DNA of 64,000 nt, from contig JAGYKX010000007.1 in the NCBI GenBank assembly GCA_018401115.1, positions 186,001 through 250,000 of the forward strand. The letters run 5' to 3'. Source of the DNA: Flavobacteriaceae bacterium. GTDB lineage: Bacteria > Bacteroidota > Bacteroidia > Flavobacteriales > Flavobacteriaceae. The position numbers and the translations under genes were made by a program. This document shows positions 1-64,000 of the stretch, in pieces; the stretch's first letter is position 1, and each line of letters starts with the position of its first letter. The notes beneath the pieces were generated by a model, which was not told the origin of the DNA, ran no database searches, and saw nothing but the letters and a program-made list of their open reading frames with translations.

Positions 1-417
1 GATGATCAAAAGCAAGCACTTCAGGTAGGTGCCTTTAATGTTGGTCAAGAAGACTACGGAATGTATTTAGTGTTTGGTTTGCCACTGGGAGAGGTTAGCT
101 TAGAGACCCTAGTCAGTGAAATGGAGGCAGAAATTTCTGCTGTGAGATCTGGTTTAATTTCAGAAAGTGATTACCAAAAACTTCAAAATAAATTTGAAAA
201 CCAATTTGTAAACTCAAATTCAAGTGTAGAGGGAATTGCCAACTCTTTGGCTAGAAACTATATGCTTTATGGAGACACCTCTTTGATCAATAAGGAGATA
301 GACATATACAGATCTGTAACACGAGAGGAAATTCAACAAGTGGCAGAAGCTTATTTAAAGCCCAACCAAAGAGTTGTGATTGATTACCTACCTACCCCTA
401 AAGAAGAAACCAAATAG
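1..417 (+). CDS. M16 family zinc peptidase, C-terminal part (5' end outside window)
   Basis: The reading frame is open from base 1 and reads DDQKQALQVGAFNVGQ before the first internal Met at 61, so this is the end of a gene starting upstream. The visible part matches the last ~140 residues of insulinase-family (M16) subunits: a pairing region (YLVFGLPLG), a helical stretch (RSGLISESDYQKLQNKFENQ) and a closing segment on processing by 'VAEAYLKPNQRVVIDYLP'. Its stop is 2 bases before the next gene, a second M16 protein, so the two are almost certainly co-transcribed. In Bacteroidota such pairs usually combine a subunit bearing the HxxEH zinc site with an inactive partner. The HxxEH region would lie outside the window, so catalytic status here cannot be judged. 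Confidence 0.85.
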   Translation, partial: DDQKQALQVGAFNVGQEDYGMYLVFGLPLGEVSLETLVSEMEAEISAVRSGLISESDYQKLQNKFENQFVNSNSSVEGIANSLARNYMLYGDTSLINKEIDIYRSVTREEIQQVAEAYLKPNQRVVIDYLPTPKEETK

Positions 418-419
418 TT

Positions 420-2489
420 ATGAAAAAAATTATACTGAGTTTAGTAATTGCGCTTACTACTGTGAGCCTTTACGCACAAATAGATAGAACTACAATGCCA
501 GAGGCTGGACCAGCCCCAACAATCAATTTAGAGGAACCCACCCGTTTTGAGCTTAAAAATGGATTAACTGTGATGGTGGTAGAAAACCACAAATTACCCA
601 GGGTGTCCATCCAATTAAGCATAGATAATCCGCCGAGTTTAGAAGGAGAAAAAGCAGGTGTTTCAAGTTTGGCTGCGGGATTATTAGGCAATGGAAGCAC
701 CAATATATCCAAGGATGCTTTTAACGAAGAGGTAGATTTTTTAGGCGCTAGCTTAAATTTTGGTGCGTCTTCTGCTTTTGCTAGTTCCCTGTCTAAATAC
801 TTTCCTAGGATATTAGAACTTATGGCAGACGCTGCCATTAACCCTAATTTTACGGAAGAAGAATTTCAAAAAGAAAAAGAAAAACTGCTGACAGGTTTAA
901 AATCACAAGAAAAAGATGTTTCTGCAATGGCTGGTAGGGTTCAAAGTGCTATTGCCTATGGTAAAGAGCATCCTTATGGAGAGTTTGCAACAGAAGAAAC
1001 CGTGAACAAAGTAAGCCTTGAAGATGCTAAAAAATTCTACCAAACTTACTTTAATCCAAACAATGCTTATTTGGTGATCATTGGTGATGTAGATACAAAA
1101 GCGGTTAAAAAATTAGTGAAGAAGCATTTTAATTCCTGGGAGAAAGGCGCTCAAGTATTGACCAATTGGAAAAACCCAGTAGCATCTAAAGAAGCGACCA
1201 TTAACTTTATAGACATGCCCAATGCCGTTCAGTCTGAAGTGAGTGTTCAGAATGTAGTAAATCTTCAAATGAAAGATCCAGACTACCTTCCAACCTTAAT
1301 GGCCAATAGAATATTAGGCGGTGGGGGTTCTGCCAGATTATTTCAAAATTTAAGAGAAGACAAAGCATACACTTACGGCTCGTATTCAAGTATTGGAAAC
1401 AGCAAATATGTTCCTTCAAGGTTCAGAGCGTATGCCAGTGTTAGAAATGCTGTGACTGATTCCGCTGCAGTACAAATATTAGAAGAGATTCAAAAAATCA
1501 CCTCTGAGCCAGTAACCCAAAAAGAATTAGATGCTGCAAAAGCCACTTATGTGGGGAATTTTGTCATGGCCTTGGAAAGACCTAGCACAATTGCTAATTA
1601 CGCATTAAATATTGAAACAGAAGGGCTGCCAAAAGACTTTTATAAAACCTATTTAGAGCGCATTAACGCCATTACTGTGGCAGATGTTCAACAAGCTGCA
1701 GGAAAGTATTTTAGCACAAAAAACACCCAAGTGGTCGTAACAGGAAAAGGTAAAGAGGTCTTGGAGAATTTGGAGAAAATGACTTTCCAAGGGAAAAAAC
1801 TTCCTGTGAAATATTTCAACACCAATGCAGACCAAGTAGAAAAGCCAGAATATAAAATGGAGCTTCCAGCTGGAGTAACTGCTCAAAGTGTTATTGAAAA
1901 TTACCTAGATGCTATTGGAGGAAGGGCTGTTCTAGAAAAGGTAAAAACAGTCTCTATTTTTGCTTCAGGTGAAGTTCAAGGTATGGCATTAAACTTTCAA
2001 TTAATCAGAACCTCAGACAATCAATTCATGCAAAACATTGAAATGATGGGAAGATCAATGAGCAAACAAGTATTTAATGGAGAGAACGGTTACGCCATGA
2101 TGCAAGGGCAAAAAATGGATTTAAACCCCCAACAAGCTGCAATGATTAAAGATGAAGCACAACCTTTTTACGAGCTTCACTTGAATCCAGAAGTGATTTC
2201 CTTAGAAGGAATTGAAAAAATAGATGGTGAAAACGCCTACAAATTAAAAGTATCTGCTAATAGAGTGGCGTTTTACAATGTAGCCAGCGGCCAAAAAGTC
2301 CAGGAGGTTACTACCACAGAAATGATGGGACAAACCATTGAAAGCACTATGAAATTTGGTAAGTACAAAGAAGCCTCTGGAATTATGTTCCCCTTTTACC
2401 TCGGACAAATGATGGGACCTCAACTTATAGAATTTACCATTGAAAAAATTGAAGTAAATAGTGGTGTTACCGCTGACGATTTCAACTAA
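420..2489 (+). CDS. M16 family peptidase-like protein, probably the non-catalytic partner
   Basis: 689 residues with a clear signal peptide (MKKIILSLVIALTTVSLYAQ), so it is exported. Two M16 domains follow. Where active members carry HxxEH, this protein has GVSSLAAGLLGNG, so the zinc ligands are missing. The GGGGSARLFQNLREDKAYTYG segment of the second domain is the conserved substrate-binding Arg/Tyr region. That is the usual split in two-gene M16 pairs: the upstream gene supplies zinc and this one supplies the RY element. After about residue 480 comes a ~200-residue extension (VIENYLDAIGGRAVLEKV) resembling the LolA/LppX-like domains found at the end of flavobacterial M16 proteins. It is followed by an intrinsic terminator. 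Confidence 0.88.
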   Translation: MKKIILSLVIALTTVSLYAQIDRTTMPEAGPAPTINLEEPTRFELKNGLTVMVVENHKLPRVSIQLSIDNPPSLEGEKAGVSSLAAGLLGNGSTNISKDAFNEEVDFLGASLNFGASSAFASSLSKYFPRILELMADAAINPNFTEEEFQKEKEKLLTGLKSQEKDVSAMAGRVQSAIAYGKEHPYGEFATEETVNKVSLEDAKKFYQTYFNPNNAYLVIIGDVDTKAVKKLVKKHFNSWEKGAQVLTNWKNPVASKEATINFIDMPNAVQSEVSVQNVVNLQMKDPDYLPTLMANRILGGGGSARLFQNLREDKAYTYGSYSSIGNSKYVPSRFRAYASVRNAVTDSAAVQILEEIQKITSEPVTQKELDAAKATYVGNFVMALERPSTIANYALNIETEGLPKDFYKTYLERINAITVADVQQAAGKYFSTKNTQVVVTGKGKEVLENLEKMTFQGKKLPVKYFNTNADQVEKPEYKMELPAGVTAQSVIENYLDAIGGRAVLEKVKTVSIFASGEVQGMALNFQLIRTSDNQFMQNIEMMGRSMSKQVFNGENGYAMMQGQKMDLNPQQAAMIKDEAQPFYELHLNPEVISLEGIEKIDGENAYKLKVSANRVAFYNVASGQKVQEVTTTEMMGQTIESTMKFGKYKEASGIMFPFYLGQMMGPQLIEFTIEKIEVNSGVTADDFN

Positions 2490-2531
2490 AAACACGTCCA
2501 ATTGTAATATAATATTACATTCATATGTTAA

Positions 2532-2560
2532 AACAGCGCCCTTTGGGCGCTGTTTTTTTA
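2532..2560 (+). terminator. Intrinsic terminator after the M16 pair
   Basis: The stem aacagcgcc / ggcgctgtt closes on a short loop and is followed by seven T residues. It lies about 45 bases after the M16 stop codon. The next gene's -7 box overlaps the T tract. Confidence 0.9.
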
Positions 2561-2566
2561 CATTTG
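2559..2566 (+). promoter_or_regulatory. -7 box for the small lipoprotein gene
   Basis: TACATTTG fits the Bacteroidota -7 consensus TAnnTTTG exactly and lies 25 bases before the ATG at 2592. No well-spaced -33 TTG is visible because the terminator hairpin occupies that region. Confidence 0.5.
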
Positions 2567-2591
2567 TATTAGATCTGTAACCCACTTACCA

Positions 2592-3038
2592 ATGATAAAA
2601 AAAATAGCCCTTTGCAGTATTGTTTTAATTAGCTTATACGCTTGTAAAACAGAGGAGAAAAAAGACACCCCTTCACTTATGAAAGAGGTAATGTCGGTAC
2701 ATGACGCAGTAATGCCAAAAATGGGTACTATTGGAAAATTAGTTAAAGTGCTCAACCAGCAAAAGGACAGTCTTTTAAAAGTAGCCCCTACAGAAGAAAT
2801 AGTATTAAAAATGGACTTGCTTTCCAAGGGTGTGGACAGCCTTCAAAATGCCCATAAGAAAATGATGACATGGATGAAGGATTTTGGTCGTAATTTCACG
2901 GCAGAAGAAATCTTAAAAGACAAAGCCTTAAGTCCTGAAAAGCAATTAATTCTTGAGCAAGAAGCCATAAAAGTAAGTGAAATGAAGGCATCTATTAATG
3001 GAAGCATTCAATATGCAGAGCAGATTTCAAACCAATAA
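2592..3038 (+). CDS. Small outer-surface lipoprotein, function unknown
   Basis: 148 residues. MIKKIALCSIVLISLYACKTEEKKD is a type II signal peptide with lipobox LYAC, so the mature protein begins with a lipidated Cys. The rest is almost entirely helical and charged (LVKVLNQQKDSLLKVAP, VDSLQNAHKKMMTWMKDF), consistent with a short coiled coil. Similar small helical lipoproteins in Flavobacteriia are sometimes named 'viral A-type inclusion protein', a label without functional meaning. It has its own terminator/promoter boundary upstream and faces the convergent gldD, so it is probably monocistronic. Confidence 0.75.
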   Translation: MIKKIALCSIVLISLYACKTEEKKDTPSLMKEVMSVHDAVMPKMGTIGKLVKVLNQQKDSLLKVAPTEEIVLKMDLLSKGVDSLQNAHKKMMTWMKDFGRNFTAEEILKDKALSPEKQLILEQEAIKVSEMKASINGSIQYAEQISNQ

Positions 3039-3149
3039 ACAATACTAGTAGTCATGTAATTTAACCGTCCTCTTGGGTTTGTTGGGTTTTATTAAAAGCA
3101 CACATTCTCTATTTTAACTTTGTTACCTTTAATTAAAACTACACATCTT

Positions 3150-3713
3150 CTATGGAATCTTCCACGACACCTGAGAAATCATTTCCCTTAAATCCTTAAT
3201 GACATACTGTGCTGCAGGATAAATAGAATCGTAATTGGGCTTAATATTGAAATACAAGGCCCCATTTAAAAAATGGCGCTTCTTGTCTGTAACATAAAAC
3301 TGAGCTGCAGAAGCGGCATTTCCTTTAATTTCATAAAGCACTCCAGCCTTTGAGCTACGAACTTCTTCATAAGGATACGCAACAATAGCTGTAGCTCTTG
3401 TTTGGTGCTCCGAGAGTTTTTGTTCAATTCCACGGACCATTTCTTCTAAAGAAAGAGTCACTGGTGTGTAATTAATATACACACTGGCATTTAATTCAGG
3501 ATAAAACAGTTCTATACTTTTAGACGTCTTATTTAAAATCTGGGCCTTCGTTGGAACAGGTAAAGTGTAGTAATTGTTCTCAAACAGGCTGTACTGAGCC
3601 TTTTGATAAGAGAGGGATAAAAAAGCCTTGGGTTTTGGATATATTGGCCCATTACTGCAAGAAGCCATAATAAATACCATAAGTAAAACCATACTTTGAC
3701 AAAAAAACCTCAT
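3150..3713 (-). CDS. gldD: Gliding motility lipoprotein GldD
   Basis: 187 residues with a lipoprotein signal (VFIMASC) followed by GPIYPKPKAFLSLSYQKAQY, the characteristic GldD start. GldD is a membrane lipoprotein needed for gliding and for type IX secretion-linked adhesin function in Flavobacterium johnsoniae. It is the last gene of a minus-strand run mutY-ssb-gldE-gldD; 13 bases separate it from gldE. This order matches the gldD/gldE neighbourhood known in flavobacteria. Length and the PKPKA motif are typical. Confidence 0.92.
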   Translation of the reverse strand: MRFFCQSMVLLMVFIMASCSNGPIYPKPKAFLSLSYQKAQYSLFENNYYTLPVPTKAQILNKTSKSIELFYPELNASVYINYTPVTLSLEEMVRGIEQKLSEHQTRATAIVAYPYEEVRSSKAGVLYEIKGNAASAAQFYVTDKKRHFLNGALYFNIKPNYDSIYPAAQYVIKDLREMISQVSWKIP

Positions 3714-3726
3714 AATAGCTTCTCTT

Positions 3727-5061
3727 TTACACCTCTTTTTGGGGGAGCGTCACTTTAATTTGACGCAGCCTTTTTTTATCCAGGCTCTCCACGTTAAAAA
3801 CATAGTCATTAAATACAATTTTTGCCCCTCTTTTTGGAAAACCTTGGGCTATCTCTAACACAAATCCTGCGATAGTTTCTGACTCTCCTTTGTGGCTTTC
3901 AAAAAGAGCGTCATCCTCAATTTTTGTGACCCTGTAGAAATCTTTTAAGGTTGTTTTACCCTCAAAAACAAAATTGTAGGCATCTAATTTGGAGTAAATT
4001 AAATCTTCATCGTCAAATTCATCACTAATATCACCTACTATTTCTTCAATAATATCCTCTAAAGTAACAATCCCAGAGGTGCCTCCAAACTCGTCTACTA
4101 CAACAGCTAGGTGCATTTTTTTCTCTTGAAATTCCAATAATAAGTTATCTAGCTTTTTATTTTCAGGAACAAAGTAAGTTGGCCGTACTAAAGTATTCCA
4201 ATTAAAGGTCTTACGATCTATATAAGGCAATAAATCTTTCACATATAACACCCCGACAATTTGATCCATGTGATCTTTATAAACCGGAATTCTTGAATAA
4301 CCCTGACTGGTTATAGACTCTAAAACCTCAGAAAACTTTAGATGGTCAGATAAGGCAAAAATGTCTATCCTTGGCCGCATGACTTGCTTTGTGTCAGTAT
4401 TTCCGAAGGAAACTATTCCTTCAAGAATTTTCTGCTCTTCTTTCGTGGTGTCTCCATCTGAGGTTAATTCTAACGCCTGTGATAGGTGGTCTATACTTAG
4501 GGTAGATTTTTGCTTGCCCAGCTTATCGTGCAAACTAATACTTATCCATCTCATTGGCATGCTCAAAGGTGTGAAGAGTACATCCAATAATTTTAAAGGT
4601 AAAGCCATTAATTGCGCAAAAGAACGTCTATTTCTATTGGCGTAAACCTTAGGAAGAATCTCCCCGAAGAGTAGGATCAAAAAAGTCACCAAGACTACTT
4701 CAGTTAAAAATTTAAAAGAAATAAAATCAAATAAACGATACGTAATCGATGAAAAAAATACCTCCCCAAGATCACTAAAGAGTAAAACGATCCCAATATT
4801 AATGGCATTGTTCGCTATTAATATAGTCGCTAATAATTTTTTAGGCTTATCTAATAGCTTTACCACAAGAGCGGCCTTTGCATTAGTTTCTTTTTCCAGT
4901 TCGGATAAATCCGTAGATGAAAGACCAAAAAAAGCCACTTCTGCCCCAGAAATTAATGCAGAACAACAAATTAAAAAAAGTAATACACCAATCTTAATGG
5001 AAAAAAAAGAGGGGTCTATTGATAGTAAATAATTACTTAAAAAAAGGGGGTCAGGATCCAA
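3727..5061 (-). CDS. gldE: Gliding motility-associated protein GldE (CNNM/CorC-type)
   Basis: 444 residues. The N-terminal third is a DUF21/CNNM transmembrane domain (hydrophobic stretches FFSIKIGVLLFLICCSALIS, VVLVTFLILLFGEILPKVYA). A CBS-domain pair follows in the middle (RPRIDIFALSDHLKF, GYSRIPVYKDHMDQIVGVLY, VVVDEFGGTSGIVTLEDIIEEIVGD). The C-terminal CorC_HlyC domain contains IAGFVLEIAQGFPKRG. GldE belongs to this transporter-associated family and genetically interacts with GldD. It lies between ssb and gldD in the same orientation. The ion or ligand handled by GldE is not established. Confidence 0.92.
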   Translation of the reverse strand: MDPDPLFLSNYLLSIDPSFFSIKIGVLLFLICCSALISGAEVAFFGLSSTDLSELEKETNAKAALVVKLLDKPKKLLATILIANNAINIGIVLLFSDLGEVFFSSITYRLFDFISFKFLTEVVLVTFLILLFGEILPKVYANRNRRSFAQLMALPLKLLDVLFTPLSMPMRWISISLHDKLGKQKSTLSIDHLSQALELTSDGDTTKEEQKILEGIVSFGNTDTKQVMRPRIDIFALSDHLKFSEVLESITSQGYSRIPVYKDHMDQIVGVLYVKDLLPYIDRKTFNWNTLVRPTYFVPENKKLDNLLLEFQEKKMHLAVVVDEFGGTSGIVTLEDIIEEIVGDISDEFDDEDLIYSKLDAYNFVFEGKTTLKDFYRVTKIEDDALFESHKGESETIAGFVLEIAQGFPKRGAKIVFNDYVFNVESLDKKRLRQIKVTLPQKEV

Positions 5062-5080
5062 TCTTTACAGTTTAAATGAT

Positions 5081-5638
5081 TTAAAATGGCAGGTCATCAG
5101 AAGGGTCAGAATGGTCTGAATCCATATTTGATATATGCAGAGGATTAGAATCAGTAGCTGCATTCTGAGATGAACTAGTCGAGTGATTAGTGGGCGCTTG
5201 ATGAGAAGCTACTTGTGAGGCATTTATTTGATCGCTAGACAGATTTACACCTGCAGCTCCTGAATTCATTGTTTGTGCTCCCTGACTGGTGCCTCCATCT
5301 GATTTAGTAGAAAGAAACGTAAAGTCCTGCACATGAACCTCTGTAGTATATTTTGTAGTTCCATCTTCTGCTTGCCATTGCCTATTTTTCAGGCGGCCCT
5401 CCACATATACCTTATCGCCCTTGCTTAGGTATTTTTCACAGATTTCAGCTGCTTTGTTCCGCACCACAATATTATGCCAATCCGTATTGGTCACTTTTTC
5501 ACCAGTCTGCTTGTTGGTATAACTTTCATTGGTAGCGATAGGGAATCTCCCTATGCAATTACCTCCCTCGAAGTAATGGATTTTGACATCGTCACCTAGG
5601 TGACCTATTAACATCACTTTATTTAATGTTCCGCTCAT
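5081..5638 (-). CDS. ssb: Single-stranded DNA-binding protein
   Basis: 185 residues. Residues 1-110 are the OB fold (MSGTLNKVMLIGHLGDD, TNTDWHNIVVRNKAAEIC, GDKVYVEGRLKNRQW). A long low-complexity Ser/Asn/Gln linker follows, and the acidic tail ends in DDLPF, the conserved tip that recruits SSB partner proteins. It binds single-stranded DNA in replication, repair and recombination. It lies 18 bases after mutY and 19 bases before gldE, within one operon. Confidence 0.97.
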   Translation of the reverse strand: MSGTLNKVMLIGHLGDDVKIHYFEGGNCIGRFPIATNESYTNKQTGEKVTNTDWHNIVVRNKAAEICEKYLSKGDKVYVEGRLKNRQWQAEDGTTKYTTEVHVQDFTFLSTKSDGGTSQGAQTMNSGAAGVNLSSDQINASQVASHQAPTNHSTSSSQNAATDSNPLHISNMDSDHSDPSDDLPF

Positions 5639-5656
5639 AACTATTGTGGTATGGTA

Positions 5657-6709
5657 TCAAAAATACGAATTTTTAAATGCATTTATAAAATCTGAAATCA
5701 AAACTGCTGTTGGAAATTCATCAATTGACATAAAAGGCATACTATCTTTCAAAGTAACAGGCGTTTCTACTACAATAAAAGTGGCGTAAATATGCCTATG
5801 GGTAAGTTTGTGAACAACAAAACTGTCGTGAAATACAAAGTGTTTTGCGTTTTCAAATAACGATATGTCTAAACCTGTTTCGCTTGAAGCCAAAAGCCCT
5901 TCAATTTCTACAGGTGATGAGGAAGTCATTAAAGGAAATTGATACAGTCCCTCCCAAATTCCTCCTCCAGCTCTTTTTTCATAAATTGTATTCCCTGAAG
6001 GATCAACAAGAACAAAGTAATAATGATAGACTTTAACAGCTTTTTGTTTGGGCAATTTCACGGGTAGCAAACTTACTTTTTGAGTTTGATAAGCAACACA
6101 TGTTTGCAATAAAGGGCATGAAGTACAATCCGTAAGCTTAGGTGTACATTGCAAAGCGCCAAATTCCATAATAGCTTGATTGTAATCCGATGAATTAAAC
6201 TCGTCCAATTGATCTAATGCAATCGCTTTAAACAAGCGTGCGCCTTCTGTGGTATTTACGGGTACATCTATACCAAAATAACGCGACAAAACCCTATAAA
6301 CATTCCCATCGAGTACTGCTTCTGGGGCGTTAAAACAAATAGAAGCTATAGCACTGGCTGTATAATCTCCCACCCCTTTTAGGGCTAATAATTCCTTATA
6401 GGTAGTGGGAAAAACACCATTTAACTCATGAGCGACAAATTTAGCTGCTGTATAAAGGTTTCTCGCTCTTGAGTAATACCCCAACCCTTGCCATAATTTT
6501 AGTACCGCTTCTTCAGAAGCTTTTGCCAAATCAATAACCGTTGGAAATGTGTCTATAAATTTAAGATAATAAGGAGTCCCTTGCGCTACTCGGGTCTGTT
6601 GCAGTATAATTTCTGAAAGCCAAATACAGTATGGATCTTTCGTTTCCCGCCAAGGAAGTGATCGCTTATTTGCATGGTACCAGTGTATAATTTCCTGAGA
6701 AAAGGACAT
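5657..6709 (-). CDS. mutY: A/G-specific adenine glycosylase
   Basis: 350 residues. MutY removes adenine mispaired with 8-oxoguanine. The N-terminal HhH-GPD domain includes WYHANKRSLPWRETKDPY, SEIILQQTRV with the catalytic-region Glu, and LKGVGDYTASAIAS (HhH and catalytic Asp region). The iron-sulfur loop Cys residues appear in CTPKLTDCTSCPLLQTC. The C-terminal part is the NUDIX-like 8-oxoG recognition domain. It heads the mutY-ssb-gldE-gldD run and has a good -7 box upstream. Confidence 0.96.
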   Translation of the reverse strand: MSFSQEIIHWYHANKRSLPWRETKDPYCIWLSEIILQQTRVAQGTPYYLKFIDTFPTVIDLAKASEEAVLKLWQGLGYYSRARNLYTAAKFVAHELNGVFPTTYKELLALKGVGDYTASAIASICFNAPEAVLDGNVYRVLSRYFGIDVPVNTTEGARLFKAIALDQLDEFNSSDYNQAIMEFGALQCTPKLTDCTSCPLLQTCVAYQTQKVSLLPVKLPKQKAVKVYHYYFVLVDPSGNTIYEKRAGGGIWEGLYQFPLMTSSSPVEIEGLLASSETGLDISLFENAKHFVFHDSFVVHKLTHRHIYATFIVVETPVTLKDSMPFMSIDEFPTAVLISDFINAFKNSYF

Positions 6710-6726
6710 ATAGGCGTAATGAATGA

Positions 6727-6734
6727 CAAAAGTA
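6727..6734 (-). promoter_or_regulatory. -7 box for the mutY-ssb-gldE-gldD operon
   Basis: On the minus strand the sequence TACTTTTG matches TAnnTTTG and lies about 18 bases before the mutY ATG. No clear -33 element is seen. Confidence 0.4.
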
Positions 6735-6775
6735 GGCCTTTATTAACTTAAAATTAAGTCCATTAGAATAAAAGA

Positions 6776-6797
6776 TTGAATTTAATTTATATATTTG
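6776..6797 (+). promoter_or_regulatory. Bacteroidota-type promoter of the HU gene
   Basis: A TTG at 6776-6778 and TATATTTG at 6790-6797 resemble the -33/-7 pair, although the spacing is short. The start codon chosen for HU (6837) lies 40 bases downstream, whereas a longer frame beginning at 6795 would start inside the promoter. Confidence 0.55.
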
Positions 6798-6836
6798 CAA
6801 CCCGAAAAAAATAGTACAGATTATATATCATACAAC

Positions 6837-7127
6837 ATGACAAAAGCAGATATCGTTACAAAAATCTCAGAAAAACTTGGTATTGAAAAAGGAGACGTAC
6901 AAGCTACAGTAGAAGCTTTTATGGAAGAAGTAAAAACTTCTTTGGAATCTGGAGATAATGTTTACCTTAGGGGCTTTGGTAGCTTTATAATAAAAACAAG
7001 AGCAGAAAAAACTGGTAGAAACATTTCTAAGAACACTACTATCAAAATTCCTGCGCACAATATTCCCGCTTTTAAACCTGCAAAAGTATTTGTTGAGGGT
7101 GTGAAAAGCAATGTAACAGTTAAATAA
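6837..7127 (+). CDS. HU/IHF-family DNA-binding protein
   Basis: 97 residues from ATG at 6837: MTKADIVTKISEKLG is the standard HU N-terminus. The first two helices are followed by the beta-arm (RGFGSFIIKTRAEKTGRNI) and the IPAHNIPAFKPAK end, as in bacterial HU. It bends and compacts DNA. The start was moved downstream from an alternative at 6795, because the upstream residues are not part of the fold and would overlap the promoter. It is followed 27 bases later by a tiny basic protein gene. Confidence 0.95.
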   Translation: MTKADIVTKISEKLGIEKGDVQATVEAFMEEVKTSLESGDNVYLRGFGSFIIKTRAEKTGRNISKNTTIKIPAHNIPAFKPAKVFVEGVKSNVTVK

Positions 7128-7154
7128 AATATTAATCAATTAAAGGATAGTCAT

Positions 7155-7244
7155 ATGCCTAGTGGTAAAAAAAGAAAAAGACATAAGGTAGCTACCCATA
7201 AACGCAAGAAGCGTAGGAGAGCTAACAGACACAAGAAAAAGTAG
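7155..7244 (+). CDS. 29-residue highly basic protein (AURKAIP1/COX24-domain type)
   Basis: Starts MPSGKKRKRHKVATHKRKKR and ends HKKK; two thirds of the residues are Lys, Arg or His. This small protein is nearly invariant in Bacteroidota and usually annotated as an AURKAIP1/COX24-domain protein. By analogy with mitochondrial mS38 and bacterial bTHX it is probably a small ribosome-associated protein; that role is inference. Too short for most gene callers. An intrinsic terminator overlaps its stop. Confidence 0.85.
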   Translation: MPSGKKRKRHKVATHKRKKRRRANRHKKK

Positions 7245-7264
7245 TTTTTTAAACTACTTTTTCT
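7236..7264 (+). terminator. Intrinsic terminator after the basic protein gene
   Basis: The stem aaaaagtagt / actacttttt encloses a T/A-rich loop and its 3' arm ends in a T-rich run. It overlaps the stop codon of the 29-residue gene. Confidence 0.7.
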
Positions 7265-7308
7265 GTTTCATACGTTCATTGACATAAACCCTAAAAACAA
7301 AGGGGTTG

Positions 7309-7367
7309 ACGGGTATCTACCCGTTTAATTAGCAAATTTTAACACACACTTCAATTCATTGAAGTGT
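7309..7367 (+). promoter_or_regulatory. Two tandem hairpins in the leader of the RNase G gene
   Basis: Two perfect dyads lie just ahead of the rng start codon. The first, 7309-7324, has arms acgggta / tacccgt. The second, 7346-7367, has arms acacttcaat / attgaagtgt. Neither is followed by a T run, so they do not look like terminators. Enzymes of the RNase E/G family can control their own messages through leader structures, so autoregulation is possible. Confidence 0.5.
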
Positions 7368-7380
7368 CAATATAAAAATC

Positions 7381-8931
7381 ATGGTAAAAAGAGAATTAAT
7401 CATTAGATCTAATTCCACTGCTGTTGATTTTGCCTTGTTAAAAGATGGAAAACTCATTGAGTTAAGCAAAGAAGAAGACAATAATAAGTTTTCTGTTGGT
7501 GATATCTTTATTGCCAAAGTAAGAAAACCAATCACGGGATTGAATGCGGCTTTTGTAAATGTTGGCTATGAAAAAGATGCCTTTTTACACTACCACGACT
7601 TAGGACCCCAGTTGTCAACGATGCTAAAATTTATCAAAAGAGCTAGCACAGGAAAAATGCGCGATTTCTCTTTGAAAAATGTAGCCTTTGAACCAGATAT
7701 AGATAAAGATGGTACTATTAATGACGCCATTAAAGCCAATCAATCTATTCTTGTTCAAATTGTAAAAGAACCCATCTCAACCAAAGGACCAAGAATTAGC
7801 TCTGAATTGTCCATTGCTGGACGATACTTAGTGATGGTTCCTTTCTCTGATCGCGTATCTGTCTCACAAAAGATAGAAAGCAAAGAAGAAAAAGACCGCT
7901 TAAAAAGACTTGTGAAAAGTATTAAACCAAAAGGATTTGGGGTAATCATTCGCACCGTTGCAGAAGGCAAAAAAGTAGCAGAATTAGATAGAGATTTACA
8001 AAACTTACTGAACAAATGGACAGTAATGTGTAAAAAACTGCACAAAGCACCACACCCATCAAAGGTATTGGTTGAACTCAACAGAGCCTCATCCATATTA
8101 AGAGACGTTTTTAATGACAGTTTCTCAGGAATACACGTAGATGATGAAACTTTGTATACGCAGGTAAAAGATTATGTGCAAGAAATTGCGCCAGAAAAAG
8201 AATCCATTGTAAAATTGTATGAAGCCAGTGAACCAATTTTTGAAAAATTTGGTATTGAACGCCAAATTAAAACATCATTTGGTAAGACGGCAACTATGAG
8301 CAAAGGAGCCTATTTAGTGATTGAACATACTGAAGCATTACACGTAATAGACGTGAATAGCGGAAACCGTTCCAATAAAGCTAAAAATCAAGAGGACACC
8401 GCTCTAGATGTTAATCTATCTGCTGCCACAGAAATAGCCAGGCAGTTACGCCTGAGAGATATGGGTGGTATTATTGTAGTAGATTTCATTGATATGGCCA
8501 AAGGAGATCACCGAAAAAAATTGTTTGATCATCTGAGTGAAGAAATGAAAGAAGATAGAGCAAAACACAAAATTTTGCCTCCTAGTAAATTCGGACTCAT
8601 ACAAATTACAAGACAAAGAGTAAGACCTGAAATGAATATTAAAACAACTGAGCCGCTACCCACCATTACAGGTAAAGAAGTAGAAGCGCCTATTGTTTTA
8701 CTAGATAAAATTACAGCAGATTTACAAAAACTTTTAGCGGGTCCTTCTAAAGACCACAAAGTAACTTTAAATGTACATCCATTCATTGCAGCTTACCTTA
8801 CCCAAGGTATTCCTTCCATTAGACAAAAATGGTTTTTGGAATATAAGAAATGGGTCAAAATTCAATCTCGAGATGCCTATCAGTATCTTGAGTACCGTTT
8901 TAAAAACAACGACGGAAAAACTATATACTAA
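7381..8931 (+). CDS. rng: Ribonuclease E/G family protein (RNase G)
   Basis: 516 residues, typical for RNase G and lacking the long degradosome scaffold of RNase E. MVKRELIIRSNSTAVDFALL is the usual start; an S1 domain follows (VGDIFIAKVRKPITGLNAAFVNVGY). The catalytic DNase I-like domain has the metal-binding Asp residues in HVIDVNSGNRS and GGIIVVDFIDM. The family processes and degrades RNA from monophosphorylated 5' ends. The two leader hairpins suggest post-transcriptional control. Confidence 0.95.
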   Translation: MVKRELIIRSNSTAVDFALLKDGKLIELSKEEDNNKFSVGDIFIAKVRKPITGLNAAFVNVGYEKDAFLHYHDLGPQLSTMLKFIKRASTGKMRDFSLKNVAFEPDIDKDGTINDAIKANQSILVQIVKEPISTKGPRISSELSIAGRYLVMVPFSDRVSVSQKIESKEEKDRLKRLVKSIKPKGFGVIIRTVAEGKKVAELDRDLQNLLNKWTVMCKKLHKAPHPSKVLVELNRASSILRDVFNDSFSGIHVDDETLYTQVKDYVQEIAPEKESIVKLYEASEPIFEKFGIERQIKTSFGKTATMSKGAYLVIEHTEALHVIDVNSGNRSNKAKNQEDTALDVNLSAATEIARQLRLRDMGGIIVVDFIDMAKGDHRKKLFDHLSEEMKEDRAKHKILPPSKFGLIQITRQRVRPEMNIKTTEPLPTITGKEVEAPIVLLDKITADLQKLLAGPSKDHKVTLNVHPFIAAYLTQGIPSIRQKWFLEYKKWVKIQSRDAYQYLEYRFKNNDGKTIY

Positions 8932-8933
8932 TA

Positions 8934-8963
8934 AAAGCGGTCCTAACAGGCCGCTTTTTTTTT
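8934..8963 (+). terminator. Intrinsic terminator after rng
   Basis: The arms aaagcgg / ccgcttt flank a short loop (tcctaacagg) and are followed by nine T residues. Confidence 0.88.
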
Positions 8964-9010
8964 GCCTTTTTTTTCAGGTTTTACGTACCTTTAAAATTCA
9001 AAATCACTCC

Positions 9011-9493
9011 ATGAATCCCAGTTATACTTTAGCAGAAGCGAAGAAAAAGATAGCGCGTTACTGCGCCTATCAGGAACGTTGTCATAAAGAAGTAAAAGAC
9101 AAGCTTAGGGAAATGGGGTTAATACCAGATGCTATAGATCAGATTACTAGCGAATTAATTACAAATAATTTTTTAAATGAACTCCGTTTTGCAGAAGCAT
9201 TTGCCAGGGGAAAGTTTAACATTAAGAAATGGGGGAAATTGAGAATAGTTTCGGAGTTAAAACAACGAAATATCTCTGAATATTGTATTAAAAAGGCACT
9301 GAAAGAGATCTCCGCAAACGAATATTTAAATACATTTAACGAATTGGCTTATAAAAAAGGGCTTTCTTTAAGGGACAGTTCTCTTGAAATACAGAAAAGA
9401 AAACTCATGCAATACTTATTTTATAGGGGCTGGGAATCTCATTTGATTTACGATAAAATCAAGGAATTGCCTTTTAGTGAAACAGAGGCGTAA
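9011..9493 (+). CDS. recX: Regulatory protein RecX
   Basis: 160 residues from ATG at 9011 (MNPSYTLAEAKKKIARYCAY). The three-helix RecX repeats are visible: RYCAYQERCHKEVKDKLREMG, NFLNELRFAEAFARGKF (the conserved FLDD/RFA-like segment) and KWGKLRIVSELKQRNIS. RecX limits RecA filament growth. A frame extending upstream to 8771 overlaps rng and its terminator, so the shorter start is preferred. Confidence 0.9.
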   Translation: MNPSYTLAEAKKKIARYCAYQERCHKEVKDKLREMGLIPDAIDQITSELITNNFLNELRFAEAFARGKFNIKKWGKLRIVSELKQRNISEYCIKKALKEISANEYLNTFNELAYKKGLSLRDSSLEIQKRKLMQYLFYRGWESHLIYDKIKELPFSETEA

Positions 9494-9584
9494 ACCAAAA
9501 TCACTTCCACCAAAAGGAATCCAAATCACACTATATAAAATAACGGCTACTATATAAACTAAGTGCTACTATTTAGATATTTAA

Positions 9585-11090
9585 ATGTCCTACCCTTTTA
9601 AAACCACTAAAGACAACATTAAATCAAAAGCGCTTTTGATTTTTATAGGGCTATTTATAGTGGCTTTTGCGATCAGATTTCCCTTTTTTTTTAGAGACTA
9701 CATAGACAAAGACGAGAGCACTTTTATATTAATGGGGCAATCGTGGGCAGACGGCAACCTACCATACCTCGCTTTATGGGACCTTAAGCCTCCCATCACA
9801 TTTGCTTATTTTGGCCTAATGATCACTGTCTTTGGAAAGTCACTTTGGTGGATTAGAATGGGCGGTGTACTTATGGTTAGCGCCACCTCTTTTATGGTTT
9901 ATGCTTTTCTTCGCAACAACAATAAACCCTTTAATCAATCCATCGTATTAGCTGTATTATCCCTTTATTTCTCCAGTCTTTTCGGAAGCGTTCAAGGGGT
10001 TATGTCTGAACACATTTCTATACTTTTTTATCTAGGCGGGTTACTGGTCTGGAGCTATACCCACAAAAAAGCTTATCCTAAAGAATGGATGCTGTGGGGT
10101 ATTGGCGGTTTTTTATTCGGGCTCAGTGCCATGTCTAAACTCAATTTAGCCTATCCTATTTTGCTCTGTGCAAGTTACATTTCACTAAATTCTTTACTAC
10201 AAAAAGGTGTTAAAAACGCCCTAAAAACATCCTTTAGCTCTGGACTAGGCGTGTTAATAGGAATAGGTATTACCGCTGTTCCATACTTTAAAGTAAACGC
10301 ATTTAAAGATTGGTGGAAAGCCGTATTTTTAGCCCCAAGAGCCTATGCCATATTTCACTGGGAAATAGCCCTTTTTATACTGCCAATTGTTGGATTTTTA
10401 TTTTTTTTACTGATCAAAAATATTTCAACAAGTCGGGGCAAAACATCCGATAAAATTAACTATCCCTTGGTACTTCTGAGTTTAATTGGCGTATTAGGAT
10501 CCTTTGTAATCGCAGGAAAAATAAACGGCCATTACTTATTGCAATGCTATCCACTTGTTTTTATACTCTTCGGCTGGGTCCAACCCTGGCAAAGTTTTAC
10601 TTCAAAAAAAGCCATAGGTTTATTTTCACTAGTATGCCTCCTCCTCCCTTTTGAATCCTATAAAGAATACAGGGCTATATTCAAAAACAAACAAGTTCAT
10701 GGAACTTATTATAACGGAGAAGGCATAGAGGTACCTACCTATTTAAAGAAAACGCAATACCCTTTAGACAATATTTTATTTTTAGAATACCATATTGGGT
10801 ATTGGATCCTTAACAAAAGACCGCCCACAATGGCTGTAACCCACCCAAGCAATTTATTTAGAGCCAACCTTTTTCCTTTCTTCAACAAAAGAAAAACAAC
10901 TCAGGAAGAGTTGGGTTTTATTTTAGATTCCTTAAAACCTGCAGTGATCGTGATAGACCACAAAAACAGTTTATTTAAAGGGAGGGGTGCACTAGAAGCT
11001 CAGTTTACAAAAAAAATATCCCAGTATTATTCCAAAGACACTCTCATAGGGAAAGCGCAATTGTACAAGATATTACCTTCCTATAGATAA
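9585..11090 (+). CDS. GT-C fold membrane glycosyltransferase-like protein (GT39/ArnT-like)
   Basis: 501 residues with about ten hydrophobic segments. The first periplasmic loop, after the first transmembrane helix, contains RDYIDKDESTFILMGQSW with acidic residues at the place of the catalytic Asp/Glu in GT-C enzymes. LWDLKPPITFAYF is typical of the PMT_2 family. Such enzymes move sugars from polyprenyl-phosphate carriers to lipids or proteins. Substrate cannot be inferred. The gene stands alone between recX and a convergent TonB receptor. Confidence 0.75.
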   Translation: MSYPFKTTKDNIKSKALLIFIGLFIVAFAIRFPFFFRDYIDKDESTFILMGQSWADGNLPYLALWDLKPPITFAYFGLMITVFGKSLWWIRMGGVLMVSATSFMVYAFLRNNNKPFNQSIVLAVLSLYFSSLFGSVQGVMSEHISILFYLGGLLVWSYTHKKAYPKEWMLWGIGGFLFGLSAMSKLNLAYPILLCASYISLNSLLQKGVKNALKTSFSSGLGVLIGIGITAVPYFKVNAFKDWWKAVFLAPRAYAIFHWEIALFILPIVGFLFFLLIKNISTSRGKTSDKINYPLVLLSLIGVLGSFVIAGKINGHYLLQCYPLVFILFGWVQPWQSFTSKKAIGLFSLVCLLLPFESYKEYRAIFKNKQVHGTYYNGEGIEVPTYLKKTQYPLDNILFLEYHIGYWILNKRPPTMAVTHPSNLFRANLFPFFNKRKTTQEELGFILDSLKPAVIVIDHKNSLFKGRGALEAQFTKKISQYYSKDTLIGKAQLYKILPSYR

Positions 11091-11145
11091 AGTAGTCTTA
11101 GATCAATTTAGTTTACCTATAAACTTGCGACGCTTATGTAACAAA

Positions 11146-12969
11146 CTAGTATTGATAGGTCATAGAAAACAACACATTCGCACCAGGAGCAGGCACTAAA
11201 TTGGTTTCAGAAAACCGAGCATCTAAAATATTATTTCCCATCAAAGACCAAGTAATATTAGGCGTTTCATAACGCAAGGCAGCGTCTAACACCTGATAAG
11301 AAATTCCATTGGTTCGTTCCATATACCTATAGGAAAACGTCATAGGCCATTTAGAGGCCCATCTGAGTTGGGAATTAGCTGTTAGCTGATGCTTTAAGGA
11401 ATTAATCGCATACCTAGAAAAAGGTACTTGAGTGTCTTTAATAGCGTCGTCTATGTAGGTGTAACCCACAGAAAACTGTTGCTGAAAGCCCATAAGATCA
11501 AATTTTTGAGTCAAGTTTATTTCCACTCCAGATGTGGCCAATGCAGCAAAATTTTGTGCCTCCCAAAGGGCTGCCTCGTCAAACTTTACATAATCAATTA
11601 AATTGTCTGTATCCCTTCTAAAAAAGGCAGCTTGTGCCGTAAAATCATTGCGGATATATGCAGCGCCCAACTCCCAAGAAAGGGCCTGCTCAGGGGCTAA
11701 ATTTTCATTTCCAATAGAAGTTCTATCTGCATAAAATAGATCTGTATAAGTAGGTATTCTATAGGTGTACCCAAAATTAGCATAAGTTTTAAACTCGTTG
11801 TTAAATCGGTAGCCAATATCTATTCCTGGAAAAGCATGAAACTTAAAGTCTGAAAAATAATTCAACGCCACCCCTGGAGTCACATCTAATTGATCTTTGA
11901 AGAAAGAAAAGCGGTGCTCCACAAAACCATTGGCCTGAAACCGGTCTCTGTTCCCTAAATTGTTACTTCTTATACTCACCTGAGCCACTTCTAAGCCAAA
12001 ACCTGAGGTACCAAGCACATTGAAATTTCTAGCCATTAAAGCACCTCCTACTTTATTGGAAAGGTGGAGATTCCTATACACCCCTGGATTGTTTCTAATG
12101 TAAATATAAAGGTCTTGGTTACGCTTCCAATAGACACTTGGAGTCACCACCCAATCCTCAGAAGCAAAAACTGTTTGTACAGAAACCAAACTCGCCTGTG
12201 TACGCTCATACTGGTCTACAGCACTTGGAGTGGCATAAAACCCATTGGCACCAAAAGAGCGGTCCATAAAAGTTCCCATAAGCACTATGGCCTGCTGGTC
12301 TTTATTAAAAGTACTTTTAGTAAAAAAATTATTGTTTTTGAAATCGGTATTGTACCGATATCCTTGAGAGCTGTTTCTAGAAAAATGAACAATCTGATCG
12401 CTATTATCTTGAGTGAACTGACTCGTAAAAACCCCTTGAAACTGATTAAAAGATCCCATACTCAATCTTGCGCTACCTTTACCGTCTACTGACTTCTTGG
12501 TCACAATGTTTATAGCGCCTGTAAAAGCGTTTTGACCAAAGATTCTAGCGGAAGGTCCTTTAACTATCTCTATCCGCTCTATGAGCTCAATAGGCAGTGC
12601 CATATTAAGGGTATGGTGCCCTGTTTGAGGATCGTCTACTTTAATCCCGTCAATTAACAAGAGGGTCTGATCAAAACTACCTCCCCTAATATATAAATCT
12701 GCTTGCTGGCCGCCTGCACCCCTTCTTCTTACATCTACACCTGCAACTGACTGTAGTAGGTCTGCCAAATTAGTCGCAGCCGCATTTTTAATTTCTGCCT
12801 TTCCAATAATGACCAATGTCCTTGAATTTTCAGAGAGCGGTACATCTATTCTCCCACTACTCACCACCACTTCCTTAAGGTTTTGAGTGGTAATAGTATC
12901 TTGTGAAAAAACTGTTTTCCCTACAGACAACATACTAAATATTAAAAGTGTTTGAAAAGTGTTTTTCAT
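11146..12969 (-). CDS. TonB-dependent outer-membrane receptor, BtuB-like
   Basis: 607 residues from the Met at 12969 (MKNTFQTLLIFSMLSVGKTVFSQ signal). A start at 13017 would run through the atpC terminator and is rejected. The plug domain follows directly without a carboxypeptidase-like N-terminal domain (NLADLLQSVAGVDVRRRGAGG, LYIRGGSFDQTLLLIDGIKV, IEIVKGPSARIFGQNAFTGAINIV). A 22-strand barrel ends in MTYQY, the C-terminal aromatic signature. The plug resembles cobalamin/siderophore receptors. No binding-protein gene is adjacent, so the ligand is unknown. Confidence 0.9.
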   Translation of the reverse strand: MKNTFQTLLIFSMLSVGKTVFSQDTITTQNLKEVVVSSGRIDVPLSENSRTLVIIGKAEIKNAAATNLADLLQSVAGVDVRRRGAGGQQADLYIRGGSFDQTLLLIDGIKVDDPQTGHHTLNMALPIELIERIEIVKGPSARIFGQNAFTGAINIVTKKSVDGKGSARLSMGSFNQFQGVFTSQFTQDNSDQIVHFSRNSSQGYRYNTDFKNNNFFTKSTFNKDQQAIVLMGTFMDRSFGANGFYATPSAVDQYERTQASLVSVQTVFASEDWVVTPSVYWKRNQDLYIYIRNNPGVYRNLHLSNKVGGALMARNFNVLGTSGFGLEVAQVSIRSNNLGNRDRFQANGFVEHRFSFFKDQLDVTPGVALNYFSDFKFHAFPGIDIGYRFNNEFKTYANFGYTYRIPTYTDLFYADRTSIGNENLAPEQALSWELGAAYIRNDFTAQAAFFRRDTDNLIDYVKFDEAALWEAQNFAALATSGVEINLTQKFDLMGFQQQFSVGYTYIDDAIKDTQVPFSRYAINSLKHQLTANSQLRWASKWPMTFSYRYMERTNGISYQVLDAALRYETPNITWSLMGNNILDARFSETNLVPAPGANVLFSMTYQY

Positions 12970-12986
12970 TGAATGATGTGTAAAAA

Positions 12987-13014
12987 AAAAGCTGCTATTA
13001 AAATAGCAGCTTTT
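12987..13014 (-). terminator. Intrinsic terminator of the atpD-atpC operon
   Basis: The arms aaaagctgctatt / aatagcagctttt form a strong hairpin. On the minus strand it is followed by nine T residues. It lies immediately downstream of the atpC stop. Confidence 0.9.
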
Positions 13015-13032
13015 CATAGTATTATGTTTGAA

Positions 13033-13311
13033 CTAGTCTGCTAGAACTATAATTTTGTTGTTTTTCACCTCCAGAGTTCCGCTATTTACAGAGAGGGTAT
13101 ATACCCCTTTCTCTAAGGCAGAAAACTTGGCTGCATGAGCTTCAATTAATGCTGAAACACCTTGTATTTTAAGCATACCTGCCTGTAAGGAAGCTACCAA
13201 AGGAGCATGGGCACTCAACACCTGAAAGGAGCCATCTAAACCAGGAGCGCTTATCGCTGTAATCTCTCCTGCATACAAGGTGGCTTCCGGAGATACAATT
13301 TCTAAATACAT
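13033..13311 (-). CDS. atpC: ATP synthase F1 epsilon subunit, short form
   Basis: 92 residues: MYLEIVSPEATLYAGEITAI and PGLDGSFQVLSAHAPLVASL are the conserved beta-sandwich motifs of the epsilon subunit. It stops after the sandwich (EVKNNKIIVLAD), so the C-terminal two-helix inhibitory domain is absent, as in many Bacteroidota. It lies 26 bases after atpD. These two genes stand apart from the rest of the atp genes, which is usual in Flavobacteriia. Confidence 0.95.
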   Translation of the reverse strand: MYLEIVSPEATLYAGEITAISAPGLDGSFQVLSAHAPLVASLQAGMLKIQGVSALIEAHAAKFSALEKGVYTLSVNSGTLEVKNNKIIVLAD

Positions 13312-13337
13312 AGTAGTCGTTTAAATTAAAAGCAATA

Positions 13338-14867
<1,530 letters not shown>

Positions 14868-14976
14868 TTACATACTTTGTTTAAAATCAGCACACTATTT
14901 GTGCAGATTTTAGGGTGCAAATATAAGTCTTTCTATGGGAATTAAAAACGGCAAATACGACTTTTTATCAAAAACA

Positions 14977-15016
14977 AAATCCCGCTATTTTCAGGTGAAA
15001 GAAAATAGCGGGATTT
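14977..15016 (-). terminator. Intrinsic terminator after the GDSL-type lipoprotein gene
   Basis: The long arms aaatcccgctattttc / gaaaatagcgggattt with an 8-base loop lie 20 bases downstream of the minus-strand stop at 15038. On the minus strand the stem is followed by an A/T-rich stretch (gttttgttttt). Confidence 0.8.
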
Positions 15017-15037
15017 ATATTTTAAAAAGAGATTCCC

Positions 15038-16573
15038 CTACTGCATTGCAGGGCTAAAATTCGTTGGATAATCTCCAATATCTAATAAATTTCCTGAGGC
15101 CTCAAAGTTTGAGCCAAAAGTAGCGTCTAAAGTCTTCATCATTAAGTTGCTCAATAGCGCATACCCCCTTGGATTTGGGTGAACTCCATCTAGAGAAAAT
15201 ACACCGCCAGTTACAAGACTCGAGGTTACCGTAAATTTCCCATCTGTAATCCCTCCAGATGCCAGTTGTTGCATATAAGCATTGGCGTCAAAATGAGCTA
15301 AACCAGCAGCTGAAGCTGCTGCTTTAATGATATTGTTATAACCATCAATAGCCGTTTTAATCTCCGCTTGCTCTTGAGGTGTTAACACCCATTTATCTGC
15401 TAAAGGAACCGCCACACCATTTACAGTAAGTGGGTTTCCTGGCACCGCTAAAGTTCCAATAAATGCAGAAGCAGGTAATACAAGTAAATCTTCTGCAGTA
15501 GCCTGTCTATATTTTGGTAAAGCTGCAAAAGCAGGATTAATAGCCCCTAAGTCTGTCAATGATTCGTCTTCAATCACCACAGCATTTCCAGCACCAGCTG
15601 TAAATGAAATGGTTCTTTTAGCTACCTCTTCTGCAGTCAAAAGACCTGTTCCCTGTAAAGCCTGATAAGCTGCCTGCAAGCCACCATTATAGGCGGCGTA
15701 AGCGGCATTCACTGCCGCTGCAGTAGCAGCGTCTAATGGAACAGGATTGTGTGGGACTGTAGTAAAATGAGGAATACTGGTTACATAAGGAATATTAGCC
15801 ACAATACCTTTAGCACCGCCAGCCGTTAACATAGTAATCAAAGTGCCATAGGTACCGTCAAAACCAACTCCAGGGGCGCCAGATATAGGCGTTAAAGGAT
15901 TGGTTCCGTCTCCCCCTGTTGTGGCGTAACCCAAAGCATCATTGTTTCCAATCCAAAGAGAAAAGAAAGTGGGTGCCTGTGCCATGGCATCTGCTAAAAC
16001 AGATGTGTTAGGTGTAGAAGCCATTCTTACAAAATACGGATTGGCTAAACCTAATGCCACATTGGAAATGTTACCATATCCGGGGGCTAATAAGTGGTAA
16101 CTTTTAGCGCCTGGAACCCCCATATTATTAAAAGGGCCACTTGGATTATTTGTTGCAATATCAGTAGTTGGTGTAGCCGCTGGATTAGCTGTTAACAAAG
16201 AGGCTGGACCCGCTCCGTTAAAAAATAATCTTGGGCCTGCAATTATATTTCCAGCCAATAAAAGCCCACCATTATTATCATTCATCATGGGTTGAGAAAA
16301 AGAACCTCCCCCAGCTTTTGCAAATTTTTGGGCCAATAAATTTGGTACAGACAATTCTTGAGACGCTTTAAAAAGCGCGCCATCTGTAAAACCAGCAGTT
16401 AAAGAATTCCCAAGAGAAACATAGTTGCTTAAATTCAAACTTCCTACGCTTAAAGCGGGTAATGGTGCCGCTGGAGCTGGTCCCTCAATAGCATCTTGCT
16501 CACAAGAAACCAATAGAGCCATTCCTAATACGTAAGGAATATATTTCTGTATATGTATAGATATCTTTTGCAT
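15038..16573 (-). CDS. SGNH/GDSL-type hydrolase lipoprotein
   Basis: 511 residues. The signal peptide ends at lipobox MALLVSC. SGNH block I is NYVSLGNSLTAGFTDG with the putative nucleophile Ser in GNSLTAG (instead of GDSL). Block III is SLWIGNNDALGYA with the Asn. Block V is DGVHPNPRGYALLSN with the Asp-x-x-His pair. It is probably a surface esterase or lipase. It starts 6 bases after a TonB receptor stop codon, so receptor and hydrolase are likely co-expressed. This pairing is common in Flavobacteriia and suggests lipid or ester uptake (inference). Confidence 0.85.
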   Translation of the reverse strand: MQKISIHIQKYIPYVLGMALLVSCEQDAIEGPAPAAPLPALSVGSLNLSNYVSLGNSLTAGFTDGALFKASQELSVPNLLAQKFAKAGGGSFSQPMMNDNNGGLLLAGNIIAGPRLFFNGAGPASLLTANPAATPTTDIATNNPSGPFNNMGVPGAKSYHLLAPGYGNISNVALGLANPYFVRMASTPNTSVLADAMAQAPTFFSLWIGNNDALGYATTGGDGTNPLTPISGAPGVGFDGTYGTLITMLTAGGAKGIVANIPYVTSIPHFTTVPHNPVPLDAATAAAVNAAYAAYNGGLQAAYQALQGTGLLTAEEVAKRTISFTAGAGNAVVIEDESLTDLGAINPAFAALPKYRQATAEDLLVLPASAFIGTLAVPGNPLTVNGVAVPLADKWVLTPQEQAEIKTAIDGYNNIIKAAASAAGLAHFDANAYMQQLASGGITDGKFTVTSSLVTGGVFSLDGVHPNPRGYALLSNLMMKTLDATFGSNFEASGNLLDIGDYPTNFSPAMQ

Positions 16574-16579
16574 GATTGA

Positions 16580-19378
16580 TTAATTGTTAATGGTTAATGA
16601 AAGGTAGTACTGAGAACCTATAAGTCCAGTTCCAAAGGCTGTAAAGTAATCATAGCCTCCTAAATTAGCTGCACCTAATTTTAAAGTAGACTTTAAACTT
16701 GGAATGGTGTAGTTTATCTGGGCATCTACGGTAGAAAAAGAAGGTACTTCTCCATCTCCAAAGGTTGCTTCCCAAAAATAATCATCGCTCCATCTCCAAG
16801 CCACATTAAATCCAAAATTGTCTACCAATTCAGTAGATCCAAAACTCGCTTTTACCTTGTGCTCTGGCGTGTTAAAGTTGGTTCTAAAATCTGGATAAAG
16901 GGTTCTGTCAAAATCTTGTTTGGTATAGGTATAGTTCGCTGTAAAATCGAATTTTTTAAGCAATTTAGCGGTTAGCATAGCGGAACCACCGTAAGAATTA
17001 ACATCTACTGGTGAATTAGTGTAAGCTTGGTACACTTGGTAATCTCCAGCAGCAATGGCTGCTACAGACAACTGGTCTCCAACGGTTCCGTAGAATGGAG
17101 CAATCACATTCTCTCCAGATATAAAGTCGCTATATTGGTTATAGTACGCACTCATATCCAAAGTAACGCTTCCTATTTTACCTCTATAACCAACCTCCAT
17201 AGAAGTTACTTGTTCTGGTTTAACCAAATCAGGATTAGACACTTGTAAAACCCCAGGATTTCCAGTAGCAGCTAGTGCGGCAACCGAGCTAGCCGTATAG
17301 GAGTTCTCATAAGCAGCCCTACCCGTTTGAGTGATTGTAGCTGGTTGTCCATATAAGCTTTGAGCCGTTCCACTTACAGCAAAATTTCTTGAGTAACGGT
17401 CTAAGTTATCTGCTGCAGAACCTACCAAAATAGCCCTTCCAGCGTCTAGACCTATAAATAGATCTTGAGTGGTTGGGTTTCTAAAACCTGTTTGTAAAGA
17501 AAAACGCAGGTTGTGGTTTCTATTTAAGAAATATGCGGCAGATAATCTAGGAGAAAAGAAGCCTTCGTATAGTTCAGATTTGTCATAACGAACAGACCCA
17601 GTAAGCTTTAAAGAAGCCTCGTCGCTCATTTCAAAGCTCTCTTGAATTTGGGTATAAATACCCGCTTCATTATACGCTATAGGTCCATCGCTGTCTGTAT
17701 AAATAGTTCCTGAAGAATTTAAGTTGTACCTTCTAAAAGACCCTCCTATTTGAATGTCTGCAAAGTCTATTAAATGACTGAAATTGTAGTTTGCGTCTGC
17801 GTGATAGTATTTAGAAGCATCTTGAAATTTAGAGCCCGTTCCTAAGTTTGGATCGTTCACACTTTTGTCAAATGCTGTCTGAAACTCAGCCGTTCCTGGT
17901 TCAAAACGCCCAGTTTGAGCAGCAGCTAAACCAGCTGCATGAGCTGCCTCATTAGTAGCACCAGCAAGGGTTGCTAAAGCATAGTTCCCCACGTACTCTC
18001 CAAACCAAGTATTGTCATCTTTCCAAGCACGGTTAATGTTAATTCCAGTAAATACCATGTCGTAGGAATCACCAGCGTCATCTGCAACCACATACCCTCT
18101 TACAAAAAAGTTGTCGTTACGTACTTCAATTTTATGCTGTTGTTGCATGAAGTTTTTAATATTGTAACGGTTGGTCCCTTGGTAAATGGTATTACCTGTA
18201 CCGTATTTACCCACGTATTGAATTTCAAAGTCATTAGCAAAAGGTCTGAAATACAGTCCCCAGTCTGCTTTTAAACTCTCTGCATTGTAATTGGTTAAAT
18301 CACTTTCCATATAACCCGGTCTAGACACCACAACAGAAGGAACCAAAGCGTTTGCTCCCGCTGGAAGTACACCCATGGCCTCTAAAGCAACTGCAACACC
18401 TTTAATGTTGGTAGCCACCTCATCTCCGTATACGTTTATTCCGTCATAATCCAAGTTGTCTCTAGTAAAACCATTGTTTCTTTTATCTGTGATATTATTT
18501 GCTACCCAGTCCGTACCTTTTAAGTATCCTACGTTTACTTTAGCGGCAAACTTATCTGAGAATTTTTTAGCCAAACGAATACTGACGTCAGTGTAAGGGT
18601 TGGTCTCTGGATTTCCAAAAGATCCTGAAGCATTTTGTGAAGTAACCCCTCTTTTTAAAGAAACACTCACCCCTTCGTAATCAAAAGGACTCTTAGAACG
18701 CATGAACAAAATACCGTTAAAGGCATTTGCTCCATATAAGGCAGAAGAAGCTCCTGGCAACAATTCCACACTCTGCACATCTGTTTCAATCATCCCCACT
18801 AAGTTTCCAATGGGAAAGTTAAGGGCTGGTGTAGAGTTGTCCATTCCGTCTACCAATTGCATAAAACGCGTGTTGGCAAAAGTGGCAAAACCTCTTGTGT
18901 TAATAGATTTAAACGTCAATGAATTGGTGTTAACATCTACTCCTTTTAAATTCTCCAAACCGTCATAGAAATCTACAGACGCGGTGTTTTTGATCTCTTT
19001 AATTCCGAAACGTTCCACCGTTACTGGAGATTCAAAAAGACGTTCTGGTGTTCTTGAAGCCGAGATTACAATCTCATCCAACATAGTGTTGGCCTCATCA
19101 AGAGTCACTGAAATAGTTTGGTTGTTTGAAGTAACCCTTGCGGTAGCCTGCGCGTAACCAATACTAGATATTTTAAGGGTAAATGGCGGAATTTCAGAAG
19201 TTTCTAATACGAAAATTCCATCGAAATCCGTTACCGTTCCAATCGGTTTTCCGTCTATGACAACGTTAGCTCCTGGTACCGGCATACTATTGCTATCTAC
19301 TACAGTTCCCTTGATAGTAGTCTGTGAATATCCCGCAAATGCAAGGCACAGAGAAAGCACAAGTAAAAGATTTTTCAT
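16580..19378 (-). CDS. TonB-dependent receptor with carboxypeptidase-like N-terminal domain
   Basis: 932 residues with signal peptide MKNLLLVLSLCLAFAGYSQ. A CarboxypepD_reg-like domain follows (TIKGTVVDSNSMPVPGANVV, residues ~20-105), then the plug (SVDFYDGLENLKGVDVN, SVELLPGASSALYGANAFNG) and a barrel ending YYLSLTINN. It is followed without a gap by the GDSL-type lipoprotein. Before the element inserted, this gene lay only ~120 bases downstream of glmS on the same strand; the element now separates them by 21 kb. Confidence 0.92.
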   Translation of the reverse strand: MKNLLLVLSLCLAFAGYSQTTIKGTVVDSNSMPVPGANVVIDGKPIGTVTDFDGIFVLETSEIPPFTLKISSIGYAQATARVTSNNQTISVTLDEANTMLDEIVISASRTPERLFESPVTVERFGIKEIKNTASVDFYDGLENLKGVDVNTNSLTFKSINTRGFATFANTRFMQLVDGMDNSTPALNFPIGNLVGMIETDVQSVELLPGASSALYGANAFNGILFMRSKSPFDYEGVSVSLKRGVTSQNASGSFGNPETNPYTDVSIRLAKKFSDKFAAKVNVGYLKGTDWVANNITDKRNNGFTRDNLDYDGINVYGDEVATNIKGVAVALEAMGVLPAGANALVPSVVVSRPGYMESDLTNYNAESLKADWGLYFRPFANDFEIQYVGKYGTGNTIYQGTNRYNIKNFMQQQHKIEVRNDNFFVRGYVVADDAGDSYDMVFTGININRAWKDDNTWFGEYVGNYALATLAGATNEAAHAAGLAAAQTGRFEPGTAEFQTAFDKSVNDPNLGTGSKFQDASKYYHADANYNFSHLIDFADIQIGGSFRRYNLNSSGTIYTDSDGPIAYNEAGIYTQIQESFEMSDEASLKLTGSVRYDKSELYEGFFSPRLSAAYFLNRNHNLRFSLQTGFRNPTTQDLFIGLDAGRAILVGSAADNLDRYSRNFAVSGTAQSLYGQPATITQTGRAAYENSYTASSVAALAATGNPGVLQVSNPDLVKPEQVTSMEVGYRGKIGSVTLDMSAYYNQYSDFISGENVIAPFYGTVGDQLSVAAIAAGDYQVYQAYTNSPVDVNSYGGSAMLTAKLLKKFDFTANYTYTKQDFDRTLYPDFRTNFNTPEHKVKASFGSTELVDNFGFNVAWRWSDDYFWEATFGDGEVPSFSTVDAQINYTIPSLKSTLKLGAANLGGYDYFTAFGTGLIGSQYYLSLTINN

Positions 19379-19502
19379 AAGTTTTTACAGTTTAGTTTAT
19401 CAAAGCAATATACTGCTTTTTTTATTTATTTAGAAAAAAACGTGCACAGACACTTTATTTTTCGAAATAAAAACAGTGCTAAATTATCAAATAATGAAAT
19501 TT

Positions 19503-19514
19503 TTACTCTACCGT
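19503..19514 (-). other. Remnant of the original glmS 3' end
   Basis: On the minus strand these 12 bases read ACG GTA GAG TAA, that is Thr-Val-Glu-stop, the end of GlmS. They have been cut off from the rest of the gene, which now ends at 40525. The last two bases (GT on the plus strand at 19513-19514) are the shared crossover dinucleotide. This identifies the insertion point and orientation of the element exactly. Confidence 0.88.
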
Positions 19515-19560
19515 AACAAAGTATTCTCCAACGGGTAGTGTTTTTCTCATTATTAAGGTA

Positions 19561-19848
19561 ATGTTCAAGTCCTCAAACCTTTGGGTCTCCCCATACTCCC
19601 AATACCAACAGGAGTTATTTTCTATTATTCGATCCCAACATGAAGAACAGGGGAAGAACTTCGTGGAGATCTGTGATTATCTTGTTTCCAACGGTTATAA
19701 ATCCCCCCGGGGGAAGGATCTGACCCAGTCCCATGTGTGGAGTATCTACAACAAAAAGAAGAAGTCCATCCAACGGTTCAGTAGGGTATTTGACCCGGTG
19801 ATTACCGATGTTAAGTTGGATCTCCTTAATTACTTCCCTCAAGAGTGA
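19561..19848 (+). CDS. Small HTH-like protein (recombinase-domain type), intact left copy
   Basis: 95 residues. The central part (EICDYLVSNGYKSPRGKDL followed by TQSHVWSIY) looks like the helix-turn-helix module of the 'Recombinase' domain in large serine integrases, where similar NGYxTPRGKxWT motifs occur. The frame is also open upstream through the attachment site. In the excised circle it would be the in-frame C-terminal continuation of the large recombinase at 38888. Whether it is made as a separate protein in the integrated state is unknown, since its upstream DNA is then chromosomal. The right copy is frameshifted. It converges with, and overlaps by 10 bases, the resolvase. Confidence 0.6.
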   Translation: MFKSSNLWVSPYSQYQQELFSIIRSQHEEQGKNFVEICDYLVSNGYKSPRGKDLTQSHVWSIYNKKKKSIQRFSRVFDPVITDVKLDLLNYFPQE

Positions 19849-20461
19849 ACCATTTGAAGGTCTTCCCTGGTCTTTTTGACCTTAACAATGGTGGTTCTAC
19901 TACAGGGAACAATCTTGGAGATCTCATCGTAGGTGTAACCTTTATCGATGTACTCCAATATCTTCTTTGACTTTGGTTTCTTCAGGAGTTTGGTGGGAGT
20001 ATCTCTTGTATTGATTCGTCTCCCCCGGTATAACCCTTTCTCCTTTCTAATACGGATTCCCTCCATCTGTCTCTCTCTGATCTGATCCCTCTCAAACTTG
20101 GATAGGGTACTTAGAATGGAGATCATCAGTTCTGAGAACTTATCCACCTTACCATTTTCATCAATGTTTTGAAGAGATGGGTTCTTACAGATGATTCTTA
20201 TACCCTTTTCGGTTAGATCCTTCCAAGTGGATAGAACATCAATGGTGTTCCTTCCTAATCTATCAATACTATGTACATGTAGTTCTTTGAGTTTCCCCAT
20301 TTTATGAGTTTTTCAATCTCTGACCCCTTGGGTCTCTCATATAATAACGTGGAACCAATACAGGTGTCCATGAGGACATAATCGTACTGATCCTTATCTA
20401 CGATCTGTCGATCAACCTTCTGATTTATGGAGGTTGAAATACGGGTGTATAATACTTTCAT
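19839..20461 (-). pseudogene. Small serine recombinase, left copy, frameshifted
   Basis: Same gene as the intact 207-residue copy at 37681-38304, but a C run (minus-strand G run) at 20295-20298 has four bases where the right copy has five. The frame therefore breaks after about residue 58 (KLIKWG), giving a 68-residue N-terminal fragment with the catalytic Ser, and a separate C-terminal frame. The rest is nearly identical to the right copy. The break lies in a homopolymer, so either recent decay or slippage-based variation could explain it. Confidence 0.88.
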
Positions 20462-20466
20462 TGTTA

Positions 20467-20507
20467 TACCAGTTTATGGGTGGTGTATATATTCATTAAA
20501 ACTGGTA
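20467..20507. promoter_or_regulatory. 41-bp dyad upstream of the resolvase, left copy
   Basis: Arms taccagttt / aaactggta flank 23 bases just before the resolvase start. The dyad is conserved in the right repeat (37635-37675). Its size and place suit a resolvase/invertase crossover site or an operator; this is inference. Confidence 0.45.
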
Positions 20508-20824
20508 CAAATATAATGGTTTTACTGTGATAAACAAGATAACTATCTGGTACAGAAAAGAGTACACTATAATATTAAACTTTGTCTGCCGTATGGAATT
20601 GGGATCGGGAACCTGAATGTTATGATCGGACAGGTGAGATTTTAATCGGCATAGAAATATGAGATTAGACTCTGGTAATGTGGTTAATCAATATATATTG
20701 TACTCCCCCCCGGGATGGGTTCCCCCCGGTATCCCCCCTTAAATGTTGGTGAAACGGTGATATTATAATGGGGGTCAATACCGTCTGAAAAATATTCTGG
20801 AAAAAAATGGAAGAAATATGGGGT
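20508..20824. other. Non-coding part of the left repeat arm with a C-rich tract
   Basis: No gene is seen here. The stretch contains a C-rich tract (about 20705-20740) with runs of seven, six and six C, the mirror of the G-rich tract at 37404-37437. Most of the base differences between the two repeat copies fall in 20560-20650. A 15-codon stub (ATG at 20807, reading MEEIWGLLVVGY then QTN-stop) is the cut-off start of the membrane protein gene seen intact at 36826-37335. Confidence 0.6.
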
Positions 20825-23800
20825 TTACTGGTGGTTGGGTACCAAACTAATTAAATTATATATCCTCAAAAACTCTTCCCACTCTTGTTTATTTAATGAT
20901 TCAGGTTTTAACAATCTATATGATAGGGATGGTTCTAAGTCTTTCATCCTCACCATGACCCTTGTTTTATACAATTCACAAGACATTGTCGTTCCCGATA
21001 ACATGTAGGTATCAGGTGATGGTTTTATATCCTTATTGAACTCAAAAGTTCTGTCATAAGAATGGAAATCATCTACATCATTAATTGAAATGAGATTTTT
21101 CCCCGCATCTTCTTGAAAAAGTGATAGATGATATCCGACTGACTTGGAAATCTCTCCCTCGTAACTCAGAACCCATAATAGTCTTTCAATAGAATTATTA
21201 CAGTTTACCAATCCCTTGTCTACAATCTTCGAGATTGGTAATTGGTCAATAAGTTTCAGAGTTCCTCTATACTTACCCTTATCTAAGAATAAATTATCCT
21301 TCTCTCCTTTCTCAAAATTTAAAACGTCAGTCCACGAAAGAGACCAATGTCTAATATTTGGTGTTTTTCCTATTGACTCTCTGATATCAATATCATCATA
21401 AAATCTAAGGTGTTCCTTGGAAGCATGGTAAGTATATCCATCCAAATAGATTGACATGTCCTTGAATGACATCAACTCATTTAAATCATCAATGATTTGA
21501 CCATTTCTGACTAATTCAATACACTTAAAATAGAAATCTGTTCGAGTCGAAATCTCTACCCCGTCCTTTTCACCAAGACTAACTTGTGGTCTTATCAGAT
21601 ACGTAACGGAACCATTGTTAATTGGAAGAGTCAATTTGTAAACTTGTATTCCGTCCTCCTTGAGTTCTTTATATTTTAAATTCTTTTGAGGATGAATCTC
21701 TACGTAGTTTTTAATCGCATAGACGAATTTAGATTCAAGTTCACTCTCTTCTATCATCCCTGTCTTAGTTAGGGAAGAAATTCCTTGGTTTACTTCTTCC
21801 CAATCCTTAGAGGATCTAACTATTTTCCCAAAGAGGTGTTCAGCGTGTTCTCTACTTAATTCGTCTCTGATGTATTGATTAGAATAAGATAGTATACAAC
21901 GATAACAACCGTCCTTTCCTTCATCCTTACAACTGCAATCTCTTATTGATTCATAAGATTTGGTCAATAACTCGGTGAATTCTGTAGGATCAAATAGTTT
22001 TTGGAGATAACCTGTACCTCCAGGAACTTTGTCAAACATTACTAAGTACCTATCAAATCTACCTGTTGATTTATTATGTTCTGAGTAAAATTCAAACCCT
22101 ATATGAGATGGATTCCCCTTGTAGTATTTCTTAAGTCCAAGTTCAAGACCTGACTTGAACATTAATTGAGTAGACTCATTTTGAAACTCTTGAACAGGTA
22201 AAAGTATCTTTAGAGACTCTGTCTTTACCTTTCTGTATAGGTATACCTCTTTGAATATGTCGTTCGGTAAACCTGAATAATTTGTTTCCTTGTGTTTACA
22301 ATATCCGTAATGGAACTTCTTCTTTTCAAAGTTTATTACCTCTCGTGGTTTAGATGTGGATTTCCCACAATTTATACAAGTAACAAATCCATGTCTTGGG
22401 ACTTCCTCTCTTTGATTAATTGTAATATGGTTAGAATCTAACTCATTTGATCCCAAGTTGATTTTCGTTATTTCAACGTCTTTAACAAACTCAATTCCAA
22501 AAGGGATTTTCTTCATTCCCCATGTTCCTTCAATTGAATTTGTGTCAAAATCAAAATGAGTTGAGATATTATAATACTCTGAAAGTCTATCATCTTTTGA
22601 GTCATCAAGAACAGATTCATTTCTTGTGTTTATAGACTTAACAGATTTTAATATCGCAAAATCATGAACGTTGGATTCGGAAAAGAAAGAGTCATGTTCA
22701 CATTTTGGACACCCTTTAGATCTATCTCGTGTTTTGGAAAGAACATCTTCTTCAATAAAATCACAATTTGAACAGAATCTCATTTTAGTAAGTGTCGATC
22801 TTTCTCCACTCCAATCGAATGTATTGAGACCTGAGATGTTAAGTTTGTTCCCTTGTGAATAGAATGCATTATCGGGAGCAAATTCACTCAGTGCTGCGGT
22901 TGATGATCTTACGATTTCATATTCCTTTCTGACTGGTTCTCTTTCTCCACCCTCAGGTTTGAATCCGTATACCTGTGCTTTGAGAGTCACCCCTGTTTCA
23001 GGAAACGCATAGTTCGGTAGAATTCCCTCATTAGTCAAATATTCGAGGGTCAGTTTATTTTCAATTGATTTTCTAAAGGACCTTAAAGACTTTTGTTCAG
23101 AAACCAATTCAATTCTCTCTTGGTCATCCTTTCCAAGATTGTTTTCCTTGATATAGTTGTCGATGTCTTGTTCCTTATTGCGAATAAAGTGTAATTCATG
23201 TTTGAGTTCTTCAAACACTCTAACCATCCTTTGTTGGAAACTACCTTGACGAACAGACGTTTTTATTTCCTCGAAAATCTTTGTATCAACTTTTCCATCG
23301 TAAATTTTTATAAACCGTTCAAAGAGATCTTTTTGATAATCAAATACAAAATCTAAGAGTTGATTGACAAAGAAATCAAGACTGGTAAGTTTAATCCCGT
23401 ATAGGTTGAGATTTTTTATGAAACCGGGTATATGATGTTTTTCAGGGTCTTGTTTCGTCCAACTATCAATACAGAACGCAGTAAAATGACGAAATAATAT
23501 ATCCTTTGCATTTAAGAAACACCCGGGTGTATTGATATCTCCATCCATCATCTCTAATGGGTCTTGGAAATAATATAAGTCATGTTCTTTCCCTTGACTG
23601 AAGTTGACGATCAAGGCAGATCCTGAAGATCTTCCCGCTCGACCCACTCTTTGAAGAAAGTTAGATGTAAGTGGAGGAATACTCGTATTAATAGCACTAT
23701 CTAGGGATCCAACATCAATACCCATCTCAAGAGTAGATGTTGCCACCAAAGAATTTAAGGAGTTAAACCTTGGTCTCTCTTTAAAATCGATTTCAATATT

Positions 23801-26800
23801 CTCCCTAACCTTTCTTTCAAGAACTCCCGTATGTTCGGATGAATAAATTCGAGGAGAGTTTGTCCTGTTATAGACGAGGTTATAATAGTTAAAATTGGTT
23901 CTTTCAAATGATTTATAATGTCCTGAACATTTGTAATTTAAACAAGACCCTCCCTCAAACGAATTCTCCTCATCAATGATATGAAGTGTTGATGAACATT
24001 CAGAACACTCGTAGTTACTCAGATTCTTAGACACAAAAATCTGTTCAGGACTAATTACATAATTAGATCCATCTTTTGACTTTCCTTCACTTAAAATCCC
24101 TACTGATTCCAAATTTTCAAATAGAAGAGTGAAGAATTCGTTAAACACCGCAGAGTTCTCAGGGACCTGTTGAAAGGATTTTCTCAAATATGTATGAAAC
24201 CAGTTAGATGTCCTTGCATAAGTGGTGTCTAGTACGGCTCTTGAGTGAGGTATCGTACACACCAATTTTGGAATTCTTGATTTGGGGTGGTAATTCCTAT
24301 TTAGGAAGTGTCTTCCATCTCTCATCCAATTGAGATCCCATAGTTTTAGATCACTGTTTCTAAACTTGGATAAATATTCATGATCCACACCCCCACGTAG
24401 TCGAATACGGTGAAGAATTCCTATTACAAATCTTGTGAACTCTTCTTTATTTACGGTTTCCATAAGATTGGATTTCATCCAATCAGACATTTGATCAAAA
24501 GAGGATTGAATTAAAGAAGAATCAAACCCAACCGATGACGAACCTGTTTTTTCTAATGTTCGACCGATCATACCATTATATCCGAACTCAGAAACTACCT
24601 CCCATGAAATTCGAGTGTCAAATTCATTCTCAAAACTCTTAGAAATTTGATTGGTTGTAATGTTTCTATAATCTTCTATTTCGGCTTTACCCATGTAGTC
24701 AGAAGGGAAGAATCTATAGAAGTACGCTTCTCTATGGTCAGTGTTAGACGGGTCTGAATGGGACTTCCAATAATCAATGAATTTCTTTGTTAACCCATCA
24801 ATTGATATTGGCCCATCTTGTTTGTTGATTACCTTTTGAAGAGATGTCCTAAAGGTGAATCGGTAATTTCTTGCTTCAATGAAACCTGACTGATGAGCGG
24901 CATCCTGAACTCCATTGGTGAAGGCAAGAACCTTTCTATATTTTTCATCTCTTTCATCTAAATCCGAAGAGAGAATTTGACTTGTAGTAATAGAATTTAA
25001 CGTTGACACTCGAGTACCAATAATACTCATTGAGTTTTGAGTATTACACTCAGGACAGACGTGTTGACCCTTCTTGTCTTTCACCTTTCTGTATGCAACA
25101 ACATGAACTCTTTGATCTGAATCTTGATCCCCAAACTTTAGGTCAGACTGATGAACATAGGGAGTAATTGATGTCTCAGGTTCATATTCATCAACACAAA
25201 AGTGTTTATTCTCATAAGTGTTTACAAAGTATATGTTCTTGTGATTAGTAAAATAATGTTCATAGACTTCGAGTGGATCTACTTCGAACTGATTTCTGTT
25301 ATCATGTTTGATTGCTAACCATCCACTTGAACCACATTCTCTACAGTAATAAGGAGGTAACGCTACAGGATCTTCTTTGGGAGATAACTTGTCTCTCCAC
25401 GTAAATTCAGGTTGATCAGAAACTACTCTTACCAATCCACTTAATTCCCTAATCCATATCTGAACTTGTAGAAATAAGAATGGAAATCTTTCTTTAGGAT
25501 CTGACTTTGCCTCGGCAATCAGGGCGAGAATAGAAGTAATGATCTCCTCCTTTGGTGAGAACTGACCTTCATCAAAGTAATCTGGTAATTGATTGAATGA
25601 TGGGTTACTTTCATTTAGACCCTGTAGTAAAGTGGTAAGAGAAACGATTTTGTCAGAACAAACCGAAGAAATGTCTTTAACGATTTTCAGTTTCTTAAGT
25701 TCCTTTGAGAGATCATATTTCGAGGTAGTTTCAGGTATCTGCCACAATCTCTTCTGACGAAGAATGTAATCTGAATAATTCTCGTTAACTCCCAATCTAC
25801 TCTGTTGAATGCCAACTAACCTTGGAATATATGAGTCCAACTGATCATCTTTGATGGTGAAGAATTCTCCGGGGGATAAACGTTGTTCAGTAATCACACT
25901 ATCTGATCCGAAGTCTTCTCCAAATACATCTGAGGCAAATTCAGTAAGAAGTTTCACTGAGTCTTCTCCTTTACCTATTGTTGCGGATGTACCTACGGGA
26001 CACAGATGTCCTTTAGAAAGGTTTAGTTTTAGTTTAAGTCTACGAATCAAGTTCGCTACATCCGTTCCTTGAGCACCATCGTAGGTGTGTAATTCATCAA
26101 GGATTAAAAACTGAAGAAGTTCAGGATTATCAAAGTTGTAATTCCAAAGATTGTGAAACTGATGTCTCATCAATCCGTAATCCAACATTTTGAAGTTGGT
26201 TAATAGAATATCAGGTGGGTTCGATATAATCTCCTCTCTGTCCTCAATGATGTTAACTTCCCCCATCTTCTTTGGGAACTTCCCTTTGTTTTTTCCTTCT
26301 CCAATAAAAAGTCCTGCGGTTACGGAACCATTGAGACGGGAATCTTGGAATATCGTTTCTGCGAGTCGTTTTGCTTGGTCTGTTGCCAGGGCATTCATCG
26401 GATAAAGGATAATCACCTTAATTCCTTGTTGATCTCTTTTCTGATAACAATAATCCAATACGGGATAGAGAAAAGACTCTGTCTTTCCTGACCCTGTGCC
26501 TGTCGTCAAAAGGGTGGGTTGTGGTTTGTGTCCATTAAGTGAGGAAAGTCTCTTAAAACTCTCATATTGGTGTTTATAAGGAGGAAAGTTAGGTTTGATG
26601 TCCAATGGGATGGATTCACTTTCATCATTCGTCTTAAATGGTAATTTCAAAGACACATACGGTCCTTTGAACATTCCATGTTCTTCGTCTTGAATGAAAC
26701 CATAAAAGGAACCTGAAGTCTCTCTTTCTTTGAAACTAAAGGTTGCCCTGATGTACTCAAGGATAGACTGTTTTACTTCAAATGCCTGTTGTAGTGGTAA

Positions 26801-26803
26801 CAT
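20825..26803 (-). CDS. Giant DEAD/DEAH helicase with DUF1998 module (DrmA/DrmB-like, one polypeptide)
   Basis: 1,992 residues. Helicase motifs: Walker A TGTGSGKT (101-108), DELH box (236-239), GTSATIG, and motif VI QRVGRAGRS near 1055. Cys pairs suggest several zinc knuckles: CRECG ~485, CPEC ~583, CSEC ~930, CSNC/CPKC ~1345, CINCG ~1478. The DUF1998 signature is DKVPGGTGYLQ then CSCKDEGKDGCYRC (~1625). A C-terminal domain has TRTDFYF (~1753) and YLDGYTYHAS (~1788), like degenerate Vsr/MTES-type nuclease folds. In class 1 DISARM the helicase (DrmA) and DUF1998 (DrmB) functions are separate genes; here they are joined. It overlaps the methylase gene by one base. Its last five codons lie inside the inverted repeat. 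Confidence 0.87.
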   Translation of the reverse strand: MLPLQQAFEVKQSILEYIRATFSFKERETSGSFYGFIQDEEHGMFKGPYVSLKLPFKTNDESESIPLDIKPNFPPYKHQYESFKRLSSLNGHKPQPTLLTTGTGSGKTESFLYPVLDYCYQKRDQQGIKVIILYPMNALATDQAKRLAETIFQDSRLNGSVTAGLFIGEGKNKGKFPKKMGEVNIIEDREEIISNPPDILLTNFKMLDYGLMRHQFHNLWNYNFDNPELLQFLILDELHTYDGAQGTDVANLIRRLKLKLNLSKGHLCPVGTSATIGKGEDSVKLLTEFASDVFGEDFGSDSVITEQRLSPGEFFTIKDDQLDSYIPRLVGIQQSRLGVNENYSDYILRQKRLWQIPETTSKYDLSKELKKLKIVKDISSVCSDKIVSLTTLLQGLNESNPSFNQLPDYFDEGQFSPKEEIITSILALIAEAKSDPKERFPFLFLQVQIWIRELSGLVRVVSDQPEFTWRDKLSPKEDPVALPPYYCRECGSSGWLAIKHDNRNQFEVDPLEVYEHYFTNHKNIYFVNTYENKHFCVDEYEPETSITPYVHQSDLKFGDQDSDQRVHVVAYRKVKDKKGQHVCPECNTQNSMSIIGTRVSTLNSITTSQILSSDLDERDEKYRKVLAFTNGVQDAAHQSGFIEARNYRFTFRTSLQKVINKQDGPISIDGLTKKFIDYWKSHSDPSNTDHREAYFYRFFPSDYMGKAEIEDYRNITTNQISKSFENEFDTRISWEVVSEFGYNGMIGRTLEKTGSSSVGFDSSLIQSSFDQMSDWMKSNLMETVNKEEFTRFVIGILHRIRLRGGVDHEYLSKFRNSDLKLWDLNWMRDGRHFLNRNYHPKSRIPKLVCTIPHSRAVLDTTYARTSNWFHTYLRKSFQQVPENSAVFNEFFTLLFENLESVGILSEGKSKDGSNYVISPEQIFVSKNLSNYECSECSSTLHIIDEENSFEGGSCLNYKCSGHYKSFERTNFNYYNLVYNRTNSPRIYSSEHTGVLERKVRENIEIDFKERPRFNSLNSLVATSTLEMGIDVGSLDSAINTSIPPLTSNFLQRVGRAGRSSGSALIVNFSQGKEHDLYYFQDPLEMMDGDINTPGCFLNAKDILFRHFTAFCIDSWTKQDPEKHHIPGFIKNLNLYGIKLTSLDFFVNQLLDFVFDYQKDLFERFIKIYDGKVDTKIFEEIKTSVRQGSFQQRMVRVFEELKHELHFIRNKEQDIDNYIKENNLGKDDQERIELVSEQKSLRSFRKSIENKLTLEYLTNEGILPNYAFPETGVTLKAQVYGFKPEGGEREPVRKEYEIVRSSTAALSEFAPDNAFYSQGNKLNISGLNTFDWSGERSTLTKMRFCSNCDFIEEDVLSKTRDRSKGCPKCEHDSFFSESNVHDFAILKSVKSINTRNESVLDDSKDDRLSEYYNISTHFDFDTNSIEGTWGMKKIPFGIEFVKDVEITKINLGSNELDSNHITINQREEVPRHGFVTCINCGKSTSKPREVINFEKKKFHYGYCKHKETNYSGLPNDIFKEVYLYRKVKTESLKILLPVQEFQNESTQLMFKSGLELGLKKYYKGNPSHIGFEFYSEHNKSTGRFDRYLVMFDKVPGGTGYLQKLFDPTEFTELLTKSYESIRDCSCKDEGKDGCYRCILSYSNQYIRDELSREHAEHLFGKIVRSSKDWEEVNQGISSLTKTGMIEESELESKFVYAIKNYVEIHPQKNLKYKELKEDGIQVYKLTLPINNGSVTYLIRPQVSLGEKDGVEISTRTDFYFKCIELVRNGQIIDDLNELMSFKDMSIYLDGYTYHASKEHLRFYDDIDIRESIGKTPNIRHWSLSWTDVLNFEKGEKDNLFLDKGKYRGTLKLIDQLPISKIVDKGLVNCNNSIERLLWVLSYEGEISKSVGYHLSLFQEDAGKNLISINDVDDFHSYDRTFEFNKDIKPSPDTYMLSGTTMSCELYKTRVMVRMKDLEPSLSYRLLKPESLNKQEWEEFLRIYNLISLVPNHQ

Positions 26804-29800
26804 TAGTTCTGATTAAATATTTTTTCAAAGTGTGCCCACGCAACTTTATAGTCTTCAACTCTATCACACTTCTCGAAAGGAGGATAATAGTTTACTTTTT
26901 CACCATAGTACAATTCACTTTTCTCAATCGTGTGTTCATAGAATTCACCTTGTTTCATATCTCTTATAGTTTCCCAAATAGGACGGTCAACACCGACACC
27001 ATTTAATCCCTTAGAACATGTAAAGACGATATTACCTTTTTGGTCATACCAGGTGTCATCTTCATTTTGTTGTAAGACAGGGAATTGAACTTCATAAACG
27101 GAAATCAATTCGTCGATAGATAACCCAAACATAATAGAGGTTATCACATCAATTTCAATTAAAGCCTGTCTTCTCTCAAAATAGTTCTTAAGGGGGACTG
27201 TATGCAAATCCCAATCATAATTTATAGTTTTGAACTCTGAAAGTCTTTTATCACTCTTAGACCATGAATCATATAAAAATCTCTCATCCCAATTTCTGCG
27301 CCATAAATCTGAATAATATTTATTTAAACAATTTAGTCTTAAAGTCCTACTCTTCAGTTTTGATTTGAAAGGATTTTTTGAGTTGATAGGGAAAGTCTTA
27401 TATACGGTTTGACTAATTTTTGGAACCGCAATTGATTTGAGGTAGAAGTCTAATAGAATTGAAGAAGTCAATGAACAAAAATCTATTGTCATTTCTTCAT
27501 TTTTAAACACAACAGATGTCGCAGCTTGAATATGTGATGCCCCAGGTATAATTAAAGATGTTTGTAGAGTCCTTTCACCTGCTTGATTTAACAAGGAAGT
27601 TCCGATTGCCTTGTAATAGTTAATCCAAGGTTCATCTTTAAACCCTTTTATTTTTAAAACATTGTCATTTAGTGGAATAAAATTTGTTCGAGGAATGAAA
27701 TCTTCTTTTATTTTATTTAGATCAAGTGTATCATAGTGACTTTTGTCACTACATACTTTTTTTGGAGTTTTATAGAAAGGGTTTGACACATAAAACTGGG
27801 GTCCACTGTAAACTAATTGGTTGTCTTTAATATCAGGAAAATCTGTTTTTTTCAATATTTTTTTCTTCTTGACATCGTTAGTTTCATGAAAACATTCGAT
27901 GATTATAGTATCGTGATCCCTTATTTTTTCTTCATATTGAATAATTTTCTGAAATGACGTAAAAACCTGATTATTATGTATTGAGATCAATCTTACACCT
28001 CCAAGATGAATTGAGTTGTTAATGCCCATTAAAACTTTGAATTTGTCATCGTCGTAGTGAATTATTCTTTCTTTATGTGGTGTAATGTTCCAAACAAAAT
28101 TCCCTTCGATATTTTTGATTTTTATTCCCCCGCAATTTTCCTTATTACTTGAAGTGAAACATCCATCAATTGTTTTTGGGGTAAACAAATTATTAATTGA
28201 ATAAAAATCAACTGATGATTTTCTTGCCCCATAAATATTACAACTATATTTTTCTCTGTGAGCTACTTCTGAAAATAAGTTGAGTGCATTCTGAAACTGA
28301 AAATGAAATCTTAATCTTTTGTATATTTCTTCTCTCAATAAATCTCCTTTGGTGTCGTCATAAACACCTTCAGGATGAAGAAGTCCTTGAACGCCATTAG
28401 TAGAGATTAAATCGAATCCATTAACAATAACACATTTGTAAAGGTTAGTTTGTTGACCTTTTAATAGGTAATAATTCTGAATGGAATTTAAGAATCCCGA
28501 AAGTGAAACGTTGTTAATTACCTCTGCAAAGTACTGTCTTTGTTTATTCTTATTTAAGAAGAATTCATTTCGAAATTCATTTGTTTTAGCAGCAGAAACT
28601 TTCCGAATCAAAAGTTCAGGGAAGAATTCACTCATAATTCCTTTCTCCTCAAATACTACTTTTAACCATGGAGGATTTCCAACAATAATATCAAAACCAC
28701 CTCTCTCAAGAAACACTTCAATAAATTCCAATTGAGAGTGAAAGAATCTATTTTGAGTAGATAATTCCTTCACGAAAGTCAATCTCTCTTTTTCATCAAA
28801 TAAGTTGGATTGTTCTGTTTTTTGAATAATCTGAGATTGTGCTACTCCTAATGTAGATTCTTCAAAACCAAACCCTAATTGTTCAGTAGTGTCTGAGGAT
28901 AGGTTTACGTTAAGAATTGAAGAAACATCATTTAGGTATTGTTGTCTTGAGGGAAGGAACTCTGCATTTTTCATGTCCCAAAACCACAGACTACACCAAT
29001 AGTCCATGACCATCTTCAACTTATAGTAGGGAGCGGATTGTCTATTTCTTTGGTCGTTTAATTGTTCCTTTTCATCATAGGACCTAAGATTCATAGTGAC
29101 CTGTTCATCACTGTTCACCCCCTCCCAAACATCAAGTTTGTTCTTTGTTTGAAGGTTAAGTCGTTTTTGGAATTCGAAGTATTCTAAAACTAAAGAATCG
29201 ATTGACTCACATATCTTTTGAAGTTGTTGAATCTCACTCTCTGAAATTGGTTTACAGACTTCCTTCTTCCAATCAGAAACTCGTTTGGATCGATCAGGAT
29301 CCTCATCTTTCAAAAGTTTGATCCCTGCACTAGGAACCATATTATTATCAGGAAGTAAAAAGTGATAAATCTGGTTTTTGGACCTAGTGATCTTTCCATT
29401 TTCAAAAGAGACCATATGTGGTTCACAGTCCCACCACTTTTTCTTTAGTTCTTTGGTGGTGAAAGTCTTAAACCACGCACCAACTACTGCATTACCTACT
29501 GCAAGTCGATTCGCAAAGAAAGGTGTTTCCATGTCCTTGTGAATGACATTTAACCACAGAGATAGTTTACCCAATTCAATTGCGGTTGGGTTAAGATCGA
29601 CTCCATAGGTATTGTTCGTAGCGATGTACGCCTTTACTCTCTGAAGTTCTTCTCTATACTTCTCAGGAGAGATTTTTTTCTTAACCTCTTTCTGTCTAAA
29701 GTTTAGATACGCCTCTGATAATTGATTAATAAGTTCGTTGTGGAACGCAGCTGCACCCATTGCGGGTTCGAGTAGTTTTAAATCTAAAAGTTCAAGAGAA

Positions 29801-31491
29801 GACATTTCACCCTTCTCTACCTTTTCCAAAATAGATTTGAGGGTGTACTTAACAGTACATTGTGTTAAGACTTCAGGAGTATAATAAGACGCAGACTTTT
29901 GACGATCACGTCCACTCAACCTATAAACAAATCTCCCTTTTAGGATTATAACTTCATTCCCATTTCCATCTTTTAATACTTCATCGGTATGGAAATCATC
30001 TCTTCTTGAACGAGGTACTAGATAGGTTCCACTTTGGGGATTATTTTTCTCATGAACTTCTATATAGTCCTCCTCTGCATAAAATCCTCTGTAGGCAAGG
30101 AGACTTTCGTAGACACTTCCTAATTGGTTAATCCCAAGATTTGCATACGAGATTCTACCTCTCGACTTTCCTCTTTGTTTCTTAGATAATGAAAGTTGGC
30201 AGATTACATCTTGCCAAACATAATTTCTGAACTTGACTTCTCCGAGGTGATTTAGTTTTTTGTTGTCAAACAGAGGAGAGTCGATATGACGGATTTTAAA
30301 ACTCTTGTTTCTTCCATTTTCATCTTCTCTGTAACCTGAACTCATCAGTTCAAATAACTTAGAAAGAGATTCGTGAAAGAAATAACCATTGTGACTGTGA
30401 TCTGTGATCAATGGGGTTTGTTCCAAATCACGCAACATCTCTAAAGAATACCCCCTTTGATACACTTGATCAGAGATTGGGAGTATATCCAAATCGGATC
30501 TTGACTCTGCATAGAAAACAAAGAGTAAACGATAAATGATGTTAAGACAATCATCCTTTACTTCTTGTTCAAACGTATCATCTGACTCATCAAACTCTTC
30601 AAGAAGAACTTCCTTTTGGAAGTACAAGGACTCATTTGCTAGTAACTCTACTGCGTTGATTATACCCTCTTTAAGATCTTTGGTTACTTCATACGCACTC
30701 TTATGTGAATCTTCATCTAATTGATCCATTAAGACCAATTCACTATCTGGAGACAACAACTCTTTGGAGAGTAATAGATAGAAGAGTGAGTAATACCGTC
30801 TCTCGACTGTAGATTCAAAGAATAATTCTTCTATATCAAAACTTAAGTATGAACCCCTGAACCACTTTTCAACCTCAATAAGATAAATTGTGTTCCCTCC
30901 AAGAACCATGATATAATGAGGTCTCTCACTTTGGTCTAGTAAGGATAGTTCTGAAATACACTTATTGATGATTGCGGGGGATATCTTTAGATCTTTTGAG
31001 ATCTCAAACACTCTTGACCACTGTGATCTATGATACCTCTGTTCTGAGGTAGTATCTCCGTCTTCATTATATCTCTGTTCAAACAATCCATCAGGTTCCT
31101 CATCTCCCTCTTTAATGAGAGGTTGAATCTCCATTATCATTAAATGAGGTTTGTCTCCTTTGTATAAAATATGACGAATAGGAATTACCTCGTTTTCTGA
31201 TAAGTGAAATGGGGAGTTATAGTTGTTTCTATCTCCTTCGTAACCAAGAGAATTGAGTAATTGAGAATGGAATTGATGAGTTTCAAAGATTTTATCTTTG
31301 GTTCTCAATCTACCCTCAATAATTGACTGTTTATATCTGAAGTACTTGTCCTTAAGAGGTGATATTCTCTTCTGAAGTTCTTTATAATCATCCGATGAGT
31401 ACCCCGATTTATCATGAACCTTTTTGACAAAGTCTTCATCGAAGTAATTCGACGAAAAGAAGTCCCCTATATTTTCAATGAACTTTATCAT
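26803..31491 (-). CDS. Very large Eco57I/DrmMI-like DNA adenine methyltransferase
   Basis: 1,562 residues. Motif I is LLEPAMGAAAFHNELI (~576), followed by TYGVDLNPTAIELGKLSLWL. Catalytic motif IV is DIIVGNPPWLKV (~936), which marks an N6-adenine methylase of the Eco57I/PglX type. About 570 residues precede motif I; a segment there (PHLMIMEIQPL) recalls a type IIG nuclease core but lacks the catalytic Lys, so I would not call it a nuclease. The C-terminal ~600 residues may hold target recognition. In DISARM the DrmMI methylase marks host DNA. It overlaps the SNF2 gene by four bases and the large helicase by one base, so the three are translationally coupled. Confidence 0.88.
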   Translation of the reverse strand: MIKFIENIGDFFSSNYFDEDFVKKVHDKSGYSSDDYKELQKRISPLKDKYFRYKQSIIEGRLRTKDKIFETHQFHSQLLNSLGYEGDRNNYNSPFHLSENEVIPIRHILYKGDKPHLMIMEIQPLIKEGDEEPDGLFEQRYNEDGDTTSEQRYHRSQWSRVFEISKDLKISPAIINKCISELSLLDQSERPHYIMVLGGNTIYLIEVEKWFRGSYLSFDIEELFFESTVERRYYSLFYLLLSKELLSPDSELVLMDQLDEDSHKSAYEVTKDLKEGIINAVELLANESLYFQKEVLLEEFDESDDTFEQEVKDDCLNIIYRLLFVFYAESRSDLDILPISDQVYQRGYSLEMLRDLEQTPLITDHSHNGYFFHESLSKLFELMSSGYREDENGRNKSFKIRHIDSPLFDNKKLNHLGEVKFRNYVWQDVICQLSLSKKQRGKSRGRISYANLGINQLGSVYESLLAYRGFYAEEDYIEVHEKNNPQSGTYLVPRSRRDDFHTDEVLKDGNGNEVIILKGRFVYRLSGRDRQKSASYYTPEVLTQCTVKYTLKSILEKVEKGEMSSLELLDLKLLEPAMGAAAFHNELINQLSEAYLNFRQKEVKKKISPEKYREELQRVKAYIATNNTYGVDLNPTAIELGKLSLWLNVIHKDMETPFFANRLAVGNAVVGAWFKTFTTKELKKKWWDCEPHMVSFENGKITRSKNQIYHFLLPDNNMVPSAGIKLLKDEDPDRSKRVSDWKKEVCKPISESEIQQLQKICESIDSLVLEYFEFQKRLNLQTKNKLDVWEGVNSDEQVTMNLRSYDEKEQLNDQRNRQSAPYYKLKMVMDYWCSLWFWDMKNAEFLPSRQQYLNDVSSILNVNLSSDTTEQLGFGFEESTLGVAQSQIIQKTEQSNLFDEKERLTFVKELSTQNRFFHSQLEFIEVFLERGGFDIIVGNPPWLKVVFEEKGIMSEFFPELLIRKVSAAKTNEFRNEFFLNKNKQRQYFAEVINNVSLSGFLNSIQNYYLLKGQQTNLYKCVIVNGFDLISTNGVQGLLHPEGVYDDTKGDLLREEIYKRLRFHFQFQNALNLFSEVAHREKYSCNIYGARKSSVDFYSINNLFTPKTIDGCFTSSNKENCGGIKIKNIEGNFVWNITPHKERIIHYDDDKFKVLMGINNSIHLGGVRLISIHNNQVFTSFQKIIQYEEKIRDHDTIIIECFHETNDVKKKKILKKTDFPDIKDNQLVYSGPQFYVSNPFYKTPKKVCSDKSHYDTLDLNKIKEDFIPRTNFIPLNDNVLKIKGFKDEPWINYYKAIGTSLLNQAGERTLQTSLIIPGASHIQAATSVVFKNEEMTIDFCSLTSSILLDFYLKSIAVPKISQTVYKTFPINSKNPFKSKLKSRTLRLNCLNKYYSDLWRRNWDERFLYDSWSKSDKRLSEFKTINYDWDLHTVPLKNYFERRQALIEIDVITSIMFGLSIDELISVYEVQFPVLQQNEDDTWYDQKGNIVFTCSKGLNGVGVDRPIWETIRDMKQGEFYEHTIEKSELYYGEKVNYYPPFEKCDRVEDYKVAWAHFEKIFNQN

Positions 31492-34319
31492 ATGTTGTAG
31501 AATGCGGATATTACTTTGATGTATGCATCTTGTTCCAATCCAAATAGGTCTTGAACGTATTGACTTGACGAGTTCGCGATGGTACTTACTTCATTCAACT
31601 CTTTCTCCTTACTCTTGATCGCAAAGTTGGATTCAGAACGGTCTTGAAACTTAATTTCAATCTGATTAAAAGAGGTTTTCTTCCATTTTTCAAGTTTGGT
31701 TTCAAACTCATCCAATTTTTCCCACATGGTTGATTCAAGTTGTTTTTGAAGTGGTTTCATGTGATTTTCCTGAGCGTAGGAAACGATCTGTTTTAAATCT
31801 CTCTCAAGAATTGAATTGTCCGTGTCTGAGACGGTTTTAGTATAAAGAGTGTCACTTATGTTGTAATGAGACAAAAAGTCTCTTAGAGACAAGGAAATGA
31901 GGTCTCCTGAGGAGTTCTTCCGTACTACAAAGAAGTCCGATATTATGGGTTGTCCTAAATTGTTCGAAACCTGTCCGTGTAGAATGTAATTCACTTCTCC
32001 TTTTGGAATCTGATCTAACTTAACTGATCTTGCCTCATTCTTTGGAACACTTGCTTCAAGTTTTGTAATGTAGTATTTGATTAAGGGATGGATTTCATAT
32101 AAAATTTGAAACTCTGCCCAATCACCTTTTTTCTTCCTCGCCTTTTCAATGGACTCTTGGACTAAGTCTTTGTCAGTAGTTAATTTGAAAAACTCTCCAA
32201 TCTTGGGTTTCGATTCGGGTGGAAGATCGTAAAGTACATTATTGATTTCCTTCGTGTTAAACAATTCCAAATAGGAGTCTTCTTTATGGAACTGATAATC
32301 TCCTTTTGATATCAAACTCTTCGACTCTAATTGTTGGAAGAGTTCGTCATAGAAATCGGAATCGTTATTGTAAATACTGATAGTTTCCATGATAGGATTA
32401 TCAGTAATTATAGATTCTGTTGAATCGTCACCTCCGAATAGTTTTAGGTAAAAATCATCTTGATTTTCATCGAGATAGTTTTCATCTTGATTTAATAGTG
32501 CCTCTTCAACGTTGTTCTCCTCTTGTTTGGAATCGTAGAGATTCATTACCGACCCTGCATCACCAAGAGATTTGTATACCTCTTCTTCCTTCTCGGTTAA
32601 TCGATTGATTATATGAAGATCTGTTTTTAATCCCTCAATGTTGGAAGTAGATAATAAGTAGTAGATGAATGGGGTGTTCTTTTGACCATATCTATCAATC
32701 CTACCATTTCTTTGTTCCAAAGTGATTAATGACCAAGGAATATCGTAGTTAAACATACGATTACAGAAGAAATGTAGGTTTACCCCCTGAGAACCAGCAT
32801 CAGAACACAACAACATTCTTATTTTACTGTCTTTCTTTCCAAAATCTTCAATAATTTGTTGTTGTTCTATGTCACTTTGAGATCCACTGAATGAGACAAT
32901 TGAATCTTCACTCAAATTGAAATCCTCAGTTAATCTTTTTTTCAGATATTCAAGTGTTGCGATTCGTTCTGAGAACAACACATAACGATCATCACCACTT
33001 TTCCCTGACCATTTTAATTCCTTGAGTTGATCTTTAAACTTATTATACTTTGAATCTGAATCATTCTCTAAGATTTGTTCCAATAGAGATTTACAGTCAT
33101 TTAGAACTGAAATATTCTCATCCATAGAGTCAGACTTAACTCCTAAAGAACTTACTCTGTCTATTCTATTATTAATTGATGATAGTGCCGCTGCGGGGGA
33201 TGACATGAAGGATTTGAATATCATAATCGAGAAGAGAAAATCTCTTTTCTCATTCCCTTGTTTCAAACTATTAAGTCCTTGAAGTTTTAAATCTTGTTGA
33301 AATTTTAGAAAGGAGACTTCGTCATTAGTTAACCCCGTTTCAACTCTAACAATCTCCCTTTCCTTAAAATTATCCCTAACGGAAGATTCTTTAATATCAT
33401 TCTTAAACCTCCTAACATAATACGGAAGTATATCCTCTTTTGTGTAATCCCCATTTTTTGGAATAGCAATAGGATCAATCATATTGATCAGGTTGGCAAA
33501 ACTTTCCTTACGTCCGTTATGGGGTGTGGCAGAAGTCAATATCAAAGACTCACACTTGGTAGAGAGGTAATTTGCTAAGTCTCCTCTTTGGGTTGAGATA
33601 TTTGAAACCGTGTGACATTCATCAATCACTATGATATCCCAATTAGACTTCTCTATATAATGTTTGAATTTGGCATTATTCTTCAGAGTATCAATTGAGA
33701 TAATGGTCTTATCGTAATAGTCAAAAGGATTCTTATTGGCAGGCAACTCTGATTTAATCTTTGAGATACCTTCACTGTCCAACCTTACCAATGGGATCGC
33801 AAATCGATTCCATATCTCTTGTTGGAATTGAGAAAGAATTGATTTTAAAGCAAGAACCATAATACGTTTTCCTTTCCCTCTTTTGATCATCTCAGAAAGG
33901 AAGATTCCAACTTCAACCGTTTTACCCAGTCCAACCTGATCGGCAATTAATAGTCTCGGTCGGGGAAGTTGTAAAGACTTAAGAGTAGGTTCTAATTGAT
34001 ATTCAGAAAGATTAAACGCACCCTTGGATGCAATGGTTATTTTATCTGAGAAGACCGTTGAGTTTCGGATTTGAGACTCTATGAATAATTTGGTTTCTCT
34101 GTAGTTTGGGGATGTGTCTCCAACGAATTTTGTATTTGATGGATCAACGGGTTTGATATCCTTATCAATAGAGGTGTCAAAAGTGAATCTCTTACCTTTC
34201 ACCAAATCATTTATTCCTTCTACATCAAGGATAAACGATCCGTCGTGATTAGTATGGATGTTCGTGATGAGAAAATCTTCCCCTCTTGTAGATATACGTT
34301 GTCCTATGGTTAGGTTCAT
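31488..34319 (-). CDS. SNF2-family helicase/translocase, DrmD-like
   Basis: 943 residues. Walker A is ADQVGLGKTVE (~120) and the DEAH-type box is VIDECHT (~230). LILTSATPHNG is motif III and LEQRNGRIDRYGQKN is motif VI (~537), all typical of SNF2/RapA-like double-stranded DNA translocases. The N-terminus (IGQRISTRGEDFLITNI) resembles the small beta domain that opens DrmD proteins. The C-terminal ~350 residues are helical with an EKWKK-rich coiled coil near the end. It is the first structural gene after the XRE regulator, overlapping it by four bases. DrmD with DrmMI defines class 1 DISARM. Confidence 0.88.
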   Translation of the reverse strand: MNLTIGQRISTRGEDFLITNIHTNHDGSFILDVEGINDLVKGKRFTFDTSIDKDIKPVDPSNTKFVGDTSPNYRETKLFIESQIRNSTVFSDKITIASKGAFNLSEYQLEPTLKSLQLPRPRLLIADQVGLGKTVEVGIFLSEMIKRGKGKRIMVLALKSILSQFQQEIWNRFAIPLVRLDSEGISKIKSELPANKNPFDYYDKTIISIDTLKNNAKFKHYIEKSNWDIIVIDECHTVSNISTQRGDLANYLSTKCESLILTSATPHNGRKESFANLINMIDPIAIPKNGDYTKEDILPYYVRRFKNDIKESSVRDNFKEREIVRVETGLTNDEVSFLKFQQDLKLQGLNSLKQGNEKRDFLFSIMIFKSFMSSPAAALSSINNRIDRVSSLGVKSDSMDENISVLNDCKSLLEQILENDSDSKYNKFKDQLKELKWSGKSGDDRYVLFSERIATLEYLKKRLTEDFNLSEDSIVSFSGSQSDIEQQQIIEDFGKKDSKIRMLLCSDAGSQGVNLHFFCNRMFNYDIPWSLITLEQRNGRIDRYGQKNTPFIYYLLSTSNIEGLKTDLHIINRLTEKEEEVYKSLGDAGSVMNLYDSKQEENNVEEALLNQDENYLDENQDDFYLKLFGGDDSTESIITDNPIMETISIYNNDSDFYDELFQQLESKSLISKGDYQFHKEDSYLELFNTKEINNVLYDLPPESKPKIGEFFKLTTDKDLVQESIEKARKKKGDWAEFQILYEIHPLIKYYITKLEASVPKNEARSVKLDQIPKGEVNYILHGQVSNNLGQPIISDFFVVRKNSSGDLISLSLRDFLSHYNISDTLYTKTVSDTDNSILERDLKQIVSYAQENHMKPLQKQLESTMWEKLDEFETKLEKWKKTSFNQIEIKFQDRSESNFAIKSKEKELNEVSTIANSSSQYVQDLFGLEQDAYIKVISAFYNI

Positions 34320-34516
34320 TGGTCTGTGTTGTGTATAAGTTCAGATGGATTACAATTTAAAATTTTCGCAATTTGATGGATAGTCTTGAGAGAGGGTTGT
34401 TTGTGATTTTGACACCAATTGGAGACAGAAACAACACTTACATCAAGTTGACCGGACAACCACTTTTGAGATTTTTGAGAATCTTCCAAGATCTCTTTAA
34501 TCCTATTGTATTTCAT
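34316..34516 (-). CDS. XRE-family HTH regulator of the defence operon
   Basis: 66 residues from ATG at 34516 (MKYNRIKEILEDSQKSQKWL). The helix-turn-helix is QKWLSGQLDVSVVSVSNWC followed by QPSLKTIHQIAKILNC, a standard HTH_3. A longer frame with a TTG start at 34537 is possible, but it would begin inside a likely -7 box (TATGTTTG, minus strand, near 34540). It overlaps the SNF2 gene by four bases, so regulator and effectors are made together. Autorepression and control of the divergent methyltransferase from the 90-base spacer are plausible. Confidence 0.85.
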   Translation of the reverse strand: MKYNRIKEILEDSQKSQKWLSGQLDVSVVSVSNWCQNHKQPSLKTIHQIAKILNCNPSELIHNTDQ

Positions 34517-34606
34517 CTGAGAACTTTTAGAGTACAAACATAATCAATTAAACCTATAGTTTAATATATTATTGCATGTAAGATTGAATTTCACTAAATT
34601 GCGAAC

Positions 34607-36001
34607 ATGAAAATTACAGTTTCAGAGATAGTCATAAGTGAAGTTAACAAGGAGATTTATTCAATGTCATCCATTGATGAATTGATGGAATCCATTCGTA
34701 TTGTTGGTCTCCTACAAAAACCTGTAATCAATATCAAAACTAACAACCTACTCTCGGGTCACAGAAGAGTGGAAGCGGTATCAAGGTTAGGTTGGAAGGA
34801 AATAGATGTAGATACAATCGAGATTGAAGAAGAAGATGAGATATTATATCTGATTCACTATAATCAAACTCGTGTTAAATCGGTTTTTTCAATTCTTAGA
34901 GAATATGATTTTCTTAAGAAGTACTACAAGGACAATAAATCTAAATTAGGGTTGAAGGGTGTAATCCTTAGAGGTGTTATTGCGGACGATCTTAAGATGA
35001 GTGATGGTCAACTAGCACGACTCTTAAAAATCAGAAATGATTCACCAGAATCAATCGAACTGATAGACAAAGGTATTCTCTCAATCAATCAAGCATACCT
35101 ACTGACTCAAAGGAATACAATTGAGAAGAAGTCAAAACAAGTTGTCTCAAAAGACTGGGACTCTAGTTCAAATAGTGAAGACTTTCGTTTTTATCAAAAA
35201 TCCTCAGAAGATATGAGTGAACTGAATGATGAAGAATGTGATGTTATTCTAACAAGTCCACCTTTCTATCGATTGAGATCATATTCAGATAATGATGTGT
35301 TAGGAAATGAACAATCACCGGAGGAATTCATTAATAACCTAGTTGATCATATTCATAATGAATGTTGGAGGGTGTTAAAAAACACTGGTAGTTTTTTTCT
35401 TGAGTTGAAAGATTCATACATAAATGGTAGTTTACAGAATATTCCTCACCGGGTGGCAATTGAGTTGAATAAAAGAGGATGGGTCCAAAGGAATAGTATT
35501 GTGGCTCGTAGGTTGAATCCCAAACCTTCCAGTTCTAAAAGTAATTTGACAACAACATATTCAATGTTGTTTCATTTTACTAAAACAATGAATTACCATT
35601 ATCAATTAACTAGAACAAAAATCTCCTCTAATACGAAGCCCAGTCACGCACCTCGACATAGGACAATTGGAAATGAAACTTACTTATCCAGTTCACCATA
35701 TATTCCAAATAAATTAGGAAAGAACACTGGTGATTTCTTGGATAAGGATATACTTTCAGTAGCAGTATCAAATCAAAAATATTCAAATGATTTTCAACAT
35801 CCTGCTCAATTCCCGGAACAACTGGTATGGTTTATCCTCAATTCAGTTGCGTATTTACCTCATTTGGGAACCAATTATCAACCAGTAGTACTTGATCCAT
35901 TTGCTGGGGCATTAGGAGTATATAAAGGTATTCAAGTGTTTAATTCCAATTTGAATACTAGTATCAAATTCATAGGATATGATATTAAGAAATGGTTCTA
36001 G
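34607..36001 (+). CDS. ParB-like domain fused to a beta-class DNA methyltransferase
   Basis: 464 residues. Residues ~1-100 form a ParB/Srx-like domain (SSIDELMESIRIVGLLQKPV, LLSGHRRVEAVSRLGW). A helical segment follows (SDGQLARLLKIRNDSPESIE) like the ParB HTH. The methyltransferase part has motif IV first, CDVILTSPPFYRLRSY (~217), and motif I last, VLDPFAGALGVYKG (~430). That order is the beta class; TSPPF suits N4-cytosine or N6-adenine. It is divergent from the XRE-led operon and was probably acquired with it. No matching restriction gene is adjacent, so it may be a solitary methylase or a second protective mark for the defence system. Confidence 0.85.
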   Translation: MKITVSEIVISEVNKEIYSMSSIDELMESIRIVGLLQKPVINIKTNNLLSGHRRVEAVSRLGWKEIDVDTIEIEEEDEILYLIHYNQTRVKSVFSILREYDFLKKYYKDNKSKLGLKGVILRGVIADDLKMSDGQLARLLKIRNDSPESIELIDKGILSINQAYLLTQRNTIEKKSKQVVSKDWDSSSNSEDFRFYQKSSEDMSELNDEECDVILTSPPFYRLRSYSDNDVLGNEQSPEEFINNLVDHIHNECWRVLKNTGSFFLELKDSYINGSLQNIPHRVAIELNKRGWVQRNSIVARRLNPKPSSSKSNLTTTYSMLFHFTKTMNYHYQLTRTKISSNTKPSHAPRHRTIGNETYLSSSPYIPNKLGKNTGDFLDKDILSVAVSNQKYSNDFQHPAQFPEQLVWFILNSVAYLPHLGTNYQPVVLDPFAGALGVYKGIQVFNSNLNTSIKFIGYDIKKWF

Positions 36002-36375
36002 TTTGAATAAAGCAGACCAATAGTTCTCTATGTATTAAAATACACTCAACTCACCTGATGAACTTCTTGAGACCAGATCCAACCATTGGTATTCCCCCAT
36101 ATCTCAATTATAAACATCAACCTTTTTTGTAGATGGTACGTTTTCACCGATATGCCTTCCTTTTATTTCAAGGATTCAGTTATTTCCACCATTAAGATCC
36201 CTACTCTCGCTCCGTGTCGGTTATACCCTTGGGACGATAGTTTTCCTTTTTCTGTCGGAAAACCTACACTAATAAATACGTGAAAAAAAGTTCAAAGTAA
36301 AGTGTACATCAAAAAAATGTTTACATACGTATGACACTTTTCTGTTTATCAGAATACTTATAGTAAAAAGAAATT
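36002..36375. other. Gene-free stretch with an operator-like palindrome
   Basis: I see no credible gene in these 374 bases; a 65-codon plus-strand frame at 36086-36283 lacks any recognisable feature. The 3' part holds aaagtgtaca and gacacttt arms around the palindrome catacgtatg, directly upstream of the RHH gene. Confidence 0.5.
36297..36341. promoter_or_regulatory. Candidate operator of the RHH protein
   Basis: The perfect 10-bp palindrome catacgtatg (36324-36333) sits between outer arms aaagtgt and acacttt, 42 bases before the RHH start codon. RHH proteins commonly repress their own genes through such short palindromes. Confidence 0.4.
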
Positions 36376-36555
36376 ATGAGAGATAATTTGAATAAAACAG
36401 TTGTAGTAAGAATAACTGAGGAACAGTTTCTTCAACTCCAAAGAAGTATTCTTAATGATAAAACATCAATGTCTCAGGTAATTCGAGAAGCATTGAAAAA
36501 TAAACTGAACAAAATAGAAATCGATGATATCAGGAAAAGAAAAATTAGACATTAA
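36376..36555 (+). CDS. 59-residue ribbon-helix-helix (CopG/Arc-type) protein
   Basis: Begins MRDNLNKTVVVRITEEQFLQ: the strand TVVVRITEEQ followed by two helices (LQLQRSILNDKTSMSQV, IREALKNKL) is the RHH fold, with a short basic tail (IRKRKIRH). Such proteins act as repressors, antitoxins or accessory factors of mobile elements. The next frame overlaps its 3' end by 32 bases, an arrangement seen in toxin-antitoxin pairs. An excisionase-like (directionality factor) role for the serine recombinase is also possible. No evidence decides between these. Confidence 0.7.
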   Translation: MRDNLNKTVVVRITEEQFLQLQRSILNDKTSMSQVIREALKNKLNKIEIDDIRKRKIRH

Positions 36556-36742
36556 CTATTGGTGTAAACATATACCAATGGACATTGAAATTACCCCTTG
36601 GGAGCGTAAACAGTTAAATCAATATTTTATAGATGACCTGAAAATGCCGAGGGAATATAAACTTGATTTTAGTTGTGATCAACTAAAAATAATAATTGAT
36701 TACAGTAGGAAAAATGATTATAATTTGTCGGGGTTGAACTAA
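36524..36742 (+). CDS. Small protein of unknown function downstream of the RHH gene
   Basis: Up to 72 residues; an internal Met at 36578 would give 54 residues beginning MDIEITPWERKQLNQYF and avoid the overlap with the RHH gene. Composition is ordinary, soluble and charged (LKMPREYKLDFSCDQLKII), with no motif I recognise. Its placement just after an RHH gene raises the possibility of a toxin partner, but no known toxin signature is visible. Confidence 0.45.
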   Translation: MISGKEKLDINYWCKHIPMDIEITPWERKQLNQYFIDDLKMPREYKLDFSCDQLKIIIDYSRKNDYNLSGLN

Positions 36743-36825
36743 CATTCAATCTTTAGAGAAAACTCAATAATCTCATATTATTATTCTTAGATCCCAATTT
36801 TAAGAAATATGTTTTCAGTTGGGAA

Positions 36826-37335
36826 CTATACCTTGTAACGAACAAGACGTCTTTTCTTTAAAATTCTATGGATTGAATTAAAATTTGAGGTTGCGTAAAT
36901 CTTAGCAGAATATTCAAGGGGATTATTATCATATCCAACTAACCTATCATACAACTGATACACACTGTAAGACCCCCTAACTGACTTTGAAACATATACA
37001 CTATGATGTAATTCTTCGATTAAAGTAAGTGTAAATGAATATACAGAGTCTGTCGATAGAATGAATAGTGATATGGAATGATTTGAGGGATGATAAACAC
37101 CCTTTAGGTCATTATTCTTGGTATAATCAAATAAGATAGATGGTCTTTTAATCTTAATTCCAAAGTCATTTTCTATGTATTCAATGATACAGGTATAAAC
37201 TTCATACTTGTCATCACAAACATCATCAATTTCGTAGATATGTTGTGGAATAATTAATGGAATTAAAATAAGCACAATAGTGACCCCTACGACAACCCAG
37301 TACCCAACCACCAGTAAACCCCATATTTCTTCCAT
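36826..37335 (-). CDS. Membrane-anchored protein with a degenerate zincin-like motif
   Basis: 169 residues. An N-terminal transmembrane helix (VVGVTIVLILIPLIIP) precedes a soluble domain. TLTLIEELHHSVYV followed ~30 residues later by NNPLEYSAKIYA resembles minimal zinc peptidases with HELxH and a distal NPxE motif, but the first His of HExxH is Glu here. Activity is therefore doubtful. The first 12 codons (MEEIWGLLVVGY) lie within the inverted repeat, so a stub of this gene also exists at 20807. Function unknown; a link to the defence operon is not shown. Confidence 0.6.
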   Translation of the reverse strand: MEEIWGLLVVGYWVVVGVTIVLILIPLIIPQHIYEIDDVCDDKYEVYTCIIEYIENDFGIKIKRPSILFDYTKNNDLKGVYHPSNHSISLFILSTDSVYSFTLTLIEELHHSVYVSKSVRGSYSVYQLYDRLVGYDNNPLEYSAKIYATSNFNSIHRILKKRRLVRYKV

Positions 37336-37680
37336 TTTTTTCCAGAATATTTTTCAGACGGTATTGACCCCCATTATAATATCACCGTTTCACCAACATT
37401 TAAGGGGGGATACCGGGGGGAACCCATCCCGGGGGGGAGGACAATATATATTGATTAACCACATTACCAGAGTCTAATCTCATATTTCTATGCCGATTAA
37501 AATTTCACATGTCCGATCATAACATTCAGGTACTTGATCCCAATTCCATACGGCAGACGAAGTTTAATATTAAAGTGTACTCTTTTCTGTACCAGATAGT
37601 TATCTTGTTTATCACAGTAAAACCATTATATTTGTACCAGTTTTAATGAATATATACACCACCCATAAACTGGTATAACA
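37336..37680. other. Non-coding region of the repeat with a G-rich tract and dyads
   Basis: No gene is seen. The plus strand has G runs of six (37404-37409), six (37415-37420) and seven (37431-37437) in otherwise AT-rich DNA, a possible G-quadruplex or strong stem. TACCAG occurs at 37590-37595 and again at 37635-37640, opposite CTGGTA at 37670-37675. These probably serve resolvase binding or transcription control. Confidence 0.5.
37635..37675. promoter_or_regulatory. 41-bp dyad upstream of the intact resolvase
   Basis: Arms taccagttt / aaactggta are identical to those in the left repeat copy. The dyad ends 5 bases before the resolvase ATG at 37681. A crossover (res/inversion) site or autoregulatory operator is likely, but not shown. 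Confidence 0.5.
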
Positions 37681-38304
37681 ATGAAAGTATTATACACCCG
37701 TATTTCAACCTCCATAAATCAGAAGGTTGATCGACAGATCGTAGATAAGGATCAGTACGATTATGTCCTCATGGACACCTGTATTGGTTCCACGTTATTA
37801 TATGAGAGACCCAAGGGGTCAGAGATTGAAAAACTCATAAAATGGGGGAAACTCAAAGAACTACATGTACATAGTATTGATAGATTAGGAAGGAACACCA
37901 TTGATGTTCTATCCACTTGGAAGGATCTAACCGAAAAGGGTATAAGAATCATCTGTAAGAACCCATCTCTTCAAAACATTGATGAAAATGGTAAGGTGGA
38001 TAAGTTCTCAGAACTGATGATCTCCATTCTAAGTACCCTATCCAAGTTTGAGAGGGATCAGATCAGAGAGAGACAGATGGAGGGAATCCGTATTAGAAAG
38101 GAGAAAGGGTTATACCGGGGGAGACGAATCAATACAAGAGATACTCCCACCAAACTCCTGAAGAAACCAAAGTCAAAGAAGATATTGGAGTACATCGATA
38201 AAGGTTACACCTACGATGAGATCTCCAAGATTGTTCCCTGTAGTAGAACCACCATTGTTAAGGTCAAAAAGACCAGGGAAGACCTTCAAATGGTTCACTC
38301 TTGA
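37681..38304 (+). CDS. Small serine recombinase (resolvase/invertase family), intact copy
   Basis: 207 residues. MKVLYTRIST places the catalytic Ser at residue 9; the conserved core continues with HVHSIDRLGRNTIDVL and STLSKFERDQIRERQMEGI. The C-terminal HTH is KGYTYDEISKIVPCSRTTIVKVKK, as in Tn3-type resolvases and DNA invertases. It lies within the long inverted repeat next to a dyad that may be its site. Since the two repeats are inverted, its likely outcome is inversion of one arm of the element rather than deletion. The left copy is frameshifted, so this is the only functional one. Confidence 0.9.
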   Translation: MKVLYTRISTSINQKVDRQIVDKDQYDYVLMDTCIGSTLLYERPKGSEIEKLIKWGKLKELHVHSIDRLGRNTIDVLSTWKDLTEKGIRIICKNPSLQNIDENGKVDKFSELMISILSTLSKFERDQIRERQMEGIRIRKEKGLYRGRRINTRDTPTKLLKKPKSKKILEYIDKGYTYDEISKIVPCSRTTIVKVKKTREDLQMVHS

Positions 38305-38581
38305 GGGAAGTAATTAAGGAGATCCAACTTAACATCGGTAATCACCGGGTCAAATACCCTACTGAACCGTTGGATGGACTTCTTCTTTTGTTGTAGATAC
38401 TCCACACATGGGACTGGGTCAGATCCTTCCCCCGGGGGGATTTATAACCGTTGGAAACAAGATAATCACAGATCTCCACGAAGTTCTTCCCCTGTTCTTC
38501 ATGTTGGGATCGAATAATAGAAAATAACTCCTGTTGGTATTGGGAGTATGGGGAGACCCAAAGGTTTGAGGACTTGAACAT
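38295..38581 (-). pseudogene. Small HTH-like gene, right copy, frameshifted
   Basis: Counterpart of 19561-19848. A T run (minus-strand A run) at 38386-38389 has four bases against five in the left copy, so the frame changes after WSIYNK and ends early in unrelated residues. The frame is continuous upstream through attP into the recombinase 3' end, giving a 180-residue minus-strand frame from 38884. That composite frame shows how the two parts would fuse across an intact attP. Confidence 0.75.
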
Positions 38582-38611
38582 TACCTTAATAATGAGAAAA
38601 ACACTACCCGT

Positions 38612-38646
38612 TGGAGAATACTTTGTTACAGTGGAATAGGCGGCAG
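38612..38646. other. Intact attP (inverted), core GT at 38628-38629
   Basis: On the minus strand the site reads ...cctattccact-GT-aacaaagtattctcc. The left arm matches the glmS-joined site at 40535 and the right arm matches the site at 19513. The three sites agree only in GT at the exchange point, as expected for a serine recombinase with a 2-bp overlap. An unrecombined attP inside an integrated element is unusual. Confidence 0.82.
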
Positions 38647-38887
38647 ATATCCGGGTTGATTTCCCCGTATTTACTGAGGTTTTCAAGTGTTTTATCACCA
38701 AAGGTGTACTACTAGGGTTCCCCGAATTTGTGGTGGAATTGTGTAGAGGAATCTTAAGGGTGGTGTTAAGGTCGTGGGTCTGATCAGTGTGATTGTAACT
38801 GAGGTCTACTCGATATAGAATCAACTGTAGGAGTTCTCTTTTTAAATCCCCCTCCCAATTCTCAATACCACAGACATAATTCACTAT

Positions 38888-40597
38888 ATGGAAACATTAC
38901 ACATACTAACGAGAGTGAGTACAACAACTCAAACTGAAGAGAAAGGAGGAACAAGTCTATCTACCCAAAGAGAAAAAGGAATTGAACTTTCTAAATCTCT
39001 TGGTATGAGATACGAAATACATAACGAAGGAGGTACATCTTCATCAACTGACAACTTAGAAACTCGTCCTGTACTCCTACAGTTACTAAGACGAATAGAT
39101 AAAGGTGAAATCAAACACCTATATGTATGGAACACCGATAGATTATCCCGTAATACATCTACTTGGTTTCTGATTAGACAGAAGATGGTTAAACGTGGAG
39201 TCGTACTCTACACTTCAACTGGTAAATATGACACCACCGGAGACATGGAAAACCTGATCTTAGGAATCCTCTCCGAAATTTCTCAGTACGATAATAAGAT
39301 CCGATCCGAAAGAAGTAGACTTGGAAAACTTGAAAAGGTAAAGTCCAACTACTACAGAGGAGGAGACCCTCCGTTTGGTTATCAAATAAAGAAATTGGAT
39401 AAGGGTTCATTATTGGAACCACACCCTGAAGAATCAAAACACATAATGACAATCTACTCCCTTTATCATCAAAGTTATTCGATTAAGGAAATTAAGAACT
39501 ACTTAGAACACCAAGGAGTACAAACACGAAGAGGAAACAAACATTGGTCTCTAGGATCAATACAAGTTATCCTTCGAAATGAATGTTACATTGGTAAACA
39601 ATCCTTCACAGACAAGAAAAGTGGGTTTACCATTGAATACACTTGTCCACCATTGATCTCAAAACAACTCTTCAATGAGGTAAAGGATATTCGAAAACTC
39701 AAATTGGAAAAGAGAGGTCAGTTCAATAGAACAACAAGATCATTTTTGTTTAGGGACTATATTTTCTGTAGTTGTGGAAGACCAATTGGAGGACGAGTAA
39801 AAGAGACTCAGGATGTAAATCACTACTACTGTCCATTAAGTGAACGGAGGTTTAACATGTCAGTTGAGAAGAGTCTGAACTGTGATATGAAAAGGTGTCT
39901 TAATATCCCTACCACAGACGATTTCCTATGGAACTCTATTTTTAATACACTTAAAGACAATAGATATTTATCACATGAATCTAAGACTCTGTTGAAATCA
40001 GACATAGTTGAATTCCGTAACATCATTGGACAACAACTTAACGACATTGAAAGTAGACTCATTCAGTTGGAACAACGAAAGGAAAAAATTAAGAACAGTC
40101 TTGTAGAAGTTGAAAAAAGACAACTGTATGGTGAATACGAAGGTTCTGATGTTTATGAGTCACTTAAAAAGTCATTGAATCATGATTTAGATGAAGTCTC
40201 TGTGGAAATCGACCATTTAAAAGGTCTACAGAAAATAGATTCTGATCACAAAAAGTGGTACAACAACTACAAATTGATAGTGAATTATGTCTGTGGTATT
40301 GAGAATTGGGAGGGGGATTTAAAAAGAGAACTCCTACAGTTGATTCTATATCGAGTAGACCTCAGTTACAATCACACTGATCAGACCCACGACCTTAACA
40401 CCACCCTTAAGATTCCTCTACACAATTCCACCACAAATTCAGGGAACTGTAGTAGTACACCTTTGGTGATAAAACACTTGAAAACGTCAGTAAATACAGG
40501 GAAATCAACCCGGATATCTGCCGCCTATTCTACTGTGACGCTTTTCGCTAAGTTTCTAGGTTGGTCTACATTACAATCTCTAAGTACTGCAATATGA
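38888..40597 (+). CDS. Large serine recombinase (integrase) whose 3' end contains the attachment site
   Basis: 569 residues in the integrated state. Resolvase domain: TRVSTTTQ with catalytic Ser11 and WNTDRLSRNTSTW. Recombinase domain: GGDPPFGYQIKKLDKG and EHQGVQTRRGNKHWSLGSIQ. Zinc ribbon: CSCGRPIGG and YYCPLSE; then a coiled coil (~residues 375-450). The attachment core GT lies in codon 550. Residues 552-569 (LFAKFLGWSTLQSLSTAI) are read from antisense glmS. In the circle the frame would instead run KYSPTGSVFLIIKV into the 95-residue HTH-like module, about 660 residues in all. The ATG abuts the inverted repeat, so its promoter must lie within the repeat. It is the probable integrase. Confidence 0.93.
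   Translation: METLHILTRVSTTTQTEEKGGTSLSTQREKGIELSKSLGMRYEIHNEGGTSSSTDNLETRPVLLQLLRRIDKGEIKHLYVWNTDRLSRNTSTWFLIRQKMVKRGVVLYTSTGKYDTTGDMENLILGILSEISQYDNKIRSERSRLGKLEKVKSNYYRGGDPPFGYQIKKLDKGSLLEPHPEESKHIMTIYSLYHQSYSIKEIKNYLEHQGVQTRRGNKHWSLGSIQVILRNECYIGKQSFTDKKSGFTIEYTCPPLISKQLFNEVKDIRKLKLEKRGQFNRTTRSFLFRDYIFCSCGRPIGGRVKETQDVNHYYCPLSERRFNMSVEKSLNCDMKRCLNIPTTDDFLWNSIFNTLKDNRYLSHESKTLLKSDIVEFRNIIGQQLNDIESRLIQLEQRKEKIKNSLVEVEKRQLYGEYEGSDVYESLKKSLNHDLDEVSVEIDHLKGLQKIDSDHKKWYNNYKLIVNYVCGIENWEGDLKRELLQLILYRVDLSYNHTDQTHDLNTTLKIPLHNSTTNSGNCSSTPLVIKHLKTSVNTGKSTRISAAYSTVTLFAKFLGWSTLQSLSTAI
40277..40534. repeat. Short arm of the split repeat (258 bp, recombinase 3' end)
   Basis: Inverse copy of 38630-38887 with several substitutions, for example in the codons giving GNCSSTP here and GNPSSTP there. 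It encodes residues ~464-549 of the recombinase. With 19513-20842 it forms the second 1,588-bp repeat when the element is circular. Confidence 0.9.
40519..40552. other. Hybrid attachment site at the glmS side, core GT at 40535-40536
   Basis: The left half (cgcctattctact) comes from the element and the right half (gacgcttttcgct) from glmS. Read on the minus strand the element half supplies ACA GTA GAA TAG (Thr-Val-Glu-stop), in place of host ACG GTA GAG TAA, which is now stranded at 19503-19514. Confidence 0.85.
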
Positions 40598-42372
40598 TAA
40601 GACAATAGCTGTAAAGGCAAGGTAGTCACCAGCGGGCTTAACCAATCAAAAGTTTCTGGCACCTCAATAACATGGTCTGCAAGTTCCCTTACCGTGACAT
40701 CTCCCTTGGTCACTATAGCAATAATTTTTCCGCTTCTAGACTTAATCTCCTGAATATTGCTGACCACTTTTTCGTAATGACCGCGTTTAGTAGCAATCAC
40801 AATCACTGGCATTTGCTCATCTATAAGAGCAATGGGACCGTGTTTCATTTCTGCAGCCGGATAACCTTCTGCATGAATATAACTGATCTCTTTAAGCTTT
40901 AGCGCTCCTTCTAAGGCCACAGGGAAATTAAATCCTCTTCCCAAATATAGGCAATTTGTAGCGTCCTTATAGATACGCGCAATTTCTAGAATTGCGGCAT
41001 CGGCCTGTAAGGCCAAAGCAACCTGGGCTGGTATTTGCGCCAAGGCATTTAAATTGGTGTGAAAATCCGTGGTAGACATGACCCCTCTTTCTTTGGCTAA
41101 CTTAAGCGCCATAAGACTCAAAACCGTGATCTGAGTGGTAAATGCTTTGGTTGAGGCTACTCCAATCTCAGGACCCGCATGGGTGTAGGCACCCGCATCT
41201 GTCGCTCTGGAAATGGAAGATCCTGCCACATTACAAACCCCAAAAACAAAGGCCCCTTTTTCTTTGGCTAGTCCAATGGCAGCCAGAGTGTCTGCAGTTT
41301 CTCCTGATTGAGAAATGGCAATCACAATATCATTAGGCCCAATAATTGGGTTTCTATATCTAAATTCAGAGGCGTATTCTACCTCCACAGGGATTCGAGC
41401 CAATTCCTCAAAGATGTATTCGGCTACAAGTCCCGCATGCCAAGAAGTACCACAGGCTACAATCACTATCCTGTTGGCTTTTAAAAAACGATCCAAATGT
41501 GCATCTATTCCCGCCATTTTAATCAATCCGTCCTCTGGTCTAAGCCTACCCCTATAGGTATCTTGAATGGCCTTTGGTTGCTCGTAAATCTCTTTGAGCA
41601 TAAAGTGGTCATAACCTCCTTTTTCAATCTGGTCTAAAGAGAGTTGCAAGGCTAAAATATGAGGGGTCTTTGGAAGGTCGTCTTTTATGGAACGTAATTT
41701 TATTTTCTTTCCCACTTTTAAAATAGCCATTTGATGGTCTTCTAAATACAGTGCGTCAGTAGTGTATTCAATAAATGGACTGGCGTCCGATGCTACAAAA
41801 AATTCTCCTTCCCCAATACCAATAGCCAAGGGACTTCCCAACTTAGCTACGACTATTTCATCTGGCTTCTCCAAATCAAAAACAGCAATCGCATAAGCGC
41901 CCACTACTTCCTGAAGGGCTAATTGCACTGCTTTACCCAGCTTAACACCTTCTTTTTTCTTAACCTCTTCAATGAGGTTAACTAGTACTTCAGTATCTGT
42001 GTCTGAATGAAATACATAGCCCCTAGATTTGAGCTCTGTTTTAATGGCGTCGTAGTTTTCTATAATGCCGTTGTGAATTAAAGCTAACTGACCTGAATTC
42101 GAAAGATGTGGGTGAGAATTCACATCGTTTGGCACACCATGGGTAGCCCAACGGGTGTGGCCAATGCCAAGTGTTGCTTGACTTTCTTTTATTTTCCCTG
42201 ATTTATCTTCTAAGTCTGAAACCTTTCCCTTGGTCTTACACAACTGAATAGCACCCTTTTCAAACAAGGCAATTCCAGCGGAATCATAGCCCCTATATTC
42301 CAACCGGGACAATCCTTTAATAACAATAGGATAAGCTTGTCTATGTCCAATGTAGCCAACAATTCCGCACAT
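40525..42372 (-). CDS. glmS: Glucosamine-fructose-6-phosphate aminotransferase (isomerizing)
   Basis: 615 residues. MCGIVGYIGHR gives the N-terminal nucleophile Cys of the type II glutamine amidotransferase domain. Two SIS domains follow (VACGTSWHAGLVAEYIFEEL, ISQSGETADTLAAI; CLYLGRGFNFPVALEGALKL). The end is NLAKSVTVE, the universal GlmS terminus. It makes glucosamine-6-phosphate for peptidoglycan and lipopolysaccharide. The last Thr-Val-Glu-stop codons are now supplied by the mobile element, with the protein sequence preserved. The recombinase reads antisense across its last ~70 bases. Confidence 0.98.
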   Translation of the reverse strand: MCGIVGYIGHRQAYPIVIKGLSRLEYRGYDSAGIALFEKGAIQLCKTKGKVSDLEDKSGKIKESQATLGIGHTRWATHGVPNDVNSHPHLSNSGQLALIHNGIIENYDAIKTELKSRGYVFHSDTDTEVLVNLIEEVKKKEGVKLGKAVQLALQEVVGAYAIAVFDLEKPDEIVVAKLGSPLAIGIGEGEFFVASDASPFIEYTTDALYLEDHQMAILKVGKKIKLRSIKDDLPKTPHILALQLSLDQIEKGGYDHFMLKEIYEQPKAIQDTYRGRLRPEDGLIKMAGIDAHLDRFLKANRIVIVACGTSWHAGLVAEYIFEELARIPVEVEYASEFRYRNPIIGPNDIVIAISQSGETADTLAAIGLAKEKGAFVFGVCNVAGSSISRATDAGAYTHAGPEIGVASTKAFTTQITVLSLMALKLAKERGVMSTTDFHTNLNALAQIPAQVALALQADAAILEIARIYKDATNCLYLGRGFNFPVALEGALKLKEISYIHAEGYPAAEMKHGPIALIDEQMPVIVIATKRGHYEKVVSNIQEIKSRSGKIIAIVTKGDVTVRELADHVIEVPETFDWLSPLVTTLPLQLLSYHIAVLRDCNVDQPRNLAKSVTVE

Positions 42373-42386
42373 AAGTAGGTGGTTTA

Positions 42387-44195
42387 TTAATTAGACTTGG
42401 TGTAAAAGATCTCTAATTGTAGTTTCTTATTCGCTATTTCATCACTTACATTGTTACCGTATAAAACTGTTCCAAGTGGTGTGGTAGTAGCCATCACTGG
42501 AAGTTTATCTGTTTCTCCACTGGTAAATTTAGCTGTTGAAGCTAGGTTTACACGAATGTCTGCGGTAACACCAAGCGCTAAAGGAGCATTGGTAGAGTCT
42601 CTTAATATAATATTATTAATGTGGTCTGTAATTCTCACCGAGTACTTAGTGCCTTTTCCGTTTTCAGACTGAAGAATACCATCGTAATTTTTAAACACAC
42701 CTAAAGGAGTGTCGTCTTCATATACTTCTGTACTAAAACGCATGATAGGTAATTTTGTCTCTGCATTGTAGAGGTATAATCTAGGTGGCTCTGGCAAAGT
42801 AGTGCCTGCCAAAGCATTTTGATCTACGTAAAAGACCAAACGGGCTTCATTAACCACCCATCTATTGGCTTTAATTTGTTCAATGACAGCCCATTCCTGC
42901 GGATTAGAAAAAAGCTTTAACTCACTGAATAATCCCGCACCGCCTTTAAGATAAATTCTAGAAGCATTTTCTGTGCTGTTTAAAGACGCTAAAACTTCTG
43001 GAGACAAAGCGCTATTGTGGAAGGTATTTACGGCATTACCAATAATTGGGCTGCTGCCACCTCCAGTGAGCATACTCATGGTATAAGTAGTTTCATTCAC
43101 AGTCTTTACACCCTCTGAATCATATGAATCATAGGTGTATTCAATACTGATATTGGCTTTGGTAAAATCTAGAAGCAATAAAATATCTTCTTGCTCTGCT
43201 ACAGATAAATGTAAACCCCTGAGGTATGCGGCAAAATTAGATTGACTGATCAAGTCATAAGAACCTTCCTTATCAATAATTGCTCGCTGAAAAAAAGCAG
43301 CATCTAAGGGAATTCTAATTCCGGGGTTCAATCTACTGCTTAATTCAAGTGATTCATCTACTTCAGTGGTTTCTGGGTCATCTTGTTTATAAAACAAAAA
43401 CTCCTTGTCCGAAATAGTCACTGGACCGTCAAACAAAACATCACTCGTGAAAGAAGGGTCAAAAGATTGATCAGAAAAATATTCTTGGGTATTAATGAAA
43501 TCAGAAGCTGGATCCAAATCTCTTAAAAAGTAATCCAACTTTTTAACCTTTAGATTAAAAGGGGTCTCCCTGTCTCCGTAAATACTGTCCAAATCAAAAG
43601 ACTTGGCAAATAAATTAGAAGCGGTCTCCGTGTCTTCGCCATCGTTAATTCCGTCTCCATCCGTATCTGGATTTAAAGGATCGGTACCGGTATTGTTTTC
43701 CGTAATATCTGTAACACCATCTCCGTCAGTGTCACTGCTAGCGTCTTGTGGGTCAATATCATAGATATCGATTAGGCCGTCTAAATCTGAATCTGCCCTA
43801 GTGTTTAACAGAAAAGGCAAATACAAATAAGCGGCTGTAACTGTTTCGTTTTCTTGAGTGGTAGCCGTATTTTCATTTTCCTGAGCGTAGAGTCCAAATA
43901 TAGGATTGCCCTGACTATTTTGAAGTCGCAACTGAGTGGCTACTGAAGCAGAAGTTTTTCCGAATACCGGGTGATTAAAGTGACCCAATTGGTATATAGG
44001 AAGCTTATTGGTCTGGACTGCTGCTACTGATTTATTGGAAACAAAAACGTTAAAGGTAACTTGATTTGTGTCAAAAACCTCTCCACTAATAATCCCCTCT
44101 CCCTCTAGTGTTATTGTGTCTTGACAAGATAAAAACCCTAAGGCTACCAACAAAAGTGATGCTACTTTTGTTAGAGAACTTTTAATACCGCTCAT
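42387..44195 (-). CDS. DUF4270 family lipoprotein with calcium-binding repeats
   Basis: 602 residues. Lipoprotein signal ending in ALGFLSC. The region around residues 130-190 has thrombospondin type 3-like Asp-rich repeats (DSDLDGLIDIYDIDPQD, DTDGDGVTDITENNTGTD, DTDGDGINDGEDTE), likely calcium binding. The rest matches the DUF4270 lipoproteins of Flavobacteriia, whose function is unknown. It sits between the starch-synthase-like gene and glmS with gaps of 5 and 14 bases, the usual order in this class, so the three are probably one operon. Confidence 0.85.
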   Translation of the reverse strand: MSGIKSSLTKVASLLLVALGFLSCQDTITLEGEGIISGEVFDTNQVTFNVFVSNKSVAAVQTNKLPIYQLGHFNHPVFGKTSASVATQLRLQNSQGNPIFGLYAQENENTATTQENETVTAAYLYLPFLLNTRADSDLDGLIDIYDIDPQDASSDTDGDGVTDITENNTGTDPLNPDTDGDGINDGEDTETASNLFAKSFDLDSIYGDRETPFNLKVKKLDYFLRDLDPASDFINTQEYFSDQSFDPSFTSDVLFDGPVTISDKEFLFYKQDDPETTEVDESLELSSRLNPGIRIPLDAAFFQRAIIDKEGSYDLISQSNFAAYLRGLHLSVAEQEDILLLLDFTKANISIEYTYDSYDSEGVKTVNETTYTMSMLTGGGSSPIIGNAVNTFHNSALSPEVLASLNSTENASRIYLKGGAGLFSELKLFSNPQEWAVIEQIKANRWVVNEARLVFYVDQNALAGTTLPEPPRLYLYNAETKLPIMRFSTEVYEDDTPLGVFKNYDGILQSENGKGTKYSVRITDHINNIILRDSTNAPLALGVTADIRVNLASTAKFTSGETDKLPVMATTTPLGTVLYGNNVSDEIANKKLQLEIFYTKSN

Positions 44196-44200
44196 GTAAA

Positions 44201-45010
44201 TTACTTTAGTACTTCCGTGTTGTAAAAATTAGCATAGGCTTCTTCAAATCCTTGAACAGGCACATATGGTAACACTGGTTTTTTGAGGTTGGCTATATGG
44301 TTTGTAAGATCTTCTGAAAGATCCTCAGCAGCTAAAATAATCGCATCGGAATGATTGGCCGCTACTTTTAACAAATTATTATAATCCGGATTTTCAAGTA
44401 CCGCTAAATCTTCTTGACCAATACCATCAAAGGCTATTTTCTTAGACAAATCTTTATCTAAAAATCCTTCAAAACTCTTTTTATAGACAGAAGTGACCAC
44501 CTTACTCTCAGAAAAAAGGGGTTCGTCTGCATAGAATTTCTTGAGGTATAAAGGCAGTAAAGAAGCCATCCAGCCGTGTACATGAATAATATCCGGGGTC
44601 CAGTTTAATTTCTTAACGGTCTCTACCACACCCTTAGCAAAGAAAATAGCGCGTTCGTCGTTGTCTGGAAACAAATCACCTTTAGCATCTGTAAAAGTGG
44701 CTTTTCTTTTAAAATACTCTTCGTTGTCAATAAAATATACCTGAATACGTTCTTTTGGAATAGAAGCAACTTTGATAATTAATGGCATATCCATGTCATT
44801 AATCACTAAATTCATTCCTGAAAGCCTAATCACCTCGTGAAGCTGATGCCTTCTTTCGTTTATATTACCGTACTTGGGCATAAAAATTCTAATTTGCCCA
44901 CCATTTCCGTTCACCATTCTTGGCGCCTCATACGACATTTGAGACACTTCGTTCTCAGGTAGATAGGGCACTAATTCTGAAGATACAAACAATATCTTTT
45001 TACCATTCAT
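44201..45010 (-). CDS. Starch/glycogen synthase N-terminal domain protein (GT5-like)
   Basis: 269 residues, about half the length of a full glycogen synthase. MNGKKILFVSSELVPYLPEN and MVNGNGGQIRIFMPKYG resemble the GT5 N-terminal domain, but the ADP-glucose-contacting KxGGL motif is changed and the C-terminal catalytic half is absent. DIIHVHGWMASLLPLYLKK is conserved. It may be a regulatory or sugar-binding relative rather than an active synthase. The combination with DUF4270 and divergent panC is typical of Flavobacteriia. Confidence 0.8.
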   Translation of the reverse strand: MNGKKILFVSSELVPYLPENEVSQMSYEAPRMVNGNGGQIRIFMPKYGNINERRHQLHEVIRLSGMNLVINDMDMPLIIKVASIPKERIQVYFIDNEEYFKRKATFTDAKGDLFPDNDERAIFFAKGVVETVKKLNWTPDIIHVHGWMASLLPLYLKKFYADEPLFSESKVVTSVYKKSFEGFLDKDLSKKIAFDGIGQEDLAVLENPDYNNLLKVAANHSDAIILAAEDLSEDLTNHIANLKKPVLPYVPVQGFEEAYANFYNTEVLK

Positions 45011-45046
45011 ACAGCATGTGTTTTAATAAATTCCCTTGGGAAGTCG

Positions 45047-45054
45047 CAAAATTA
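45047..45054 (-). promoter_or_regulatory. -7 box for the starch-synthase-like/DUF4270/glmS operon
   Basis: On the minus strand TAATTTTG matches TAnnTTTG and lies 37 bases before the start codon at 45010. No clear -33 element is evident. Confidence 0.5.
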
Positions 45055-45085
45055 CAAAAATTATAGAGATTAGCCGTAATTATAG

Positions 45086-45093
45086 TAAGTTTG
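45086..45093 (+). promoter_or_regulatory. -7 box for panC
   Basis: TAAGTTTG matches TAnnTTTG and lies 21 bases before the ATG at 45114. This supports that start over a TTG at 45036. Confidence 0.55.
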
Positions 45094-45113
45094 CTCCCGT
45101 TTTATACACAACT

Positions 45114-45962
45114 ATGGACCTATTTACCAGTGAAAAATCTTTAAATGAAAGGCTCTCGTTTTCCAGAGAACAGGGAAATAGTCTTGGGCTTGTTCCTACT
45201 ATGGGCGCCCTTCATCAGGGGCATTTAAGCCTAGTAGCACAGGCTTTGAGAGAAAACAAAACTGTCGTAGTGAGTATTTTCGTAAACCCTACTCAGTTTA
45301 ATAACCCTCAGGATCTGGCGCAATACCCCCAACAATTAAAGGCAGATATTGCCCTGCTAAAAACTATTTCAGAAGAATTACTGGTATTTACCCCCACAAC
45401 TCAAGAGATGTACCCAGAAGGTTTAAACACAAAAACATATTCATTTAATGGATTAGACCGCAGGTGGGAAGGCGCAGATAGGCCAGGACACTTTATGGGG
45501 GTTGGAACTATTGTAGAAAAACTATTTGCACTGGTACGTCCTAGCCGAGCCTATTTTGGACAGAAAGATTTTCAACAATTGGCCATTATAAGAGAATTAG
45601 TACGTTTAAAATCATTACCCATTACAATTGTAGGTTGTCCTATTATAAGGGAACCTCATGGTTTGGCCATGAGTTCCAGAAATAAAAGGCTCAAACCTCA
45701 AGAGCGGGAAGCCGCTTCAGTGATATATAAAGCGCTACAAATGGCAGTTAAAAAAGTTTCCGCTAAAAAACCTTTAAATGAGATTACTAGAGCAGCTGTA
45801 AAAAAGATTCATGCCGTAGAAAACACCTCAGTTTTTTATTTTGAATTTATAAATACAGACACATTAGAGCCCATAGAAACACTCACTACTCTTGAAAATA
45901 CTAGAATAATTACCGCAGTAGATTTCAAGGGGGTAAGGCTTCTAGATAATATAGGCCTCTAG
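45114..45962 (+). CDS. panC: Pantoate-beta-alanine ligase
   Basis: 282 residues from ATG at 45114. The HIGH-type ATP site reads LVPTMGALHQGHLSLV; SIFVNPTQFNNPQD and YFGQKDFQQLAIIRELV are further conserved motifs, and the KMSKS-like loop is MSSRNKRL. It joins pantoate and beta-alanine to pantothenate. panD follows 37 bases later, so the last two steps of pantothenate synthesis are encoded together. Confidence 0.97.
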   Translation: MDLFTSEKSLNERLSFSREQGNSLGLVPTMGALHQGHLSLVAQALRENKTVVVSIFVNPTQFNNPQDLAQYPQQLKADIALLKTISEELLVFTPTTQEMYPEGLNTKTYSFNGLDRRWEGADRPGHFMGVGTIVEKLFALVRPSRAYFGQKDFQQLAIIRELVRLKSLPITIVGCPIIREPHGLAMSSRNKRLKPQEREAASVIYKALQMAVKKVSAKKPLNEITRAAVKKIHAVENTSVFYFEFINTDTLEPIETLTTLENTRIITAVDFKGVRLLDNIGL

Positions 45963-45999
45963 CCTCACTTAAAATTAGTAAAATTCATATCTTTACCCC

Positions 46000-46350
46000 A
46001 TGCAAATACATGTCGTAAAATCTAAGATTCACCGCGTTAAAGTAACCGGAGCAAATCTTAATTATATTGGAAGTATTACCATTGATGAAGATCTTATGGA
46101 CGCTGCCAATATTATTTCAGGAGAAAAAGTACAGGTAGTGAACAACACCAATGGTGAGCGTTTGGAAACTTATGCCATTCCTGGACCTAGAAAGAGTGGT
46201 GAAATTACTTTAAATGGGGCTGCTGCCAGAAAAGTAGCTGTAGGAGATGTGCTTATCTTAATTACTTATGGCATTATGGATATAGAAGCGGCTAAGAAAT
46301 TTTCTCCTTCTCTGGTTTTTCCAAACGAAGCAGACAATACACTCACCTAA
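46000..46350 (+). CDS. panD: Aspartate 1-decarboxylase proenzyme
   Basis: 116 residues. [29 protein letters not shown] contains the Gly-Ser self-cleavage site (YIGSITID), which yields the pyruvoyl group. [19 protein letters not shown] is the conserved downstream region. It makes beta-alanine for PanC. Confidence 0.97.
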
Positions 46351-46390
46351 CTATTTACTATTCAAAAATGATTCGCTGATTCTTTAAAAT

Positions 46391-47356
46391 TTGAAAAAAA
46401 ACCTATTAAAAACACTCAAAACATTTGGCCCAATCGCTTTTGGCTTGTTTTTAATTTGGTACACTTATTCGATCACCTCAGCAGAAGACAGAACACTCAT
46501 TTACAACTATATTATTTCCGCAAACCCTTTATGGGTTGGTTTATCTCTCCTAATAGGTTTGCTTAGCCATGTTTCCAGAGCGATTAGATGGAATTACCTC
46601 TTAGGGCCATTAGGCTATAAACCCAAACTAATCTCCAATATTCTGGTCATTTTAATGGGGTATTTTGCCAATTTAGGTATTCCACGCTCAGGAGAGATCT
46701 TAAGGGCTACTGCGCTTACTACCTATGAAAATGTGCCATTTCAAAAAGGCTTTGGCACTATTATTACAGAGCGTGTCATTGATTTATTCATGCTCCTTTT
46801 AGTGGTCGTTCTAGGTTTAATCTTACAGACAGATGTCTTATTAGATTTCTTTGCACAAAAAGGAATTTCCTGGACTAAAATTGGGTACATGGCTACGGGT
46901 CTTATCATCATTGGAAGCTTTGCTTTATGGGTATTAATGCGGTCTAAGAATAAGGTGATAGCTACTTTAAAAGCTAAGGTGTCTGATTTATTATCTGGGG
47001 TGTTTAGTGTCCTTAAAATGAAACACAAATGGCGATTTATAGCCCATACACTATTTATATGGACCGCTTATGTGGGCATGTTTTGGGTCATAAAATTCAC
47101 CGTCCCTGAAACTGAACCCTTGGGCGGTTCCGTATTACTAGTCGCTTTTGTAGCGGGTGCTTTTGCTATGTCTGCCACCAATGGAGGCATAGGACTCTAT
47201 CCAATCGCTATTCAAAAATCTTTAGCTATTTTTGGGATTAGCATTGCTGCTGGAAATGCCTTTGGTTGGATTATTTGGATCTCACAAACCTTATTGATTG
47301 TAGTTCTGGGCGGGCTTTCTTTTCTAATTATACCATTTGTAAGTCAAAAAAAATAA
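46391..47356 (+). CDS. UPF0104/LPG-synthase TM-family membrane protein
   Basis: 321 residues with about eight transmembrane helices. SHVSRAIRWNYLLGPLGYKP and GIPRSGEILRATALTTYENV are typical of the lysylphosphatidylglycerol synthase TM-region family (YbhN-like). The start is TTG at 46391; the upstream ATG at 46368 is stopped after three codons. A flippase-like role has been proposed for the family; substrate here is unknown. It lies 3 bases before radA. Confidence 0.82.
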   Translation: MKKNLLKTLKTFGPIAFGLFLIWYTYSITSAEDRTLIYNYIISANPLWVGLSLLIGLLSHVSRAIRWNYLLGPLGYKPKLISNILVILMGYFANLGIPRSGEILRATALTTYENVPFQKGFGTIITERVIDLFMLLLVVVLGLILQTDVLLDFFAQKGISWTKIGYMATGLIIIGSFALWVLMRSKNKVIATLKAKVSDLLSGVFSVLKMKHKWRFIAHTLFIWTAYVGMFWVIKFTVPETEPLGGSVLLVAFVAGAFAMSATNGGIGLYPIAIQKSLAIFGISIAAGNAFGWIIWISQTLLIVVLGGLSFLIIPFVSQKK

Positions 47357-47359
47357 ACC

Positions 47360-48721
47360 ATGGCCAAACTTAAAACATCTTTTTTCTGTCAAAACTGTGG
47401 TCAAAATTATGCCAAATGGGTAGGCCAATGTAGCGCCTGTAAACAATGGAATACGGTGGTGGAAGAAGTGCTTGAAGCCACTGAAAAAAAAGCGTGGAAA
47501 TCTGAAGGATCAGCGGTTAAAAAAGCAAACAAGCCACTAAAAATAGGAGAGATTAGCACAGAAACAGAAGTGCGATTAGACACCTTAAACCAAGAATTTA
47601 ACAGGGTTCTTGGTGGTGGATTGGTCCCTGGGTCATTGGTACTTCTCGGAGGAGAGCCTGGCATTGGAAAAAGCACCTTATTACTGCAAATTGCACTCAG
47701 TTTGCCCTATAAAACACTTTATGTATCTGGTGAAGAAAGCCAGAAACAAATTAAAATGAGGGCAGATCGTATTTTACCCACTAGCGAAAACTGCTTTATT
47801 CTCACCGAAACTAAAACACAACATATATTTACTCAAATCGCTGAAATTCAACCAGATATTTTAGTCATTGACTCCATACAAACCCTTCAAACAGACCATA
47901 TTGAGTCTGCAGCTGGTTCTGTATCTCAGATTAGAGAATGTACTGCAGAACTGATTAGTTTTGCCAAAGAAACCAACACCCCTGTGATACTTATTGGACA
48001 CATTACCAAAGATGGAAGTCTGGCAGGACCCAAAATTTTAGAGCATATGGTAGATACTGTGCTTCAGTTTGAGGGAGACAGGAATTATGTATATCGTATC
48101 CTAAGAGCCAATAAGAATAGGTTCGGTGCTACTGCAGAATTAGGCATTTATGAAATGCATGGGGCTGGATTAAGGGAAGTAAATAACCCTTCAGAAATAT
48201 TAATTTCCAAACAAGATGAGGGTCTTAGCGGCACCGCTATTGCTGCTTCCTTAGACGGTATGCGCCCACTAATGGTAGAAATTCAAGCTTTGGTCAGTAC
48301 TGCAGTTTACGGGACACCGCAAAGATCTACGACTGGCTATAATGCAAAAAGACTCAATATGCTTTTGGCCGTATTAGAAAAAAGGGCGGGTTTTCACTTA
48401 GGCGCCAAAGATGTATTTCTCAATATTACAGGGGGAATTTCTATTGAAGACCCCGCTTTAGATTTAGCTGTGATAGGCGCCATTTTATCCAGCAACCAAG
48501 ACCACCCTATTGACAGAAGCTTCTGTTTTGCCGCAGAAGTTGGTTTGGCTGGAGAAATTAGACCGGTACAAAGGGTAGATCAAAGAATTACAGAGGCAGC
48601 AAAGCTCGGTTTTGAACACATCATTGTCTCAAAGCACAATAAAATATCGGCAAAGCCAACTGGCATAAAAATCATTGGTCTGGGAAGGGTAGAGGAAATG
48701 GTAGAATTACTATTCTCTTAA
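47360..48721 (+). CDS. radA: DNA repair protein RadA
   Basis: 453 residues. N-terminal zinc finger CQNCGQNYAKWVGQCSAC; Walker A GGEPGIGKSTLLLQ; the RadA-specific KNRFG motif in RANKNRFGATAELG; and a C-terminal Lon protease-like domain (DVFLNITGGISIEDPALDLA). RadA acts as a branch-migration helicase in recombination repair. It ends the panC-panD-UPF0104-radA run. Confidence 0.97.
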   Translation: MAKLKTSFFCQNCGQNYAKWVGQCSACKQWNTVVEEVLEATEKKAWKSEGSAVKKANKPLKIGEISTETEVRLDTLNQEFNRVLGGGLVPGSLVLLGGEPGIGKSTLLLQIALSLPYKTLYVSGEESQKQIKMRADRILPTSENCFILTETKTQHIFTQIAEIQPDILVIDSIQTLQTDHIESAAGSVSQIRECTAELISFAKETNTPVILIGHITKDGSLAGPKILEHMVDTVLQFEGDRNYVYRILRANKNRFGATAELGIYEMHGAGLREVNNPSEILISKQDEGLSGTAIAASLDGMRPLMVEIQALVSTAVYGTPQRSTTGYNAKRLNMLLAVLEKRAGFHLGAKDVFLNITGGISIEDPALDLAVIGAILSSNQDHPIDRSFCFAAEVGLAGEIRPVQRVDQRITEAAKLGFEHIIVSKHNKISAKPTGIKIIGLGRVEEMVELLFS

Positions 48722-48806
48722 AACGACTTAATCTCTGTTCAAAGAATCTCCGGATTTTATTCTCGTATGGTTTTTAATCAACCCATAAAATGAAAGACTT
48801 TTAAAG

Positions 48807-49847
48807 CTATGGTCCCGGATTGGGATACGACCCATGAACCCCTTCAATAGCCTTTAACACCTCTTCAGACAAATCGGTGTCTATGCTCTTGATATTTTCT
48901 TCTAATTGTGTCATTGAAGTGGCACCAATAATATTAGATGTAACAAATGGCCTGGTATTCACAAAAGCCAAAGCCATTTCAGTAAGACTTAAGCCGTGGG
49001 CTTCTGCAATGGCAGCGTAGGCCTCTGTTGCGGGTACGTTTTGACCCACACTGTATCTGTTGTAATTTGGAAACAAGGTCACTCGCGCATTGGCAGGTTG
49101 CTTTCCTCCAAGATACTTTCCGGAAAGCACCCCAAAACCTAAGGGGGAATACGCCAATAGACCAATATTTTCTCTCATTGACACCTCAGCCATACCTGTT
49201 TCATAAAGCCTATTCAATAGGTTATATGGGTTTTGACAGGTGATCATTCTGGGGAGGCTCGGATCATTTCTGTGTAATTCCATATACCTCATTGCACCCC
49301 ATGGGTTTTCATTGGAAATCCCTACCTGTCTTATTTTACCTTCTTTTACAAAACCTTTGAGGGTTTCTAAAATTTCCTGAAAATTGTCTTCCCACACCTC
49401 ATCTTCTTTGTGTTGATAGCCTCTTTGTCCAAAGAAATTGGTGTTCCGCTCTGGCCAATGCAACTGATAGAGGTCTAAATAATCTGTCTTTAATCGTTTT
49501 AAACTACCTTCTAAAGCCGTATTGAGGGCTTCTTTACTAAAACCATTTTCTCTTATAAAAGCGGTAAAAGCAGCTTTCCCAGCAATTTTTGATGCTAAAA
49601 CTACTTGGTCTCTATTTTTATGCTGCTCTAACCAATTCCCAATTATAATCTCTGTATGTGCGTATCGCTCTGCAGCGGCAGGTACAGGATATAATTCTGC
49701 CGTGTCAAAAAAATTTACTCCTTTGTCTAAGGCAAAACTCATTTGCTCGAACGCTTCCTCTTGGGTATTTTGTTTTCCCCAGGTCATGGTGCCCAAACAA
49801 ATCTTACTTATTTTAATATCACTATAAGGTAAAAAGGTATATTTCAT
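48807..49847 (-). CDS. Aldo/keto reductase (Tas-like)
   Basis: 346 residues. KICLGTMTWGKQNTQEEAF, VNFFDTAELYPVP (catalytic Asp and Tyr), VVLASKIAGK (Lys) and YQLHWPER (His) form the AKR active site. The length and the WPERNTNFFGQRGY stretch resemble E. coli Tas. Substrate is unknown. Its start overlaps the xth stop by one base, so the two are co-transcribed. Confidence 0.9.
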   Translation of the reverse strand: MKYTFLPYSDIKISKICLGTMTWGKQNTQEEAFEQMSFALDKGVNFFDTAELYPVPAAAERYAHTEIIIGNWLEQHKNRDQVVLASKIAGKAAFTAFIRENGFSKEALNTALEGSLKRLKTDYLDLYQLHWPERNTNFFGQRGYQHKEDEVWEDNFQEILETLKGFVKEGKIRQVGISNENPWGAMRYMELHRNDPSLPRMITCQNPYNLLNRLYETGMAEVSMRENIGLLAYSPLGFGVLSGKYLGGKQPANARVTLFPNYNRYSVGQNVPATEAYAAIAEAHGLSLTEMALAFVNTRPFVTSNIIGATSMTQLEENIKSIDTDLSEEVLKAIEGVHGSYPNPGP

Positions 49848-50611
49848 TATAAAGAAATTTCTACGGTAACTGGGCAGTGGTCCGAATGTACCGCTGCGCT
49901 TAAAATTTGGGCATTTGAAATTTGGGCAGCTAAGGGACTACTCACTAAGGCGTAGTCCAAACGCCAACCTTTATTATTAGCCCTTGAATTGGCCCTGTAA
50001 CTCCACCAACTGTATTGGTGTGAAGCAGTGTTTATTTGTCTAAAACTATCCGTGAAACCACTTTCCAAAAGTGCAGATAACCAAGCTCTTTCTTCTGGCA
50101 AAAATCCAGAAACGTTTTTATTCCTTATTGGATCATGAATGTCAATAGCCTGATGACAAATGTTATAATCCCCACAAATGACCAAATTAGGGTCTGTTTC
50201 TTTTAAGGATTTGGTGTAGTCTAAAAAATCATCCATATAGTTGAATTTAAAGTCTAACCTATCTTGGTTGGTTCCAGAGGGAAGGTACATACTCATAATA
50301 GAAATCTCCGGATAACGAACCAGCAGATTCCTGCCCTCAAAATCCATATAGTCTATGCCTGTTCCGTAAACCACTTCTGCTGGTTTAGTCTTACAAAGCA
50401 CCGCAACACCACTGTAGCCTTTTTTTTGAGCAGAAAACCAATAATGGTATGTGTATCCTGCTGCTTCAAAAAGACTGAGGTCCAATTGGTCTTTGTGGGC
50501 TTTGGTCTCCTGTAAACAAAGCACATCAGGACTTGCTGCTTGCAACCAATCTATAAAGCCTTTTTTTAATGCAGCTCGTATACCGTTTACATTGTAAGAA
50601 ATAATCTTCAT
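49847..50611 (-). CDS. xth: Exodeoxyribonuclease III
   Basis: 254 residues. MKIISYNVNGIRAALKKGF, CLQETKAH (metal-binding Glu), VICGDYNICHQ (catalytic Asp-Asn), RLDYALVS and HSDHCPV (catalytic Asp-His) are the complete ExoIII motif set. It cleaves abasic sites and removes 3' blocks. It starts 6 bases after the glycyl-tRNA synthetase gene. Confidence 0.95.
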   Translation of the reverse strand: MKIISYNVNGIRAALKKGFIDWLQAASPDVLCLQETKAHKDQLDLSLFEAAGYTYHYWFSAQKKGYSGVAVLCKTKPAEVVYGTGIDYMDFEGRNLLVRYPEISIMSMYLPSGTNQDRLDFKFNYMDDFLDYTKSLKETDPNLVICGDYNICHQAIDIHDPIRNKNVSGFLPEERAWLSALLESGFTDSFRQINTASHQYSWWSYRANSRANNKGWRLDYALVSSPLAAQISNAQILSAAVHSDHCPVTVEISL

Positions 50612-50617
50612 AGTAAC

Positions 50618-52162
50618 TTAGGCCATTTTTTTTAACCAATGCTTAGTACTAACAGCACGATCAATAATTCCAGATAAGTCTGCTATTGCCACTCGTTCTT
50701 GCTCCATTGAATCCCTGTGTCTAATAGTCACCGTCTGGTCCACTTTGGTTTGGTGGTCTACTGTAATACAAAATGGTGTGCCTAGTGCGTCTTGCCTTCT
50801 GTACCTTCTCCCTACAGCATCTTTTTCATCATAACTCACGGCAAAATCCCATTGCAATTCCTGAAAGATTTCATGGGCCAATTCAGAAAGTCCGTCTTTT
50901 TTTACCAAAGGTAAAATAGCCGCCTTAGTGGGTGCCAATACTGCGGGAAGTTTTAATACCGTTCTCGTAGATCCATTTTCTAAGGTTTCCTCCTCTAGTG
51001 ACTTTGAAAAAATCGCTAAGAACATCCTGTCTACTCCAATGGAGGTTTCAACCACATAAGGTACATAAGACTCGTTGAGCTCAGGATCAAAAAATTGTAG
51101 TTTTTTTCCTGAGTATTTTTCATGGCTACTCAAGTCAAAATCTGTTCTAGAGTGAATTCCTTCCAATTCTTTAAATCCGAAAGGGAACTTAAACTCAATA
51201 TCTGCTGCTGCGTCTGCGTAATGCGCTAGCTTATCATGGTCGTGAAAACGATAATTGTCTTCAGAAAAACCAAGGGAGTAGTGCCACTTAATCCTGGTCT
51301 CTTTCCATTTGTCATACCATTCTTTCTGTGTACCAGGACGCACAAAAAATTGCATCTCCATCTGTTCAAATTCACGCTGTCTAAAAATGAATTGTCTGGC
51401 GACAATTTCATTTCTAAATGCTTTTCCAATTTGAGCAATACCAAAAGGAATTTTCATTCTTCCTGTTTTTTGAACGTTTAAGAAGTTTACAAAAATACCC
51501 TGTGCAGTTTCTGGCCTTAGAAACAAATCCATAGCTGAGTCTGCACTGGCTCCAATTTTGGTGCCGAACATGAGGTTAAATTGTTTCACATCTGTCCAAT
51601 TGGCAGATCCTGAAATAGGACATACAATTTTGAGTTCCTCAATCAATTCTTTTACCGCAGCCAGGTCTTCTTTAGTCAAAGCGTCTCCCATTCGCGCCAA
51701 AATAGATTTTGAAGTAGCTATGTATCCTGCAACCCTTTCATTGGTGGCCATATACTGCTCTTTGTCAAAACTATCTCCAAAACGCTTGGCTGCTTTGGCG
51801 AGTTCCTTTTCAATTTTTGCTTCAATTTTAGCAACATGGTCTTCAATGAGCACGTCTGCTCTGTAGCGTTTTTTAGAGTCCTTATTGTCTATTAAAGGAT
51901 CGTTAAAAGCGTCCACATGTCCCGAGGCTTTCCAAACTGTGGGGTGCATGAAAATAGCCGAGTCAATCCCCACTATATTGTCGTGCATTTGAACCATAGC
52001 ACGCCACCAATAGTCTTTAATATTGTTTTTCAATGCCACACCCTGCTGGGCGTAATCGTATACAGCGCTGAGGCCGTCATAAATCTCTGAAGATTGAAAT
52101 ACAAAACCGTATTCCTTTGCGTGAGAGATTACCTTTTTAAAATCGTCTTCTTGTAATGCCAT
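50618..52162 (-). CDS. glyS: Glycyl-tRNA synthetase (dimeric type)
   Basis: 514 residues from ATG at 52162 (MALQEDDFKKVISHAKEYGF); a start eight codons upstream is less likely. Class II motif 2 is MKIPFGIAQIGKAFRNEI and motif 3 is SIGVDRMFLAIF. The C-terminal anticodon-binding domain begins LPAVLAPTKAAILPLV. It is the eukaryote-like alpha2 form used in Bacteroidota, not the alpha2-beta2 type. Confidence 0.95.
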   Translation of the reverse strand: MALQEDDFKKVISHAKEYGFVFQSSEIYDGLSAVYDYAQQGVALKNNIKDYWWRAMVQMHDNIVGIDSAIFMHPTVWKASGHVDAFNDPLIDNKDSKKRYRADVLIEDHVAKIEAKIEKELAKAAKRFGDSFDKEQYMATNERVAGYIATSKSILARMGDALTKEDLAAVKELIEELKIVCPISGSANWTDVKQFNLMFGTKIGASADSAMDLFLRPETAQGIFVNFLNVQKTGRMKIPFGIAQIGKAFRNEIVARQFIFRQREFEQMEMQFFVRPGTQKEWYDKWKETRIKWHYSLGFSEDNYRFHDHDKLAHYADAAADIEFKFPFGFKELEGIHSRTDFDLSSHEKYSGKKLQFFDPELNESYVPYVVETSIGVDRMFLAIFSKSLEEETLENGSTRTVLKLPAVLAPTKAAILPLVKKDGLSELAHEIFQELQWDFAVSYDEKDAVGRRYRRQDALGTPFCITVDHQTKVDQTVTIRHRDSMEQERVAIADLSGIIDRAVSTKHWLKKMA

Positions 52163-52403
52163 AGGGACAAAAATAAGATATTCCACTCAATTGAAGTCTG
52201 AAATTAATTAGAATTAGCACCAAAGGGCCATCTCTCAAAATAAGCTTCATTCTTATAAAAACGACAGCTAGTTTGGTGTTTAAAAAAAGATTTTAAAAAT
52301 GATTGCAGTACAATGCGTCTAACATTCAGGAAGATTCAATTATAATTTGTATCTTATAAATCCCATTCAGCCAGAGAACCGTCCCTTTTAAAGCAATAAA
52401 AAA

Positions 52404-53111
52404 ATGACTTTAAAAAACGAACTGCTACAATTCATTGGAACGCTTTTTAGCCCCCTTTTCCCAAAAACTTGTTTTGGATGTTTTAATATTTTAATCCCTG
52501 GAGAATTAATTTTATGCACCTTTTGTAGGCACGAATTGCCGCTCACCCACTACCATTATGGGCTAGAAAACAAGATGGATCAGGCCTTTTATGGGCGCGT
52601 AGTCTTCAAGAAAGCATCGGCACTTTTTTATTATAATTCTGAAGGAGTTTTAAAACATTGTTTTCAATTTTTAAAATATAGAAAACAAGAGCAAATAGGA
52701 TTGTTTTTTGGTGCTTGGCACGGTAGGGTTTTAAAATTAGACCCTACTTTTCCCAAGATAGACATGGTTGTTCCAGTACCCATTCACTACAAAAAGAAAA
52801 AAAAACGAGGCTATAACCAACTAAGCCTTTATGGCAAGACATTGGCCGGTACAATCGAAGCGCATTTTAATGAGAAATACTTGGTTAAAACAGCCAATAC
52901 AAAGACACAAACTAAAAAAAACAGACTACTTAGATCCCACGCTTCTTTAGCGCTATATTTATTAAAAGAACCTCAGCAATTTTACCATAAAAAAATACTG
53001 CTCATAGACGACATTATGACTACTGGCGCCACATTAACTTCCTGTGCAAATACCTTTAAAGACTGTCCAGGGATTGAAATATACTTTGCCGCAATTGCTG
53101 TAGTGCGTTGA
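52404..53111 (+). CDS. ComF family phosphoribosyltransferase-like protein
   Basis: 235 residues. An N-terminal zinc-binding segment (CFGCFNILIPGELILCTFC) precedes a phosphoribosyltransferase fold with the PRPP loop KILLIDDIMTTGATLTSC. VPVPIHYKKKKKRGYNQLSL is the ComF hallmark. ComF proteins act in DNA uptake with single-stranded DNA handling in competent bacteria; in Bacteroidota the role is untested. Confidence 0.92.
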   Translation: MTLKNELLQFIGTLFSPLFPKTCFGCFNILIPGELILCTFCRHELPLTHYHYGLENKMDQAFYGRVVFKKASALFYYNSEGVLKHCFQFLKYRKQEQIGLFFGAWHGRVLKLDPTFPKIDMVVPVPIHYKKKKKRGYNQLSLYGKTLAGTIEAHFNEKYLVKTANTKTQTKKNRLLRSHASLALYLLKEPQQFYHKKILLIDDIMTTGATLTSCANTFKDCPGIEIYFAAIAVVR

Positions 53112-53210
53112 ATACTAAAATAAAAAATACTGTAATTACAACGGTGTTTTTCGTTTCTATGATCCTAAAAAAAGTGCTTACTTTGTGATTGGATATTAGC
53201 TTGGTGAATT

Positions 53211-54821
53211 ATGCGTAAAATTACAGGACTTGTTTTTATTTTTTTGTCTTTGTTTGCATTGGTGCAATGCGCTAAAAGAGGGTCACCCTCTGGTGGAGAA
53301 AAAGACCTCGAGGGTCCTGAATTAATCAAAGCCTTTCCTTCCAATTTATCGGTTTCCTTTAAAGGTCAAAAAATAAAATTACTCTTTGATGAGTACGTTC
53401 AACTTAAAGACGTGCAAAGCCAATTAGTTGTATCACCTCCCTTAAAGTACAACCCAGAAATTAAGCCTCAAAACAGGGCGAGTAAAGTATTGGAAATTAT
53501 TCTTAAGGATACCTTACAAGAAAACACCACTTACTCTTTTAATTTCGGACAGTCTATTGTTGATTTTAATGAAGGAAACCCAAATGACTATCTCAGTTAC
53601 GTAATGTCTACTGGTCCATTTATTGACTCACTACAAATGTCCGGCATTGTAGACGATGCCTTAAATGCAGAAGCAGACCGTTATGTGAGTGTTATGCTTT
53701 ACAGAGTAGACAGTGCCTATAACGATTCTACCGTATATAAAAAACAACCCAACTACATTACCAACACTTTGGACAGCTTAATTGTTTTTAAGCTAAAAAA
53801 TTTAAGCGCTGGTAAATATGCTATGGTAGCGCTTAAAGATGAAAACAACAACACATTATTTGACCAGAGCCAGGAAAAGATAGGATTCTTAGATCGCTTC
53901 ATTGAAATTCCTAAAGATAGCTTCATAGGCATAAAGATGTTCAAAGAAATTCCTAACTATAGGTCGGTGAAACCTAAATTAGAAGCGGCCAATAAAATTA
54001 CTTTTGGCTATAGTGGTTTGGCTAAAGATATAGAGATTCAAGCCTTGACCAATATACCAGACTCAATAAAAACAAGGATCTTAAAGGAGCGCGCAAAAGA
54101 CAGCCTTAATTTTTGGTTTACCCCCTATGAAGTAGACTCATTAAATTTCATTGTCAAACACATTCCCACTCAAAAAATTGACACATTTTCGGTAAAGACG
54201 AGAAAAATTAAGGCAGATTCTCTTTTGATCACGCCTGAAAAAAGAGGAAACGCCCCTTTTTCAAAACCTTATTATTTAGAGGTAAATACCCCTATTTACA
54301 AGCTCAATAAAGATCAGATTTTTATTACTAATATTGACACTCTGTCCGTTCCGTTTACTGCTTTTATAGACAGCCTAGAAAACAAAATGGGCCTTCGTTT
54401 TGAGGTAAAACCAGCCGAGCGATTTAGAATTCAAATGTTCCCTGGTGCCATTGAAGATTTATTTGAAAATAAAAACGACACCATTTCATATGAGTTGGCT
54501 ACTAAGCCCCTGGAGGCCTACGGCACCTTGAGGCTAAAGTTAAAAACCACCAGTAGCAGTCAAATGATTGTACAGCTTACCGATGAAAAGGAAGTGGTCC
54601 TCAGGGAGCAAATTGGCGCCCCAACGACTGAATTCTTTTTTGAACACTTGGAGCCTTTAAATTATAAATTAAGGGTTATTTATGACAGTAATAAAAATGG
54701 GGTTTGGGATACTGGAAATTACCTAAAAAGAATTCAACCAGAACCCGTATCATATTTTCCTGAACTACTAGAGGTAAGGGCCAATTGGGAATTTGAAGAA
54801 ACCTTTATCTTACCCAATTAA
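53211..54821 (+). CDS. Big_5 (SbsA Ig-like) domain lipoprotein
   Basis: 536 residues. Lipoprotein signal ending ALVQC. An Ig-like Big_5 domain follows (GPELIKAFPSNLSVSFKGQK, LFDEYVQLKDVQSQLVVSPP, NTTYSFNFGQSIVDFNEGN). The remainder is beta-rich with a C-terminal region YDSNKNGVWDTGNYLKRIQPE resembling a DUF2141/EF-like motif. It is widespread in Flavobacteriia with no assigned function. Its 3' end overlaps the convergent amidase gene by 12 bases. Confidence 0.82.
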   Translation: MRKITGLVFIFLSLFALVQCAKRGSPSGGEKDLEGPELIKAFPSNLSVSFKGQKIKLLFDEYVQLKDVQSQLVVSPPLKYNPEIKPQNRASKVLEIILKDTLQENTTYSFNFGQSIVDFNEGNPNDYLSYVMSTGPFIDSLQMSGIVDDALNAEADRYVSVMLYRVDSAYNDSTVYKKQPNYITNTLDSLIVFKLKNLSAGKYAMVALKDENNNTLFDQSQEKIGFLDRFIEIPKDSFIGIKMFKEIPNYRSVKPKLEAANKITFGYSGLAKDIEIQALTNIPDSIKTRILKERAKDSLNFWFTPYEVDSLNFIVKHIPTQKIDTFSVKTRKIKADSLLITPEKRGNAPFSKPYYLEVNTPIYKLNKDQIFITNIDTLSVPFTAFIDSLENKMGLRFEVKPAERFRIQMFPGAIEDLFENKNDTISYELATKPLEAYGTLRLKLKTTSSSQMIVQLTDEKEVVLREQIGAPTTEFFFEHLEPLNYKLRVIYDSNKNGVWDTGNYLKRIQPEPVSYFPELLEVRANWEFEETFILPN

Positions 54822-55598
54822 ATTAAAAGTATCCCTGTCTTTTAAAAAGGGAAAATTTACACGTGCTTTTTCTAAAGACTCTTTATTCAAAGAAACAAGG
54901 TGAACCCCCTCTTGCTTTGAAAAGAGCATTTCTTTACCAAAACAATCGTATGCCGCAGAATGTCCTGGGTATTCGTGCCCATTAGGATCTGATCCAAGTC
55001 TATTAACACCTACACAAAAGCTCATGTTCTCTATAGCCCTGGCTTTAAGTAATGTATCCCAGGCATGAATTCTAGGAGCAGGCCAATTCGCTACATATAA
55101 CAAAAGGTCGTAGTCATGGGTATTTCGGGACCAACTAGGAAAGCGAAGGTCATAACAAACTTGAGGAAAGATTTTAAATCCTTTAAATAACACAATGGTA
55201 TGGGCGCTCCCTTTCTGATATACCTCACTTTCTCCAGCCATAGAAAAGGTATGCCTTTTGTCGTAGGATTCATAAGTGCCGTCCGGAAACACAAAAAAGA
55301 AGCGATTAAACACCTTTGAATCTTCTTCAAAAACGGTGCTTCCAGCTACAGCACTCTGTGTTTTTAAGGCCATGTCTATCATAAAAGACAAGGAAGTTTC
55401 TCCAATGGTTCGTGCATTTTTGACCAAATTCATGCTAAATCCTGTAGACCACATTTCAGGGAGTACCCATAGATCTACCTGAGAATTTTGACTGTGCGCC
55501 TCTGTAATCATTTTCTCAAAAAAACAGATATTGTCTTCTGGAGACTCCCAAGCCAATGGAAACTGCAACAGTGCCAAATTTAGTGGTTTAGATGTCAT
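54810..55598 (-). CDS. Nitrilase-family omega-amidase (YafV-like)
   Basis: 262 residues. The Glu-Lys-Cys triad is visible in LWVLPEMWSTGFSM (Glu), YESYDKRHTFSMAGE (Lys) and PQVCYDLRFPSWSR (Cys). The arrangement matches YafV/Nit2 omega-amidases, which hydrolyse alpha-ketoglutaramate as metabolite repair. Single gene, convergent with the upstream lipoprotein gene. Confidence 0.9.
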   Translation of the reverse strand: MTSKPLNLALLQFPLAWESPEDNICFFEKMITEAHSQNSQVDLWVLPEMWSTGFSMNLVKNARTIGETSLSFMIDMALKTQSAVAGSTVFEEDSKVFNRFFFVFPDGTYESYDKRHTFSMAGESEVYQKGSAHTIVLFKGFKIFPQVCYDLRFPSWSRNTHDYDLLLYVANWPAPRIHAWDTLLKARAIENMSFCVGVNRLGSDPNGHEYPGHSAAYDCFGKEMLFSKQEGVHLVSLNKESLEKARVNFPFLKDRDTFNLIG

Positions 55599-55692
55599 TT
55601 AGTATAATTTTTCTTCATAAGATTAAAATTACAACAAGGAATTTATTTAAGCGGTTTTAATTGGCTGTTTTTAATTCACTAATTATGAGAAC

Positions 55693-56469
55693 TTAGTTTT
55701 GAATGTCAGATAGATATCTAATCTCAAGCTCATACTTACTGCGCACCTTGCTTAAAATACCTTTTATAGATACCCATTTATCTGGCAGCGGGCTGTTCCA
55801 AAAATCTGCGTACCCACTGTTATTTATGTTTATTTTCTGTCCATTAGGACCATAAAAAACCCGAATTGTTTCTTCTTTCTCATTCGCAAAATAAAGTCCT
55901 AAACTCTCTGGTCCAACAATCAAACTATCTATTTTAATTAGGGTCTGTAGGTCATTATCAGACAAATTTAATAGGTTTCTTTTTTTTGGTCCAATAGACT
56001 TAAATGCACCTGAAATAGGAACTAACTGCTCTTGTGTAAACAATATAGGTAAGCGTCCAATAGCTAAATTGCCAAAAGAGCTAAAAACATGCCCTACACT
56101 CAAACCCAATGTCTTTTGATCTACATACAGATCCTTTAAATACAACCGCACTTTTTGGCCCTCTGGATACCATAAGGATGTCTCAAAAAGATCCGTAGCC
56201 ACTAACAAACCTAAGGCTGTATCACTGTCATTTTCTTGTAGTACTATCTTACCAAAAAAATGCCCAGATGTGTCTGAAGATACAACATAAGCCTCCACAT
56301 AAACAGACGTTCTAAACCTATAAACACCTATTTTCGTACTGTCTTTAAGGGCAGCAAAGGACAACTGGGTACCTTCTAGCGCCTCAATAGCTGGAAATTC
56401 TTTATCACAACCCAAGAATAAGGTCGTGGCTAAAATAAAAAGCAGTGATTTATTGTTAATTTTTATCAT
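55693..56469 (-). CDS. DUF5689 domain lipoprotein
   Basis: 258 residues from ATG at 56469 (MIKINNKSLLFILATTLFLGC, lipobox FLGC). RFRTSVYVEAYVVSSDTSGHFF and VRLYLKDLYVDQKTLGLSVG are typical of DUF5689 domains, followed by an OB-fold-like end (PDKWVSIKGILSKVRSKYEL). OB folds of this sort often bind nucleic acids. It follows a TonB receptor gene and lies beside a secreted endonuclease/phosphatase, suggesting a shared uptake function (inference). Confidence 0.8.
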   Translation of the reverse strand: MIKINNKSLLFILATTLFLGCDKEFPAIEALEGTQLSFAALKDSTKIGVYRFRTSVYVEAYVVSSDTSGHFFGKIVLQENDSDTALGLLVATDLFETSLWYPEGQKVRLYLKDLYVDQKTLGLSVGHVFSSFGNLAIGRLPILFTQEQLVPISGAFKSIGPKKRNLLNLSDNDLQTLIKIDSLIVGPESLGLYFANEKEETIRVFYGPNGQKININNSGYADFWNSPLPDKWVSIKGILSKVRSKYELEIRYLSDIQN

Positions 56470-56502
56470 AAGCAGGTTTTGATGTTCCACTTTTCTGCCA
56501 AA

Positions 56503-59319
56503 CTAATCTAAAGTTCTATCTGGTGTATTTTTTTTAGTTCTTGGCGGAAAAGAGAGGTTTATGTTTAGAAAAAATGTACGTCCTGATCCATGCCAAAATT
56601 TGGTATCAAAGGAGGGTTGGCCACTGCGTTGGTCTTCAGTAAATGATTCAATACTCGCCTTCCTGCTCTGTTCATAGCCCCCAGACAAATACTGCTGGTT
56701 TAATAGGTTATTGACAGAGAGAAACAGACTGGTGTATTTCCCTTCTACAAGCCAAGATTTTCCTGCCACCAAATTCATCAAATGAAATGAGGGCAATGAC
56801 TGTTGGATGGGTGCAATAAGCTTTGTAGTTGGAGACAATGGTGCTCCCGAAACCTGATCAGCCAATAAAAAAGAAGTGGTGCTTCTTAAATAAGAAGGAC
56901 CAACATAGGATAACCCCAAGCTATTTAAGCTAACTGAAAACCACCAATAAGAGGGGTCTCTATAGGAAATTCCTAATGAAAAGGCCCTTGCGGGTCCTAA
57001 AGGCAGTGATGTTCCTGCCAAACGAGCTGCACCAAAATCCTGAACACCTTGCAGGTTATTCGGTTGCAATGATTCTAAACCAGGGTCAAAAAACAGTTTT
57101 ATATTGGGGTTATTTGTAATTGTGTACTTTCCCAAAGCACCTGAAAAATTAATTTGAACCGCAGAAGAAAGCTGGTGCTGGAAACCAAATTCAAATCCAA
57201 TGTGTTTGGTGTTTTGTCCAGAGATCCATTCTTGAACGAAATCTGAACCAAGAGCGGTTTCGGTAAAAAAATACCTCAGGGAATTTTGGTCTTTAAAATG
57301 GCCATAGAACAAATTAAAACGCCCCAATAGCTTGGGCAATCGCAGGTGATAATTCGCTTCCGTCCAAAGCATTTGTTCTGATTTTAAATCTGGTGAAATT
57401 AATTGTCTATCTCTAGGGTTTATATACCATTTAGCGCCCTCAACAGGTTCGCTACCTCGTAAAAAAGTCATTTGTATCTGGTGTCTTCCATTAAACTTAT
57501 AGGTGGTTCCAAGCTTTACTTTTAATGTATTAAACTCAAGGCGCTCTCCCTTGCCTAGAGATTGATCCAGATAGCGTTCATTTTGCATTTTCCCCCATCG
57601 GTATCCGGAGCGTTGTTGGGCACTGAGGGACGCGAATGCGTCCCAGTGGCGGAAATTTCCCCGCCACTGTATATAGGCCCTTTTTCCCTGCATTTGCAGC
57701 GCGTAATGATACCCAAAAATACCGCCCTCATTCTTGTATTCTGAACCGCCAATATCATTAAGTGTCTGGGAAAAAGGGTCTTTATCTAAGTGCCGCTTGC
57801 CTCCCAATAAATCCTTAATTTGCGCATATTGTGCCATGGGATTTAACCGCCATTCTAGTCCCAGGTCCAGTTCTTGAAAATCATTTAACACCCAGAAACC
57901 TCTAAACACAGCGGTCCATTGATTTTGAATCAGTACATCTTCAGATTCTAAATAAGCCACGCGGTCTTGATTCAATAAATTTGTGTTGGCTTTGTATAAT
58001 TGGTCCCATTGAATCTGAGGACTTCTATTTAATGCCTCTTCAGCAGTAATGGCAGAAAAATAATTGGCCCCTATAGGGCTATTCAAATAATAGGAGGGAA
58101 GTTTTTTGTAATAAGTAGGGTCTGGATTGGGTGCATTAAAATAAGACAACCTACTCCTAACGTCTTTACCTGCAATGTGCCCCAAGGCTAAATTTAGACG
58201 AAAGTGTTCTAACCTAAGTTCATAGTTAAATAGCAGGGTTTTAGTCAAAAGTGTCTTGTTCCTGCTGTTTCTAAGAACCCCTTTGTCGTGTCCCCAATAG
58301 GGATTGTAATCACTGCCATGTAAAGTAGCAACTTCTTGGGTAAGGGCTGCAGAACGTCCCCTTTTGTTAAAGGTGTAAATTAGGGTGCTGTTAAAGCGGT
58401 GTTGTTCATTTGGAATATATTCTATGGAGGCCAAGCCGCTAAATGCCTTATAAGGAGTTCCTTGTTGGTAGCCTCTTTTAGCTCCCCTAAATGAGCCGCC
58501 AACGGCCATTGAAATGCCATTATTTAAAGGCGACACATAGGTAACCATCTCTCTAAGCGCGTAGGATCTGTTGGAAAGTGAACTTGAAAAATGCCAACCT
58601 GGTCTCATACTACTGGGCAGAATAGAAAGGTGGGTACTGCCTAATAGACCCCCAAAGTCATTAGAAACACTCGAGAGTCCATGGGAATAAGTTTGTTGCC
58701 TAGTCAAAGTGTTTAAACCGCCCCAATCCGACCATTGTGGCCGGCCGTTAAACCATTTATTCACCTGTATTCCGTTTATAAAAACTGCCCCGTATTTAGC
58801 GTCTAGAGACTTAATTTTAAAAAAAGCTTGCCCAAAATCAAAGGCAGCACTTCCTAGAAAAATATCTCTTGTAGCCTGAAGTAAAAAAGGTGCCGCAGCT
58901 TCTCCACCCAAACCATCTAAATCGGATTCAGACCATGTGAGGGCATCTGTTCCGTCTTCTAAAAGCGTATCTCCGCGAAAAGAACTTGGAGACAAAATAA
59001 CCTGAATAGGACCCTTGGAAGCATCTGTTAGCTTAAAGGAAATTAGTATTGTTTCATAGTAAGCAGCCCTTATTTCAAGAGTATAATTACCGTTGCTCGA
59101 TAATAACAAACGGTACATCCCTTCGCTATTGCTTCTAGCATCCAAAAAGCTACCTTGGAGGTTAAACGAGGCGGTAAGTATAGGATTTTGTTGCAGGTCT
59201 TTTACATAAATTACTTGTGTGACAAGTCCTTGGGAGCGGACTACAAGCCCCATAAACAAACTAGCAAAAACCAATAAACCCAAGCTTTTTTTCCATATCA
59301 TCTCAATTAAGTTAATCAC
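56503..59319 (-). CDS. TonB-dependent receptor with carboxypeptidase-like N-terminal domain
   Basis: 938 residues; the signal peptide is around MIWKKSLGLLVFASLFMGLV, and a start at that Met (59301) is equally possible. A CarboxypepD_reg-like domain (QVIYVKDLQQNPILTASFNL) precedes an atypical plug (DIFLGSAAFDFGQAFFKIKS, KYGAVFINGIQVNKWFNGRP) and a long barrel. The DUF5689 lipoprotein gene follows 13 bases after its stop annotation on the same strand. The divergent neighbour encodes a secreted endonuclease-like enzyme. Confidence 0.88.
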   Translation of the reverse strand: MINLIEMIWKKSLGLLVFASLFMGLVVRSQGLVTQVIYVKDLQQNPILTASFNLQGSFLDARSNSEGMYRLLLSSNGNYTLEIRAAYYETILISFKLTDASKGPIQVILSPSSFRGDTLLEDGTDALTWSESDLDGLGGEAAAPFLLQATRDIFLGSAAFDFGQAFFKIKSLDAKYGAVFINGIQVNKWFNGRPQWSDWGGLNTLTRQQTYSHGLSSVSNDFGGLLGSTHLSILPSSMRPGWHFSSSLSNRSYALREMVTYVSPLNNGISMAVGGSFRGAKRGYQQGTPYKAFSGLASIEYIPNEQHRFNSTLIYTFNKRGRSAALTQEVATLHGSDYNPYWGHDKGVLRNSRNKTLLTKTLLFNYELRLEHFRLNLALGHIAGKDVRSRLSYFNAPNPDPTYYKKLPSYYLNSPIGANYFSAITAEEALNRSPQIQWDQLYKANTNLLNQDRVAYLESEDVLIQNQWTAVFRGFWVLNDFQELDLGLEWRLNPMAQYAQIKDLLGGKRHLDKDPFSQTLNDIGGSEYKNEGGIFGYHYALQMQGKRAYIQWRGNFRHWDAFASLSAQQRSGYRWGKMQNERYLDQSLGKGERLEFNTLKVKLGTTYKFNGRHQIQMTFLRGSEPVEGAKWYINPRDRQLISPDLKSEQMLWTEANYHLRLPKLLGRFNLFYGHFKDQNSLRYFFTETALGSDFVQEWISGQNTKHIGFEFGFQHQLSSAVQINFSGALGKYTITNNPNIKLFFDPGLESLQPNNLQGVQDFGAARLAGTSLPLGPARAFSLGISYRDPSYWWFSVSLNSLGLSYVGPSYLRSTTSFLLADQVSGAPLSPTTKLIAPIQQSLPSFHLMNLVAGKSWLVEGKYTSLFLSVNNLLNQQYLSGGYEQSRKASIESFTEDQRSGQPSFDTKFWHGSGRTFFLNINLSFPPRTKKNTPDRTLD

Positions 59320-59370
59320 TTAGAGCTTAAGTAGCATTTGAAATCGAGGATCGTACACAAATAAAAGACC

Positions 59371-60585
59371 ATGCGTAAACAAAGTCATGAAAATCTCATC
59401 TTAAAAAAGAAAAAGGCGCCGAATAGAATAGCTACTTTACAATATACTATTACAGTCTATTGCTTCAAAGCTTTACTGTTTATGGTCCTTTTAAACCCGT
59501 GGGCGCACCACTCTAAGGCACAAACAAAGAAGCTCCAAATAGAAAAATTACAACAAACAAATCCAGTAGCAGTCAAGACGCAGAAAAAATTTAAACTAAA
59601 AACCATTGCTTTTTATAACCTAGAAAACCTCTTTGACACCATAGACCAGCCCGACACTTTTGACCAGGATAGGACACCAAAAGGCAAGGACAGGTGGACA
59701 CAAAAAAAATTCAATCACAAAATAAGTCAACTGGCTTGGGTCATTAAACGCCTGGGGAATCCAATGGGTGCAACCCAAAAAGGGCCCGATATTTTAGGCG
59801 TTTGTGAGGTAGAAAATCAAAGTGTTTTAGAAATTCTACTAAGACACAAGCTTCTTAGAAAGGAAAACTATCAGATCATTCACAAAGACGCACCAGATAA
59901 AAGAGGTATAGATGTGGCATTGGTATACAAACCAAATTCATTCATTGTAGATTCATTCAACAGCCACAGCCTTTATTTGTACGATCGATTTCAAAGGAGA
60001 AAATTCACTAGAGACCAACTGGTGGTTATGGGCTATTTAGACGGAGAACCCCTTTGGATTATAGTAAATCATTGGCCCTCTAGAAGTGGCGGTACACAAA
60101 GGAGTAGTCCTTTTAGAATAAAAGCAGCACTGTTAAACTTGCGAATTATTGACTCCATTAGAGGCATCAGCCCGATGGCTAAAATTATAAGTATGGGCGA
60201 TTTTAACGACGGCCCTACAGACCCAAGCTTTAAAAAAGTACTGCAAACCGTTCCGCTTTCAAAAGGAAATAAAACAACTGCGGACATCAGTTACCATAAA
60301 CTAATTAACCCTATGGAACCGCTTTTTAAAAAAGGGATTGGGTCATTAGCTTATAGAGACCAGTGGAGCCTATTTGACCAGTTTTATCTCTCTGATAATT
60401 GGCTCAATGAGACAGAAAACAGTTATGTTTTTAAAAAAGTAATGGTATTTAACCACCCTAAACTCATCACAAAAACAGGTCGCTATAAAGGCTATCCATT
60501 TAGAAGTTATAGCGCTGGGCAGTACCAGGGAGGATTTAGTGACCACTTTCCGGTTCAGCTATTTATAGCAAAGGAAATTCAATAA
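59371..60585 (+). CDS. Secreted endonuclease/exonuclease/phosphatase family protein
   Basis: 404 residues with an N-terminal hydrophobic export segment (~30-50). FYNLENLFDTIDQPDTFDQD, ILGVCEVENQSVLEIL (metal-binding Glu), WIIVNHWPSRSGG, SMGDFNDGPTDPSF (catalytic Asp-Asn) and GGFSDHFPV (Asp-His) form the full EEP active site. A substrate such as extracellular DNA or a phosphoester is likely. It is divergent from the TonB receptor/DUF5689 pair with only 51 bases between starts, so shared regulation is plausible. Confidence 0.88.
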   Translation: MRKQSHENLILKKKKAPNRIATLQYTITVYCFKALLFMVLLNPWAHHSKAQTKKLQIEKLQQTNPVAVKTQKKFKLKTIAFYNLENLFDTIDQPDTFDQDRTPKGKDRWTQKKFNHKISQLAWVIKRLGNPMGATQKGPDILGVCEVENQSVLEILLRHKLLRKENYQIIHKDAPDKRGIDVALVYKPNSFIVDSFNSHSLYLYDRFQRRKFTRDQLVVMGYLDGEPLWIIVNHWPSRSGGTQRSSPFRIKAALLNLRIIDSIRGISPMAKIISMGDFNDGPTDPSFKKVLQTVPLSKGNKTTADISYHKLINPMEPLFKKGIGSLAYRDQWSLFDQFYLSDNWLNETENSYVFKKVMVFNHPKLITKTGRYKGYPFRSYSAGQYQGGFSDHFPVQLFIAKEIQ

Positions 60586-60614
60586 ATTGGTTCATTAAAT
60601 TTCAGAGTCAACAG

Positions 60615-61055
60615 CTAAGAGAGCCACTGACCCCAAGGAATTCTACTTAAGATTAAAAGTAATCCAAGGCCGTAAAAAATAGCAATTTTTTTAAATTTGG
60701 CCGTTGCTCCCATCACTTTTTTATGCTTAGACCAACCTATAGTGATCAGTACAATTGCTATGATATTAATAAAAGGATGCTCTACAGCGAGTAATCTTGA
60801 TGCACTGTTCAAGCCCCCCATTCCAAGTTCTTGAATGGCATTAAAGCCACTGGCCGACGTAAAATAGACTGCCAATCCAAGCAGCAACTGTATGTGAGAC
60901 AATATAAGCGCAAACAAACTCACCCTAAAATCTTTTTCTAAGGAAAAAGTGTTTTTTTTGGTCATCCAGCCTTTTAAAGCATTACTAACGGCTAAGATTA
61001 AAATAATTAATACGGCATAAGCCAAGTAAGAATGAAGAGATATAAGCATTTCCAT
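60615..61055 (-). CDS. Small four-helix membrane protein (cytochrome b-like label)
   Basis: 146 residues with four hydrophobic helices (LAYAVLIILILAVSNALKGW, FALILSHIQLLLGLAVYF, FINIIAIVLITIGWS, IFYGLGLLLILSRIPW). His residues in the first (LHSYLAYA), second (LSHIQLL) and third (EHPFINI) helices could bind haem, and related flavobacterial proteins are called cytochrome B. Haem binding is not established. Confidence 0.65.
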   Translation of the reverse strand: MEMLISLHSYLAYAVLIILILAVSNALKGWMTKKNTFSLEKDFRVSLFALILSHIQLLLGLAVYFTSASGFNAIQELGMGGLNSASRLLAVEHPFINIIAIVLITIGWSKHKKVMGATAKFKKIAIFYGLGLLLILSRIPWGQWLS

Positions 61056-61110
61056 AAGAGTAGTATTAGATGGGTTTGTTTCAGTCTTTAAATATACGAA
61101 TTCAACGCAT

Positions 61111-61138
61111 AAAAAAACCCCGCCAAGGCGGGGTTTTA
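61111..61138 (-). terminator. Intrinsic terminator after the last TonB receptor gene
   Basis: Arms aaaaccccgcc / ggcggggtttt give a very strong stem, with a T run on the minus strand. It lies 20 bases downstream of the receptor stop at 61159. Confidence 0.9.
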
Positions 61139-61158
61139 ATGTATTTAAGTAAGAAATA

Positions 61159-63873
61159 CTAGAATCTGTACTTCAATGTAGCATTCCAAGTAGTTCCAAA
61201 TCCAAACCAAACAGAGTTGTTCACATCTACACCATTCCAAGTCTGAGAACCTGAAGTAGCTTGAATATTAGTCTCTGATTCAGCTATATAAACTGTATTA
61301 AATAGGTTGTTTACGTTAGTTCTTAAGCTCAAACCACCTCCAATTTGGTAGGTTAAACCTAGATCCACAATTCCGTAAGAAGGAAGTTGTACAGGCCCTG
61401 CATTGTTGTCCGTTTTAAAAACGTCGTCAACAATATTGTAGTCTGCATAAAGCTCATCTACAAATCTGTAAGAAACGTCAAAATTGGCTTTTCCAATTCT
61501 GTAATCTGCAGAAACGTTAGCAGTAAATTGAGCTGCATCTCCAACCTTAGCGTCTTTTAGGTAAAGGGTACCTGTTCCAATTGATTGTTGGTTAGCGTTA
61601 AATAATTCTGACGTAAAATCTTTAGTATATCTCCAGTCTCCCACAGATAACATACCTCTAAATCTAAGGTTAGAAGTCGCTTGGTAAGTACCTTCGAATT
61701 CAATTCCATTGTGCTGAACATCAATATTCTTGAACTGAGCAAAACCGTCATCTCCAGCTAAATTTGGCAATGTAGCAGATTCAAAACGATTTCCCCATGT
61801 AGTTGCATACGCATTTACATTGAAAGTAACTTTTTTACCAACAAATCCGTATCCAATTTCAAAAGAAGTGATCTCTTCGTTCTCTAAGTCTTCGTTGATG
61901 GTGTTTGCAAAATTAGGGAATACGGCGTCAAATAATGGCTGACGAGATATTCTTCCCACATTAAAGAAAAGGTTTGAGCTTTTTGTAACATTGTAGTTTA
62001 CACCACCCTTTACATATCCTCCTGTTTGGTTTTGAACGTCAGAAATAGGCTGTGCTGGTTGATCAAAGAAATCTTCTCTTTGGAAAGATTGATTTGATAA
62101 TCCAACTTGTAAGACAGCAGTTAACTTATTGTCGTCATTGTATTCTACCAAACCGTTAACACCTTGCCATCCAACTATACCATTGTTGTAATAGTCAATT
62201 TTAGGACCTCTAATTCCAGTGTTTTTAAAAGGAGTCGCTTCAATTAAAGTGTTTATTACCTGTCCATTAGAGTTTTTGTTACCTGTTGAGTAATAGCCGT
62301 CTAATCCTAATAGGTTATTTAAAACCCTGTAGTGATATCCTTTGTATTGTCTAAGGTCTACGCCAATTGACGTTCTGAACTTACCAAATTGTCCTTCTAA
62401 ATTAGAGATGGCACCTACCCAATCATGAGAGTTCATAGAAGCCCTTCTCACCATAACAGATCTGTTTACACCGTCGTCTCTGAATCCGTTAGATCCTAAT
62501 AACTGCCCTTGAAAACCACTAATCGCTCCTGTATAGGGAGAGGTAGTTGATCTATTGTTGGCAACAACTGCGTCAAAATTCACAAAACCGTCTGCATCTC
62601 TTGTTCCTCTTCCACCTTCTAGGTAGTGCTCTGTTAAATCCTTTCTGAATGGATACATATCAGTAACCGCATTTCTAAAGTTTCCACCTCTTGGACCAGT
62701 TCCTCCACCTCTACCTGCAGAAGCATAAAGAGATGTGTTTAATTTAAGGTTGTCGCTAATCTGAAAATCCCAGTTTAAAGTAGCTAATGGCTTGTTGTAG
62801 AAGTTTCTTCTCATATTGAATTCTCTTCCATTTAAGAAACCTGCATCTGTACTCCATCTTCTATCTATACCATCTTTATGGTCTTTACCAAAGTTCTGAT
62901 AATCTCTAATAGACACCCATGAAGTTCTTTGGTGGTGCCATTGTGAAGCACCTAATACTGTTAAGTTTACAGAATGCTTAGAACCTTCCGGCTCATAACC
63001 TACCGCTGCAAAATAAGTAGTACCCTCACCTTGTGTTCCGTAAATGTACCCATCTCCCTGCCATTTAGACAATAAGAATGAATAAGCCCATCCTTTATCA
63101 TTTTTACCACTGTTATAAGTTACCGCTGTTTTAGAGTAACCATCATTTCCAAATAACTGAGATACTGAACCTCCTTGTTCTTTTTCTGCGGCTTTAGTAA
63201 ATATAGAAACCGTTCCTCCTACAGAAGGCACAGCCAATCTAGAAGCCCCAAGACCTCTTTGAATTTGAATACCAGAAGCAACATCTGTTAAACCTTGCCA
63301 GTTAGACCAGTATACCCATCCGTTTTCCATGTCATTAACAGGTTGACCGTTAATTAAGAAAGATGTGTTGCTTTGATTAAATCCTCTTAATGAAATTCTT
63401 GAGTCTCCGTATCCACCACCTTGCTTGGTTGCGTACACTCCTGGAGTTGAATTCATTATTTCTGGAAATTCCATGTTACCTACTTTCAATGCAATTTCAC
63501 TTGCAGTAATTGTAGACACAGCAACAGGTGTTTCTCTTACCCTAGCTACGTCAATCACACCAGAAGACAATACAATCTCTTCTAATTGAGTGGTAGATGG
63601 CGCTAACTCAACAGCCATTCCGTTTTTTGCAGCAACTTCTAAAGTTTGAAACCCTAAATAAGAAATAACCAATAAATCTCCAGAATTTGCTGAAATGGTA
63701 AAGTTACCGTCAAAATCTGCCGTTACCCCATTAGTAGTTCCCTTAACAAGTACACTTGCACCTGGTAATGGGTCTCCTGTAGAGCCATCTGTTACAGAAC
63801 CACTAATAGTCCCTTGAGCGAAAGCAATTGTAGATACCAATAGGGCTACAATCATTACAAACATTTTTTTCAT
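61159..63873 (-). CDS. TonB-dependent receptor with carboxypeptidase-like N-terminal domain
   Basis: 904 residues. Signal peptide MKKMFVMIVALLVSTIAFAQ, then a CarboxypepD_reg-like domain (TISGSVTDGSTGDPLPGASV, residues ~22-95). Plug: FPEIMNSTPGVYATKQGGGY, SLRGFNQSNTSFLINGQPVN, IQIQRGLGASRLAVPSVGG. Barrel ends NATLKYRF with the terminal aromatic. It is monocistronic with a strong terminator. The 127 bases upstream to the window end hold the leader; no ligand-related gene is in view. Confidence 0.93.
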   Translation of the reverse strand: MKKMFVMIVALLVSTIAFAQGTISGSVTDGSTGDPLPGASVLVKGTTNGVTADFDGNFTISANSGDLLVISYLGFQTLEVAAKNGMAVELAPSTTQLEEIVLSSGVIDVARVRETPVAVSTITASEIALKVGNMEFPEIMNSTPGVYATKQGGGYGDSRISLRGFNQSNTSFLINGQPVNDMENGWVYWSNWQGLTDVASGIQIQRGLGASRLAVPSVGGTVSIFTKAAEKEQGGSVSQLFGNDGYSKTAVTYNSGKNDKGWAYSFLLSKWQGDGYIYGTQGEGTTYFAAVGYEPEGSKHSVNLTVLGASQWHHQRTSWVSIRDYQNFGKDHKDGIDRRWSTDAGFLNGREFNMRRNFYNKPLATLNWDFQISDNLKLNTSLYASAGRGGGTGPRGGNFRNAVTDMYPFRKDLTEHYLEGGRGTRDADGFVNFDAVVANNRSTTSPYTGAISGFQGQLLGSNGFRDDGVNRSVMVRRASMNSHDWVGAISNLEGQFGKFRTSIGVDLRQYKGYHYRVLNNLLGLDGYYSTGNKNSNGQVINTLIEATPFKNTGIRGPKIDYYNNGIVGWQGVNGLVEYNDDNKLTAVLQVGLSNQSFQREDFFDQPAQPISDVQNQTGGYVKGGVNYNVTKSSNLFFNVGRISRQPLFDAVFPNFANTINEDLENEEITSFEIGYGFVGKKVTFNVNAYATTWGNRFESATLPNLAGDDGFAQFKNIDVQHNGIEFEGTYQATSNLRFRGMLSVGDWRYTKDFTSELFNANQQSIGTGTLYLKDAKVGDAAQFTANVSADYRIGKANFDVSYRFVDELYADYNIVDDVFKTDNNAGPVQLPSYGIVDLGLTYQIGGGLSLRTNVNNLFNTVYIAESETNIQATSGSQTWNGVDVNNSVWFGFGTTWNATLKYRF

Positions 63874-64000
63874 TGTTGTTTAATTTTAGTTTTAGTTTAA
63901 AAACAGTGCAAAAATGCGGATAATTAAAGGTTCCAACATTAATACAATGTTAAAATTTTATCAAAATTAACTTTCTTTTGGGAAGACTCCCCCTTTACAA

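Follow-up and report, generated by a model that had tools for sequence, protein, structure and literature searches.

A glmS-inserted island of Flavobacteriaceae with two inverted attachment-site repeats that probably toggle its integrase

In the usual picture of serine integrases, a single enzyme acts on a single attP and is helped by a separate directionality factor. The locus described here lies in a stretch of 64,000 nucleotides from a Flavobacteriaceae bacterium (the window) and raises the question of why an integrative element should carry its attachment site twice, in mirror-image repeats, and what this means for its integrase.

Repeats and insertion site

The inverse complement of 37300-38887 (1,588 bp) corresponds to 40277-40534 (258 bp) and 19513-20842 (1,330 bp) placed end to end, so one repeat (B) is intact and the second copy (A) is broken at a GT core. 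Over 1,589 aligned columns the two copies differ at 16 places, of which 14 are substitutions and two are gaps of one base (99.0% identity), and chance is not the source of such a match. An earlier note on this DNA had given the repeat coordinates, the GT split and the arm lengths, all of which the alignment reproduces to the base. The split sites read ...CTACTGTGACG... at attR and ...CTACCGTAACA... at attL, and the unbroken attP of repeat B reads ...CCACTGTAACA....

19504-19540, plus strand: attL, where the chromosomal half of attB meets the right half of attP at GT (from the sequence)
19513-20842, plus strand: outer 1,330 bp of repeat A, with the attP right half, the recombinase C-terminal segment, resolvase copy A and the outer end (from the alignment)
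37300-38887, minus strand: repeat B, intact, 1,588 bp (from the alignment)
38607-38634, minus strand: attP of repeat B, a conserved 28-nt pattern (from the pattern)
40277-40534, plus strand: inner 258-bp arm of repeat A, equal to recombinase codons 464-549 (from the alignment)
40525-40550, plus strand: attR, where the last codons and the stop of glmS come from the element (from the sequence)
40525-42372, minus strand: glmS, the target gene, 615 aa

The element occupies the 3' end of glmS, and its outer flanks, when joined, restore a normal glmS end. In a genome of the same genus (G701) the tonB-glmS site is uninterrupted and represents the empty site, and in two other genomes (G538 and G644) glmS lies immediately beside the tonB gene. 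With precise attL and attR at a conserved attB and an empty site in a relative, the locus has the hallmarks of a site-specific integrative element. Different elements accrete at glmS, as G754 carries the end of L079. A search of the genome of origin (8 contigs) with the repeat returned only the window copies and one match of 289 nt at 69% identity, which sits in another small-resolvase gene.

The attachment site inside the recombinase gene

38888-40597, plus strand: large serine recombinase as integrated, 569 aa, made of the unique core (38888-40276), the repeat arm and an antisense glmS tail
19513-19848, plus strand: detached 111-codon C-terminal segment of the recombinase, copy A, frame open

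The recombinase has the domain order of the large serine recombinases, a resolvase catalytic domain (PF00239, 6.4e-22, residues 8-153) followed by the recombinase domain PF07508 (7.9e-17, residues 180-270) in Pfam. Its best PDB match is YokA, over residues 15-491. The best NCBIfam match, to CcrB, is N-terminal and reaches 76.7 bits against a cut-off of 900; CcrA (43.3 against 700 bits) and CcrC (42.4 against 900 bits) are likewise below their equivalog cut-offs.

The attP falls inside this gene, and integration therefore severs a conserved C-terminal segment of 111 codons. The integrated reading frame passes the core and continues for 20 codons into antisense glmS (549 + 20 aa), which means that the gene is altered by integration: its last 111 codons are exchanged for a short antisense-glmS tail, as in split integrases of the Mx8/SSV type, where attP likewise lies inside the integrase gene and integration changes the 3' end. 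A spare of the segment is retained in the second repeat. Because the inner edge of the repeat (38887) directly adjoins the ATG of the recombinase (38888), the 258-bp arm serves twice, encoding C-terminal sequence at one end of the gene and lying upstream of its start at the other.

The segment after attP is open over 111 codons in all four copies compared (window A, L009 B, L040 B and G719 A). In window copy B the frame is broken by a homopolymer length difference of 1 nt. Pfam returned only sub-threshold PF07508 matches, in two of the four ORFs searched and in window copy B. The fold predicted from the L009 ORF (mean pLDDT 59.8) is confident only in a three-helix stretch, at residues about 115-165, and had no PDB match at E 0.001.

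Resolvase and cargo genes

Each repeat also holds a gene for a small serine resolvase, and the segment between the repeats carries defence-like cargo.

about 19839-20461, minus strand: small serine resolvase copy A, thrown out of frame by a homopolymer that differs in length by one base, leaving a 153-aa ORF (19839-20300)
20825-26803, minus strand: 1,992-aa DruE-like helicase, with its stop codon inside repeat A
26803-31491, minus strand: 1,562-aa type IIG-like restriction-methyltransferase
31488-34319, minus strand: 943-aa SNF2 helicase, DrmD-like, under the NCBIfam DrmD cut-off
34607-36001, plus strand: ParB_N-like and N6_N4 DNA methyltransferase, the ParB_N match under the Pfam cut-off
36826-37335, minus strand: 169-aa protein of unknown function, with its start codon inside repeat B
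37590-37680, no strand: candidate site for the resolvase, made of inverted motifs of TACCAG type that lie upstream of its gene (by eye, weak)
37681-38304, plus strand: small serine resolvase copy B, 207 aa, intact, best PDB sequence match Sin (2r0q)

The match of the resolvase to Sin (E 3.2e-19) covers residues 4-197 of 207, and the kinship with the Sin/beta resolvases thus extends over the whole protein. The score against the NCBIfam equivalog for the Mpi invertase is 38.4 bits, below the cut-off of 272. Motifs similar to the TACCAG type were seen by eye, weakly, upstream of the resolvase in L009, L040 and G719. In L040 and G454 the resolvase is intact (206-207 aa) in both repeats. Each window copy of the repeat carries one frame-breaking homopolymer difference of 1 nt, in the resolvase of copy A and in the C-terminal segment of copy B; these represent either decay or sequencing error. 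The earlier account of the element had lacked the resolvase genes, the position of attP inside the recombinase gene, the severed C-terminal segment and its spare copy.

Among the larger ORFs of the element that were scanned, the DISARM- and Druantia-related matches are the DruE-like and IIG-like ones only, the DrmD-like helicase reaching 323 bits against an equivalog cut-off of 610. Weak matches of ParB or partition type, under cut-off, are found in the methyltransferase gene, and the element proteins scanned in the window gave no recognisable replication family. A 167-aa ORF in the same place in L040 resembles the 169-aa protein by eye.

The inverted-repeat plan in relatives

At seven loci the large serine recombinase is at least about 48% identical. 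Inverted repeats are directly visible at five of the seven, one of which is in a single-contig genome, and on this sequence evidence the inverted-repeat plan is a trait of the family. Two attP-bearing inverted repeats around a recombinase core and cargo, as the earlier note had described for the window, are thus real and recurrent. The same note had counted a consistent lack of the second repeat among relatives against the plan; within the clade this is not what is found, and a distant glmS element (G208, recombinase about 30% identical) showed no long repeat.

L008 and L009 have the same plan as the window. L040 has arms of 1,273 and 272 nt at 100% identity and a type I RM cargo; its contig ends in a palindrome of 3,571 nt, which indicates repeat trouble in its assembly. 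The single-contig genome G454 (3,088,198 bp; recombinase 48-49% identical) has identical arms of 1,253 and 462 nt, and its cargo consists of type I RM and a second cargo block. L009, L040 and G454 have kept attP and the open C-terminal segment of repeat B intact. G1130 has a degenerate arm and has lost most of the second copy. At L010/G719, a fragmented MAG, the recombinase core is inverted relative to glmS; the left-flank contig terminates in the repeat and the inverted-core contig in the core. A misjoin over the 258-bp repeat is possible for this arrangement.

The repeat-bearing recombinases form a supported clade in our tree (6 rows, support 100/99), in which G754_2 is a 315-aa fragment, G382 a long branch and the partial G719 sequence was left out. 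Collections of plasmids and phages gave 131 and 437 records, all below 60% identity and none of this clade, the best ten of each being 21-27% identical. P0002 and P0004, like the attP pattern of 28 nt, drew either the L040 record alone or nothing from IMG/VR. A viral origin, considered since L040 comes from IMG/VR, was rejected: no viral structural gene was seen among the L040 ORFs examined or the four that, in addition to the C-terminal piece, were searched with Pfam. Inverted repeats longer than 60 nt were sought at 14 loci (12 places of small-resolvase relatives, the G719 left flank and G382) and none was found in stretches of at most 20 kb, from which wider-spaced repeats would escape.

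Concerted evolution and dN/dS

Arm 1 is 97.7, 98.5 (over 137 nt), 100 and 100% identical within elements, and in four of four pairs the copies are closer to each other than to those of any other element, the margin being narrow for window/L008 (at most 97.1 between them) and for L040/L010 (98.4). For arm 2, identity is 99.4% within the window and 100% within L040, against at most 88.0% between elements. The identical arms of G454 were compared with themselves only. Copies more alike within than between elements mean that the repeats evolve in concert. The substitutions in the window are clustered: none of 200,000 random placements produced its clean run of 1,060. In six pairwise comparisons each, dN/dS is 0.13-0.20 in the post-attP segment (four copies, window copy B being outside the comparison because of its broken frame), 0.07-0.14 in the resolvase and 0.07-0.09 in the recombinase core. 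Taken from sequence comparison, the shared plan and the alike copies suggest an ability of the islands to invert some of their own segments and to alter how their integrase ends.

Proposed mechanism and alternatives

The reading that we consider rather probable is that of an island which integrates site-specifically in Bacteroidota (Flavobacteriaceae and kin) and carries defence-like cargo, and in which integration through either of two attP and homologous inversion between the repeats toggle the integrase. The large serine recombinase would drive the island into the 3' end of glmS. As the sequence shows, attP, the 3' part of the recombinase gene and the resolvase gene are duplicated as inverted repeats, with the recombinase segment and the cargo segment set apart by them. 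In the excised circle that we infer, the recombinase would be full-length in either orientation of its segment (463 + 86 + 111 = 660 codons, by arithmetic), and either attP could join glmS. When the attP at the 3' side of the gene joins, the recombinase would be truncated, as in the window (state I). When the other joins, or when homologous inversion between the repeats follows, the gene would point away from glmS, as in G719 (state II), and would be full-length if repeat B lies beyond. In the integrated element the repeats would thereby hold a second C-terminal segment and a second attP in reserve. Resolution of circle multimers is the likeliest task of the resolvase; it may also invert between the repeats, an activity that a paper title ascribes to the beta recombinase of pSM19035 on inversely oriented six sites.

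State I is found in six of the seven loci, so that state II is perhaps rare or else an artefact. From its ORFs, G053 is in state I. The earlier suggestion that either attP could integrate fits the inverted core of G719, but this is a single fragmented MAG, and an inversion in place would look alike. The idea of a cargo flip that spares the recombinase agrees with the genes at the cargo borders, but integration itself removes the conserved C-terminal segment. A doubtful extension is a self-reprogramming integrase in which the repeats act as an exon switch: inversion of the recombinase segment within the integrated element would swap the antisense-glmS tail and the conserved 111-residue segment in both directions, the orientation of the gene would set the direction or activity of the enzyme, and the two attP would correspond to two alternative integrated states of a defence island.

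Of comparable, limited probability is a duplication that is no mechanism at all but an ancestral accident: recombination between two elements at glmS, for example, or copy-back, would have produced an inverted second attP end, and RecA-dependent gene conversion would keep the copies alike since they lie close together. Gene conversion alone would explain the high identity within elements, and the accretion at glmS (the L079 end in G754) and the mostly lost second copy of G1130 point the same way; however, the intact attP and open C-terminal segment in repeat B of three relatives argue against it, as does a plan kept over about 50% recombinase divergence while the cargo differs.

Somewhat less likely still, the Sin-like resolvase would be a programmed invertase, a phase switch flipping the recombinase segment or the cargo at a site within the repeats, with homologous recombination merely homogenising the repeats. 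This would suit the intact resolvases in both repeats of L040 and G454, the best PDB match to Sin, what is said of the beta recombinase and the upstream motifs common to relatives. Sin and its kin, however, are mainly resolvases, the motifs were seen by eye and define no site, crossover at a fixed site would not by itself homogenise repeats, window copy A is broken in frame and the Mpi invertase model scores low. An assembly artefact, with one repeat duplicated or inverted by the assembler, is very improbable: the window genome is an 8-contig draft and L040 is palindromic, but the window copies differ from each other, the plan is present in other MAGs, and its presence in the single contig of G454 contradicts an artefact as the whole explanation.

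Relation to known systems

The yeast 2-micron plasmid is a circle with two inverted repeats, each with a recombination site, and two unique segments; its FLP is a tyrosine recombinase that acts on FRT in the copy-number control of an autonomous plasmid. The comparison drawn in the earlier note holds for the formal layout, since inverted repeats with recombination sites would divide the proposed island circle into two unique segments as well, but not beyond it: the island is integrative, its integrase is a serine and not a tyrosine recombinase, and its scanned proteins gave no recognisable replication family. The SCC elements of staphylococci use large serine recombinases (CcrA/B/C) and lie in a housekeeping gene, at its 3' end. 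The island resembles them in this and in its best NCBIfam match, CcrB, but the target gene is other than glmS and that match is N-terminal and far under the cut-off (77 against 900 bits); we know of no duplicated inverted attP repeats in SCC.

The plasmid pSM19035 replicates and has long inverted repeats, without integrase or attP. The integrase of Myxococcus phage Mx8 belongs to a recombinase class other than the large serine recombinases, and SSV-type integrases, like that of pTN3, are split by integration. Like pSM19035, the island combines long inverted repeats with a serine recombinase gene of Sin type (for Sin/resH, PMC2428073), but pSM19035 differs as a replicating plasmid, and the resolvase site of the island is putative. 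In Mx8, attP lies within the integrase gene and integration gives a new 3' end, reported to change specificity, as in the island; in contrast, the portion of that source drawn on here describes no inverted second copy of attP (PMC6070905). Integration of pTN3 likewise disrupts the integrase gene at attP (PMC5495485, stated for pTN3), but the archaeal split integrases of the SSV/pTN3 type are tyrosine recombinases with a tRNA target, and the portion of the same source used here, which mentions FLP/FRT inversion, describes no duplicated attP repeats.

Among the titles and abstract openings of the matches listed, which cover few subscription papers and are weak evidence of absence, duplicated inverted attP repeats are undescribed. 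This clade of islands keeps two attP in mirror repeats, has its attP within the integrase gene and holds a C-terminal segment in reserve; if inversion toggles the form of the integrase, control of direction would be written into the layout of the DNA. The findings also point to a hotspot in Bacteroidota, the 3' end of glmS, for islands with a serine recombinase and defence-like cargo.

The inverted repeats and the glmS insertion site

The earlier note had described two inverted repeats in the element at 19513-40536, and an end-to-end alignment over 1,588 bp bears this out: the intact copy (repeat B, 37300-38887) matches the copy split by integration (repeat A, 40277-40534 plus 19513-20842) apart from 14 substitutions and two gaps of one base each. 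Repeat A had been said to be split at a GT core, and the sequences of attR (CTACTGTGACG), attL (CTACCGTAACA) and the intact attP (CCACTGTAACA) all contain the GT. The element, of ~21 kb, is inserted in the final codons of glmS (40525-42372), and because it brings its own last glmS codons, GlmS still ends in AKSVTVE. The uninterrupted site in a genome of the same genus (G701) has the same tonB-receptor gene followed by glmS, without the element, and the tonB gene directly adjoins glmS in G538 and G644.

The recombinase gene and its C-terminal segment

The genes at the borders of the repeats are the following:

38888-40597, large serine recombinase
38888-40276, unique core of the recombinase
recombinase codons 464-549, within the 258-bp arm of the repeat
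36826-37335, 169-aa gene, start inside repeat B
20825-26803, DruE-like gene, stop inside repeat A

In the integrated element, the 3' end of the recombinase gene consists of 20 codons of antisense glmS. Beyond attP, a further 111 codons follow in frame (copy A at 19513-19848). The reading frame of this segment is uninterrupted in all four copies compared (copy A of the window and of G719, copy B of L009 and L040), and its dN/dS of 0.13-0.20 in six pairs, with the frame-shifted window copy B left out, indicates purifying selection. Thus attP is located inside the recombinase gene, and integration removes a conserved C-terminal segment. By arithmetic only, and not from an assembled product, the full-length recombinase would have 463 + 86 + 111 = 660 residues. 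The segment aligns with those adjoining attP in G454 and, weakly, G208.

Both repeats also contain a gene for a small serine resolvase that resembles Sin in sequence (PDB 2r0q, E 3.2e-19) and is under purifying selection (dN/dS 0.07-0.14). In copy A of the window the C-terminal segment is open and the resolvase frame shifted, while in copy B the resolvase is open and the C-terminal segment shifted; both shifts are one-base homopolymer length differences. The 258-bp arm (38630-38887, 40277-40534) is coding at the 3' end of the recombinase and upstream region at its 5' end, so that the two ends of any transcript initiated within the arm would be complementary.

Relatives and prevalence

The earlier note made its reading depend on a second repeat in relatives of the recombinase, and inverted arms are directly visible in five of the seven loci with a recombinase ~48% identical or more.

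Loci with related recombinases, identity to the window recombinase and state of the repeat arms
Window: reference; arms visible
L008 (in G754): 96%; arm visible for 137 nt, up to the contig end
L009: 88%; arms visible
L010 (G719): 92% (partial); second repeat copy absent from the same contig
L040 (island from IMG/VR): 88%; arms visible
G454: 48-49%; arms visible
G1130: 48%; degenerate 123-nt arm remains (~89%)

Reading from glmS, G719 has the 258-bp arm and next to it the recombinase core, beginning with its start rather than its end, which would make G719 the one locus of seven with the core inverted relative to glmS; the MAG is fragmented, its contig stops within the core, and a 258-bp repeat can be misjoined. 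Its left flank is on another contig, with a repeat half ending at the repeat edge. The L040 contig (L104 1-14246) has glmS at each end, and its termini form a perfect palindrome of 3,571 nt. The palindrome may reflect an assembler that walked through the repeats, or else mixed cargo orientations, and is not counted as evidence of flipping.

Prevalence was low in the samples searched: 3 of 397 genomes of the family (E 1e-30) and 2 of 395 of the class (E 1e-60) match, the element's own genome included in both. Among 149 relatives of G454 (E 1e-40), just G454 and two of a ~30% identical kind match, and among 119 relatives of G1130 (E 1e-60) only G1130 itself. At E 0.001, 66 of 395 genomes of the order match; besides the own genome, the long matches are at most ~32% identical, and the short ones are to antisense glmS or small resolvases.

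Concerted evolution of the repeats

Within elements, the copies of arm 1 (258 bp in the window) are 97.7% (window), 98.5% (L008, 137 nt), 100% and 100% identical, and in all four cases no other element is closer than the partner copy, although the margin is narrow for window and L008 (at most 97.1% between elements) and for L040 and L010 (98.4%). For arm 2 (the outer 1,330 bp), identity is 99.4% (window) and 100% (L040) within elements and at most 88.0% between them, and the G454 arms are identical across 1,253 + 462 nt. The 14 window substitutions fall at repeat positions 165-255 and 1315-1448, leaving a clean run of 1,060 that none of 200,000 random placements reached; this clustering is what gene conversion would leave. 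Since crossover at a fixed site would be unable to homogenise the repeats, there is most likely homologous recombination between them, with crossovers that would invert a segment.

Proposed mechanism

On the excised circle, both repeats would be whole, and whichever way the recombinase is oriented its frame would run through an intact attP. Joining of glmS to the attP at the recombinase 3' side would yield state I, in which the gene is truncated at attP and runs into antisense glmS, as in six loci (window, L008, L009, L040, G454 and G1130). If the other attP joined glmS, or if the core inverted later, state II would result, as in G719: here the gene faces away from glmS, and it would be full-length if repeat B lies beyond. 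The 6:1 ratio of state I to state II (binomial two-sided P ~0.13) is still compatible with equal use of both attP sites. A functional difference between truncated and full-length recombinase is plausible by the precedent of Mx8, whose integrase reportedly differs in specificity once its 3' end has been changed (PMC6070905). Alternatively, the repeats may be a relic, homogenised passively.

Split integrases are known, as are inverted-repeat flip plasmids and serine-recombinase islands. Among the matches listed by full-text literature searches, none combined the three, with attP and the integrase C-terminus duplicated as homogenised mirror repeats.

More distant elements at glmS

Four distant recombinases at glmS (G208, G053, G008 and G136; 29-32% identical) adjoin or run into glmS. 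Their stretches showed no long inverted repeat; the contigs of G053, G008 and G136 end ~2 kb past the recombinase, so repeats are possible there, and the G208 element is apparently complete. This compact element (L044 9031-13867), without long repeats, has its detached C-terminal segment towards glmS and its recombinase at the other end, in the orientation opposite to the window. In G754 (L079 16250-16434), the left end of an L008-type element adjoins the apparent end of another recombinase element, whose recombinase is 33% and whose resolvase is 35% identical; tandem accretion of elements at glmS seems to take place. A stretch of G702 (L088 9360-12694) has part of a resolvase (73%) together with the final 38 codons of the recombinase (79%), with no match to the recombinase core in that stretch, and is likely a relic at the same glmS site.

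Segment borders and cargo

The recombinase ATG adjoins the inner edge of repeat B. Because the bases at both ends are identical, the 169-aa and DruE-like border genes would both stay whole on inversion of the cargo between the repeats.

We compared cargo in the window, L040, G454 and G1130, that of L008, L009 and G719 being outside the contigs seen. The window encodes a DruE-like helicase, a type IIG-like methyltransferase, a DrmD-like helicase and a ParB_N-like/N6_N4 methyltransferase, while L040 differs, with type I HsdR and HsdM/S. Next to its recombinase, G454 has a type I RM operon with Orf5/HEC-06-like genes; its other segment encodes a PDC-M60A-like protein and a 1,402-aa protein without a PADLOC match. 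The sole cargo-sized gene of G1130 (825 aa) gave sub-threshold matches only. In the window, 20825-34319 is a three-gene operon combining DruE-, type IIG- and DrmD-like proteins, which may be an undescribed defence system. Of 14 other loci examined, 3 (L078, L079 and L084) have a relative of the methyltransferase at 34607-36001 close to a small resolvase, so the two may form a recurring island pair.
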